Shown in pieces: positions 1 to 64,000 of a stretch of DNA of 64,000 bases. Positions within the stretch are counted from its first letter, which is position 1, and each line of letters begins with the position of its first letter. Under the pieces are notes generated by a model. It did not search any database. It saw only the letters and a program-made list of their open reading frames with translations, and was not told where the DNA came from. A program made the position numbers and the translations under genes. This DNA is from Sipunculus nudus. Taxonomy: Eukaryota > Annelida > Sipuncula > Golfingiida > Sipunculidae. The stretch spans positions 84,162,142-84,226,141 of the forward strand of contig CM049306.1 of the NCBI GenBank assembly GCA_026874595.1, read 5' to 3'.

Positions 1-283
1 ATTCAAAACAGATTTCTCAGGAAAAGCTTCATATATTGTACTGAAATTTGGTGTGTTGATAAATCCCAAGGGGTTTGGTGTGTGGATTGGCTTATATATT
101 CTCTGTACTTTGGATTATGTATTTCTCGGGAATGTTTTATAACATGTTTTTGTGTAAGGTTTCTAATTTTTCATTCTTGCATTTTCTTGAGTGTCTGACA
201 CAAAGTTTTAAAAAGAAAACATTGTAAACTTGGTATCATGTCTTGTTTGCCTTAGTGAACACAGATTTTGTTTTGTGTTCCAG

Positions 284-467
284 TGAACAGCTAGAAGCAG
301 AAGCGCAAGAAGCCAGAGCTCTGTCAAACCCAGCCAACTTCGGGCGAGGTTGTGACCGCCACTGTATATGTACAGTCCCTGGTCAGGTCCCATGTCCTGG
401 CTGGCAGCCACTTCCTAAAGAAATGACAGGCAAGTGGAAGATGAAAATGAAACAGGAAGCGATGTGA
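284..467 (+). CDS. Last coding exon of an unrecognised plus-strand gene
   Basis: A pyrimidine-rich tract ending in TTCCAG (278-283) precedes an open stretch that ends at TGA 465-467. The exon enters in phase 2: base 284 completes a codon begun in the previous exon, which lies outside the window. The readable product is about 60 residues. It starts with a short acidic helix-like segment (EQLEAEAQEARAL), then a Cys/His-bearing segment (CDRHCICTVPGQVPCPGW), and ends in a basic, Met-rich tail (KWKMKMKQEAM). I do not recognise the family. Four Cys and one His within about 20 residues could bind metal, but the spacing fits no zinc motif I can name. Bases 1-283 look like intron. The gene converges tail-to-tail with the IL-17-receptor-like gene on the other strand. 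An in-frame ATG at 243 is intronic and is not taken as the start. Confidence 0.5.
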
Positions 468-985
468 TCAGTCACACTGCCACTCCACATCACAAAAAAC
501 ACCAAGGTCTCACGGACAAACAGGACAGCTTGTTGTGGTTTGGTTTCACCAGAGTTCAAGCCATCAGATTTTCAGAAGTATTTAGGTGAACCTGTGGACT
601 GTGGCTGTTATGAGCCTGCCCATTAAAACATCAGTCAAGCTACAGGAAATTGCTTTTATAGCAAAAGAAGACCAATCCGTACTGACACCTTGAACAACTG
701 GAGAGAAATTGAATTTACTATGTAGGACAATTTTGAAAATTTTAATGGAAAAAAAACTGCAATTTGTTTTTGTTGAAACAAATATTATACTTTAGATGAT
801 TTTATGTTTAAAGATTTCCTGGAATATGTTTGATTAAACATAATTTTTTTATTAAATCTTCAGTTCCCAAGAACATTATGTTGTACAAAAGGAGAAGTTG
901 GACCAATACATTGAAGTGTCAGCTACATTATATAGATCAATGATATATATATGTTTATTTAAATAAAACTAACAAAAACAATTTT
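468..985 (+). other. 3' UTR with polyadenylation signal
   Basis: Non-coding, AT-rich sequence follows the stop codon at 467. A canonical AATAAA lies at 962-967, followed within about 20 bases by a T-rich stretch (TTTTGTTATTTT), the usual downstream context for cleavage. The transcript end near 985 is inferred. Confidence 0.45.
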
Positions 986-1339
986 GTTATTTTAAATCCA
1001 CTGAGCAAGTCCTGCAGTGGCTTTGTGACCAAACTGTATTATGGTCCCGTTTGTTTTTTCTTTTTAGGATGGTCCCAGCACTTGTCAAGGTAGCTAGTGG
1101 AATCCCATGGAATTATTAAAAAAAAAACTTGACAATTGTTCACTGGAATAGGATTTGTACGTTCCTTTTTTATGTTCAATAGTTTTTGTTGTTGGAGGTA
1201 TCCTTCTCCAATTCTAAGAAATTTAATAAGTATAGTAACATCTGCAGAATTCCATTTCACTTTCAGACTGCATGACATACTAGTATCACAAGCTTCCTCT
1301 CATTTAATATCCTGGTTTTAACCAAGCCTGGTGACTACT

Positions 1340-1515
1340 GCACCCGCAGGCCCTGTATGTGTAATGAACCATCCCCATTGTTGGGTCATACCACTGAGGA
1401 ACCCCCAAAAGGTGCACTTGTTTGTGAGTGAAACACAAGTCTTTGTGCACAGCCTTCCCATTAAACCTGCAGAGAGCTTCCCTGGTTGGGGGCCGACTGT
1501 GAATTACTTCAATTA
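1340..1515. repeat. Dispersed repeat, copy 1 (second copy at 40384-40530)
   Basis: The stretch from 'CCCTGTATGTGTAATGAACC' through 'TTCCCATTAAACCTGCAGAG' to 'CTGTGAATTAC' has a diverged counterpart at 40384-40530. The two share blocks such as GTCATA(A/C)CACT(A/G)AGGAACCCC, TGTGAGTGA, CCCATTAA and AGAG(A/T)GCT in the same order. It is therefore an interspersed repeat, not coding. The open frames on both strands here are by-products. The family is unknown to me and no terminal repeats are visible. Confidence 0.6.
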
Positions 1516-2563
1516 AATGTGGCATCTACACATGCAAAAGTCTGTGCCAATTCTGAGCTGGTGGTTACTGTGGTCTGCATTATCCTTTGCATAAGACTTG
1601 TGGAAAAAATTTTCAAAATTCGCTGAAATGGACAGACGAGTGCTCTCGGTCTTGCTGCCTTCAGCAACAGCAGTGGACAAAAATTATTGTATCAAAAAGG
1701 CCAGATACATTTGTGTCTTACTGCCAACTTCTTTTACATATGGAGACAAAATGAGACACACACTCTCGACTGATGTAAGGCAAATTTATTTCAGTCTAAT
1801 ATTCTTCAGGGAAGTTAACAATCACATACTGATACGTAGTATCAAATGCATTCCTTTCAATATAACATCAACCTTAACTGTAAGAAACGCCCCTTTGCCA
1901 TATACTGGAAAAGTAATCATTCACTCTGATTTGGTATTATGTAGAAGCATGTTCAATAGAATTCATCATATATAATATTACATATATACAAGAAGAGATT
2001 ATTATATACAATCACAGTTATGCAAATATAAGCACAATTTCAGATCTAGATGATTATAAACAAAACATCCATCAGGTAAAAATTGAAGTTATACTTTGGT
2101 TGCACCAAAGGTTAACTGACATCATAGTCTCCAACAGTACCCCCTACCCTAAGTCAATAACTACTTGTATATTAGAAGGACCCTTTATTTAAATAATAAC
2201 ATGTTAATAAGGAAATAAAAGTATCAAAAGATGATAATATATATTTTCCACTAAATTTAGAACTTTCATATCTACAGTGCCTTATGCGTAATAAATATCC
2301 TGGTTACCATGTGGCCTATTTTCTATATTATTTCCCAGTCCCCTGCATACAGTCACAAAGTGCTGACCTGAAATAGAAAACTGTGTATGTGTGTGTGTAT
2401 GAGAAAAAAAGAATGGTGAATATATTTTCTACAGGTTACTGTTGAAAGGGAAGACCAATACATGTGCTGTGCATGTTAAATGGTTTGTCCTTGATATGAC
2501 TATGAACAAAGCCACCATTGGTTTTGTTCAAGCATTTATAACCTCAGTGTCAAGCTTGCTTTA

Positions 2564-2565
<2 letters not shown>
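1516..2565. other. Intergenic, no supported gene
   Basis: AT-rich sequence. A 125-codon open frame at 1598-1975 has no recognisable domain and no transcript signals. It is rated as chance. Confidence 0.4.
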
Positions 2566-2662
<97 letters not shown>

Positions 2663-2664
2663 TT
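2566..2664. repeat. (AT)n / (GTAT)n compound microsatellite
   Basis: An uninterrupted AT dinucleotide run of about 75 bp passes into GTAT tetranucleotide repeats and then degenerate AT repeats. It is the longest simple repeat in the window. Confidence 0.97.
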
Positions 2665-2964
2665 GTATATGTATATATATATACAGTCTGTATGACATAT
2701 TCAAATATATATACTTAATCACAATTTAAATATTTTAAAATCAAGTATAAGGTTTAGAAAATAAGGTATTATATATATATATATATTTCAAGTATAAGTT
2801 AATTCTAAACCTGGTTTAGGTATATTTCACAGTAAACTTATAGTATACATGGAACCAAAGTCTATAATTCTAATTATTAATATATACATTGCAATTTATA
2901 AATATTATTTTCTGAATAGCAGGGAGGATGATTACATTGACCATCCCTGCCTTGCCAAAACATT

Positions 2965-2981
2965 GGGGGGGGGGGGGGGGG
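2965..2981. repeat. Poly-G tract (17 G), one of nine long G/C tracts
   Basis: A run of 17 G. Comparable pure G or C tracts lie at 16281-16295, 30657-30671, 40211-40226, 48228-48242, 50804-50817, 57335-57351, 61141-61158 and 62817-62828. All sit in otherwise AT-rich non-coding sequence. Confidence 0.95.
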
Positions 2982-3329
2982 CGGACATACCCCCTAAAAT
3001 GACATCCCTGCACTCTGATGAATCTGGATAATTTGAATCTTTCTTGTAGATCCCTTCTACTGCAACACTCTTAAAATTTAATGTATTTAGGCCCCAAACA
3101 CTTGAAAATACAAAACCAGGTTCTGTATGGTTTCACCTTGTATTATTAAGTGGACAGTTTAGGTTTTATTAGACAAATCATGATAACATTGTAAATTATT
3201 TAATATAATTAAATGAATTAATGATGAAAATATTATCAAAAGTTTATCATCTTTATCTATACAGGGCTCAAGCAGGGAATATTTGAACACTTCTGAAAGA
3301 CTGTTTATACCTTAATCATTGCATATGTA

Positions 3330-4390
3330 TCTCTAATTGGCATCAACAGTATCAATAAATAAAATAATAAGCAAAATTGCCAACGTATGGAAACGGGAAG
3401 GTAGGTGGCAGACCTGTTTGGTTTACCAGAAAATTCTCAAAGATGGATGTAAATACCAAATTTCAAAACAATACCTTGAACCAATCTGGAGATATGAGCA
3501 ATTTTCACCGAAAGCAAACGTACAGATGGACGCTACACAAAAACGATTGCAGATGGTGCCATCCATCCTGAATGTAAGATGGAGGTATCCAAGATCAATG
3601 GACATGAACAATTTCAGGCGATTCTGTCCAATAGTGTTGGACTTAAAATGCTCACAGTACTGTCAAGTGGCAATGATGGGGTATTAAAAGGTGCAAAAAC
3701 AAGAAAAGGAGAGGTGGCGCCACTTTTCTTCAGCAGAAGACAAAGCTATCCAAGATCTTAAGTCAATTTGATTTTTGGACCAATCCATGCATCCCTTATT
3801 GAGATATTTATGATTTTGTGTAATTTTCACCAAATATGGCAATATTCAAGGTCAAAGCCACTCTCATAAGAAAGGTCATTTCCCCAATTTAAATATACAT
3901 CATCCCATAACCCATGTCTATATATATGCATGATATGAAAGAAATCTGTCCATTTGTTTTTGACTTATAGTGCTCACGGTACTGCCAAGTGGCAATGATG
4001 GAGGTATTAAACGGCACGAAAACAAGAAAAGGATAATAGAAGGCGACACCAGTTTCTGGTACATGACAACAAAGATCTTTGGTCAACTTGATTTCTTGAT
4101 CAATCCAGGCAAGATTTCTTGAGATATTTAAAATTTTGTGTTTTCGTCCAAAAATGGACCTATTCAAGGTCAAGTCACTCTCATAGTAAAGATCATGACC
4201 CCATTTTAAATAGGCTTCGTCCTCTCACCAATATGTATGCACACGTCATGTTTAGTAAAGATCTGTGTAATATTCTTTGAGTTATCACGTCAAAAAGAAA
4301 TCTTTGCAGCGGTGGCGGTGCAACAGTGCTTAAACCAGAGTACTTTTCCAGACTTTGTCTGGCGATACAAATATTCATTTATCCTGAGAC
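3330..4390. repeat. Degenerate monomers of the palindrome-bearing repeat superfamily
   Basis: Several diverged units follow the plan seen in the ordered arrays elsewhere: a decayed GGTGGCGCC(ACC) core (for example GGTGGCGCCACTTTTC near 3713), then about 15-20 bases, 'AAGCTATCCAAGAT', a 'CAAAATT/ACAATTTCAGG' block and '(G)AGATAT'. Blocks such as 'TAGTGCTCACGGTACTGCCAAGTGGCAATGATGG' are repeated about 330 bp apart (around 3641 and 3966). The edges are approximate and I see no complete element ends. Confidence 0.6.
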
Positions 4391-7300
4391 TGTGAAACAA
4401 TGATTGGGGCATCTTACCACATGGGTGAATATTCCATACTCCTGAAAACATTTACTTGAGATTCAGAGATCAGGGTTGAGAAAGGTGCATTTCAAGTTTT
4501 TCTAAGGACACAAATTTAAATTTTGAAGGCCATTTTTTTGCACAGTCTCTTTTACCAATCCTCCCATATTTTCTTTTTTATTTATTTATTTAAGATTCAA
4601 TACTTCACTGAAAGTGTTTTTTTAATAATTAAATTTCATAGTCTTCTCCAGGAATCTTTTAAAATTAGCTTAATACTGTCAAGGTCTTGAAAATATGTAA
4701 ACAGAAGATTTTCAAAAGGAGAGAACATTGTCTATGAATGCCATACTGTGGCAGTAGCCTATCTGAAGTATCCTGGACCAATGAACAATTTTATAGCACA
4801 GTCTTAGCTATAGTTTCAGAGAAATTTGGTATTCATCTATTACTAATTTATCTTCATTCTGTATTGTTAGAAGATAAGATTAAAATGCACAGTAACAGAT
4901 GCGGAAAAGTTCAGTTTTAGGATCCATTATTTAAAGAATAGTGACCAGTATAAGGCCTTAGACATTGTCACTGTTTTTCTTATGTCAATTAAGTTCCTAC
5001 CCATTATTCATACAGATCCTTCATTATTTTGCTTTTTACCAGCTATGAAATAATTTTCAACTTTTGTTTCTGTAATTGTTTCCTTTATTCATATTATTAT
5101 GTGCATTCCTTTAAGACAACCCTATCTAATGTCTTTACTTTAGACAGAGAGAACAGAGCAAAAAAAAGGGGTGTCCTATAATATACTGTGGTTGGCTCCA
5201 AATTTGCATGGTTAAATATTCACAATTTTCTCTTCTTCAGTATTTTGCCAGAGTTTCATTTTCGCGACTTACCATACAGTAACTTACACAATGTACATAA
5301 TTATTTTAACAGTCAACAAACATGTTCCAAAATCTTAACATTTGCACCAGGGGCCAAGGGAACATGGAATCATGCAATAGATGCAGATATACAAAAGTAT
5401 TGGTATTATTACATAATCAATCTTTGAATTATGGGTAACATAAAATGTATGCTAATATTGATGCTAGCTGCACAATATACACGGAAATGCCATTGAAGCT
5501 ACAGATTATATTACTGTTCACCTGTGCAGATGTGGTGTTTTCTTCACAAAGGTTAATATTTTTTATAATTCTCATTATGCGAATATTGTGAATTTGAAAC
5601 CCTTGCGAACAAAAAGGCAACCACAGTACTGGTACATGATGAAGTTCCACAGAAGGTGGTGCACTGCAAGGGATCTGGCTTGTAATTGTGAAAAGTTTTG
5701 TGTTTAAAATACATTTGATATCTGCATTAATTTGAGACAAGTTTATAGACCTTGTTAATTTATCTCTGTGGATTATTTGCATCTGTGTGTGTGTCATATA
5801 ATGTGTGTGTGTTTGTGAGACAGTAACACAAATACTAATGGAATGATAACTTTCCTGTCAAGTGTAACTCAACAAAGTGTAAAAAAGTAGAAAATTCCAC
5901 AATGATTTCCTTGTCTGTCCTCCAACTTACCCGTAACAGATCTTTAACATGCACTAAATAAATATAATTCCTGACACAATCCTAAATCTGCTTATTTATA
6001 ATTTCTGACACAAATGAGGGTAACAATGTCCTGATACTCTGCAAACATACAAATTCCATATCGTTTTATGCAGTTTCATATATATTTAGTTTATCCAACT
6101 TAGCAACTACAAGCATTTGTGCAGACTAGTATTTAAATAGCATGGAAGTAATACGAAGACATATGACCTTTGATCCCTTTGCATCTTAATGCTAATTAAA
6201 TCTTTTTTAAGTTATACAATTGTTGACAAAGACACTTAAAATCACCCAATAACAAGTTCAGCACATGAAAGCTTCAGTCACATATAACAATTTACTCAGA
6301 AGCAATGTAATGACATGTCTTTGTATTCTTGCAAATACTTCAGTGATAATACCCAACAATAAAATCAACATAATGGATTATATAGAAAATAACAATATGC
6401 CTGCCATCCAGGCTGCAAACTTCTCATGTTGTAAGAAGTAACAAAGAACTGACAAAATAGATTAGAGGAGCGTATGTTCCCAAATCCAAATTATAATGAT
6501 TGAAATGGTATCTGATATATATAACAAACTGATTAAGTATATAACATACAAATAACTCTATAATAATCCTGCAACAAGAAATGCAATACTACTCAAATTT
6601 ACCTGATTAATTATAGATTACATTAATAAAGATAATTTAGGTACACTAAATTTAGTCATGTACCAGGCTCAAGCTTCCAAAGGAAAAGTTAAGTATTATG
6701 GCGAAGATCAGCATCACAAAACCACCAACAAACCCAGCTGAACCCCTGTTTGTCTTTGTTTGTATCAAACAGCATCTCATATCCTGAGCCTAATGCCAGC
6801 AGTCATTTTATTTATGTTATTTCATACCGCTGATTAATAAAATTTTTGTGCACACCAAAATTAGCCCAGCCATATGTCCTTGTAATGTCCTGTATCTGGG
6901 CTGTCTAAAGATGTTATGCAGTAAGCATCTAGAGCTGTGACAAATCACCAGTGCACAGTTACCTTGCAAAGCAAAGTAAAATCATTTGATGACTGTATGG
7001 ACATGATGATACATGTATAAAACCATCTAACAGAAGATCACACATTTTACAAGTGACCTCTGGCATTTCTGGTCCACTTATGGACCTCAGCAGCCCGTTG
7101 CATGTAACAACTACCATTATTGGCCAGATATCAGTTAATCAGCATCTGATTGGCTAATCTCTGCATGACAAGAACAACTGACTAGTTTATTCATTAATTG
7201 TGAGGGCTGAAGTGTCGAGGAAGTTGTCATGGTCCCTGTTGTATGCACAAAGAAAAACAAAGACTTGATTCTGAACTCTAATACCACTAATAACTATATG

Positions 7301-7504
7301 TATAGTATCATGTATCATATTATAAGTGAAGTATCCTGATGTATATTGTATTGTGAGAATGTTTCATAACAGCCCTATATATAACCTTATTGAATTTACA
7401 ACTGGATTGTATAAATAGTTGAAATAACCTAAATCGGGCACTCTCCATGGCTTAGATGCTGCAGTTTAGTAGTCTCAGGAGGTTGAGGAAAGGAGAACCT
7501 GGAA
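4391..7504. other. Intergenic, nothing supported
   Basis: AT-rich sequence of about 3.1 kb with short GT-rich patches near 5785-5815. I see no splice-bounded open frame, RNA gene, or repeat with visible ends. The open frames at 5188-5427 (+) and 5429-5797 (-) lack recognisable content. Confidence 0.4.
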
Positions 7505-7688
7505 ACAAGTGACCCATAGGTCATGACCCTCAGCTGACTGGGAAGAGATTTGCCAAAGGAAATTTTATCATCTGAATGGTAGTATATACCCATTCAACTG
7601 AAGCATCAAACAGATTAACCAACAGGCCAAGATTGTGACTGTATTTATATAACTCAAAAATAGAGAAAAAATGCATAAACTTTAAAAA

Positions 7689-10434
7689 ACAAGGCCTACA
7701 GGCCTAATGCGTACCTGTGCAAAGTTTGGGAGTATGAATGGAGGTTTATTTTTTAAATTTAATATTGATCCTCCTAAGTCCTGCATATCTACCTTAGTCA
7801 TTATGATTTCAGCAAAATGGACATTTCGGACCTGCAAGTTTCAGACTAGGACATTTTAAAACTAGAATATGGGTAGTTGACAAGCAACTCTGTGTATCTG
7901 CATTCATCATAGTGGGATGGGTGAAGTGAGGCATGGATTAAGTGGCAAGGGGAATAGAGTGAGGTGTGTTGCATGTTAGCTTGGATGTCTACAGCGTAAA
8001 CGTCAATGTAGGTGGCGCCACCTGTCATAAAAAACAAGAAAATTGTCCAGGATGTATAAACCTGCAAAATTTCAGGTGGATAAGTCAAACCACTGCTGAG
8101 ATATGAGTGATTTTATCCCAAGGCAGATGAACAGATGGACGGTGTTCATAAGTGGTTGCAGGTGGCACCACCAGTTTTGCTTTTGATGAAGAGCTATGTG
8201 AGATCTATACAGAAGCAAAATTTTTGCCCAATCGGTCAAACGGTTCCCGAGATATGAGCTTGGATGTCTGCAGAGTAAAGGTCAATGTAGGTGGCGCCAC
8301 CTGTCATAAAAATCAAGAAAGCTGTCCAGGATGTAAAAACCTGCAAAATTTCAGGTGGAAAATTCAAACCACTGCTGATATATGAGTAATATTATCCCAA
8401 GGCAGATGAACAGATGGACGCTGTGCAAAAATGGTTGCAGGTGGCGCCACCAGTTTGCCTATGATGAAGAGCTATGTGAGATCTATACAAATGCAAAATT
8501 TTGGCCCAATTGGTCAAACGGTTCCCGAGATATGAGCTTGGATGTCTGCAGAGTAAACATGAATGTAGGTGGCGCCACCTGTCATAAAATCGAGAAAGCT
8601 GTCCAGGATGTATAAACCTGTAAAATTTCAGGTGGAAGAGTCAAACCACTGCTGAGATATGAGTGATATCATCCCAAGGCAGATGAACAGATAGACGCTG
8701 TGCATAATTGTTTGCAGGTGGCGCCACCAGTTTTGCCTATGATGAAGAGCTATGTGAGATCTATACACATGCAATATTTTGGCCCAATCAGTCAAACGGT
8801 TCTGTATATATGAGCTTGGATGTCTGCAGAGTAAACATGAATGTAGGTGGCGCCGCCTGTCATAAAATCGAGAAAACTTTCCAGGATGTATAAACCTACA
8901 AAATTTCAGGTGGAAAAGTCAAACCACTGCTGAGATATAAGTGAAATTATCCCAAGGCAGATGAACAGATGGATGCTGTGCAAAAATGGTTGCAGGTGGC
9001 GCCACCAGATTTGCCTAAGATGAAGAGCTATGTGAGATCTATACACATGCAAAATTTTGGCCCAATAGGTCAAACGGAACCAGAGATATGAGCTTGGATG
9101 TCTGCAGAGTAAACATGAATGTAGGTGGCGCCATCTGTCATAAGTCAAGAAAGCTGTCCAGGATGTATAAACCTGCAAAATTTCATGTGGATAAGTCAAA
9201 CCACTGCTGAGATATGAGTGATATTATCCCAAGGCAGATGAACAGATGGACGCTATGCAAAAATGGTTGCGGGTGGCACCACCATTTTTAGTGTTTGTTA
9301 TAAAGCTATCAAAGGACTACATTTGTGCAAAATTTTTAGCCTAATCGGTCAAACGGTTCCCCAGATATGGGGGTTTATGTGTGGAAACAGACGCACAAAT
9401 GGATATGCTGGGCAGCGAGGAAAGGTCAGAGGTCAACCAAAAATGAGGGCGCAGCAGTTCACATGTGACCTGATGATAAACCCAATTCGCCTAAAATGCA
9501 AACCAATTTTTTTCAAACAGTTGAAAGATATAGTTCCAATAATCTGGAAATTCTGCATCCAAACATTGTGTCTAGACGTCCAGACGCTGTGTCTAGATGT
9601 CTAGACACATTGTCTAGACACCCCCCAGAGCCAGGTCAGTTGCCATGGTGATGTCTGGACCCCACCTGTTTGTACTGAGTGACCTCTTGACTTGGCTGCT
9701 GAAACTCATCATGTTGTCAAATCTGTTTTCAAATACAGAGAGCCTTTTTCAATTGGCTACAATGTTTTTTTAAAACTGTATTTACCCAATCTTTTCTTAT
9801 ACAACTGGCAGAACCGTACCATAGAATAATTCTTGTAAAGTTTAAACCAATCAGCTTAACAGTTTCATCATAAATCAGTGTATAAGCTAGAAGAGTTTAA
9901 AATTACATTTTCGCTTGTAAAAAACACATCAATGTAGGTGGCGCCACCAATACCTCAAAATCAGATAAGACATATGTGACAAACATTGGTATAAAATTTG
10001 GTGATTATAGATCAAGCCGTTTATGAGATTTTAATTTTAGTGTGCTTTTTTGGACAGATGACTAAGTTCAACCTCCTGTAACTCGGCCAAAAATCTCCAA
10101 ACTGGACACATTCGAACAAACTTGAGAGAGATTGTTCCAGGGATCATTTCTGTGAAATATTGGACAATTTGGCTGGACAGTTTCAGAGAAGAAGATTTTT
10201 AAAGGTTTTTAAGCTTTTTCTCTATAAAATCTAAATTAATGCAGATACCCAATAATAAGCTCCAGGGCACCAAGTTTCACATGTGACTAATTCTTACATG
10301 TAATTTGGAGCTGCTAGCTCTGACGGTTTCTGACTTACAGCCATGAACGGCGGAAAGCCAGCCCTGGAGGGCGGACGGCTGACGATGGACGGACGACGCT
10401 GCGCCATCGCATAAGCTCACAGGTTTGCTAAAAA
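7689..10434 (+). mobile_element. Helentron-like element, family A (copy A1), nested in B1
   Basis: The head ACAAGGCCTACAGGCCTAAT then GCGTACCTGTGC starts at 7689, and the tail CGCATAAGCTCACAGGTTTGCTAAAA ends near 10434. In better-kept copies GCGAACCTGTG in the head is the exact inverse of CACAGGTTCGC in the tail. B1 sequence resumes directly after the tail, so A1 inserted into B1. Inside, from 7859, it contains a family C-like head and then the dimeric monomer array (8011-9300), a segment shared with copy A4, and a GGACGGACGACG-rich stretch before the tail. No protein-coding gene is evident. Confidence 0.7.
7980..9300 (+). repeat. Tandem array, ~278-bp dimeric units with GGTGGCGCCACC
   Basis: The 12-bp palindrome or a one- to two-base variant occurs at 8011, 8290, 8440, 8568, 8717, 8846, 8995, 9122 and about 9270. 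Spacing between adjacent copies alternates near 150 and 128 bp. Each 278-bp unit is thus two diverged monomers that share AGCT(A/G)T, GCAAAATTT, GTCAAAC and GAGATATGAG blocks in order. The unit is not a multiple of three, so the repeated open frames of about 61-77 codons are artefacts of the array. Confidence 0.92.
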
Positions 10435-10438
10435 TACA

Positions 10439-12480
10439 GGTGGTTCCACCAGTCTGCAGAAACTAATAAAAACACTTAATGGTCAATATCCATGCAAAGA
10501 ATCATGGTGAACTCTGCATTAGTTGTTCAGATACTTCAGCTTTTGTATCAAATTTTCCATTATTCTGAGGGATACTTCGGAGTCCTATAGCTTGAAGGAT
10601 ATGGGTAACAGAGACCTTATTTCAGGTTTCCACAGACACTTTTCATGGGCCTCCTTGCATGACAAGAATGAAGATTCTAAGTCCTGTTGTTACAATTTGT
10701 GCCACATTAACAGATGACAACATCCTTAAAGGTCTCAAAAATAGAGAAAAAAATTCGTAAAAAAAACCTGAACAAATATAGGTAGTGCCACCAGTCTGCA
10801 GAAACTGATGAAACACTCAATAATCAATATCCATGCAAAGAATCATGGTGATCTCTGCATTAGTTGTTCAGATACTTCAGCTTTTGCATCAATTTTTCCA
10901 TTATTCTGAGCTGTACTTTGGAGTGCCATAGCTCAAAGGATATGGGTAACAGACACCCAATTTCAGGTTTCCATGTAGACTGTTCATGGGTCTCCCTGTA
11001 TAAAATAGAGAAATGAAGATTCTAGGTCCAGTCGTTACGATTTGTACCCTGTTGACAGATAACTACATCCTTAAAAGGTCTCAAAAATGGAGAAAAAAAA
11101 TTTTTAAAATTTGAAAAAATACAGGTGGCATCACCAGTCTGCAGGAACTGATGGAACACCTCTTGATTAATATGTATGCCAAAAATCATGACCATCAGTT
11201 TTGTAGTTATTGAGATGTTGCAGTTTGTTTTAATCAAATTTTCAATTATTCTGGGGGGTAACTGGGAGCCCAACAGCTCAAAGGATATGGGTAACAGAGA
11301 CCTTATTTCAGGTTTGCATGGAGACTTTTCATAGGTCTCTCACTGTGTCAGGAATGAAGATTCTAGGTCCGGTCTTTACAATTTGTGCCCTGTTGACAGA
11401 TGTTCAAATTTTTAAAGGTCTCAAAAATAGCAAAAACAATTCGTAAAAAAATCGAAAAATACAGGTGGTGCCACCAGTCTGCAGGAAGTGATAAAACTTC
11501 TCATGATCAATATGTTTGCATAAAATAATTACCATCAGTGATGTAGTTAATGAGATATTGAAGTTTTTGTATGAATTTTTTTACTATTCTGGGGGGGTAC
11601 TTAGGGGGCCCCATAGCTTGAAAGATATGGGTAACAGAGACCTAATTTCTGGTTTCCATGAAGACTTTTCATAGGTCTCTCAGCGTGTCAAGAATTGAGA
11701 TTCTAGGTCCAGTCTTTACGATTTGTGCACTGTTAACAGATGTTCACATTTTTAAAGGTCTCAAAAATAGAGAAAAAAAATCGTAAAAAATCGAAAAATA
11801 CAGGTGGTGCCACCAGTCTGCAGACACTGATGTAACATCCCATGATCAATATGTGTGCAAAAAATAATGACCATCAGTGATGTAGTTAATGAGATATTGA
11901 AGTTTTTGTATGAAATTTTTGACTATTCTGGGATGTTTCTTTGGGGCCCCATAGCTTGAAGGATATAGGTAACAGAGACCTAATTTCTGGTTTCAATGGA
12001 GACTTTTCATCGGTCTTTCAGCGTGTCAAGAATTGAGATTCTAGGTCCAGTCTTTACGATTTGTGCCCTGTTAACAGATGTTCACAATTTTTAAAGTCTC
12101 AAAAATAGAGAATAAAATTCGTAAAAAATCGAAAAATATAGGTGGAGCCACCAGTCTGCAGGAAGTCATGAAACTTCTCATGATCAATATGTATGCAAAA
12201 AATCATGACCATCAGTGATGTAGTTAATGAGATATTGAAGATTTTGTAAGAAATTTTTTAATATTCTGGGGCGGTACTTTGAGGCCCCATAGCTCAAAGG
12301 ATATGGGTAACAGAGACCTAATTTCTGGTTTCCAAGGAGATTTTTCATGGACCTCTCAGAATGTAAAGTTACAAGATTTTAGGTCCAGCGGTTACGATTT
12401 GTGCCAGGTTAACGGACAGACGGACGGCACGACGGACGACGGACAAAGAGTGATCGCTATAGCTCAGATGACTTACAGTC
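10439..12480 (+). repeat. Tandem array of ~340-bp units (B1 core)
   Basis: Six units start at the decayed palindromes near 10439, 10781, 11124, 11464, 11803 and 12141 (spacing 338-343 bp). Each reads 'caccagtctgcag', 'atgatcaatatgt', 'agatattgaagtttttg', 'aaggatatgggtaacagagac', 'agattctaggtccag', 'aaaggtctcaaaaat'. A homologous six-unit array fills 36316-38340. Confidence 0.93.
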
Positions 12481-12499
12481 AGCTGAGCTAAAAACCATT

Positions 12500-12612
12500 A
12501 ATTTGGATGGGCAACCACCACCCACTCTCACAGCCATGCCAGGAATCGAACTTGGGTCACCAGCGGAGAGAGCCAAGCATGTTACCCCTTGACTGTCAAA
12601 TCCCTATTAGCA
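12500..12612 (-). repeat. tRNA-like SINE head
   Basis: On the minus strand the B-box-like GTTCGATTCC (12551-12542) lies about 35-40 bases downstream of an A-box-like stretch near 12600 (TGACAGTCAAGGGGTAACATG). This is the spacing of a tRNA-type pol III promoter. The cloverleaf is not intact enough to call a tRNA gene. It lies immediately beyond the B1 tail. Confidence 0.5.
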
Positions 12613-13172
12613 TCCATAAGTGTGGATTCCAATGTTGAATCATTATCTGCTGTTACATTTCTTGTTTAGAATTCCTGTCAACTGAATGGATTACTGGGTG
12701 GCCTATTAAGACTTAGGATCTGAGTTACACTTTAATAGCACCAAAACATTAGAAGGGAAACACAGCTGGGTCTAGACTTTTGTTTTACATAAAGAGAAAA
12801 TGAAACACTACTTATACAGATATCATAACCACACAAGTAAACAGGATTAAAGGAAAAAAAAGTTTAATTCTAAATAAAGTATGCCAAGAGAAAAGAAGTG
12901 GCATGGATTTTGCTCCCTTCCTTTAACAAACAATAAGAAATTAACAATGTAAAGGAAATTCACAATACTGAAATGCAATCAAATCTGGTTAACAAGTAGC
13001 TTGTGCTTCACAATCTTTTACCTCATTCAAATAAATTCACAACCTCTCTAAATATATTGTAAATAGGTTAACATGTTTAGTATAAATATATTAATAGTAC
13101 AATCATAACAAGAAAAGGTCATCATTCATACACATACAGTAAAGCCCTGACATACAGCAAGGCACTGGAATG
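12613..13172 (-). other. Probable 3' UTR of the IL-17-receptor-like gene
   Basis: AT-rich sequence downstream of the minus-strand stop codon (13173-13175). Minus-strand ATTAAA signals are present at 12868-12863 and 12736-12731. I see no minus-strand AATAAA close by. The transcript end is uncertain. Confidence 0.35.
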
Positions 13173-14533
13173 CTAGCACCGTATGGGCAGACAAACATCC
13201 TCTAACAAACTTGACTTGTGTTCTGTACCATGTGCAGGTCCCCTCTCAAATGGCGTCAGACTCGGACAACTTCGAGTCATATCATCTTCACCCTGGTTCA
13301 TAATTAACAAACACTTGTCACAGCTCTCCTCTATGCAGTCATCAGTTGGAGTGTGGAATGTCAGGCGTGGCCACATATTTGGGGTATAATTACGTATGAA
13401 CTCTATATCCTTTAACATTTGTGTCATATCCTCCTCCACCACACTTTCCTCCTCATCAGAGTCCTCGTATGAGTTTTTCTGACCTTGTGTTTCAGGACTT
13501 TTTAAAAGGGGATCACTGCTCTGTGGAGTGTATGTTCTACTAAGTGGAGGCAATGATGAACTCTTCATAACAACAGGCATGAACTCTGGTTCTGAGCTAA
13601 TATTGTCAGATTCGTGTTCAATATTTCGAAGAAGTGGGGAGCCACTAGATGCACTGCTGTGGTTTGACGGAATGTGATTACTGGACATTTTAATATAACT
13701 GCCTGAACGAGGGTTGGTCCCGTTTTCTAAATATCTCATTCTGAGTTTCCTCCTTAGTGTGTCTTCCTCATCCTCCACGTGGACTTCTACAGGTAAGGTT
13801 TGCGATGAGGACTGAACGCTTTGTTTGTTAATGGGAGGTAAGGGTCTTCCTTTGTTACTTTTAAGCCCAGGAGAGCCACTGCTTGAGGACACATCCAAGT
13901 GGTCTAATCGACTATGTAACCACTGAGGATTATCTTTATAATAATCCTTGCAGTCATTAATTGCTTTCTGCAGTTCACGACCAGCTTCTGTGTTTGCATA
14001 GTATTCAGCCATCACCCCGTGAAATAAACTTCCACTTTTACCCACATCTACCTTGAGACCATGTATGTGCTTGTACATATCAAATATATCTTTCATCAAA
14101 AAGAATTTGTAAGTTCGATCCAATTTGGGAGGAATATCACTGTCAACTGAATATTCAAAATGCACTGAGATAAATTTTGTCACTGCTTCACCGTTATTTT
14201 TCATGACTCTCATTTTCTCGGAGATATAGTCAACTGCTTGAACAAACATATCTGGTATTGCCTGATTCTGAGTGGCTTTAAGTTTTCTCCCTTTTGTACA
14301 CTGAAAACGAGCTCCAGTTGAGCAGACCAGTATAACGAACGAGACTGTGTCTATCTGGTCCAACAACCAATTGACTGGTCCTCTGTCTTGTATGAAGTTA
14401 TACTGCCATTGGTCAAACTGGACATCACAGCTGCACACCTCTCTCAAATAATTAGCAAATTCAGTAATCACCTTGTCATGCATGTCACAGTCCGAGGAGT
14501 AAACCAAAAGAACCAATGGCTGTAACTTTCCAC
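13173..14533 (-). CDS. IL-17R-like exon 12: SEFIR domain, cytoplasmic tail and stop
   Basis: Acceptor AACTACAG at 14539-14534. The exon runs 1,361 bp to TAG 13175-13173. Residues ~450-600 form the SEFIR domain: first strand PLVLLVYSSDCDMHDKV, acidic/aromatic box CDVQFDQWQ, the helix GPVNWLLDQIDTVSFVILVC followed by STG, and the C-terminal part with the aromatic run YKFFLMKDIFDMYKH. This is the TIR-related fold used for homotypic contacts with SEFIR adaptors. The remaining ~300 residues are low-complexity Ser/Pro-rich with acidic patches (EDEED, YEDSDEEESVVEED) and no second domain I recognise. The open frame appears to start at 14516, but that codon is TTG inside the domain, not a start. Confidence 0.96.
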
Positions 14534-17500
14534 CTGTAGTTAATCAAAATAATAATATAAGCAAAATACCCAAGGACTCAAGCAGAAGAATATAAGAAAT
14601 TTATTATTATGGATCTGTTAAATGAAGAAAAATAAAAACATAATATTGAATGAGCATCAATAACACCTGATTTTCTTCATATATTACAAAAGTAATTCAA
14701 ATTAGTACCATATATAACTTTAAGGAAATAAACACAAATATCAATAATATTTCTAATTTTTGTTCAAACTTTTGATCCCATGAGAGATGATAGTTTTCTG
14801 CCAGGAGGCAAAAGTGTGTCTGTTTTGTAGGGGCTAAATGTTGGGATTTCTACATTAATATACATTTCATGAGGTTTCTTATTTTGACAATTTTCATGGG
14901 AAGAAAAATCCCTAGGTAAAGAAAGATGTTACACATATAACATTGAGAAAAAACACAAGAGTCTGGGGAGCTGAGGGATAGCTGCATACCACTGTTCTTG
15001 GCTGGCCTGATATAAAAAATACTTGACATGGTGCTTGAAAACTTGAATAAAATCTACAATTTTTGATCAACTGGTTTTGATTTCACATTTTAACAGATGA
15101 AATGCTTATATCTGCATGCTGTGAAAATCAACTCCACAGCATTTACAGGGAAAAAACTTGCCATGGTCAAATTTGGACGAAATTTAAGGTACTGATTTTA
15201 TATTTATGCTAATAACTTAAAACATTGGCAAAATTCAAAGTATACAAATGTCTCTAGCTTCAACAATTCTCATGTTAAGTGAGTAAATATATTTCCTGAT
15301 TTTTTTCTGAGTGCATTATGTTTGGACCCAAAACTTAAGAAATTACACAATACTGACCTTATTTCTAGCACGTACATAGGAATTATATAGAGGAATATAC
15401 ATATTTAATATGATCAAATTCAGATCAGTGGTTCTGATATTAGGTCTTGAAGCACATTAATGCGTCTTTAATGGAAAATTGAGGTTTTTCTTTAATATCT
15501 TGAAGGAAAGAAGTCCTAGTTAACCAATTTTTGGCATGGTAGATTTTTTTCGGAACATATAACTGTGTGCAAAATTTTGGATTTGTAGGTCCAACAGTTT
15601 CAAAATGTGGCTGGACAAAGGACCATGATTATAGCTCAGATGACTTATAGTCAGCTGATCTAAAAAACTGAGAAGCTTCAGTGTGGCAAGATGCTGCTGT
15701 TTGTGTGTGTATCTTTCTGTATGTATGTATGTGTGTATGTGTGTATGTGTGTATGTATGTATGTAACTTTTAGCCATATCATTAAGTTTCTGCCATAACC
15801 ACTCCAGAATCACTACCAACCACTATAGGTCATTCCATTAAAAGCTGTAGAGTGGGGATCAACTTCAGTACAAACTATTCAGATTGTATGCATTGTTTCA
15901 TTTACAAGCATTTTATATACATACAGGTTATCACTTACCAAAACTTATTTCATCACTGTTCCGTGCGTGAAGTCTATGCATAGGAATGTTACCTGAAGTA
16001 ATAAACAAGCAGGTATGATCAACCGTTGTAGACATACAAAAAGAGACTGTACAGACCATACCCTTTTTTTATTACCATTAGTCAGCATATTGTAGGTAAT
16101 ATGTCAGTATTTGTAAAAGAAACATGTCACCATGTTATTAAGTGATCTGTGATGAATAATTTGAATTCCTCTTTTGTCTCTAAGAGCAGAACCGAATAAT
16201 TAGCACTACTCTTTTTGTTTCAATACATGCAAGATCAGTTCCTTGGGTTTTGATCATGTTAACAAAATTCCATAATTCCTCCCCCCCCCCCCCCCTGAGT
16301 TTTCCCTGACGAATCTTCAAGATTCTAGAATATATTTGCAACTTATTTCTAGTGTGACAAATTTTTATGTTAGTGTTGTGAAAAGATATTATTGCAGTTA
16401 ACATAATGAAACTTAGAATCTAGTTTGTGTTGTATGTACAAAAATTGTAGCTACAGTATGTGTTACACAGAGTTGAAGAGAGATTTCTGCACTAATAAGC
16501 AGCCTGAGCAAGTACAAGTATTCATATAACAAGGCCTACAAGGCTAATGCGAACCTGTGCATTGGGAAATACACCAGGTATAATGCTTCAATGCTGGACC
16601 ATTACTTCTCATGTATATGAACAATGAAAGTACTAACATTTTGAATAAGAAACAATTACATAAACATCACTGCTAAAATTCTGGCATAGGGGCACACATC
16701 ACAAAAATGATTGTAGCTGGCACCACCAGTCTTGTATACAACGAAGCTATCAGATATATATACATATGCCTAATTTCAGACTGATATATCAAACCCCTCC
16801 TAAGAAATAAGCAGGGACACACTGTGCAAAAACTATTTTAGGTGGCACCTCCAGTCTTGTATATGACTAAGCTATTCAATATGTATAAATATGCCCAATT
16901 TCAGGCTGATATATCAAATTAATCTATAGAAATAAGCACACACATATGCTGTGCAAAAGTCATTGTAGGTGGCGACACCTGTCTTGTGAACGAGAAAGCC
17001 ATCAAAGACACATAGACAGGTCAAAATATCAGGCAAATACATCAAACTTACCTTGAGTCTGATGCATGGGGCTGACCAGGCTTAGGTGAGAAAGCCAGTT
17101 GCCCCAAGTGAACTGTGACAAATTTGCTGGCTCAGGCTACAGCACTGAGTGAACTCCTGACCTGCATCTGGCTAGACTGTGCGAACATTTGACCTGTACC
17201 TGGCTGCACTGAGTGAAATCTTGACCTGTTGCATAATCTGACACAGTTGGCAGTCTGCCAAATCCATAAATAGATCCAGGCTGAACTTTGGTGCCAAAAC
17301 TGATGCAGTGGGCAGTCTGCCAATGCTATAAATAGGATGCTGCTACTGCACTGAGTGAACTCCTGACCTTTACCTGGCTGCACCGAGTGAACTCTTGACC
17401 TGCTGCCTAATCTGATACAGTTGGCAGTCTGCCAAAGCTATAAATAGATCCAGACTGACCTTTGGCCTGTTGCCAAATCTGAAATAGTAGCCACACCATT

Positions 17501-20500
17501 GCATAAGCTCACAGATTGGCTCCACATGCAGCCCTAAGGGGCATGACACCCAAGAGGTGATCACATGGTGCCCATGAGGTGTTCACATGTCACCCATGAG
17601 GGGATCACATGCCTTGTGCTTGGCTGCACTGATTAACTCTTGACCTATATCTGGCTGCACTGAATGAACCCTTGATCTGTTGCCAAATCTGAAACAGTTG
17701 GCAGTTTCTCAACCTATTAAAGATACAGACACAGTCTTGGCCTGTTGGTAAATCTTTGGCTAAAATGTTTTTTTTTTTTCAAGCTATATATAAACTTTTT
17801 ATCAAAATATCCAAAAAAAAGATGCAGTTCTTTCATTGTTAAAGGTCCAATAATTCTGCCAAAAATCATTCAAGTAAACTTGAACAAAGGCCACCTAAGA
17901 ATAATTTTTGTGCCATGTAACAGAAGTTATAATTGAAACAATCTTTTGTAGAAGAACAGTTTTGCAGTCCTCAGTTTGAAATAGACAAAATAATGACCAT
18001 AAGACCAACTTAAGCTTTTCTGATATGACTGAAAGAACCATGTCCTAGGATAATTCTTTTGAAAAATTGAACAATTCAACTTGACAGTTTCATTATAAAC
18101 ATTAACTTAAGCTTCCCACAACTTAGCCAAAAATCACTGAACCAAAACCATTTAACAGACTTGAATTATCAACATCTAAGGATAATCAATGTGTGAGATT
18201 TAAGAATTTGGCCCAGTGGTTTTTAGGGAGAAGATCTTTGTAGCCACTGAGCAAAAATGGGCTGTTATGGCATATGACTAAATTCAGCTTCCCATAACTC
18301 AGCCAAAAGTCACTGAACTGAGACCATTTGAACAAACTTCAGAAAGCACAACCCTAGGATCATTTCTGTGTGATATTAAACAAGGCCTACAGGCCAAATG
18401 CGAACCTGTGCATTGGGAAATACACCAGGTATAATGCTTCAATGCTGGACCATGACTTCTCATGTATATGAACAATGCAGGTACTAAACATTTTGAATAA
18501 GAAACAATTACACAACATCACTGCTGGGTGCACACAACACAACTAGGGAGCCCATGGGTCTCAACGCTCAGTTGAATTTGTCTATAAGGATCAATAAAAT
18601 CAAGTTTGAAGCCAGTCTGTCTATTCAAAGCAGAATTATCATCTATAAACTAATTTGTGAATGGATGGGCCCTGTGACCTTGACCTTTGACCCAAAAATC
18701 AAACAGAATCTTCCCCTAGTGGTAGGTTAGCAATATCTTGAAGATGGAAGGTTTGCGATGAAAAGTTTGGCTTAAAATGCATACACATTCCTTAGTCGCG
18801 GGACATTTATAAGTTAAGTTTGAAACCAATATATCAAACTTAACTAGAGTTATCATCTGGAAACTAATTTGTGTGGATGGACGGATTGACAGACAGACAG
18901 ACATACAAACAGACAGACTGAGAGACAGGGTGATTAGTATAGGGTATCCACTTGTGATCAATAAACACACCAGGTTTTGGGACACCATATGTAATGACAG
19001 CTGAGAAACTGACATGATTGTTGTCATTTTATAGTAAATAAATAGGAAAATATTTGTTAAAATAGGAAAACCACCACGTTTCAGGAGGTTTTGTATCAAA
19101 TTTTTTACTACTCTGGTGGGTACTTTCAAGCCCCATAGCTCGAAGGAAAAAGGTTGCAGTGACCTAATTTCAGGTTTCCAAGGAAATTTTTGATTGACCT
19201 CCCTGGATGTTCACTTAGAAGTTTCTAGGACCAGCTGTTATGATTTGTGCCCTGCTAACGGATGACCGGATGTCCAGATGGACGACGGACAAAGCGCCAT
19301 TCCTATACCTCAGTTGACTTACAGTCAGCTGAGCTAAGAATGATTGTAGCTGGTGCCACCAGTCTTGTATACAAAAAGGTTTCAGAGATATATACATATG
19401 CCCAAGTTCAGACTGATATATCAAACCCCTCCTGAGAAATAAGCAGGGACACACACTATGCAAAAAATTATTGTAGGTGGCACCACCAGTCTTGTTTACG
19501 ACAAGTATACGATAATTAAAATACGATAGGTATAAATATGCCCAATTTCAGGATGATATATCAAATTCATCTATAGAAATAAGCAGGCACAAAAGTCACA
19601 CACTGTGCAAATGTCATTGTAGGTGGTGACACCTGTCTTGTGAACGAGAAACCCATCAAAGACACATAGACAGGTCAAAATATTACGCCAATACATCAAA
19701 CTTACCTTAAGTCTGATGCATGGGGCTGACCACGCTTAGGTGAGAAAGGCAGTTGCCCCGAGTGAACTGTGACAAATTTGCTAGCTCAGGCTACTGCACT
19801 GAGTGAACTCATGTCCTGCACCTGGCTAGACTGGGTGAACTTCTGACCCGTACCTGGCTGCACTGAGTGAACTCTTGACCTGTTGCCTAATCTGATATAG
19901 TTGGCAGTCTGCCAAAGCTATAAATAGATTGGCTCCACATGCAGCCCTGAGATAACACCCATGAGGTGATCACATGGTGCCCATGAGGTGTTCACATGTC
20001 ACCCATGAGGGGATCACATGCCTTGTGCTTGGCTGCACTGACTGAACTCTGGACCTATATCTGGCTGCACTGAATGAACTCTTGATCTATTGCCAAATCT
20101 GAAACAGTTGGCAGTTTCTTAACCTATGTAAATATACAGACACAATCTTGGCACATTCTTGTCAATATTAACCAAAGATAACCTGAAATCTATATGTCTG
20201 GAGGCATGATGTAACGGACGCTGATAAACTGGTTCCAGGCTAGATGTATCTGCTTCACACAGCTAACATATATGGTAAAATGACTCAATTCAATCTTTAT
20301 TATTCAGCCAAAATTCATTCTTTGGAACCACAAAAGACAATTATTATAAGAATTATTCAGGGGATTATTCTTGTAAAATATTAAACAAGGCCTACAGGCC
20401 TAATGCGAACCTGTGCAAATGGATATAAACCTGGTATAACGCTTCAATGCTGAACCACTACTTTTCATATATAAGAACAATGCAAGTACTAAACATTTTG

Positions 20501-23500
20501 AACAAGAAACAATACACAAACATCACTGCTGAAATTCTGGCATGGGTGCACACAACACAAAAATTATTGTAGGTGGCACCACCAGTCTTGTATACGACAA
20601 AGCTATTTGACATGTATAAATATGCCCAATTTCAGGCTGATATATCAAATTCCTCCATAGAATTAAGCAATACACTTTGCAAAAGTCATTGTAGATGGCG
20701 ACACCTGTCTTGTGAATGAGAAAGCCATTAAAGACACATAGACAGGTCAGAATATCAGGCCTTGAGTCTGATGCACCGGGCTGACCAGGCTTTGATGAGA
20801 AAGGCTTTTGCCCCGAGTGTACTGTGACAAATTACTGGCTCAGGCTACTGCACTGAGTGAACTCTTGACCTGCACCTGGCTAGACTGAGTGAACTTTTGA
20901 CCTGTACTTAGCTGCACTGAATGAACATGAGGTGATCACATGATACTCATGAGGTGATCACATGCTACCCATGAAATGATCACATGCTGCCCATGCCTTG
21001 TGCTTGGCTGCACTAATGGAACTCTTGGCCTAAATCTGGCTGCAATGAATGAACTCTTGATCTGTTGCCAAATCTGAAACAGTTGGCAGTTTCTCAACCT
21101 ATTCAAGAAACATACACAATCTTGGCCTGTTACGTAACTCTGCTAAAATTTATCCAACACAAACCATTTGAACAAACTTGAGAAGGCTCACCTCTGGGAT
21201 CATTTCTGTAAAATATTGAACAATTTGGCTGGACTCTTTACAAGAAGAAGAAGTTTTTATCAGCTTTTTCCTTGTAAAATCTAAGTAAATGCAGATAGCA
21301 AAAATAAGCTGAATCCATCAACATTTGATATGTGACTGATAATTGCATAAAATTTGGGGATGGTAGCTCCGGCTATTCCTGAGAAATTATGAATAATATA
21401 CAGATGATATGTAATATCATAAATCTACATTTTTTTAAAGCTTTTAAAAAACATTCTTGTCAATATTTTCCATAGATATTCTAAAATCTAAATGTCTAGA
21501 GGCATGATGTAATGGATGCTGATAAACTGGTGCTAGGCTAGATGTATCTGCTTCACACAGCTAACATATATGGTAAAATGACTCAATTCAATCTTTATAA
21601 TTCAGCCAAAATTCATTTTTTTGAACCATAAAAGACAATTATTATTAGAATGATTCAGGGAATTATTCTTGCAAAATATTAAACAAACTGGCCTCAGTAT
21701 CATCAGTCGAAAAACGTTTTGTAGGTTTATAACTCATATGGGGAAAATACAGCAAAATGGCAAAGTTCAGCTTCCCATAACTCAGCCAAAAATCATGAAC
21801 CAAAACCATTTGAACAAACTTGAATTATCAACTTCTAAGGATAATTAATGTGTGAGATTTAAGAATTTGGCCCAGTGGTTTTTGAGAAGAAGATTTTTGT
21901 AGCCACTTAGCTAACATGGGCTGTCATGGCATATGACTAAATTAAGCTTCCCATAACTCAGCCAAAAGTCACTGAACTGAGACCATTTGAACAAACTTGA
22001 ATTATCAACATCTAAGGATAATTAATGTGTGAGATTTAAGAATTTGGCCCAGTGGTTTTTGAGAAGAAGATTTTTGTAGCCACTTAGCTTACATGGGCTG
22101 TTATCGCACATGACTAAATTCAGCTTCCCATAACTCAGCCAAAAGTCACTGAACTGAGACCATTTGAACAAACTTGAATTATCAACATCTAAGGATAATT
22201 AATGTGTGAGATTTAAGAATTTGGCCCAGTGGTTTTTGAGAAGAAGATTTTTGTAGCCACTTAGCTAAAATGGGCTGTTATGGCATAAGACTTAATTCAG
22301 CTTCCCATAACTTAGCCAAAAGTCACTGAACTGAGACCATTTGAACAATCTTCAGAAAACACTACCCTAGGATCATTTCTGTGCGATATTAAACAATTAG
22401 GCCATTTCGTTTCAGAGAAGAAGTTATTTGTAGCTGTCAGTATGATACGGGCACTGATGACCCCCGTACAATAAAGGCCGATGTCGGTGGCGCCACCAAT
22501 ACCTCAATTTCAGATATGACTCATGTGACCAACATTGGCATAAAATTTGGTGATGATAGCTCAAGCCATTTCTGAGATTGTAATTTTAGTATGCTTTTTT
22601 GGACAGATGACTAAGTTCAACTTCCTGTAACTCGGCCAAAAATCACCAAACTTAAACCATTCGAACAAACTTGAGAGAGATTGTTCCAGGGATCATTTCT
22701 GTGAAATATTGGACAATTTGGCTGAACAGTTTTGGAGAAGAAGATTTTTAAAGGTTTTTTAGCTTTTTCTCTATAAAATCTATGAAAATGCAGTTAGCCA
22801 AAAGTAAGCAAAATTGGACAGAGTTTTTTAGATAACAATTTTTTTGCAGAAAATTTCTGGATGCTAACTCTTGCCATTTTCAAGATAGTATGGGTTAATG
22901 TACAGTCGACGGACGCCGGCCGACGGACAACGCCTCACCATCGCATAAGCTCACAGGTTCGCTAAAAAACCAGGGCTATGTTATAATGTGAACTTTAAAG
23001 GAAGTCAATTAACTTCACTAATCAATTAAAATATTATAAAACTTTATGAAATGGAAACCAAGTAAAACTTTTTGAGTACTTAAAGATGACTTCTAAAAGC
23101 CACTCTACATTGCAAAGTACAAGTATATAGAATGTGCAAAAGTGCATGAGTATATCCTCTTTTTTAAAAAAAATGTTCACATTAAATTAATTCTTAACAT
23201 ACTTTTTGTAATAACCAGATTCTTCTAAATAAACTGGTGAGAAACAACAGAGGTTAAACATTTGCAATGAATAATTCTACCATAAGTGTGAGATAAATTA
23301 TTCTTACCTTCAAATGGATGCATGAAAAGACTAATTTACTGCCCTCACAAGTAAAAAGTTAATTCACAATAGACAGTAAAAACCAACAGAAGATAAAGAT
23401 ATATTTAATCAACACTGTATAACCATCTGCTTTATAGGACATTATTGGAAACAATGATTATTTTCTTATGCTCTGTATTATATGCTCTGGACAAACTCTG

Positions 23501-26500
23501 AAACCAAAGTTAGGACCTTAAACTGTCCCTGGCATCATCTTTTTATTTTTAATTATGATTTATAACAAATCTGTTAGATGGTCTAAACTCTTAATGATAA
23601 GGCCAAAAAAAATTAAAGTTATGGTTCTCAGGCACCGCCCGCATCAATGTTAAACCCCCAGCATCAAAACTTTTTATTTTGATTTTCAATAAAAACTTTC
23701 CAATTTTGAGCTGCTGCCGCTCCGACATTTCTTTCAAGAAGATAAAACCATACAATTTCCTTTGTTTTGTAGGGCTTTTACTTATTTAGCAAAATAAAAC
23801 TGTTATTTTCATGCTTTTCCCATATTATTTGACATTTTTATGGAAACATACCAAAAAATTTAAAATAAAAAAACCGCCCGCCCGCATTGATTTCTCAACA
23901 AGGCCTACAGGCCTAATGCGAACCTGTGCAAAGTTTAGGAGTATGAATGGAGGTTTATTTTTAAATTTTAATATTGATCCTCCTAAGTCCTGCATATCTA
24001 CCTTAGTCATTATGATTTCCGCAAAATGGACATTTCTGACCTGAAAGTTTCGGACTAGGACATTTTAAAACCAGAATATGGGTAGTCGTCAAGCCACTAT
24101 GTGTATCCGCAGAAATCTGAGTGGGACGGGTGAAGTGAGGCATGGATTAAGTGGCAAGGGGAATACAGCATGGTGTGTTGCATATTAGCATGGATGTCTG
24201 CAGCTTAAACGTGAATGTAGGTGGTGCCACCTGTCATAAAATCAAGAAAATTGTCCAGGATGTATAAACCTGCAAAATTTCAGGTGGATAAGTCAAACCA
24301 CTGCCGAGATATGAGTGATTTTATCCAAAGGCAGATGAACAGATGGACGGTGTTCATAAGTGGTTGCAGGTGGCACCACCAGTTTTGCATGTGATGAAGA
24401 GCTATGTGAGATCTGTACACATGCAAAATTTTGGCCTAATCAGTCAAATGGTTCCCAAGATATGAGCTTGGATGTCTGCAGAGTAAATGTGAATGTAGGT
24501 GGCGCCACCTGTCATAAAATCAAGAAACCTGTCCATGATGTATAAACCTGCAAAATTTCAGGTGGATAAGTCAAACCACTGCTGAGATATGAGCGATTCT
24601 ATCCCAAGGCAGATGAACAGATGGACGCTGTGCATCAGTGGTTGCAGATGGCGCCATCAGTTTTGCCTATGATGAAGAGCTATGTGAGATCTATACACGT
24701 GCAAACTTTTTGCCCAATCAGTCAAATGGTTCCTGAGATATGAGCTTGGATGTCTGCAGTGTAAATGTGAATGTAGGTGGTGCAACCTGTCATAAATCGA
24801 GAAAGCTGTCCAGGATGTATAAACCTGCAAAATTTCAGGTGGATAAGTCAAACCACTGCTGAGACAAGAGTGATATTATCCAAAGGCAGATGAACAGATG
24901 GATGCTGTGCATAAGTGGTTGCAGGTGGCGCCACCAATTTTGCCTATGAAGAAGAGCTATGTGAGATCTATACACAAGCAAAATTTTGGCCCAATCCGTC
25001 AAACGGTTCCCGAGATATGAGCTTGAATGTCTGCATAGTAAATGTGAATGTAGGTGGCGCCACCTGTTATAAAATCGAGATAGCTGTCCAGGATGTATAA
25101 ACCTGCAAAATTTCAGGTGGATAAGTCAAACCACTGCTGAGATATGAGTAATATTATCCAAAGGCAGATGAACAGATGGACGCTGTGCATAAATGGTTGC
25201 AGGTGGCACCACCAGTTTTGCATATGATGAAGAGCTATGTGAGATCTATACACAAGCAAAATTTTGGCCAAATCGGTCAAACAGTTCCCAAGATATGAGC
25301 TTGAATGTCTGCATAGTAAATGTGAATGTAGGTGGCGACACCTGTCATAAAATCGAGAAAGCTGTCCAGGATGTATAAACCTGCAAAATTTCCGGTGGAT
25401 AAGTCAAACCACTGCTGAGATATGAGTGATTTTAACCTAAGGCAGATGAACAGATGGACGCTGTGCATAAATGGTTGCAGGTGGCACCACCAGTTTTGCC
25501 TATGATGAAGAGCTATGTGAGATCTAGACACATGCAAAATTTTGGCCTAATCTGTCAAACAGTTCCCGAGATATGAGCTTGAATGTCTGCAGAGTAAATG
25601 TGAATGTAGGTGGCAACACCCCTCATAAAATCAAGAAACCTGTCCAGGATGTATAAAACTGCAAAATTTCAGGTGGATAAGTCAAACCACTGCTGAGATA
25701 TGAGTGATTTTTTTTATCCAAAGGCAGATGAACAGATGGACGCTGTGCATAAGTGGTTGCAGGTGGCACCACCAGTTTTGCCTATGATGAAGAGCTATGT
25801 AAGATCTATACACATGCAAAATTTTGGCCCTATCGGTCAAACGGTTCCCGAGATATGAGCTTGGATGTCTGCAGAGTAAATGTGAATGTAGGTGGCGCCA
25901 TCTGTCATAAAATCAAGAAAGCTGTGCAGGATGTATAAACCTGCAAAATTTCAGGTGGATAAGTCAAACCACTGCTGAGATATGAGTGATATTATCCAAA
26001 GGCAGATGAACAAATGGATGCTGTGCATAAATGGTAGCAGGTGGCACCACCAGTTTTGCCTATGATGAAGAGCTATGTGAGATCTAGACACATGCAAAAT
26101 TTTGGACCTATCGGTCAAACGGTTCCCGAGATATGAGCTTGGATGTCTGCAGAGTAAATGTGAATGTAGGTGGCGCCACCTGTCATAAAATCGAGAAAGC
26201 TGTCCAGGATGTATAAACCTGCAAAATTTCAGGTGGATAAGTCAAACCACTGCTGAGATATGAGTAATATTATCCCAAGGCAGATGAACAAATGGACGCT
26301 GTGCAAAAATGGTTGCAGGTGGCGCCACCATTTTTAGTGTATGTTATAAAGCTATCAAAGGGCTACATTTGTGCAAAATTTTTAGCCTGATCAGTCAAAC
26401 GGTTTCCGAGATATGTGGGTTTATGTGTGGAAACAGACGCACAAATGGACACTGGGCAGCAAGGAAAGGTCAGATGTCAACCAAAAATGAAGGCGCAGCA

Positions 26501-29500
26501 GTTCACATGTGACCTGATGATAAACCCGATTTGCTTAAAATGCAACCCAAGTTTTTTCAAACAGTTGAAAGATATAGTTCCAATAATCTGGGAATTCTGC
26601 ATCTAAACATTGTATCCAGACGTCTAGACGCTGTGTCTAGACGTCTAGACACATTGTCTAGACACCCCCCCAGAGCCAGGTCAGTTGCCATGGTGATGTC
26701 TGGACCCCACCTGTTTGTACTGAGTGACCTCTTGACTTGGCTGCATGAAGTCAAATCTGTTTTCAAATACAGAAAGCCTTTTTCAATTGGCTACAATGCT
26801 TTTTTAAAACTGTATTTACCCAATATATTCTTATAAAACTGGCAGAACCCTACCATAGAATAATTCTTGTAAAGTTTAAACCAATCAGCTGAACAGTTTC
26901 ATCATAAATCAGTGTATAAGCTAGAAGAGTTTAAAATTACATTTTCGCTTGTAAAAAACACATCAATGTAGCTGGCGCCACCAATACCTCAAAATAAGAT
27001 ATGACATATGTGACAAACATTAGTAAAAAATTTGGTCATTATAGCTCTAGCTGTTTCTGAGATTTTAATTTTAGTGTGCTTTTTTTGACAGATGACTTAG
27101 TTCAACCTCCTGTAACTCGGCCAAAAATCTCCGAACTGGAACCATTCGAACAAACTTGAGAGAGATTGTTCCAGAGATCATTTCTGTGAAATATTGGACA
27201 ATTTGGCTGGACAGTTTCAGAGAAGAAGATTTTTAAAGGTTTTTAAGCTTTTTCTCTATAAAATCTAAATTAATGCAGATACCCAAAAATAAGCTCTAGG
27301 CCACCAAGTTTCACATGTGACAAATTCTTACATGTAATTTGGAGCTGCTAGCTCCAACAGTTTCTGACTTACAGCCATGGACGGCGGAAAGCCAGCCCTG
27401 GACGGTGGACGGCGGACGGACGACGCTGCGCCATCGCATAAGCTCACAGGTTCGCTAAAAAAAGTGCCCGAGAACCATACCTTTTTTTTATTTTGGCCTT
27501 AATATTAAATTTTGATGTCAAATATAATGGTACATGCAAAATTCTCACTTGATGATCGCCTTCTGCGTTGCTTTACAATACAGCAGACCACCATGATGAT
27601 GATGACGAGGCCGATGAAGCTGAAGACAGTGGCCAGGATGATGGTGATGGACTGAGCATATTCATCATCCTCTTTAGGCTTAACTATGACACCATTATCT
27701 ACAAACAGTCAAAAAACACAGCTCCAGGCACACACTCAGTTAGTGCAAGCAGGCCAAATATACAGCATCAGACAGAAATCAAGCTATAGTGTCAGCAGAT
27801 CCAGCTACACAGGCAAATATGGCAGGGCATAGCAACAGTACTGATCAGCAGTCGTAAAGAACTGACCTTAAAGACCAAGCAGCCAATCAGAATGCTAGCT
27901 GCAGTTCAGCAGCCAATCCAGTTTCAGCAAACGATCAGAGAGCACAATACTTCTTTATTTGGATACAGGCTTTACATATGTGCTGCCATTATCTTAAGAC
28001 TTAAATCTGAATATTAATTATATCATTCATCAAAATTATTTTCACATTCATATTTCATGTACACTGATGACACCCAAGTGTCACTACAAATGATTGAAAG
28101 GCAGTGAAGTGTGTACACTTCAGAAAGGTCAGTTTCAATCAAATTTTCATTCAGTATAAGCTTTTGTCTAGTAAGAATCAAAAATAAAATTCATTTGTGA
28201 TTCCTACTGTGACATCATATCAGAAAATCCATCAATAACCATCAGTAAAAACTCAGTTTAAAGATAACCAATAAAAGGTGATTAAAAGAATAAAAAGACT
28301 TAAAGACATACAAACCATGAAGGGGATGGATAGAAGAGATACCATCTAATGCACAATTACAATTTATTAGTCATTTTTATTCATGCATGAAACTAAGAGA
28401 ACACTGGGTTTTGATGCTGAGCCAATTAAACATCTACGAATGCAAGTATCAGAAACAGTGAAATATAGAGCACACTAGGCCAGACTCCTAGCATGATTCC
28501 TGATACAGGTCATGCTTGAAAAAGCGTTTTCTTTTGTATATTGAGTACCTCATTCCTACTATACATAAACATGATTTGCAGGAGTGAGATATTCAAATGA
28601 ATAATGTATATAATCATATATACTCTATATTATACATACTTTTGCAGGAATCATAAATTAATGGTGCAAACAAAACATACCTTAAACCTACATTGTATAT
28701 CAGTCATAAGGTTAATCAGAACTTCAGTTTGTACCTAAAATTATCACACCTGAAAATGTGGACAAAGTTTGTCATAATTTGTCAATGATGATCAAATTTC
28801 TACTTAAGACATCTTAAGTTCATCAGTTACAAAGAGCACCACAAGATAATAAGCCCATCTGAGGTCTTATGACCTTTGACCAGATTAAAATGCAAGCATT
28901 TACCGAGAATTAAACACAGGTGTGAATCCTTAAGTAAATATTTAAAATGAGTCTGATGGAAATCAAGAAGATTTTTAGTCTTCACAGAGCTACCACAATT
29001 TCATGACCTCATTAATTGGCATAGATTTTGCCAGGATTCACACTAAGGTGATATATTAATATTTTTTGTTAATTTTTTTTCAAGTTTCATCAATATCCAT
29101 CATATTCCTGGTTAGTTATAGTGGCAATAACACAGAAGCCTGGTGATCCTGACCTCACTGAATTATAGTGGATTTTGCCTAGAGTAGCAGTTGGGTGAGA
29201 AAATCTATTGGTAAATAGTTATGGCAAGTTTGTAAAACATCCATCAAAGCCTTGTATGTTATCACAGTGACACTAAAAGTTAAAGGACAGATGGACATAT
29301 GGACAGACAGATGAAGGGTACATGTATACCATAATATGTCCCATCAATACATTATATAAACAAGGGACCCATGGGTCACATCACTCAGCTGAATTTTGGA
29401 AAATTTTAGTAACTGCAAAATATTTTTATTTCTTTTGGTTTTTCATGTATATTATCATTAGAAAAGCTGTGAGAAAATGGCCCTGCTAAAATGAAACTCT

Positions 29501-32500
29501 GTAAATTATATAGAATAATGGACATGAGCTAAACCATTTCGTGGTGCACCAAAGAAACAAATAGGCCTACGGTAAGTGTTATATAAAAGTAACATTTCAT
29601 AAACAAATAATGTGTGAAGGTAATTAAGTTTTCAAAATTTAAATATATGGCCATTTGAGTTAAAAACAAGGGACCTATGGGTCACTGTGCTCAGCTGACA
29701 TTAACCTTGAAGGTAAAAATCTAAAATAATATCAAATTGAGATAAAGTGTAAGAGGAAGAGGTAATAAAGTCCATGGTTGGTTTATATGATTGGTTTGTA
29801 TTGATGAGCAAGAAATTGTTGCAAATAATATTTTGTGACCTGACCATGTGTTTCCTAATGTTGAAACTGAAGCATGTGAACAGTTTGTGAACAAATGCTC
29901 TGTACAATTACCATGATCATTAGTTGGCTTTTCGATTAACTGTTGACATTATAGTAGTTTACACATTTGTTCAATCGAATCTTTTTTTTGTATATATATA
30001 TATTATTAAATAAATGTTTTTTTATGAAATGTGTACAGCTAAAATATAACTAATTAACAACATAAAACATGGCAAACAAAGCCTGATCTCAAATTCTGCT
30101 GATGCAGGAAAATAATGAACAAATGTTTGTAATAAATCCTCATTTTTTTATCACATCAATTTTTTTTTTAATTTAAGTTTATATTTCTATACATTTTCAA
30201 TATAACATATATATCTGAATATAAAAGTTGATTCATAATTCTCAATTGCATCATCATAAATCTCAATCTTGTCAGATAACACCACATCATGCATACAAAT
30301 GTTTATTTATTTTTTACCACAAAAATATATCTTTTAAATCTGAAAAACAATAAATATAAAAAAAAATACTTGATTTAGATTTCACAATTTTTAATTGTGT
30401 CTTTATTTATCCATAATGTGCTTCATATTTTATCATAATTTAAGCATACTAATGGGTTCCATTATGATTGGTAAAATCATTTAAAAGAAAAATGATTTCT
30501 TTAAAAATGCTACATTACACAATATTGCATCTTCTGGATTACACCTTGAATTACTTTTTCAAGGAAAGTTTTTGCATATCAGTGGAAACGGCATTACAAT
30601 TAAGGAGATACAGTGAAAACAATAACAATACTGCATAACACTTGCTGGGTTGGGTTGGGGGGGGGGGGGGGTGATTGGGGTGGTGATATGAGAATAACTG
30701 TACACCTGTCACAGCAGGGGATCTCCCCCAGTGACTGTAACAAATCAGAAACCCTGGCATAGCTGACTTCCAGTGACCTGGAGTGGGACCCTGCATCTGT
30801 AATCTGTAATCAAAGCAAATGACTAAAATAGAGCCTCAAGAAAAAAATCAATAACTAGCTTAATTTTCAAGCTTTTACTTCCAAATTTTAGATTTAAACA
30901 AATTAAATATTTATGTTTACATGCTGTGAAAATTAAATCAATGGTACTTACAGGAAAAAAACGTGCCATGGTCAAAGTTGGGCAAAATTTAAGGTACTGA
31001 TTTTATTTTTATGCTAATTACTTAAAAAATTTACAAAATTCAGATCTAATTTTGGGTAAACAATTGAATCTTAATTAAACATAGTTATATACTTGGGAAA
31101 ATAGACTCTAGTTTCAAAGTTTTTCATGTTAAGTGAGTAAATATTTTTCCTGATTTTTTACAAAGTCCATTATGTTTGAACCCATAACTTTTTTAAACTT
31201 AATAATACAGACCTAATTTCTGGCATGTACATAGGAACTATATAGAGAAATATTTATGGCAAATATGAGGAAAAACAGATGATTGGTTTTGATATTAGGC
31301 GGTCCTGAAGTGTGAAAATAGGTTTTAAATAAAAAATTGAGGTTTTTCCTTAATTTCTCAAAGGAACAAAGTCACAAAGACCCAGTTTTTGTCTTGGTAG
31401 GAGATCTTGGGGACAATTTTGGATTCCTAGGTCTTACGGTTTCAAAACGTGCCACATCTACAGACAGACAGACGGACAGACAGATGGACGGACGACGGAC
31501 AATGAACCACGACTATAGCTCAGATGACTTACAGTTAGCTGAGCTAAAAATACAGAAGTATATTTAATCAAAGAAGATTAACATACTGATTCACGTCATT
31601 ACCTATTATATCACAGATATCAAACTACAAGTTTACAGCTCATATGTTTTTAGCCCTAAGTGAGCAAGCACTAGTGATCACCTTCTGTTATAAACCAATT
31701 TTGTTGGCTGTCTACTTCCTTTCTGATCTATCTATCTATAAACAATGCACAACCAATGCTCAGGTCTAAATAAAAGTGTCCTGCATTAAGCCCTATTTAT
31801 ACAAAATCTGGACCACTCTGGATCTCCCAAGTGCACTAGATCTGGACTGAATACAATAGACTTTGGTGTGGAGCTGCCTCCAGACAGAATTGGAGCAACC
31901 TGCTAGATCAAGCATGGTCCAGCTCAACCCACTACAACTACATGTGCACAATGGAAGAACCAGTATAGATCACTCACGCCAGATGTCTGTGAGTTTACAA
32001 GAGGCAAAACTTTGGACTGATCTTGGCAGCAAAGCAAGATTTCAGATCTGTTTAAATTGTCAGTTGGCCAAGGACAGTGTAAATACAATATGAAATGGAC
32101 CACCAACTAGATTTGATTATGTTGAGCTGGCTCTTTCTGGTGTAAACTGGGCTATAATAATTATTCCAGAGTGTTTCCACTGGGACCAGTATAATGAATT
32201 ACTGCCACAGCACTGGTTTCCATACCCTGTGTGGAAGAGTGACCTGTGGAGAGTGTTGTTGAGGGTGATGTGGCTTTCGCTGTGGAAATAACTTTAGATG
32301 CAGTTGTTGGCAAGATGCTGGAGGTTGTGGACTCAGTCTGTGTAAGTGTTCCCCTGGTTGAAAATTTTTCTGCAAATACAAAACATGGAGACAAAAGAAC
32401 ATGAAAATGTAGACATTTCATGAAATGAATATGCCTGTGAAACAATTACTGATTTCAAAAATATGTACTGGTAAGCAAATACCGGCAACAAGAGTGGCTG

Positions 32501-35500
32501 GATTTAAATGCCACTGGCCTGACCTAATTTCAATCTACAGCATCACTGAATGATCACTGCATCATGTTTTCATATACTGTTGCTTAGAGCTGTAACAGTG
32601 CATTTTTCTGCAGTAATTAAAATCAAAATACAAAATACTGAATAATAAAGTAATCAAGTAAACCTTCAGCATTTCAGCTAATATCTGCATACAGGTTTAG
32701 ACTTATGAATTAAATGCACCATGCATTTATAATTTGAAATCCAGAAACTGACTGAATACATACTATTCTCATCCTATAATCATATATTTTTCCTCAATCA
32801 ACAGTCAGGGCTGGTCACAGGCCATGTTGTTATACTTGAGAAACTGAAATGATTTTCCACACTAACACAGCCAATACTAACACTGTTCCCTTAATGGTAC
32901 AACAGTGCCCATTTTTCCTGGGTCAAAGGTTACATTAAAGGGAAATATCAATGCCAAGATATTTGTAATGACTGCAGTACCTGTATCACCATGTGTTGTG
33001 CTGGTATTCTGAAGTCCAATAGTAGACTGTCCGGAAGACTCTAAAGATGTTGTTTCCATAACCGTTGAGGCTGTGAGGTCTTCAGTTACTAAGAATGGTG
33101 GAGACACAGCTGGTGTACAGGATGAACACTCTGACTGAAGTGGCACTACCTGTGACATTAACTGCACATTCTGAGTATTCTGTGACATATTTTACAACTA
33201 TATATGTATTAATGGGCATCCCTCATTTGTACCACTTGCGTTACAATTATTTTTCTCTAATCACACATCCAAATTCTTTATAGTACATATACATTTTTAA
33301 TGATTAATAATTCAATTATTTTTAAATTCTGACTTACAAATGAATAGAAGTCAGATGTCAAAACACGACCAAAGTGCAAAGAGGAAAAGGAAATAATCCT
33401 GGTACAAATGAGCATCTAATGTTGTCAATGTACAACCCCTGTGTTATTCATATAAATATGACACATCTACACATGAAATATACTATGCTCAAGTATGATT
33501 GCTCATACTTACTGACACTGTGTAGTTGCCTTGAGATACATTCGAAAATATGACTGCCTCTTGACTCTGTAAAAGCATAAGCAGATATAGTAGAATATAA
33601 AAATAATATGCTTACAGATTATATATATATATCAATAACTGGTACACATGTGAAATACCTGCAGAGGGTTTTCAAAGATGCCTGGAGTGGAGGGTCCTCC
33701 AAGCAAAATTTACTTAATATAAACACATTATATCTAGGGATCTCATTAATTCTGAAGAGAAACAGAATATTTAAGTGAGTCAAGGGGCCCTGTATTCACA
33801 TCTGAGTTTTCTGCCAGGAAAATAATGAGTCCTTTATAAAATAATTGTAGTAAAGCCCCCATCTGGGGTGGTGGTGGGAGAGGACAAACATCCTGTTCCA
33901 CCTAACAAATTTAACAAATTATTGCTGTATTAATTCAATGATCCCACTTGTCTGGAAATAAAACAGGAATCTAGCTTTGTACAAATATAGTTATAAATGT
34001 ACACTAATTCCTTGAAGTCAAAGGAGCCATCAGTCAACTCACTGATCTTATACAAGAAGGTATTCAACGTTTCAAGGGCATGTACCGGTATATGTAGCTT
34101 GCTATAGTCCGTTTCACCACCTGCTGTCCACCTGTTTTTTGTAGATGATTCACTTAAAAGTTTATATTTTCCAAGAAAACAGCATATGGAAGTGACAACC
34201 TAATGTGGCAGTTAGGAATTTTACAATAAATCCCCCGTTTATGTTTCACAACATTTTAGTCGCTTTATCATGATCTGGCAGATATGGTGTGTCCCTCCAT
34301 AAGTAGCCATCTTTGTTTTAGCTGGTTATATTTTTTAGTGTGTTTACATGAGATCATCCAATCAGCAGCTGTCAGTTCAGGCTGTTTTTGCATGTGACCA
34401 ATGACCTTGACCGCCGTAAGTGGGTCTGTAATGTTGTAAAATGTAGACTGATTTCTCATATTTTCACAAAATTATGTTACTCAAATAAGGCATTAGGTAG
34501 TTATTTAGTTACCTTGTTGAAAATTAGGTTCTGCAATCCTAACCTCTACACTAAAATTGTTTCCCTTGAAATGTAACTAATAAAAATTTTCATAGCAAAA
34601 AACAGGTGGACATGAGGGGATGAAACGGACTATACTATGACAAAAGCAAGGTATCTAGATGAAGTAGGTTCCTTCAACACATGCAAGGTATTTGATTAAC
34701 ACAAGATTGATACAACATTGTTTTAATGTATAACTACTTTACCCTGACAACCATACTCACAGAATTAAGCTGTTTTGTGCCTCCTGGACCCTCAAGAGTA
34801 ACCTCAAGTAGTGTGAAATTAAAATGAACTGGTGGTAGCTGCAGTAAAACCAAGACCCTGATTTCTCGAATACACACACCAACTAAAGACTTCCACTGAG
34901 TAGGGTCTGCAACATAAGTCATTCAATAAGACTTTCCTATGTAAGCTACAGATTCATAAAACAAGTGACCCATGGGTCATGACGCTCAGCTGACTGGGAA
35001 GAGATTCGCAAAAGGAAATTTTATCATCAGAATGGTAGTATATACCCATTCAACTGAAGCATCAAACAGATTAACCAACAGGCCAAGATTTAGTCTGTAT
35101 TTATATATCTCAAAAATAGAGAAAAATGTGTAAACTTTTAAAACTAGAATACGGGTAACCGACAAGTGACTACATGTATCTGCCAAAATCGGATAGTGAG
35201 GCATGGATTGAGTGGCAAGGGGAAATAGAGTGAGGTATGTTGCATATTAGCATGGATGTCTGCAGCCTAAATGTGTATGTAGGTTGTGCCACCTACCACA
35301 TATCCAGAAAGCTGTCCAAGTTGTATACACCTGCAAAATTTTAGGCAGAAAAGTCAAACCACTACATGTATATGAGCGATTTTTGCCCATGGCAGACAAA
35401 CAGACAAACACTGTGCAAAATCTTTGCAGGTAACCCCTCCAGTTTTGTGTATGATAAAGACCTATGTGAGATCTAAACACATGCACAATTTTATCCCCAA

Positions 35501-38500
35501 TCGGTCAAATGGTTCCTGAGATATGAGCTTGGATGTGTGCAGCGTTAACTAGAATGTAGGTGGCATCTGTCATAAAATCAAGAAAGCTGTCCACGATGTA
35601 TAAACCTGCAAAATTTTAGGCAGTTATGTCGAACCACTACAGAGAAATGAGTGATTTTAGGCCACGGCAGACTAACAGACAGACGCTGTGCAAACATTGT
35701 TACAGGTGGCGCCACCATTTTTTGTGTATGTTACAGAGCTATCAAAGGGCTACATTTGTATAAATTTTATTTCCTGATCGGTCAAACGGTTCCCGAGATA
35801 TAAGCTTGGATGTCATCAGCGTGAACGTGAACGTAGGTGGCGCCACCTGTCATAAAATCAAGAAAGCTATCCTGGATGTATACGCATGACGAATTTCAGG
35901 TGAATTAGTCAATTCACTGCAGAGATATGAGTGATTTTAACCCAAGGCAGATGAACAGATGGACACTGTGCAAACATGGTTACAGGTGGCGCCACCATTT
36001 TTTGTGTATGTTATAAAGCAATCCAAGGGCTACATTTGTATCAATTTTATTTCCTGATCGGTCAAACGGTTCCCGAGATATGAGGGTTTATGAGTGGAAA
36101 CAAACCCACAAATGGACACTGGATAGAGAGGAAAGGTCAGAGGTCAACGCAAATTGGTTAGGCACCAGTTCACATGTGACCCGATAATAGGTGTAAGTTT
36201 GGGAAAAATCGGTCCATAAGTCTCCGAGGAGCTCTCTGGAAACGAACACCGGCAGAGGAACCCGGTCAAAAACATAGTATCCGCAAAACTTCGTTTTGGC
36301 AGATGCAAAAATACAGGTGGCTCCACCAGTCTGCAGAAACTAATAAAAACACTTAATGGTCAATATCCATGCAAAAAATCATGGTGATCTCTGCATTAGT
36401 TGTTCAGATACTTAAGTTTTTGTATCAAATTGTCCATTATTCTGAGGGATACTTCGGAGTCCTATAGCTTGAAGGATATGGGTAACAGAGACCTAATTTC
36501 AAGTTTCCATAGGCACCTTTTATGGGCCTCCTTGCATGACAAGAATGAAGATTCTAGGTCCAGTTGTTGCGATTTGTACCCTGTTGACAGATAACCACAT
36601 CTTTAAAGGTCTCAAAAAAAAGAAAAAAATTCGTAAAAATTTGAAAAAAAATAGAGGTGGCGCACCCAGTCTGCAGAAACTGATGGAACAGCTCATGATC
36701 AATATGTATGCCGAAAATCATGACCATCAGTGTTGTAGTTATTGAAATACTGCAGTTTTTGTATCAAATTTTCCATTATTCAAGGGGGGGGGGTATTTTG
36801 GACCCATACAGCTTAAAGATATTGGGTAACAGAGACCTAATTTCAAGTTTCCATGGAGACTTTTCATGGGTCTCTCTGTGTGTCAAGAATGAAGATTCTT
36901 GGTCCAGTTTTTATGATTTGTGCCCTGTTAACAGATGTTCATATCTTTAAAGGTCTCAAAAATACTCGAAAATTTCGTAAAAAAAAAACCGAACAAATAC
37001 AGGTGGTGCCACCAGTCTGCAGAAACTTATGAAACACTCCATGATCAATATCCATGCAAACAATTATGGTTATCTCTGCATTAGTTGTTCAGATACTTTA
37101 GCTTTTGTATCATAGTCAAATTTTCCATTATTCTGAGCTGTACTTTGGAGTGCCATAGCTCAAAGGATATGGGTAACAGAGACCAAATTTCAGGTTTCCA
37201 TGGAGACTTATCATGGGTCTCCCTGTGTGTCAAGAACGAAGATTCTAGGTCCAGTCGTTACGATTTGTACCCTGTTGACAGATAACTACATCCTTAAAGG
37301 TCTCAAAAATGGAGAAAACAATTTGTGAACATTGAAAAATACAGGTGGCGCCACCAGTCTGCACAAACTGATGAAACATCTCATGATCAATATGTATGTC
37401 GAAAATCATGACCATCAGTGATGTAGTCAATGAGATATTGAAGTTTTTGTATGAAACTTTTGACTATTCTGGGGGGTAATTTTGGGCCCCATAGCTGGAA
37501 GGATATGGGTAACAGAGACCTAATTTCTGGTTTCCATGGAGACTTTTCATAGGTCTCTCAGTGTGTCAAAAATGAAGATTCTAGGTCCAGTCGTTACGAT
37601 TTGTGCCACGCTAACAGATGACAGCATCCTCAAAGGTCTCAAAAATAGAGGAAAAAATCGTAAAAAATCAAACAGTACAGGTGGCGCCACCAGTCTGCAG
37701 GAACTGATAGAACATCTCATGATCAATATGTATGCCAAAAATGAAGACCATCAGTGATGTAGTTATTGAGATATTGAAGTTTTTGTATGAAATTTTTTAC
37801 TATTCTGGGGGGTACTTTGGGGCCCCATAGCTCGAAGGATATGGGTAACAGAGACCTAATTTCTGGTTTCCAAGGAGATTTTTCATGGACCTCTCAGTGT
37901 GTCAAAAAGTAAGATTCTAAGTCCAGTCTTTATGATTTGTGCCTTGTTAACAGATGTTCACACTTTTAAAGGTCTCAAAAATAGAGAAAAAAATTCGTAA
38001 AAAATCGAAAAATACAGGTGGCGCCACCAGTCTGCAGGAAGTGATGTAACATCTCATGATCAATATGTATGCCAAAAATCATGACCATCAGTCAAGTAGT
38101 TAATGAGATATTGAAGTTTTTGTATGAAATTTTTGACTTTTCTGGGGGGTACTTTGGGGCCACATAGCTCGAAGGATATGGGTAACAGAGACCTAATTTC
38201 TGGTTTCCAAGGAGATTTTTATGGACCTCTCAGAATCCCATGTTACAAGGTTCTAGGTCCAGCGGTTATGATTTGTGCCTGGTTAACGGACGGACAGACG
38301 GACAGACGGACGACGGACAAAGAGTGATCGCTATAGCTCAGATGACTTTCAGTCAGCTGAGCTAAAAAAATGACAAGAAAGTGGGCATTTCTGTATAACA
38401 TGTTCACAAACTACTGGCCAGGGTCACATGATGTGAAAATGCCCACGTCCAATTAAACTTAAACCTGCATCATCACGCCGTAAATATTTTAGGACAAGGC

Positions 38501-41500
38501 TCAGTAATAGTACGGAATCTGCACACCAATGCCAATTTTGCGTGGCTTATTTAATTCAAACATTTCAATAAAATATTCTTTATTCTGTCAGATAAGGTTT
38601 AAATGGCCCCTCAGTAAATCAAAGCTAGTCAAAAGCATATAGTGACTCTGCATGACCTTGATCAAGAATTTTAATATTATAAGGTCTCAAGACCTGATTT
38701 TGCATAGTCCTTACAATGCTACATCTTGTAGTGATGACCAAAAGGAACCCAATATATACAATATTGATATGCTCACCACATACATGTTTAAGCAGTAAAA
38801 GTGTTATTTAATATTACATTATAACTCAGGGATTCAGGGCAAAATGACATAATTTCACCATCTTTTTGTGGAAGCCTGCTTGATCCATTGTACAAATAAA
38901 CATGTCTGCCAGTTCACGCATATACCCATATACGCGCACATGGAAACACCTTTTTTTCACACATATACGCACATACACATATACATGCACATGGAAACAG
39001 ACCTTTACTATGTAAAATTACAGTGTAATGCATTGTTGAGGCATAAGTTGGTTACCTTCTGTGTAAGGGGGCACATACACAGCACATGTTTCTGTGGCTC
39101 CCTCTGGGAGAGATGTCACATTCAGCTGATATGTCTGGCTCCCATTAGATGGTCCAGGTATGCATCCATAGCTAAAATTCTGAAAATCAAAAACAAATCA
39201 TTTCCACAGAAGGACAGTGCAAGCAGCAGGCAAGAATTCATGTATAGTTAAGAGAGAGTTTTTTTTACTTACAACAGTGACCTGAAACACAGAAATGCTC
39301 AGATCACAAAGCACCTTACTGATGGCTAATTAACATCATTCCATATCATTTCTGTTGCAGATATTTAACAATAGTACAAATCTCTTCCTATAAACTTCAG
39401 TGGAACAATTAACATTTTATGATTTTAAAAATAAAATATCATGTGACATCCATTCAGTTTTGGGACCTGGGAACCTGTTTCATGTACATGTACTTGACAG
39501 CAGTTAACTAGTGGTTTTAACAGCAGTATAAGCATGAAAATGCTAATAAGTAATACATAAAAAAAACATGTCTGAATGGCTGCTGCATTTTCTTCATTGA
39601 TCGAACTGCACTAACAAACAGGCTGCTGATGACTTGGGTGGAAGCAAAAGTTGTCTGAAAACAGCTGGAAAATGATAGCTGAAACTTGATAGCTGGTGCA
39701 CTGTCTCTTTCTATTAAGAAGACAGCCAGTTATATATCTTAATGCTGCATCAAAATTCTACAGTCGTATCATTTGACTGAACATGCTGTTATAATTAAAG
39801 CTATGACTTTATATGAAATGAAAGTTGTCCAGTTTCAGCTTTGTTAAGCCTTTAATACATCCTATTAAGCCTTTAATACATCCTAATGAAATCAAGAAAA
39901 AACGTTTATGTCAATGGCATTAAGTATTTAAATAGCTAAAAATGCAGCCTGTTTATATTGGTAGTCCTTCAATTACACATTCCTTTTTGTTGGAGGTAAC
40001 CAATCCATTGGTTAATTACTTAACCTCTTTAAGTTAACCAATATTAACCTGTGTGTATAATTGCAAAATTCCATTTCAGTTAGTGACTGCATGTCAGGGC
40101 ATAAGCATACTCTTTATCTAATTTATATCCTTGTGTCAGTCAATCAAAGTATCTTTCACATTTGTGGGTCCTGGGTATATAATCCAGAAGTGGATCCAGG
40201 GGGCCCGGAACCCCCCCCCCCCCCCCTTCAGCTGCCACATGCTTGTTTTAAGGATTTCAGATCTATTTTTGCGGCCTGGACCCCCCTTTCTGGACTTGCG
40301 GACTGGGGGGCCCTTTTTTAGGTTTCATCATCAGTCCTCCTTGGTTGGACCCCTTTTTTTTCAAAATACTCGATCCACCCCTGTATTCACCTGTATTGCC
40401 ATGTCATAACACTAAGGAACCCCACCTCTCCCAATTTACACTCAACTGTGAGTGATACATGGCTGTGGGCACAGACTTCCCATTAAGCCAGTAGAGTGCT
40501 CATCCTGAGTTTGGGTTAACTATGTTCCTAGGATGAGACTGAAACTCAAAATTCCAGCTTTTAATTTGAGTCATGACTTCTACCAAAAGACATTAGAAGC
40601 AAATAATTAAGATTCCTACAAAGCTGCATTTACCCTAAGCTACAGAAATTTAAGAAATGGGTTTCAAGCTCACTCCTCATAATTGACTGAGTCAATGGTT
40701 ACAGGAGTTCCTTTGCCAATGTGTGAACAACAAGCTTACCTGTGGGGCAGAAATATTAAATACTTCAAGGACCAGACAACCCAGCAGCTCTCCCTGAATA
40801 GACAGATGCTCTATTCTGAATGCCTCGATACTGCCTGTGTCTGAAAGGAAGCAAGTGCATTTGAAACACTGTCCAAGCAGATATCAGAATATTATACTGA
40901 GTCATGATTGTCATGTAACACAACTAGCACCAAAAACATGCATTGAAGATGATTTAATATGTGGAATTTAATATTCAAATTTAATATGGGTCATAAATAC
41001 GGTGATTGATACATAATTCCAGATAATCCAATTATAATTTACATGATACCTGGTAATTATAGTGCTTGTATTTTTCAAAATATATATTTACAGGGTGTCT
41101 AGTGATTTTCATGCCAGCATTCTTGCCTCTGAGTGGAGGGTATGTGCTCATTCCCGTTGTGTGTCTGTTTGTTCACAACATAACTTAAGCAATTCTTGAA
41201 TGGAATCTCATGAAATTTTCAGAGCATTTCGGGAGTTTGATGTGGATCCCTCACTTGATCTGGATTCAGGAATGTCATCATGGAATATTCATAAACGTAA
41301 AGTCACTTTTGCACTAATGAACTTGAGAATAGGGGACAAATAATAGAATTAAGGCAAACACAGGTAAGGGATCATCCTACAATAGGGACCCCCCCCAAAC
41401 AGACAGTGGAGGCTTGCATTCCTTGGAATGCAGATATAAACTTAGGATAGGATTAAAGCTGTACACTGGGATATTTAAAGTAACTTTTTGTAACAAGTTA

Positions 41501-44500
41501 TTTCTTTATTAAATGAATATGTTTTAGAATGGTGTGTCAATATCAGACTATAAACCAAAAGATGATAAAGTAATTAAATATAGTCTTGCTGTTATCCATT
41601 AACTCAACATTTCTGTGGTAAATTTAACTTAACATCTACATATGTGACTTTATCATGGATGTTTATTTTCATAGAGGTCATGTGTCATATATAAAGCCAG
41701 TCAAAAAGAACATATAAGAAACATATATGCATTTTGATTACATTGGTACATACCTGGAAGGTAGATCACAGTCAATTCAAAATCTGGCATAAGATATCTC
41801 ATTTGATATCAGGCATGGCACTGTGCAGGATATGCACATAAACCTCTGTGCTTATAGACCCCTTCCCTGATTTATTCTGCATTAATCACGCAAAGAACGA
41901 TAATGATACTAAATTCGACAGAAACTATTTAAAGGATTGATACAAATCTGATTATTCCATGTAGCAGTAGTTCCTAATTATCTGGATAACCACAATAAGG
42001 GACAGATATACTGGTAAGCAAAACTAATAATACTCAGAGTTATTATCATTTTGCTTCATTGGTGGTGGTCTGGCTACAGCAATCATTGATATTTAATGGG
42101 TATCTTGGATCATGTAAGAGTACAACCATATAGTTAACCAAACAGTGGAAGAATATATATATATATGAAAGTATACCATAGTTTCACAACCATGGGAGAT
42201 CAATGTTGAATTATATCAAAATTGTGAAGGTCTTTTGTCTATCTGTGAAATGAAATACAATAATGATTGGGATATGAACCACAAGCTTTGAAGAAAAACA
42301 GACTGGCATATAGAGCTCCACTGTTAATGTGTTACAATGTGAAATGTCTTTATCAATATAATCAGATGCCCCTATACTGATGAAATCACAATATATGATC
42401 ATCTCATGGAAAACAACACCCAACATTTAATACTTGTCTCTTAGCATCATATAAGAAATGTAACATAAAACATTACTGGTTAGAATTCAGCTGAACATCA
42501 CCTGACAGGCTGACTGCCACACTTTTGACCAACCAAAATGGCTGTTTCAGATGTATAAATGACCGATTATCATAGGGGCAACAGCTTGACTAATACTCAA
42601 TTTTATTTATGGCTCAAGAATAAATGTTATGGGAGGAAGTTTGGTTATTATTAGATGAACCAGGAAGGAAGAAAATTGCCTTAGAATCTAAACTATTTAT
42701 ATCTCTCAAGTATCATATTGTGAATTGTACTGAGAACTAGAATACAGGCATTCGACAAGTGACTACGTGTGTCCACCAAATCACATTGGCATGGGTAAAG
42801 TAAGGCACTGAATGTTCCTGACATGACATGACTCCAAATTTGTGGCATCAGTGATGCCAATTAAACTTCTCATATATGTGCAATTTTCACCAAAAACAGA
42901 TCTACAGATGGATACACCACGAAAAATTTCAGGCCTAGCCTCACCTAGACACAAATCCACTACTGAGAAAAAGTGCATTAATGTATTCAACAAAAACAGA
43001 ACAGCAGGTGGCACCACCTGTCCGGCCAACAACAAAACTATCCAAGATGGTTAAACATGCAAAATTTGAGACTGATACATCCATCCACTCCTGAGATATA
43101 AGTGATTTTTACCAAAAGCAAACAGACAGATGGACAACATGTGAAAACAATTGCAGATGGCGTTACCAGTCTTGAATATCCAAGAACTATGGACATGCAC
43201 AATTTCAGGCCAATATGTCAAATCACTCCTGAGGAAAGGGCAACAATGTATTCTACTAAAATAAAACAGGAAAGAAAGGGCAACAATGTATTCTACTAAA
43301 AAAAAACAGGAAGATAGAAGTTGCCACCTGTAGAAAATCATTATAAGTGGTGCCATCAGTCTTGAGTAGAAGATGGAGAGATCAAAGATCTATGGACATG
43401 CAAAATTTAGCTCAATACATTGAATCACTCCTGAGATAATGGCTTTAATCAAGAAGACACCCAGATTCATACTTCAGAAAAAGGATTGCAGGTGGTGGTG
43501 CCACTACTCTTTGTTATATAAAACCCCATAGGGGAGCAAATAAGTTTGTCAGGTTTCAGAAAGATCCGTCCAAGGGTCTCAGAGGAGTTCTCAAGAAATT
43601 AACGCGGTGGCGGAACCTGCGTGAAAACATAGTATCCGCACAAATATGTTTTGGCAGATACAGTGAATTATCAGAATGTTTCATATAATCAAATAATGTC
43701 ATGTTACAGACTGTGTAGAATCATTACTGAAACTTAGGAAAGCTGGATATACATGTGATTGTTTTAAGATAAAAGAAAATGAAATTTTACTTATTTTTCT
43801 CTCCAAACAAGCAATTTACACATATAATCACACATTCAGATTCCCATGTTTTATATTTAATGTTGTTCAGCCCAGGGAACTGGCTGGGCCTTTGACTAGG
43901 AGCTTATATTTCTTAACATATAATGACTTACTGACAACACTCCATGTTAACGTGCCCCACAGCTCTAGAGTCTGCTCCCCAGTACTGTTCCTGGTCACTG
44001 GAGTGTATTTTAATGAAGTAATTTTAAGTCTCTGCTGTCCATTACTCCCTGTGGATACACCGCTACTGATAAGTGACTCATTAGCATCCTGAGGTATATT
44101 GCTACCTGTATATCCCCCCACAGGTATGGTGGGCAACACACATTCTGAAATGATAATAAGGTACCTAGTGATTTCATTTTCGCAAAATTGGCACATAATG
44201 TAAGGCTTGAACAGGAAAAAATGAAGGGTCAGTCTTACACAATATAAGGTGTCTAAAACATTATTACACTTGTTTATTTGCTGAAACTATGGAAGAACTT
44301 GAGCCTTAAAATTTAGAATAGGTGTCCAATAAATGACAGGGAAAAAGGGGGAAACCCTGTTGATATTTCATGCTGGGTAGTGGATAACCAACTAGCTTTG
44401 TCTGTCTCTCCTCAGATGACAGAATGATATAACAAGTGACCCATGGGTCACGGCGCTCAGCTGATCGTGATTGGACTATTAAAGTTTCTCCACTGTGATA

Positions 44501-47500
44501 CTATATCGAGTCGATAACAGACATGGGGTCTATTACAGTTGTTCTATTACTATTACTATTACTATTACTTTCAATTTCTGATATTACTATTACTATTACT
44601 ATTACCACATTTTATCTTCTATTACTATTACTATTACTGGGGTATCTATTACTATTACTATTACTATTACTATTACATGTACTTAAACTGATGGTACGAT
44701 TCTAGACCTTGCGCAGCCATGAGTGCTATGAACTAGCACTACAATCACATGTTTAAATACATTTAAAAGCAACTAAATCATCCAGTTACCTACAAAATTT
44801 TTTTATACTGTGTTTGTCATTTACAAGAAGCCTAATAATACTGGATATCTTAATTATTTCAGCTTCTTTAATTCTGTGTTTTTTTTTATATATTTTGAAA
44901 CCTCAGTGAATGTTATTGGGGTGTTTCAAGTCGAAATTATAAGATAATTGTATGAACTCTTTAATACATGTAATTTAAAGCAACCCATTGTAAAGGCCTT
45001 GGCATATGTAAAATATTGATTTATAATTATATGCATACTTGTACTTTTATATTATTTTCATATATATTTCACATAAATTTATTTTATAGTACATACTTCC
45101 ATTTAGATTTAATCTTTGTTCTCATAGTCAGTATATAAAGATTTTCAGTGTAACTAAAAATTGTCTCCAGAGGAATTATTCATGATAATTGCATATTATT
45201 ATTTAGTATCAAAGCTGACAATTCAGTCCTTTATGTATGTATCAGGAGAGGAATTTATGTAGGGCTGTGTCCTGTTTCCAAATCCTTATAAATATATCCA
45301 ATAAAAATAATGTTTATGTCAAGATTCTGGACAGAACCAAACTGGAGACAAAAGCTCCCCATCTTCTCGGGTGTATATGTTCATTTGGATGTGATGCCAT
45401 GTTTTATTCCATCACATAATACATCTTGAGAGTGAACAGAGAGGTGGTAAACTTTACATAAATGGAAGCAAGCATGGCTTTTATTCTTCAGGCATGCCCT
45501 TCTTCATTGCAGCAAAACAAGCATAGGATAATTTAGGAATATGGATAGTGATTTAAACTAACATCAATTTTACAAAACAAATAAAATATTATTAAAATCA
45601 CTTTCACAATAAATTTGGTATTAAACAATCTTGCACTTTAAATTTTGTACATAACAGGATCTAATTATTTGATATGAAAATTGCGATATTAAATAATAAA
45701 ATATGAACAGTTACTTATATTCTCATATTATATAATCAAATAAATTAATATAATGAAAAAATGGTTCATTTAATTTTCAAAATATAAATTAACATAATTT
45801 TAGATACTGAATGAAGGTCTCCAAACTTGGTACTATGAAATAACAGACAAGTATTAAAAGAATAGTTTTAAAAGAATATGTGTATAAATTAACTAGATAA
45901 TACATGTGCCTGCAGTATGACTTTATCCAAGTGATTGTAGTACTGGTCTGAGTTTATAGCATTGTAGGCTTCAGTACATTATGGGTAGTGAAAACACACT
46001 ATAAGCTTATCATGAACGTTTTGGGTCTGCACTGTATCTGGTTCCATATTATATTTTTCTTGAATGTGTGTTATTGCAATTTGTATGATTAAATGCAAAC
46101 TGGCTGGTGAAAACAAATCTAGGTACATTTCAGAATATGCATATGAATTGATGGATGTGAGATAAGATGTTCTTGTCAAAATAATAAAACACTATATTTA
46201 TCTGTCTCTTAACATCAAACATGCCTCTGTTTATCCATGGTTTACAAATCAAAGGTCAGATTGTGCCAGGTAACTTATTTGGCTGTGACCTTCTCTGTCC
46301 AGTACTATTATGTAATAAGCACCAGTGGTCACCAGCAATGTGGCAGCTGGCCCATGCTTGCCTCAACAATAGGCACATCCTGGGCAGTCACTGGACAAGC
46401 ACTGAGTCTGTTCAGCATTATTTGCTGATATGCCTAATGATCAAGGGGATCACAGGAAGTAATAGAAAGTAATATGTATTACTCTATTACTTTGCCTTCT
46501 GTTTCTATTACTATTACCATTACAGCTCAAAATTTTGAGTCTATTACTATTACTATTACTATTACATGGAAAAAGCTGTAATAGTCTATTACTATTACTA
46601 TTACTTATTACTATTACCCCATGTCTGGTCGATAAAGCTTATGAATATCATGGACATGTTGGGCTATTATAAATGAATGTAATGTAATATGTGAGTAAAT
46701 GATAAATGAAAGTACCTGACTGATGGATTAATAGAGTAAATATAGTGATTTATTTTTTATTTATTTAGGAGGGGTTGAAAATTGTGATATATTTGAGCAA
46801 ATATGAAGCAGTAATTAGCAGTAGTAGAATGATGATAAGGCTATTTGTTGAAGGATCTAAAGTGTATGGAAGTCTGCAAGCTTTCAATTTGACAGATATG
46901 ATGTTATGATTAACTATGCTGATGAAGGGATTTATGAATTTGTGACTGTATGACACAACATCTCTTTAGTCTTGACAAGGTACATTACTGTGATGCCCAC
47001 TATGCATACATATTACACAATACTGACATAATTTCTGGCATGTACATAGGTACCTATGGACGAATAGTTATACAAAATATTAAAGTATGAATATATCTGA
47101 TTCATCTTGTTCTTGTTTACTGAGGCTGACTTTGGGATGGGGTTCGGAGAAGGGAAAAGTGAGGGCAGCACGAAGGTGGATGTAGAAATATTCTATTTTA
47201 ATGTTTTTCATTTATATAAGAATATGAGAAGCTAAGAAGAAAGGGGCCCTCCTACTTGGTTATAGTAAAGTTCTAAATATATGATTGCAAACTAATACTC
47301 TGACAAGACTGTCATGAAGAAAAACAGTAAAAACAGTTTTGAGATACTGTGATGCATATGAAAATTTACAGATGAGCAAGCAAGTGGACAGAATGGACTA
47401 ATACCTTTATTTCACTTTCAAGGGAATAATGCATTTAAGTTTACATATAAGCCTATTTTTTTAGCATATCCACTTTTTCCATTGAGAAGTTTTTATCTGA

Positions 47501-50500
47501 ATCATTTTTTTTATTTACAAGTTTTATAAATTTAAAAAAAAAACTGAAAATATAAGTTAAAAAATTAGAATTGTTGCAAAATTTGCAATCATTATATATA
47601 TAAAGTAAAAAAACTGAAAATATAAGTTTAAATATTAGAATTGTTGCAAAAGTTGCAATCATTATATATCCAGAGTGTAGCTCATATTGGGTCATATTAT
47701 GCATACATATATATTTTATTATTTTTAAATCATAAATGTTTAAACTGAATTTTAAGAAAATAATGCCACATCATGACATCTACAAGATTATTCCTTGAAT
47801 CACTATTAAAAGTTTTGCACATTGGAGTTTTCAGTATATGCTTAATTATATTCACCGAAATAAAATAAAAGATTCAGTAAATTTGATAAAATAAAACATC
47901 TTTTCAAATAAAGTATACACACTGTTGGTTGAATTAGGGACAAACAATATCATTGTGCTAATTACTATCCCAGCTTTAATTTATTACTGGAATTAATAGT
48001 CAATTTCACACCTGGTGAAGTTTTTACTCTTCTGAAGTAAGGAATTACTTATCTGATGAACATCCACACTTCCATAGCAATACACCACTTTGTGGACACA
48101 ATAAAATGTGCACTTTAATCATTGTAACCCTGGTGGTACAATACAAAATCTAAAATGTAGCACAGCCTAGAATAAGAATGAATCAAATACAGAAAATAAT
48201 AACATTCATCCAGTTTATGCACCATCTGGGGGGGGGGGGGGGTGGGGGGAGGGAGTGCAGGCAGAGGGGAAGCCTGCTGGTAGTGGCCAAGCTGAGCCAC
48301 TGAGGCAAGCTGCCTGGGGTGGGTTACATAATGCAAGTGAAGGCTGTACTACTAGGTGGGCTAGATGTAAACAACACTTGACATGGTGTATGAAAACTTG
48401 AATAAAAGCTACTTCCTTTGAAATTTCAGATTTTAAAAGATTAAATCCTTATGTATATATGCTGTGAAAATTAAATCAACAGTGCTCACAGGGAAAGAAC
48501 GTGCCATTGCCAAAGTTGGACAAAATTTAAGGTATTGATTTTTTATTTATGCTAATAACTTGAAAAATTTGCAAAATTCAGATCCAATTTTCGGTAAACA
48601 ATTGAATCTTGATTAAATAAAGTTATATTCCTGAAAAAAAGTCTCTAGCTTCAGCAATTTTCATATTAGGTGAGTAAATATATTTCCTGATTTTTTTTAA
48701 ATTGCATTATATTTTGGCCCATAACTTCAAAATAATATCCAACACTGACCTAATTTTTTGTATGTTCATAGAAAATGTATGAAAGAATGTGAATACTAAA
48801 TATGATCAAAAACAGATCAGTGGTTTTGATATTAGGCAGCCTTGAAGTGTAACAATGGCTTTTTTATGGAAAATGGAGGTTTTTCCTTAATATCTTGAAG
48901 GAACAAAGTCCTTATGACCCAATTTTCAGTATGGTAGGAGATTTTGGGGACATCTAATGGTATGCAAAATTTTGGAATCGTAGGTCCAACGGTTTCAAAA
49001 CGGCCCTGTTAATGGCCGGACGGACGGACAAAGGACCACGACTATAGCTCAGATGACTTATAGTCAGCTGAGCTAAAAATAATTAAAATCAATTATGTTA
49101 CAATTGTTTTCCTAATAATATCAATATTACAATAAACTTGATTTCTTAAATTGTCAATTATGCTACAGGTATGTGCATTTTCTGATATTCCAAAAATATT
49201 TAAAAGCTTTTTCCACAGAAAATGTAACTTTCATTCAGTTCATTGATTTATTAATTATATAAATTTTAATATAAAATTAAATAATATGTATATAATGGAT
49301 GCTTTTTAACAGAGACAAATGCTGTCTCACTTTTCCAAATTATGCCTTCCTTAAAATACTGCTGACCCCCAAACATTTACACTCAGAGATCAGCTGACTC
49401 TTGATGAGAAAATGCACTGAAAACACTAAGTACCTGTTTGGGTCAATGATCAATCAATGTCAACCATACAGAACCAACTAATTCATGTTTTTTTTAACTT
49501 TTCCACAAAGCCAAGGCAAGCCATATATGCTACAGCAAAGGAAAACCACACATCATATACTCTAAATCATGTGGTAAAAGATTTTGTTTAACAATGCCTC
49601 ATTTTCTGATGGAATATACTCAAAAGCACCAGTGAGTGATCTGTGTAATACAGTGGGGCATCGTTATACGCAAAAAGCTCAGGGGACATGGTTTCTGTTC
49701 AGAGAAATGATAACTGATTTCGCAGGACTCACCAAAAAAATCCAATACTGGAGGTTATCAGCCACCGACAGTCTAAAATAAACCTTGATAACAACAATTT
49801 GTGAAGATTTCCATCATTTTAATGTATGATATAAAATAGAATGAAATTATTGATTCTTAGTGCTGGAAAATAAATTTTGCATTACTTATGCTTGCTAATC
49901 TTTATACATTTTCTTGGATATTTTAACAAACTTTTCAAATTTTTGTTCATTTCGCATTACAGATAAACGATCAAAATTTCAGTTCTCAGTTTTTAAAATA
50001 GGATAAATGATTTTTCAGATAAGGATGTGCAGATAAATGACACTCTACTGGATTCTGATACAAAAGTTCACACAACTGTGCATTTAGTATATTTACTGAT
50101 TAAAGAGGGCTATGTTATGATGCGAGCCATTATTATTGGTTTCATATATCATATTCCTGGACAACTTAACAAATGGTCATGTTAGGCTTTAACATTGCTG
50201 TAATAATCATGTAAGGCAATACTTCATTTCCTCATCACCAGCATATATTGGTCAATGTTGAACAGATTCAATGTATTATATTCATCTTGTTAAAATATAT
50301 CTGTTGCTTAAACCTAAGTGCTGTTTAATACAAAATTAAATCGTACAACCAATATTAGTACTTCCTTTATGCAACTTTAAATTAGATTTTTACAAATGAC
50401 CCTTTTTCTCCTTTTTAAGATTTTTTTTTTTCCGGAGTAAGTCCTTCCTCATAGCCACCATATATTTCACTTGGATGGAACACTGAGGTGCAGCAATATA

Positions 50501-53500
50501 AATTATAAAAAAAAAAACACCAGGAAGTTAACCATTTCACATTTTCTGTACAAATGTGGAAAGCCTTACCTTTGTCATGATAGAGATGACATACTTCTTC
50601 TGTCTTGTTATCACAGCACGTCTACAGATATAACAAATAGAACAAAGGCTAAACTAGATACTGGACATCAAACACTTCCAGTTACATTAATCTGCAGGGA
50701 TCTCATCCTTCTTTTCCACAAGATGTAGAACTGTTTTGTAAATAAGCCATATAATTCACTGAGCTACAGATACCTGTCCATGACATATAAGAACGTGTCC
50801 TGACCCCCCCCCCCCCCACAACAGGTACTAAAATCATTTAGAAGCCTGGGCTGTGACAAAGTATTCACAGGGCAGCTTGCTGATTGACTAGTTAATAAGG
50901 AGGCCTGAACTTGTGAATGTGAAATTACTTCTTTAACAGTTAAATTTTATACATATTCACTAAATTCTAAGTAATCTGCAGTAGCTACACAATGAATAGA
51001 TAAATGTAAACAAAAATGTATTAATCCATTAAAATGATGAGCACTTCCTATGCAAAAATGCTCTCCTAGTTGTTAGGAAGCTGTTAGTTTACTGCTAGTG
51101 CATGGCTAGTTACCCGTGAGCTAGCCATTAGGTAACTGTTAATATTTCACTTGAGAACTTCAGTTGGCAGCCTAAAGCTCAAGTTAGCATTGCTTAGCAG
51201 TTACTTAGCAAATGAAGTGGAACTCTAAGTAACTGGTTAGCAGCTTAAATGAGATCTAGCCACTACCTGAGACTTAGGAATGGTTCCCAGCCTTACTTGG
51301 TTGATAGCAGTTACTTCACACTGTCTTAGTGACTGGTTTACACTTACAGCTATACGAGGTTGCTTGCTTCTACTTGAGATTCAGTAAGCAAATTTTTTAA
51401 AGCCTTACTGGGAGGTTAGCAACTACCTGAATCCTAGGAGATAGTTATTTCCGGTCTTGCATATTCGATTACTACGGCAAATACAAGTTGCAGCATTCAA
51501 GATTTTGGCCAGAAACAGGCTGCGTATTATACACAGGGTTATGTGTTTTTCCTCAGAAATTGTTGCTCTAAATAGGGGTGTGGATTATCAATGGTAGCGG
51601 ATTATCCACGGGGGAAAACGGTACATATAGGTACCCCGAAGGGGTGTCGCAGCAAATTAACAAAGCTGAATGACTTTGGTACCTCCGTCATTCAGCCTCA
51701 ACTTCCCTGTTTATGTAGCTCCATAGGGTGGCTGACATGGTGTCAGTGGGCTGGCTGGCATCAGTGGACATGTCAGTTTGACCCTGTGATTTTAAGCAGC
51801 TACTACAGGTGGCAATAGTGCATGTGTTATACAAAATGGTCATTTACCTGTGCGCAATGACAGCTCTGTTGTTGATAAAATCCATTTATTAATAGTCCAG
51901 TATGTGGCGCAATATGGCTCAGACTGGTTACATTAGAGGTTAAGAGTGTAATATAGTGAAGCTTAATAAACCTCTAATTTAATTGGAGTATGCTGCAGCA
52001 AGCGTGGACAAATGCCGAGACACTGATACAGGTGATATTTCATCAAGTGATTTTATAAACAGAAAGAGTAGTATTAAATTTAATTATATGTTATTTTAAA
52101 CAAAAACAAAGTCTTTACCATAACATATAATCCATGTTTTATTTGAATAACTGATATATATCAATTTAATAGCAAAAAAAAAAAAAAACAGGCTTGGTAT
52201 CTATGGCCAGTTACTAGTCATTAATAAGTAACAACTGCCATATTTTTAATTTAAATTTGTTATCTTGTCAAATTTGGTTGTGCAAAAGGTGACATATTGT
52301 ATTAGTATATTAAGCTTTATTGTGTTAATATCACTGCATTATTATACACATGATGCAATGTATACAAATTCAAGTTTTATTGCTAAATCAATTTTGTTTT
52401 GATTGTTGGTTTCTTTAGAGTTCATTATTTTATTAATTAGTTGAACTAAATATATAAAGAAAAAAAAAGTTCTTTGAATTTTGACTTGTTTAAAAGGTCT
52501 TGTTTTAGGGATTCATCACGGTCAGTCAAAAGGAATGATAATTATGCAGTAAGAAGGAGGTCAGACTTGAACATAAACTGTAACATGATAAATATTAGCG
52601 ACAATAAGATCAATAATTTTGAGATCAGCTTTGTTAATGATGATTAATATTGTATTAAGAACTGTAACATCATAATATTATCTACCTCAAATAAATAAAT
52701 CTTTATTACAAATTTCATCATTTTAATTTATTCAAATGTTAATACAGCAAAATGATAATAATCATTTTAGTATTATAGTCGACTGCCTACAATACAGCCT
52801 ATTGGTATACAAGTTTGCCCAAAGCCCATTTATGAGTCATCCTATTATTTATTTGTTCATTATAGAGAGAAATTAAATCTCTTTCTGCAAATATTTTCTG
52901 GTTAACAATAATAGAATGTACTTAATGAACCTAAGTTATAAAGTAGCTGCTAAGTTGCAGTCAAGCTTTGCAGCAGCTTTTCAACTTTGCAATAACTTAG
53001 CAACTTGGCAATAACTTCACAACCTAGAAATTACTTCACAAGTTTATTCTCCTTTATATCCTCATTATACGATGTACCTCAAGTTGTTCAAGGAGATTCA
53101 TGAATATTCATTACTTAGTAGTTTTGGATTTGCATGTGAAAATCTCAACCAGTTGCTAGCTAGCTGTTAACTAACCACCCCTTACACTGATTGATGCTGG
53201 GGGCAAATACGTCAACATCACAAGTATATGATGATTTTCAGGATAATTAACCCTAGTCACTGTTAATGATGAGTAGCAATTCTGAAGAGTGATTATTAAA
53301 CCTGAGTTGATTTTAATACAACTGCTTTATAATATTCAATTATCTATAGAAAAAGGTTATATTTTTATTTGTCTTTTGAAATCTTGTTTCAAATATGAGT
53401 GTTATTTAATTGCCAAGTGTTGCTCTGGCAAATATTGTTTTAAACTTTTTTTCAACTAGAATACAGGTAGTCGACAAGCGACTACGTATATCCGCTGAAA

Positions 53501-56500
53501 TCAGAGTAGGACAGGTGAAGTGAGGCATGGATTGAGTGGCTCGGGGAAATAAACAGGATATTTTGCATATAAGCATGGATGACATGAAACCAGGGTAGGA
53601 CAGGTGAAGTGAGGCATGGATTGAAGGGCGAGGGGAAAAAGAGAGAGGTATGTTGCATATAAGCATGGACGTCTGCAGCAGAAATGTGTATGAAGGTGGT
53701 GCCACCTGCAAAAAATCGAGAAAGTTATCCAACTTGTATACAATTGCAAAATTTAGGGCAGATAAGTCAAACCACTGCCGAGATAAGAGTGATTTTATCC
53801 CATGGCAGACAAACAGATGGACACTGTGCAAAAATGGTTGCAGGTGGCGTCACTAGTTTTACGTATGAAAGAGAGCTATGTAAGATCTATATACATGCAA
53901 AATTTTGGCCCAATTGGTCAGACGGTTCTTGAGATATTAGCTTGGATGTCTGCAGCCTGAAGTGAAAGTAGGTGGCACCACCTGCCACAAAATCAAAAAA
54001 ACTATCAAAGATGTATATACATGCAAAATTTTAGGCAGATAAGTCAAACCACTGCCAAGATATGAGTGATTTTGTCCCACGGCAGACAAACAGACAGACG
54101 CTGTGCAAAAATGGTTGCAGGTGACGCCACCAGTTTTACGTATGATAATGAGCTATGTGAGATCTATACACATTTGAAATTTTGGCCCAATCGATCAGAC
54201 AGTTCCCGAGATAATAGCTTGGATTTCTGCAGCGTAAACATGAATAGAGGTGGAGCCGCCTGTCATAAAATCCAGAAAGCTATCCAGGATGAATATACAT
54301 GCAAAATTTCAGGTGGATATAAGTCCATTCACTGCAGTGATATGAGTGATTTTATCCCAAGGCAGATGAACAGATGGACACTTTTCAAAAATGGTTGCAG
54401 GTAGTGCCACCATTTTTTATGTATGTTATAAAGCTATCCAAGGGCTGCATTTGTGCAAAATTTTTTTTCCTGATTGGTCAAACATTCCAAAGTTATGTGG
54501 ACCCGTTAATGGTGTACAGTTTCGGAAAAATCTGTCCAGTGGTCTCAGAGTTCTATTCCGGAAACGAACATGGCAGCAGCGTCGGAACCCGGTCAAAAAC
54601 ATAGTACAGTGAAGCCCGCTTATTGTCATATTGGTGGTGCATGCATAAATTATGATAATAACTGGGATGTGACATTATCCGGGCTTCAACATTGACATAC
54701 TTTTGAGTCCTAGAAGAAGCGTTATGTCTCGTATGATATTTAATAAATCGTCAATAAACGGGAAACGAGAACGTTTATGAATATTTTTATTGCACAACGG
54801 CATATCAAATTACGTTTTTGCACACCTGAAAAATCATTTTCTGTAAGTTTAATGCCGCATGCCGCAAAAACTGACAAAAATCTGACTTGCAAACAGAAAG
54901 AGACGTAGCGCCTGGGTCATGAGGTAAAATTTCTGGAAATATGCGGCACAGTTATAACGTTATTTGTAACAAAATATTTTTTACTAAATAATTCTTTGCC
55001 CGACTATTGCGCCTTATTTTCCGGATATCTTATTAATGACTCAAACTTCCATGATCGTCTTGACTGTTCAGGGAGCCGACATCGTCCTGCCATTGCCAAC
55101 TTTCTGAAGTTTCACTGCCATTGAGGTTTTTGATCGGTTATCTCCTCCAGTGCTCACAAATCCTCCAGCTTTTCGTTGACCCTTAAAGGGGATTTCCAGT
55201 CGTAAGCAACGTTTAGATCAGGTGCTTTATATCATCTGGGCGAAATGTCACTGTAGTTTAAACCACGGCCTTTCAAAGGCCAGGTGTTAATTATGTATGA
55301 TATGTGATTGTAAACACCGTCCTTGTAAATGTACGAAGAAAAGCAATGATCTGCATTACCGTGGTATCTTAAGATGTTAATTAGCTAAGTGACCAGGAGT
55401 GACCCGCATGCATCACTGCACTTAACTGCCGCACACAGGTGGTAGATGTGATTGTTTGACACGCCTGACCGATAACAGGCTCTTGGCCTCTTTGATCACC
55501 GTGTAGGCGTTTGATGTGATATTAACTGCGAACAGGTATCACTGTCAAGGGTTCCACACATGACAATAAACGGGATTATGACAATATTCCATGATATTAA
55601 ACGGTCAGATTTACCATTGTTTATAGAAAATGGTTTGGGATTTCAGATTTATGTGACAATAAGCGGGATTTTCTATTAACCGATATGACACAAAGTGGGC
55701 TTGACTGTATCAGCAAAACTTAGTTTTGGCGGAAACAATAAATTAATAATTTTGACTTTCAATATAAAAAACTTTTGAGGTACCCAAATCTGTAACTACG
55801 TGTCCTTCATGCCCCAAGCAGGGCCTGAAAGAGAATTTTGTAAACAAGCAATAACTCAGACTTAACTGAAAAAGAAAGAGCATCCAATTTTGGTAACTTT
55901 TACTTTCAAACTGCTGTACTAGCCTTTTTTATCAAAATGTGCACTAGCCTTTATTGAAAGGGCGGGTATGTAACAATCAAAATAAACAATTGCATGAAAA
56001 ATTCAATTAATTGAAATGCAAGCCCTTGATTAAATTGTAATTAATCATTAAACTCTGAATTGAATCATTTTATTTTTGCATACATTTACCATCAGAAAGT
56101 CTTCTGTGAGTTCTCAAATTTGACAGGGCAGTTTGCAATGTCAAAGCTCTTTATCATGAATGTGGCCTACAGTTTACACATGAAACCTGTGACCTGCCCA
56201 TGTATACATTAATGTCTGTTGACTGTCTCCACATTATTTTACAAAGTTTCTAGGTGCATTGAAAATAGAATATTATACAATTCATTTAATTTTTACATAC
56301 CTGCCAGAATAAGAAAAATTTGAAAAATAAAACAGTTAATTATACATGTATGCAGTTTGAGTGATCTTACTTTCAGCTGCTGACTATGTGTGTTTTATAT
56401 TTTCAGTCAATTTTGGAATTATTATGAAAAAAGGACTTCTCAACTTACTACAGGCAACACTTATTCAGCATTATTTATATAATGCTATTACTACACAACA

Positions 56501-57859
56501 TTTGTTGATTGACAGTGGGTTTAATTTCTTTATATCATATGAAGCTGGGTACATTTGGCTTGACAGGAGACACTGTTTGGGGTCTTCTTGTAACTGTTTT
56601 TGTATTGGATGCAGTGTGGACTATATGTTTAGGTGTGTGCTCCCTGGTCTGGTCCTGTGGATTACTAAATCTACAAGTACTGGGGGTTCCCCTAAACACC
56701 TGCGACACAACACCATGAAACACTCTTTTAAACTCAAATTTAAAGCATTAAACTGGTATCAGTTGATAAATTATCATCTGCTGAATATGTCGATGAAGTT
56801 TTGTGCCAATTTTTTACAGAATAAAAGAAAACAAGAGTGTATTGTACACCTGACAAGTGCTCAGCTTGATTGAGACTTCTACCACTAGGGGGCAGCATCA
56901 TAGTCTACATAAATGGCTGCCGTGTCGGTCGTTGAACCGACTGCAACACAAAACACTGTCATTTACCTTTATGTCATAAATTTATAATATAATATTTCAA
57001 AGATAAATTTATCTGCTCAATATTATGCACAGATGTTACTTTTTTTGCTCAAAATTTGAAGTAAAGTGGATGTTTTGTGGTGTTTTGTCACTGATACCCA
57101 AAACACTGGTGCTTTGGCTGTTTACAGGTACTGAGTACTCAGGTATGAGCAGAAATAAAAATAAAGTATAATGAACCTTGTTTTGCTGAATAAAATAAAA
57201 AAATAATAAAATGTGGAGCACCTGTAAGGTGTTTACAATTAAAATCCTTTCTATCCTGTTATATAACTTTTTTTTCAAGTTTTAAAATAATTGCACTGGA
57301 ACTATCTCTCTACTGAGTAAGTTTGAAATTTATTCCCCCCCCCCCCCCCCCATATTTCAAAGGGTGCAATTAATGTCTTTTACTGGGATCAATATGTGCA
57401 CAATTGAAATTTAACATATGAACTAAATGCACTTAACTTGACATATAATATTATTTATAAGCCACATCCAATAGCAGCTACACCCAATATTATTATCAAA
57501 TTATAATATAAACAAACAATTTTTCACGAGCATACCTACAGAAAAACTACAAAACATGATCCCATATCAACCCCAGATAAGTTAAAATATGATATGATGA
57601 CTCAGTTTCAACAATAACACTGAAGTTTTGGTGTGCTCTTTCACTTCCCTCTATGGCTCTATGCTCTGATGACTGGCATGTTGTTCAGTGTTTACATTGT
57701 GTGTGTTGTTCGTATATCATTTCAGCCCGGTCTTACCTTGGTAGGGTAAGTCCTTTGAAAACATGTCAACTGGCTGGAAGCGTCAAGAATACTATACAGA
57801 CATGACTGCGATGACATGAACAAAACTAGGCTCAGTGGTGCCAGTTGCAACCGAGCCAT
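13173..57859 (-). CDS. IL-17 receptor-like transmembrane protein, 12 coding exons, 896 aa (full model)
   Basis: Reading the minus strand, the coding exons are 57859-57737, 50621-50570, 44144-43932, 40840-40740, 39179-39056, 34906-34761, 33566-33513, 33149-32981, 32369-32226, 27698-27549, 15992-15939 and 14533-13173. Every junction is GT-AG and phases match throughout. The sum is 2,691 nt, 896 codons plus stop. Domain order: signal peptide 1 to ~19; ectodomain to ~290 with eleven N-x-S/T sequons and scattered Cys; Ser/Thr-rich stalk ~290-375; transmembrane helix ~393-417 followed by QRRRR; SEFIR domain ~450-600; acidic, Ser-rich tail to 896. SEFIR receptors bind IL-17-type cytokines outside the cell and recruit SEFIR adaptors of the Act1/CIKS type inside. 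Orthology to a particular vertebrate IL17R cannot be decided here. The acceptor of exon 8 is the least certain junction. Confidence 0.93.
14534..15017 (-). other. Intron 11, proximal part
   Basis: AT-rich intron sequence. No repeat with recognisable ends. Confidence 0.5.
15018..15666 (+). mobile_element. Family B element, 3' portion only
   Basis: Homologous over its length to 30880-31550 and 48380-49079 (shared 'ACTTGACATGGTG', 'TGCTGTGAAAAT', 'AAATTTAAGGTA(C/T)TGATTTT', 'GGTTTTGATATTAGG'). It ends with the family B hairpin arms AGCTCAGATGACT and AGTCAGCTGATCT followed by A's. No matching head is visible, so it is 5'-truncated. It lies in intron 11. Confidence 0.7.
15701..15764. repeat. (GTAT/GTGT)n microsatellite
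   Basis: Alternating TGTG and TGTA tetranucleotides. The open frame that crosses it (rich in Thr and His) is a by-product. Confidence 0.9.
15939..15992 (-). CDS. IL-17R-like exon 11: short cytoplasmic linker
   Basis: Acceptor ATTACTTCAG, donor TTTTG|GTAAGT. Phase 1 on both sides, 54 bp. It encodes SNIPMHRLHARNSDEISF, a basic-then-acidic linker between the membrane and the SEFIR domain. It sits between introns of 11.6 kb and 1.4 kb and is symmetrical, so skipping would shorten the linker without changing frame. Confidence 0.88.
17130..17720 (+). repeat. Short degenerate tandem repeat, 'CTGGCTGCACTGAGTGAACTC'
   Basis: Units of about 45-60 bp built on 'CCTGGCTGCACTGAGTGAAC' then 'TCTTGACCTGTTGCC'. 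The module recurs at about 19795-20130 and 20850-21110 at the same place after each family A head. A side cluster 'CCCATGAGGTG(A/T)TCACATG' is repeated three to four times. Confidence 0.85.
18543..19337 (+). mobile_element. Family B element nested inside a family A copy
   Basis: Head AACTAGGGAGCCCATGGGTC then ACGCTCAGTTGAATTTG; tail CCTCAGTTGACTTACAGTCA then GCTGAGCTAAG. The interrupted sequence reads CACAACAC | AATGATTGTAGCTGG, which aligns with uninterrupted copies at about 16690 and 20555. This copy therefore inserted after the surrounding A unit. A short GACAGACAGACA tract (about 18888-18930) lies within. Confidence 0.75.
21760..22430 (+). repeat. Tandem array of ~177-bp units in family A 3' half
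   Basis: 'AGCTTCCCATAACTCAGCC' recurs at about 21769, 21948, 22123 and 22300, with the full units between ('CTAAGGATAATTAATGTGTG', 'TTTGGCCCAGTGGTTTTTGA'). The three central units are nearly identical, which indicates recent homogenisation. Older single units lie at 18100-18370. Confidence 0.9.
22971..23590 (-). other. Intron 10, no feature recognised
   Basis: AT-rich intron sequence between the family A composite and the split MITE. No repeat ends or splice-bounded frames seen. Confidence 0.45.
23898..27463 (+). mobile_element. Helentron-like element, family A (copy A4, most complete)
   Basis: Head ACAAGGCCTACAGGCCTAAT then GCGAACCTGTGC; tail CGCATAAGCTCACAGG then TTCGCTAAAAAA. The 11-bp inverse match GCGAACCTGTG/CACAGGTTCGC is intact. 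Order inside: head, C-like hairpin region (from about 24071), dimeric array 24190-26340, a segment with a 22-bp perfect palindrome (26632-26653), a unique region shared with A1, a GGACGGACGACG block, then the tail. No coding capacity. Confidence 0.8.
24190..26340 (+). repeat. Tandem array, ~278-bp dimeric units (A4 core)
   Basis: Palindrome cores at about 24224, 24369, 24498, 24647, 24776, 24924, 25053, 25202, 25331, 25481, 25608, 25765, 25891, 26040, 26168 and 26318. Spacing alternates near 149 and 129 bp, making about 7.5 dimers. It is the same unit as 7980-9300. The GGTGGCGCCACC core is exact at 24498, 24924, 25053, 26168 and 26318, among others. Confidence 0.93.
27549..27698 (-). CDS. IL-17R-like exon 10: transmembrane segment
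   Basis: Acceptor TTTGTAG, donor TCATCAA|GTGAGA. Phase 1 on both sides, 150 bp. After an acidic juxtamembrane stretch (KPKEDDEY) comes a 25-residue hydrophobic helix (SITIILATVFSFIGLVIIIM and onward to CCIV) and the stop-transfer cluster KQRRRR. This fixes a type I topology with the signal peptide. The right-hand TIR of a MITE lies only about 50 bp past its donor. Confidence 0.93.
27699..29359 (-). other. Intron 9, proximal part
   Basis: AT-rich intron sequence. Nothing beyond a short GGACAGATGGACA patch near 29285-29315, which resembles a decayed Helentron tail without the hairpin. Confidence 0.4.
29360..31550 (+). mobile_element. Family B element(s), copy B4
   Basis: Two heads (ACAAGGGACCCATGGGTCAC at about 29360 and ACAAGGGACCTATGGGTCAC at 29666), each followed by CTCAGCTGA, precede a single tail at 31515-31550 (AGCTCAGATGACT, TAC, AGTTAGCTGAGCT, A's). 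The 3' part 30880-31550 matches 15018-15666 and 48380-49079. A GACAGACAGACGGACAGACA block precedes the hairpin. The first head may be a separate truncated copy. It lies in intron 9. Confidence 0.7.
31551..32160 (-). other. Intron 9, distal part
   Basis: No mobile element or additional exon recognised. Open frames at 31863-32093 (+) and 31924-32106 (-) have no recognisable content. Confidence 0.4.
32226..32369 (-). CDS. IL-17R-like exon 9: Ser/Thr-rich stalk, possible cassette exon
   Basis: Acceptor TATTTGCAG, donor ACACAGG|GTATGG. Phase 1 on both sides, 144 bp. It encodes 47-48 residues dominated by Ser and Thr (TQTESTTSSILPTTASKV and onward), a mucin-like O-glycosylated stalk by composition. 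Because the flanking exons join in the same phase, it can be included or skipped without a frameshift. Reading through the donor gives a 22-codon extension and a stop at 32163-32161. Confidence 0.82.
32981..33149 (-). CDS. IL-17R-like exon 8: end of ectodomain and start of stalk
   Basis: The chosen acceptor is TGTCACAG|GTAGTG at 33149, donor GATACAG|GTACTG. Phase 0 in, phase 1 out. The product opens VVPLQSECSSC, so YTVS-VVPLQSECSSC matches the 'Y-x-V-x-V-x-P-(x)-C-x-x-C' end of IL-17R ectodomains. It then becomes Thr/Ser-rich (TASTVMETTSLESS). Three other in-frame CAG acceptors lie up to 39 bases upstream and would add up to 13 residues. None has a good polypyrimidine tract, so the 5' edge is uncertain. 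Confidence 0.78.
33513..33566 (-). CDS. IL-17R-like exon 7: ectodomain, 18 codons
   Basis: Acceptor TTTTACAG, donor GTGTCA|GTAAGT. Phase 0 on both sides, exactly 54 bp. It encodes SQEAVIFSNVSQGNYTVS, the F-strand/turn/G-strand pattern 'V-x-F-x-N-V-x-x-G-x-Y-x-V' common at the end of the second receptor module. Two sequons (NVS, NYT). The symmetrical phase means skipping would keep frame but delete a strand. Confidence 0.9.
33567..34760 (-). other. Intron 6
   Basis: Intron sequence with a short (AT)n run near 33619-33632 and otherwise nothing recognised. The 34268-34459 (-) and 34388-34576 (+) frames are not supported. Confidence 0.45.
34761..34906 (-). CDS. IL-17R-like exon 6: ectodomain
   Basis: Acceptor TGTTGCAG, donor AATTCT|GTGAGT. 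Phase 1 in, phase 0 out. It encodes residues 205-253 with alternating hydrophobic strands (IREIRVLVLLQLPPV, FNFTLLEVTLEGPGG). The pattern P-P-x-x-F-x-F-T-x-x-x-V-x-L-x-G resembles the membrane-proximal fibronectin-III-like module of IL-17 receptors. It contains one Cys and one sequon (NFT). Confidence 0.9.
35142..36304 (+). mobile_element. Family C repeat unit (copy C1)
   Basis: Starts AACTAGAATACGGGTAACCG, ends ACATAGTATCCGC then AAAACTTCGTTTTGGC. The core holds palindrome-bearing monomers (35281, 35706, 35837, 35986). Other copies start the same way at 42735 and 53455 and end the same way at 43658 and 55735. In the best copy (53468-53486) the start forms a 7-bp hairpin GTAGTCG/CGACTAC. The end forms a 6-bp hairpin CAAAAC/GTTTTG. 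Confidence 0.65.
36316..38340 (+). repeat. Tandem array of ~340-bp units (B3 core)
   Basis: Units begin at palindrome cores 36316, 36656, 37002, 37344, 37680 and 38017 (spacing 336-346 bp). The last three have the exact GGTGGCGCCACC. It is homologous unit for unit with the B1 array. Confidence 0.93.
39056..39179 (-). CDS. IL-17R-like exon 5: ectodomain
   Basis: Acceptor GATTTTCAG, donor CAGAAG|GTAACC. Phase 0 in, phase 1 out. It encodes residues 164-204. It opens NFSYGCIPGP and contains YQLNVTSLPEGATETCAVYV, a strand-turn-strand with two Cys, typical of cytokine-receptor beta-sandwich modules. It holds three sequons (NFS, NGS, NVT). The neighbouring intron 5 is occupied by element B3. Confidence 0.9.
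40187..40384. mobile_element. Small MITE with GGATC-containing TIRs
   Basis: The left end CAGAAGTGGATCCAGG and the inverse of the right end, CAGGGGTGGATCGAG, face each other about 200 bp apart. Both have C/G-rich followed by T-rich interiors and a 16-C tract. No clear target duplication. Its right edge abuts the second copy of the 1340-1515 repeat. Confidence 0.5.
40384..40530. repeat. Dispersed repeat, copy 2 (first copy at 1340-1515)
   Basis: Shares ordered blocks with 1340-1515 (CACTAAGGAACCCC, TGTGAGTGATAC, CTTCCCATTAAG, GAGTGCTC). It lies in intron 4. Confidence 0.6.
40740..40840 (-). CDS. IL-17R-like exon 4: ectodomain
   Basis: Acceptor TTTCAG then ACACAGG, donor CACAG|GTAAGC. Phase 1 in, phase 0 out. 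It encodes residues 130-163: NTGSIEAFRIEHLSIQGELL, then a hydrophobic strand GCLVLEVFNIS with one Cys and one sequon (NIS). The continuity WSV-V-N-TGS across the junction with exon 3 supports the model. Confidence 0.88.
40841..42734 (-). other. Intron 3, proximal part
   Basis: AT-rich intron sequence. A weak 'CTATTTCTGTGGTA'-type unique region and a short (AT)n at about 42154-42166. No element ends recognised. Confidence 0.4.
42735..43658 (+). mobile_element. Family C repeat unit (copy C2)
   Basis: Starts AACTAGAATACAGGCATTCG and ends ACATAGTATCCGC then a decayed hairpin (CAAATATGTTTTGGCAG). It contains four to five diverged monomers and, at 43233-43309, a local duplication of about 40 bp ('GGGCAACAATGTATTCTACT' twice). 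It lies in intron 3. Confidence 0.65.
43932..44144 (-). CDS. IL-17R-like exon 3: ectodomain
   Basis: Acceptor CATTTCAG at 44147-44145, donor GTAAGT at 43931-43926. It enters with two bases that complete a Glu codon and leaves in phase 1. It encodes residues 59-129, starting CVLPTIPVGG, with sequons NES and NST and a strand-like end (LELWGTLTWSV) of the type seen in fibronectin-III-like receptor modules. Intron 2 (44145-50569) carries a family B element with a hAT-like insertion. Confidence 0.88.
44518..46627. mobile_element. hAT-like DNA element with 8-bp target duplication
   Basis: The ends CAGACATGGGGT and ACCCCATGTCTG are perfect 12-bp inverted repeats. The flanking 8-bp direct repeats GTCGATAA (44510-44517 and 46628-46635) are perfect, the duplication length of the hAT superfamily. 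Just inside each end is a long TATTAC-type hexamer array (44533-44682 and 46500-46616). No transposase is recognisable in the 1.8-kb interior, so it is non-autonomous. Superfamily is inferred from TSD length and CAG ends. Confidence 0.85.
44533..44682. repeat. (TATTAC)n hexamer arrays, left subterminal
   Basis: Three blocks of TATTAC/ACTATT hexamers separated by short unique spacers. The leucine-rich 60-codon open frame here is a translation of the simple repeat. The counterpart is at 46500-46616 on the other end of the element. Confidence 0.93.
47536..47672. repeat. 70-bp tandem duplication
   Basis: 'ACTGAAAATATAAGTT' through 'GCAATCATTATATAT' occurs twice, 70 bp apart, with a few mismatches. 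It lies within B5. Confidence 0.85.
49080..50569 (-). other. Intron 2, distal part
   Basis: AT-rich sequence between the B5 tail and exon 2. No element ends or additional exons recognised. Confidence 0.4.
50570..50621 (-). CDS. IL-17R-like exon 2: 52-bp micro-exon
   Basis: Minus-strand CTGTAG|ACGTGC to GACAAAG|GTAAGG. It is the only small exon I found in the 13.6 kb between exons 1 and 3 that accepts phase 0 and leaves phase 1, exactly as its neighbours need. It encodes residues 42-58, beginning TCCDNKTEEVCH: three Cys and an N-K-T glycosylation site. This fits the Cys-rich N-terminal edge of an extracellular domain. It is too short to appear as an open reading frame of notable length. Confidence rests on phase, splice sites and cysteine content. 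Confidence 0.75.
51060..53180. repeat. Candidate ~2.1-kb element with degenerate 'GCTAGTTAC/TTAGCAA' ends
   Basis: 51060-51440 is filled with loosely repeated TTAGCAGTTACTTAGCA, CTAGTTAC and GTTAGCAACTAC motifs. 52930-53170 has the inverse style (AACTTAGCAACTTGGCAATA, CTAGCTAGCTGTTAACTAAC). Between, at 51515-51605, are TGCGTATTATACACAGGG and GCGGATTATCCACGGGG, like the ends of Tigger/pogo-type relics. No exact termini or duplication were found. It lies in intron 1. Confidence 0.35.
53455..55737 (+). mobile_element. Family C repeat unit (copy C3), split by a TIR element
   Basis: Starts AACTAGAATACAGGTAGTCG then ACAAGCGACTAC (7-bp hairpin 53468-53486). It contains monomers with palindrome cores near 53696, 53842, 53971, 54118, 54249 and 54401, and ends TATCAGCAAAACTTAGTTTT then GGCGG. 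The end is interrupted at ACATAGTA/TATCAGC by the element at 54607-55707. It lies in intron 1. Confidence 0.7.
54607..55707. mobile_element. 1.1-kb TA-flanked TIR element (pogo/Tigger- or mariner-like)
   Basis: The left end CAGTGAAGCCCGCTTATTGT and the inverse of the right end, CAGTCAAGCCCACTTTGTGT, match at 15 of 20 positions and continue (CATAT(T/C)GGT). TA flanks both sides (54605-54606, 55708-55709). The uninterrupted site exists at 36267-36300 (ACATAGTATCCGCAAAAC), which proves insertion. The interior is less AT-rich than its surroundings. I could not read an intact transposase. Confidence 0.88.
55738..57736 (-). other. Intron 1, distal part
   Basis: Contains an unassigned stretch at 56500-56870 with overlapping open frames on both strands (see findings), a 17-C tract at 57335, and otherwise AT-rich intron sequence. 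None of these frames is required by the receptor model. Confidence 0.4.
57737..57859 (-). CDS. IL-17R-like exon 1: start codon and signal peptide
   Basis: The ATG at 57859-57857 opens 41 codons ending at a strong donor, CCAAG|GTAAGA, in phase 0. The product begins MARLQLAPLSLVLFMSSQSC, a typical signal peptide: a basic residue, an uninterrupted hydrophobic stretch (APLSLVLFM) and small residues (SSQS) before a likely cleavage near residue 18-20. It continues with Cys at 33 (LTCFQ). The downstream phase match to exon 2 supports the frame. Two upstream ATGs at 57875 and 57872 open a short overlapping frame and are not the receptor start. Intron 1 is about 7.1 kb. Confidence 0.85.
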
Positions 57860-57875
57860 GTCCAAAGACCATCAT
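57792..57875 (-). promoter_or_regulatory. Upstream ORF overlapping the receptor start codon
   Basis: Two tandem ATGs at 57875 and 57872 open a 27-codon frame, shifted relative to the receptor frame, that ends at TAG 57794-57792 beyond the receptor ATG at 57859. If this part is in the 5' UTR, it would be expected to lower receptor translation. The transcription start is not known. Confidence 0.5.
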
Positions 57876-58595
57876 CTTTGGTGACACCTAGCGGTGCCAC
57901 TGCAGTTCCTTCCTGAACCTTGACCTCCTGGGGCAGTTCTCGTTTCCTCCGCAGACACACGGTGACGCTACAGATCAGTGAGGGAGAGTAGACTGGTACC
58001 ACGCTCTATTAAGGTTCTCTACCAATAATAGGGCGTGTTTTGTCGCTAAGACCAAAGTTTGGTTGTACTTTTGGTTTCGACCAAATGCGTTTTGGCGCTC
58101 CAGTATGTATTATATATGATAAGAATAAGCATTTCGTTTGCTCAGAAAAGTTGCAAAAAGGGGGTTGTTCATTCCATTTGACATTAATGATTAGATTAAT
58201 AGATATTAATTATAAATCAATGTCACATACAGTGGAATATCAAACTTATTCAGCATATTGTATTATCTATACATCCATCATTAAGTTTTTGTGCAACAAC
58301 TCATTCTTCAATATTTTAAAACTAGATAAAATAAGAAGTGACTAAAGAAAGTTATTTTACAGGAACACTTTATGGATAGGCCTAATCAACCAGGTCCGCG
58401 TGAGCATCCATGACAACCGGTATGAGCGTGCATATCGAAGTTGGAACCAGTCTATCGGTAACTCAGGAGTTGCAACTGGATCGTGTACCTAAGATGGCGT
58501 TGTATGCCCGTCCCTATGATCGGCTAAAGGCAATAGAGCGGGGTACCAGTCTATGAGGGAGAGCTGCCGGGTACAATCGGACGTCATCGTGTGGT

Positions 58596-58670
58596 TAGAC
58601 TGGTACCCTGCTCTATTATGGCCCTCAGCCAATAGACTAGTACCCTGCTCTATTATGGCCCTCAGCCAAG
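58596..58670. repeat. 37-bp tandem duplication, CCCTGCTCTATTATGGCCCT
   Basis: 'GACTGGTACCCTGCTCTATT' to 'CAGCCAATA' is immediately repeated. Related segments occur inverted at 58535-58555, at 57990-58030, and at 62265-62295. Confidence 0.85.
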
Positions 58671-60384
58671 CATAGAGACAGGCGTACAACGCCATCTAAA
58701 GTACTCCCAGTTGCAACTCTTGACTAACCTGTAGACTGGTTCCAAACTCCAGTATGCACGGTCATACGGGTTGCCATGGACGTTCACGCGATCCTGGTTC
58801 ATTATCCGTGAAGATTTCTTATAAAATAACTTTCTTTAGTTATTTCTAGTTTTCAATTATTGAAGAATGAGTTGTTGCACAAAAATTGAATAATGGATGT
58901 ATAGATAATACGATATACTGAATCTTCGATATTCCACTATGTGTAGCAGTGATTTATTATTAATACCTATTAATTTTATCAAATGTTATGTCACAAGTTA
59001 TGTCAATAGGGTCTAAAACACTACTGGTCTGGTTGGCAGTGAGTACTGCCAACCAGACCACTAAATGTGATGTATAAAGTCACCCTCCATGCATCAGTGC
59101 ACAGCCAGCTACACAGTACCATCTTATTAGATGAATAGCTGTATAAACAGCTTAACAGATAAACCACCAGGCCATTATCTGATTATATGTGCAGTAGAGC
59201 AATTACTGGGGGATGGTGGGTATATACCATAGACAATTAACAGTATCCACATAAAAGTAACCTTTAATAAATTTATTATTTGATGTAACTGTAACTTTTG
59301 CTGATAAAATTAAATACACAATATGTATAGACAAACCATGCTTGTAAGCAATTTTTTTTAAATATTATAAGTTATTTGTTATTAGTAAGATAGCCTTGTG
59401 CGACTGCATGTAGCTAATAACCTTTGAACTTGTCATGATATAACAGTAACCTTTAATAAGTTTTGATGTAACAGTAACCTGTGGGGAGAAGACTGTCTAA
59501 GACAGTCAGTTTTCATACTTGGTGATCACAGTACATAAACGTTTCAGTTTCAGTACATTAAAGAAAGCATGGTATTTATTATAAATCATTAATATTATTT
59601 TATATAAATCATAAAAACTACTTTAAATATCCAATATGTACAATAATTGGTACAAACCACACTATACAGTACTTATTATCAGTTAGTTACTATTATCCAG
59701 ATATTATCAGTTATTCTCTCCAAAAGATTACAAATAGTTCAAGCAATAACTTGAAAAATCGCTTTTTAAAATAATGCATCTGCAAATTAATGAAGGTGAA
59801 AGCTTCACAAGAGTGTAATAATTATTTGTACAATAGTTCCAACAGATGTTACTATATCCAACAAATGGCAATAATTTTATAAAATTTTATTTAACATATA
59901 AAAAAATAGTGCACAATTCATAGGAGGTAAACAGTAACTTATTTTTTGCACCAATCACAGAAGTGATATAGGAAGTAAGTGATATAAGAAAAAGATAACA
60001 TATTAGATACAATCATACGACAGACAATATATAAATGACTATTACATAAACATGACAAAGAACAAGAAATGAAGACATCATACATTTACCTACATAAACA
60101 TGTACAAAACCCTTAATTTATATATTTGTGTAAATTGTTGATCTAGAAGGTCTTAAAATCCTTAAATTCAAATCACTGTTCAATGGACCAAATTGAAAAC
60201 AAAAAATATATGAAATGTGTATGAACTATTCTAAAAACTTGATTTGCTTAATGGTTTCCATTTATTATACTTGACAGAAGTATTAGTATAGTTTGTTTAG
60301 CTATGTTTTTCTCAATATTATGTATTTGCCTAATATAAGCTTGAAAGCTGCCAAAGTGTCGGAGTTAGTGTGTCTTTACAATTT

Positions 60385-60388
<4 letters not shown>

Positions 60389-60418
<30 letters not shown>
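60389..60418. repeat. (AT)n microsatellite
   Basis: About 15 AT dinucleotides inside the inverted-repeat complex. Confidence 0.9.
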
Positions 60419-60421
<3 letters not shown>

Positions 60422-60527
60422 AAGTAGAAGAACTAACATATCAAGTGTTGAGCAATTAGTTTTGTTGTATATAACACGTTTTAATAAGATAAGCATCATC
60501 TATCACAAAATTTAAACTAAAAAAAAA

Positions 60528-60985
60528 ACAATTTTCTTCATCATTTGATATATCATGTACTGGCATCAATACAGTTTTATCTACGTTTATCTTATGACCT
60601 GATGTTTTCTCAAAGTGTTTAAATGTCTTTATAGCAACCTTGATAAACTGTTAACCCCATAGCTGTCAGTATAAGAGCGGTATTATCTGCATATTATATT
60701 AATTTATATTCTTTATCTCTGATATGAACTTCTTTAATATTTTTATTATTTCTGATTTTACCAGCTAATATTTCAGATGCTAAAATGAATAAATATTCCT
60801 TGAGAAATTGTGAAATACTCAGTAGCCCAACCTCTATCCATGACACAGCTGCTGATGTTAGTGTAAAGAATATAGTGCCATTTTTTTTATTCTCCAAATT
60901 TGTAGAGACTTAAAGTATTCTGAATGTGGGACCGTTTTTAAAAATCAAAAGCTTTTTCAAAATCAATTGATATAAAGGAGTTTTT
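60528..60985 (-). pseudogene. Non-LTR retrotransposon (LINE) reverse-transcriptase fragment, inactivated
   Basis: On the minus strand RT motif A reads SFISIDFEKAFDF then a stop (60983-60942). Further on come YLFILASEILAGKIRNNKNI and KEYKLI, a stop, then YADNTALIL, the catalytic Y-A-D-D box with the second Asp changed to Asn. After a frameshift the thumb-side segment FKHFEKTSGHKINVDKT follows. At least two stop codons and one frameshift make it dead. Order and spacing match LINE reverse transcriptases. The clade is not decided. Confidence 0.85.
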
Positions 60986-62330
60986 TGTGATGTAAGACAA
61001 ATTAACCTTTGGCGACTTGTCTGAGTGGGAATGTTTTATGACAGTACATGAAAGGTTGTGGTTGCAGTACATTAAAGATATTCATTCATCATTATATCCT
61101 TTGATGTAGAATAAACAAACTTATAATCAACTATGTAAGACCCCCCCCCCCCCCCCCCAAGATTCCAGGTGAGTTTCGGCAGAATGGGAATCGGCAAACT
61201 GGAATGTAACCTTCATTGCACCCAGTTTACACTTACAGGACACTTAGATATTTATCTGTTTATGTATATCATAAATTCCGGATATTCTGTTTCCATAATT
61301 CTTATTAACAACACTAATATATTATTTATTGTAACAGTAATATGCATAAATATATATTGGAAAACACCATTTTAAATGTATTTAATCTTCCACACAACAG
61401 TAATTAAATAAAATGTAAAATGTGAGACTGAATTTGTGATTTTACACAAAATAGATTAACAGTCATGATTTATTTTGATACTTCCTAAATTTATCAAAAA
61501 AATATAATTGGATATTTGTCAAGCTGGTTATTGTTATTCTATTTATTGGTTTTGTAGGTGTATGCCTATGAACTGTCACAACATACTCCCACTCTTGACA
61601 ACCAATTTACCATAGGTTACTTATTGCTACTGTTACATCAAAAATAAAAACATGAGATCAAATAAGATCAATGTTAACTGACCACACATATACAAGGTTA
61701 ATGTGTGTGTAAAGTTAACTGGCTATGGAATATATACACCATCGCTACAGTTATTATAATATATCATAAATATCTATTATTTTGCTAATTAATTAATGAT
61801 TTATTCAATTTAATATAGTAAATTTTATCGACTTTGGATTATTTGTATAAACACTGATTTCAGATAAAAAAAAGATACACCTTGCTATATATGATTAATT
61901 GCAACATTACTATATAGTGGTACATAGATTTATCACGCCCCTATTTGTTTATATAGCTATTCATCTATATTAGATGGTATGGTGTGGCTGGCTGTGCACT
62001 GATGCATGGAGGGTGACTTTATACATCACATATAGTGGTCTTGTTGGCAGTACTGCCTACCAGACCACACTGCCAACCAGACCAGTATTGTTTTTAGACC
62101 CTTATCCGTTATGTACAGCAAATTAACCTTTGGTTACTTCTCTGAGCAAACGAAATGCTTATATTTATCATATATAATACATACTGCAGTTGGAACCAGT
62201 CTGCCGGGAGTACAAAAGATGGCGTTGTACGCCCGTCTCTATGATTTGCCTAGAGCAGCGGTGCCATTATAGAGCGGGGTTCCAGTCTATCGTGTGGTCT
62301 CCTTACTCAGTACGAATGCAATCGAGGTCT

Positions 62331-64000
62331 CCCGAGTGTTGTTCGAAACGTTCAAATAGTGTCCACATTATTTACCAGGGTGCAGCACATGCCGGTAGAG
62401 CACTGCTTGGTATCCAATTCTGTCCATGCTTTATTTTTCCCTACACTTACAAATCACTGAAAGATTTCCGTTTGTATCGAATACCAAACAAGAGAACTTT
62501 AAAGGTGCCCATTCACCTACTTTGGAAAGAATATTTATGTGATTTCTGGCTTTTTCTGTGTATATATTAATGATACAAGGGTAATTGTGGTTGTGAAAAA
62601 TTCTTATAACTTGAGGCCTCCGTGAATGATGTATAAACTAATTGTTTATCAAGAACATGTCTGTAAACACAGCAATATTGACAAACGGGAAAAATATGTA
62701 ACCAAAGGTGGTGGAATGCATATATGCGGAGGTAGAAAGGTCATTTGTTGCAAAACGCCATTGGCTTATCTGACTTGCTGCCAGATGCAATTATTGAATT
62801 TGTTTTGATTACTTTGCCCCCCCCCCCCATATTATAAACATGTTGGTATAAACAAAATATTACACAAAGTTCCAAAATTTATTTGATCTGATTTAGTCTG
62901 TAAACCTGTTTTATTCATAAGAATCTCACCCTGCCCCCATTCTATAGCAGCATTTGTCCATATAATGTATAATGTTTTAATGTCCCATGGTGATAGACCT
63001 TGCATTTGGCAAGACAGCTCGAAAGAAAAGCTTTAATTGCAAGGTAGCATACGGGTGCTGGATTTAAGAAATGATATTTTGATAAAAAAAAAAAAGAGAG
63101 TACCTTCATCAATTTTAACAGATGATATAACAGACTTTATCTGTTGTAAATGAAAGATGAAAGAAAATACAGCAATTCAGTTGGAGGAAAAATATAAAAC
63201 ATATAAAATGGTAATATAATACATAAATAAAATAGATGATACAATATGTACATCATTTATAAAAAAAAATGATAAAAGACATCACTTTTAAAAAAAATAC
63301 ATTTAAATCAGACAGTTACAAAAAGATTATATAATACCTAAATTATTTTAAAAAATAATATAATACATCAACTAGAAGTTTGTATTCTAATGAATGCAAG
63401 CCTCTGTCATCCACTTATTCGGTCCATATTTCCGGGTGATTTAGTGCATTAGTAATTGTACATTTGTGAATATTCGTTGCTGATGAAAATTTTATGTTGT
63501 GGACAAACTCAAGCACACACAACACACGAACGGGAATGAACGCATTTATTCTCCTGGTGGAGGCAATTAAAAATAAAATAAAATATAAAAATATCAAATG
63601 TAAGAAATAATATAACATATTTATCATAGAAACGGTGATTTAGTACATCACAATTAATTAAAAAGTAAAATATAATATTTTTACCGCCCACATCGTCTCT
63701 CCATATGTAAACTTATAGATTAGTCAGTCTGCGTCCTTGTATGAGTATTATATATATGATGATCTATATTTGACCACAAAAACACAAATGCGTATATCGA
63801 GGTATAATATAAGTGATAAGATTTGTAAGAGGACTTTAATTCAGTAAACTCTGAGATATACTGGTACAGGTAAGTCCCTGTTAAAGTGACCACAGGGACT
63901 ATAATTAACTCATGACTTATTGACTGGTCGCTCACTAGCGTCAGACAGCAGGTGTTCCGACTTTGCTAAATGATTAACTGTCGTCCTGGTGTTAATTACC
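62331..64000. other. Flank, nothing supported
   Basis: AT-rich sequence with a 12-C tract at 62817-62828. Open frames at 62190-62570 (+), 63415-63627 (-) and 63720-63935 (-) have no recognisable domain or splice signals I would trust. Confidence 0.4.

What the first reader, a model, noticed from the sequence alone, without database searches (positions are those of the whole stretch)
13173..57859. A complete 12-exon IL-17-receptor-like gene recoverable by phase-consistent splicing
Only the last exon is obvious as an open frame. The other eleven are 52-213 bp and lie among 43 kb of mobile DNA. All eleven introns are GT-AG, all phases agree, and the sum is exactly 897 codons. The order signal peptide, Cys-containing beta-sandwich ectodomain, stalk, transmembrane helix, SEFIR is that of IL-17 receptors (established knowledge). 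IL-17 signalling is a mucosal defence system in molluscs, so a lineage-specific receptor with an unusual mucin-like stalk and a 300-residue acidic tail is of immune interest.
Basis: partly seen in the sequence, partly recalled or inferred. Interest (0 to 1): 0.85.

Follow-up and report, generated by a model that had tools for sequence, protein, structure and literature searches.

The report
Invertebrate Sef-type IL-17 receptor gene
This stretch of an animal genome holds a real, apparently intact interleukin-17 receptor gene whose signalling part most resembles the vertebrate receptor IL17RD (Sef); it is a sound find but an expected kind of gene, not a new kind of receptor.

Summary
Reading the minus strand, I recovered 12 exons with the finding's numbers: 52-213 bp for the first eleven, all introns GT-AG, 2,691 nt, 896 residues. 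In-phase GT-AG chains are easy to find in this DNA, so that alone proves little. Stronger evidence: the last exon scores 104 bits against Pfam SEFIR (cut-off 23); no exon touches a within-window repeat; and two other SEFIR loci of the same genome between them carry exons like model exons 4-7, 10 and 12 in matching phases. Exons 6+7 outscore 5,000 decoys against a profile of those relatives.

It is an IL-17 receptor, best matched to human IL17RD/Sef (31% over 205 residues; human letters recalled). It is not lineage-specific: it lies closer to human IL17RD than to its own genome's other receptors. A Ser/Thr-rich stalk is not unusual, since both relatives have one. The genome also holds 18 IL-17 ligand loci and an Act1-like exon. 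Exons 1-3, 8 and 9 rest on splicing and composition. RNA evidence, species and fold were not available.

The parts
57737..57859 (-). Exon 1 (123 bp): start codon, hydrophobic signal-peptide-like leader; ends phase 0
   Evidence: in-frame TGA five codons upstream of the ATG (upstream letters). Signal peptide by eye, no predictor available.
50570..50621 (-). Exon 2 (52 bp), phase 0 in, phase 1 out; Cys-rich
   Evidence: supported by splice sites and phase only (acceptor weak, top 18%).
43932..44144 (-). Exon 3 (213 bp), phase 1 in, phase 1 out; start of ectodomain unit D1 (...LWGTLTWSV)
   Evidence: best coding score of the small exons, 0 of 2000 random open frames reach it. No paralogue counterpart found.
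40740..40840 (-). Exon 4 (101 bp), phase 1 in, phase 0 out; D1
   Evidence: exon of same phases and 110 bp at the same place in locus A; by sequence that exon does not pick out exon 4 (not in the six best), and D1 as a whole is weak (20 of 1000 shuffles reach it).
39056..39179 (-). Exon 5 (124 bp), phase 0 in, phase 1 out; D1, FSYGC...YQLNVTSLP
   Evidence: locus A exon of 121 bp, same phases, YNYSC...YNISVHSLP; its ORF ranks 2nd of 2952 with that exon as query, E 2.8.
34761..34906 (-). Exon 6 (146 bp), phase 1 in, phase 0 out; ectodomain unit D2 (fibronectin-III-like), first part
   Evidence: two copies in locus B with the same phases, one exon in locus A that joins 6 and 7; ranks 1st of 2952 window ORFs with the paralogue profile, E 0.079.
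33513..33566 (-). Exon 7 (54 bp), phase 0 in and out; D2 last strand (IFSNVSQGNYTVS)
   Evidence: two 48-bp exons of the same phases in locus B; 6th of 2952, E 1.3; exons 6+7 beat 5000 decoys.
32981..33149 (-). Exon 8 (169 bp), phase 0 in, phase 1 out; last Cys pair and start of Ser/Thr-rich stalk
   Evidence: an exon candidate of the same phases stands at the same place in locus A, sequence likeness not tested.
32226..32369 (-). Exon 9 (144 bp), phase 1 in, phase 1 out; Ser/Thr-rich stalk (44% S+T over residues 286-380)
   Evidence: splice sites, phase and composition only.
27549..27698 (-). Exon 10 (150 bp), phase 1 in, phase 1 out; transmembrane helix (window 27583-27651, residues 392-414, bounds by eye) and KQRRRR stop-transfer
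   Evidence: highest 19-residue hydropathy (3.09, next 2.55) of the ORFs printed for 16.0-32.1 kb; transmembrane exons of the same phases in loci A and B.
15939..15992 (-). Exon 11 (54 bp), phase 1 in, phase 1 out; juxtamembrane
   Evidence: 72-bp exon candidate of the same phases at that place in locus B, none recognised in A.
13173..14533 (-). Exon 12 (1361 bp), phase 1 in: SEFIR domain (window 14067-14513), C-extension, 297 residues after the SEFIR match, stop codon TAG
   Evidence: Pfam SEFIR 104.3 bits; PDB IL-17RA SEFIR (4nux) aligned from residue 11 to 210 of the frame; acceptors read for the SEFIR exons of A and B are also phase 1.

Best explanation
The window holds one intact, single-pass IL-17 receptor gene of the IL17RD/Sef type. 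Exons 2-8 make an N-glycosylated ectodomain of two fibronectin-III-like units (D1, exons 3-5; D2, exons 6-7), held off the membrane by a Ser/Thr-rich, probably O-glycosylated stalk (exons 8-9). One helix (exon 10) crosses the membrane, and a basic juxtamembrane segment leads to a SEFIR domain with the C-extension seen in IL-17RA. Most likely mechanism: a secreted IL-17 dimer, from the 18 or more ligand loci of this genome, binds D1-D2. The receptor pairs with itself or with one of the genome's other two SEFIR receptors, and the SEFIR domains recruit the Act1-like SEFIR adaptor, leading to NF-kB/MAPK output. The proline motif after the SEFIR (KGRPLPP, residue 671) may add an SH3 contact, as proposed for Sef. 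Shown: exon structure by sequence, SEFIR membership, one hydrophobic transmembrane segment, paralogous exons with matching phases, ligand and adaptor-like genes in the same genome. Inferred: glycosylation, fold, ligand binding, pairing, adaptor recruitment, output.
For: SEFIR 104.3 bits, cut-off 23. PDB chains of IL-17RA/RB SEFIR, best 5e-21. Model of 12 exons, 896 aa. SEFIR against human receptors: RD score 262 (z 43, 31% over 205), RA 168, RB 120, RC 69, Act1 46 (RD, RC, Act1 letters recalled). Two further SEFIR loci over the cut-off in the genome, which between them have like exons in matching phases for exons 4-7, 10 and 12, and one candidate for exon 11. The paralogue D2 profile gives the isolated exons 6+7 17.8 bits against at most 11.8 for 5,000 decoys; inside the whole protein the same region gets 10.2 bits. 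Four-member D2 profile against the recalled human IL17RD ectodomain: Prob 81, E 1.2e-5. 18 IL-17 ligand loci over cut-off. Act1-like exon. Repeat-free exons, sequons.
Against: No Pfam or PDB sequence match for the ectodomain on its own. Single-sequence alignments with human ectodomains were negative or marginal: RA 40, RB 49 and RC 8 of 500 shuffles reach the score; RD 8 of 1,000 shuffles and 2 of 400 decoys; hhalign negative. The four-member D2 profile hardly matches PDB-confirmed RA/RB (Prob 8.9) or RC (Prob 0.4). D1 gave no clear match. Locus A's D2 alone does not match the model's D2 (152 of 1,000 shuffles reach it). The three Act1-contact positions of IL-17RA helix alphaC (T480, N484, M485) are V, D and Y here, read by hand. 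No TRAF6-type motif in the cytoplasmic part by the pattern used. Exons 1-3, 8 and 9 have no paralogue sequence support. The first-pass coding and splice chain was a different one.
Confidence: 0.87

Rival explanations
1. The gene is real, but one or two of the small exons are wrong or alternative (most likely 2, 8 or 9), so the true protein differs locally from the 896-residue model.
For: In-phase GT-AG chains are abundant in this DNA. Exon 2 has a weak acceptor and exons 2, 8 and 9 have only phase and composition behind them. Locus A joins exons 6 and 7 and locus B seems to hold two D2 units, so exon layout varies between relatives.
Against: The chosen exons keep one open frame with leader, sequons and transmembrane helix in order, and all lie outside within-window repeats.
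Confidence: 0.3
2. Only the last exon is real: it belongs to a soluble SEFIR adaptor (Act1/CIKS type) or an intracellular SEFIR protein, and the upstream chain is a chance assembly.
For: Only the last exon is an obvious frame. The ectodomain has no Pfam or PDB match by itself.
Against: The SEFIR scores 46 with recalled human Act1 but 262 with recalled IL17RD. A separate Act1-like exon exists in this genome at C14. Transmembrane and D2 exons with matching phases precede the SEFIR exon at two other loci. Exons 6+7 beat 5,000 decoys.
Confidence: 0.03
3. The protein works mainly as a Sef-like brake on growth-factor (FGF/ERK) signalling rather than as a cytokine receptor.
For: Best SEFIR and D2 match is IL17RD/Sef (recalled letters). 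An SH3-type proline motif lies after the SEFIR, as described for Sef (PMC7805053, passages). An Aplysia gene annotated IL17RD is discussed as an immune regulator (PMC8195618, passages).
Against: IL17RD-like SEFIR may simply be the ancestral state. The genome has 18 IL-17 ligand loci and few receptors, which argues for cytokine binding. No binding or pathway test was possible.
Confidence: 0.25
4. It is an inactivated copy (pseudogene) that still looks intact.
For: No expression evidence is available. Introns rich in repeats.
Against: No stop or frameshift in 2,691 nt. SEFIR exon open over 456 codons with the highest SEFIR score found in the genome.
Confidence: 0.03

Closest known systems
Vertebrate IL17RD (Sef)
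   Same: Single-pass receptor with SEFIR; highest SEFIR score of the five human proteins compared and best D2 alignment; the SEFIR alignment runs on into the C-extension; proline-rich SH3-type motif after the SEFIR; 13 exons and 739 residues in human (PMC7805053, passages) against 12 exons and 896 here.
   Different: Longer ectodomain (about 370 residues against 272 in human, same passages) and longer tail; no counterpart recognised by eye of the juxtamembrane Tyr330 or of the TRAF6 subdomain. The human IL17RD letters used were recalled and not confirmed by any search.
Human IL-17RA
   Same: SEFIR plus the helical C-extension align over 200 residues (4nux); Trp428 and Ile420 of the SEFIR-specific helix contact are kept, by hand on that alignment (residues from PMC4014126, passages).
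   Different: 25% identity against 31% for IL17RD; Glu416 is Gln and the Act1-contact residues of helix alphaC differ; the long IL-17RA tail domains were not compared.
Mussel (Mytilus galloprovincialis) IL-17 receptor isoforms, above all IL17R-C and IL17R-F
   Same: IL17R-C: SEFIR E 9.9e-30, TM end at 35 and SEFIR start at 71 (36 apart), against 5.6e-29 and 37 apart here (TM bounds here by eye); IL17R-F: 874 residues, TM 386-409, SEFIR 467-602 (PMC8353272, section 12 read). Receptors there have up to 11 exons (passages).
   Different: The published IL17R-C model is 566 residues with TM at 13-35, so it has no ectodomain; no mussel sequence was available to test orthology.
Sea urchin SpIL17R1 and SpIL17R2
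   Same: Signal sequence, long ectodomain, TM, SEFIR; many exons (17 and 16), and the last exon of SpIL17R2 encodes the SEFIR; few receptors for many ligands, 2 for 35 (PMC5457136, passages).
   Different: Ectodomains of 535 and 662 residues against about 370 here; those authors found no Act1 in echinoderms, whereas an Act1-like exon is present here.

Membership tests
IL-17 receptor family | Cytoplasmic SEFIR domain | tested here: met
   104.3 bits, cut-off 23; 101.8 bits in the whole protein; PDB IL-17RA/RB
IL-17 receptor family | Single transmembrane helix between ectodomain and SEFIR | tested here: met
   Residues 392-414, hydropathy 3.09, followed by KQRRRR; hydropathy only, no trained predictor
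IL-17 receptor family | N-terminal signal peptide | tested here: inconclusive
   Hydrophobic leader in exon 1 and in-frame stop upstream of the ATG; judged by eye, no predictor run
IL-17 receptor family | Ectodomain of fibronectin-III-like units D1 and D2 | tested here: inconclusive
   D2 supported by paralogues and by alignment with recalled human IL17RD; D1 weak; no Pfam or PDB match for the ectodomain alone; no fold predicted
IL-17 receptor family | Binds IL-17 cytokines | not testable with these tools
   Ligand genes exist in the genome (18 loci over cut-off); binding needs experiment
IL-17 receptor family | Recruits Act1 or another SEFIR adaptor | not testable with these tools
   Act1-like exon in the genome; the helix alphaC region aligns but its three contact residues differ (by hand)
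IL17RD/Sef subtype | SEFIR nearer to IL17RD than to IL17RA, RB, RC | tested here: met
   262 against 168, 120, 69; RD and RC letters recalled, IL17RE not compared, no tree built
IL17RD/Sef subtype | Proline-rich SH3-type motif just after the SEFIR | tested here: met
   KGRPLPP at residue 671; common motif, weak evidence
IL17RD/Sef subtype | Conserved juxtamembrane Tyr330 and TRAF6 subdomain | tested here: inconclusive
   No counterpart seen by eye in exons 10-11; the TRAF6-type pattern hits only residue 383, outside the membrane
Act1/CIKS adaptor | SEFIR of the Act1 kind without a transmembrane segment | tested here: not met
   Score 46, z 3.3 with recalled human Act1; transmembrane exon present

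The most novel reading that the evidence does not exclude
This gene is the invertebrate counterpart of IL17RD, older than the protostome-deuterostome split, and serves as the shared subunit that pairs with the two faster-evolving receptors of the same genome to read 18 or more IL-17 ligands. Its scattered exons supply the ectodomain that is missing from the published mussel IL17R-C model, and its SEFIR carries the C-extension described as specific to IL-17RA.
Probability: 0.25. Interest if true: 0.5.

Novelty: new member of a known kind. Interest (0 to 1): 0.28.

Why it matters
It gives a full exon map for a receptor whose exons are tiny and kilobases apart, which makes it easy to truncate in automatic annotation. 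It shows that in one genome the receptor most like vertebrate IL17RD is set apart from two more divergent receptors, while ligand loci number at least 18. That few-receptors-many-ligands layout is known from sea urchin and mussel; here it can be tested receptor by receptor. The gene itself is of an expected kind.

Tried and rejected
1. Chain search by splice and codon score alone: it returned in-phase chains of 27-41 exons that are not this gene, so phase agreement was dropped as proof.

2. A further exon-like piece at 34513-34564 (52 bp) was left out because it breaks the frame between exons 6 and 7; the acceptor at 34838 for exon 6 was dropped for the one at 34906 because only that fits the phase.

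3. First assembly had two boundaries one base short; corrected.

4. Ectodomain against Pfam and PDB: no signal. Single-sequence hhalign and local alignment with human RA, RB and RC: none or marginal (RC 8 of 500 shuffles reach it), and hhalign with an RD/RA/RB profile none (18 of 60 shuffles reach it). Human RA and RC do not match each other by that local alignment either, so this was not taken as refutation.

5. Viral contigs for the SEFIR exon: nothing. tRNA and Rfam (gathering threshold) scans of the window: nothing. PDB search with the recalled human IL17RD ectodomain: nothing, so its letters stay unconfirmed.

6. Host identity through the bacterial contigs' COX1: in the 80 loci kept of 582 relatives (capped list) the best are 58% identical and of mixed phyla, so the host was not identified. 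Contig C123 is 112 kb and was not followed further.

7. Structure of the SEFIR exon: five requests, machine busy each time.

8. Circularity to note: the locus-B D2 exons were first seen by tblastn with the model's own D2. Locus A's D2 was found by splice and coding score alone (top of its list). In that list the second B copy ranks first and third; the first B copy ranks lower. The ranking is therefore not wholly independent for B. Paralogue exons were picked from the printed lists by eye.

Full report
Observation. The finding names a 12-exon gene on the minus strand between 57859 and 13173 but gives no exon list. I rebuilt it from raw sequence. The last exon is the open frame 14543..13173 (456 codons). 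It matches Pfam SEFIR (PF08357) with 104.3 bits against a cut-off of 23, and solved IL-17RA/RB chains at best 5e-21. Starting from the ATG at 57859, candidate exons were chosen by splice sites, phase and protein sense. The result is twelve exons, all introns GT-AG, 2,691 nt, 896 residues, no internal stop (one search had two boundaries one base off).

Is it more than chance? Splicing in phase is not enough. With the same sites a simple chain search finds in-phase chains of 27 to 41 exons in this strand; they are not this gene, though each shares four or five of its ten middle exons. The chosen sites are better than typical (donors all in the top 7%, nine of eleven acceptors in the top 9%, two in the top 18-20%), but they were selected, so this is biased. 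Codon composition is weakly coding: two of eleven small exons stand out singly. Better signs are these. Exons 2-8 carry 12 N-glycosylation sequons, where 400 decoys built from random open frames of the same introns average 1.5 and reach 7 at most. None of the 12 exons touches any of the 15,859 bases of the gene span that blastn finds repeated within the window. The transmembrane exon has the highest hydropathy of the frames printed between 16.0 and 32.1 kb.

Paralogues carry the case. The genome in which the window lies is held (1.43 Gb, 153 contigs; the window is C1:84162142-84226141). A SEFIR search gives this gene (1.6e-27) and two more loci over the cut-off on the same contig: A at 47.54 Mb and B at 56.89 Mb; two weaker matches lie below it. 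I fetched 30 kb for each, from the SEFIR exon upstream. By splice and coding score locus A shows, in order, an exon of 110 bp with the phases of model exon 4; one of 121 bp with the phases and the pattern (YNYSC...YNISVHSLP) of exon 5; one exon that joins 6 and 7; one with the phases of exon 8; and a transmembrane exon with the phases of exon 10. Locus B shows exons 6 and 7 twice, as separate exons with the same phases (146 bp in the model, 170 and 182 bp in B; 54 against 48 bp twice), a transmembrane exon and a candidate juxtamembrane exon with the phases of exons 10 and 11. I picked these from longer printed lists. The SEFIR exons of A and B also begin after a phase-1 intron. A profile made only from the D2 exons of A and B ranks the model's exon 6 first and exon 7 sixth among 2,952 six-frame ORFs of the window (E 0.079 and 1.3, not significant singly). 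It gives the isolated exons 6+7 17.8 bits, where the best of 5,000 decoys gets 11.8; in the whole protein the region gets 10.2 bits, running across the exon 6/7 junction.

Against this: A's D2 alone does not match the model's D2 (152 of 1,000 shuffles reach it), although the two B copies do (0 of 1,000 each); the D1 match to A is weak (20 of 1,000); exon 4 is matched by phase and place rather than letters; and the B exons were first noticed by similarity to the model.

What it is. SEFIR plus one transmembrane helix makes it an IL-17 receptor rather than an Act1-type adaptor. The SEFIR region scores 262 with human IL17RD (31% over 205 residues), 168 with IL-17RA, 120 with IL-17RB, 69 with IL-17RC and 46 with Act1 (RD, RC and Act1 letters are recalled, and no IL17RE was compared). 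Against the receptors of its own genome it scores only 85 and 82, while A and B score 158 with each other. So the gene is not a lineage-specific receptor; it is the conserved, IL17RD-like one, and A and B are the divergent pair. The ectodomain points the same way, less firmly. By itself it matches nothing in Pfam or PDB. Single-sequence comparisons with human ectodomains are negative or marginal (IL17RD 8 of 1,000 shuffles and 2 of 400 decoys); human RA against RC also fails by that method. With the paralogues added, the D2 profile aligns with the recalled human IL17RD ectodomain at Prob 81, E 1.2e-5, faintly with PDB-confirmed RA/RB (Prob 8.9) and not with RC (Prob 0.4).

SEFIR details. The alignment with IL-17RA chain 4nux runs through the helical C-extension. 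The authors of that structure call this extension specific to IL-17RA (PMC4014126, passages). By hand on that alignment, Trp428 and Ile420 are kept, Glu416 is Gln, and the helix alphaC positions T480/N484/M485, whose mutation in IL-17RA impairs Act1 binding, are V/D/Y. A proline motif KGRPLPP follows at residue 671; Sef has an SH3-type segment after its SEFIR (PMC7805053, passages). The tail after the SEFIR match is 297 residues with 46 acidic and 31 basic, so only mildly acidic. The stalk (residues 286-380) is 44% Ser+Thr; hand-chosen stalk pieces of 30 and 24 residues in A and B are 40% and 50%, so a Ser/Thr-rich stalk is a shared trait.

Partners in the same genome. Pfam IL17 (PF06083) gives 18 loci over the cut-off, 5 on C4, 5 on C5, 4 on C11 and 4 on C14, most of them in clusters. 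A weak SEFIR match on C14 (20.9 bits, below cut-off) is an Act1-like exon (z 17 with recalled human Act1). Ligand, receptor and adaptor-like genes are thus all present, which supports the ordinary IL-17 signalling reading. Binding, pairing and output are inferred.

Compared with what is known. Mussels have six IL-17R isoforms of 566-874 residues (PMC8353272, section 12 read) with up to 11 exons (passages). Aplysia has three putative IL-17 receptors (PMC9334734, passages) and one gene annotated IL17RD (PMC8195618, passages). Sea urchin has two receptors of 17 and 16 exons for 35 ligand genes (PMC5457136, passages). Mussel IL17R-C has a similar SEFIR E-value and nearly the same spacing from membrane to SEFIR, but its model lacks an ectodomain; the present gene may show what that ectodomain looks like. 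That orthology is inference, as no mussel sequence could be compared. A search for papers with IL17RD, invertebrate and SEFIR listed three. I therefore file it as a new member of a known kind.

Limits. No RNA evidence, no eukaryote protein database beyond PDB, and no structure prediction were available. The genome search for ectodomain relatives by protein did not complete.

Noticed in passing
window 7503-12501, 23897-27462, 34959-38371, 53448-54606: Long tandem arrays (units near 278 and 336-338 bp; the 278-bp consensus holds GGTGGCGCCACC) recur as related blocks in the same orientation; 7978-10434 and 25020-27461 are 92% identical. They look like a dispersed element carrying internal tandem arrays, or segmental duplications; not identified.
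   Followed up: partly
L007-L009 (G000:C1:56886000-56915999, minus strand): Locus B holds two copies of the D2 exon pair (6435-6616 + 9227-9274 and 12929-13098 + 14051-14098 in reverse-complement coordinates) before one SEFIR exon: either a tandem receptor pair or one receptor with a doubled ectodomain, as IL-17RC has four such units (recalled).
   Followed up: partly
G000 C4, C5, C11, C14 (L010-L021 and others): Eighteen IL-17 ligand loci over the Pfam cut-off, most of them in clusters, against three SEFIR loci over the cut-off; counts are lower bounds.
   Followed up: partly
L022 (G000:C14:3768198-3768407, minus strand): An Act1/CIKS-like SEFIR exon (RFIPVLFEGATEKDIPEWL), below the Pfam cut-off but z 17 against recalled human Act1.
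   Followed up: partly
G000 contigs C60, C61, C62, C66, C72, C74, C75, C89: Bacterial-looking contigs (four lengths seen, 57 kb to 3.3 Mb; GC 37-38% around COX1 in the four stretches seen) with nearly equal COX1 scores sit in the host assembly, as if several strains of one associated bacterium; the best COX1 relatives in a capped list from 84,980 species are 58% identical.
   Followed up: partly
window 34513-34564 (minus strand): A 52-bp exon-like piece (GNNFSVEVRIAEPNFQQ) between exons 6 and 7 that would break the frame if spliced in; alternative exon or chance.
   Followed up: no
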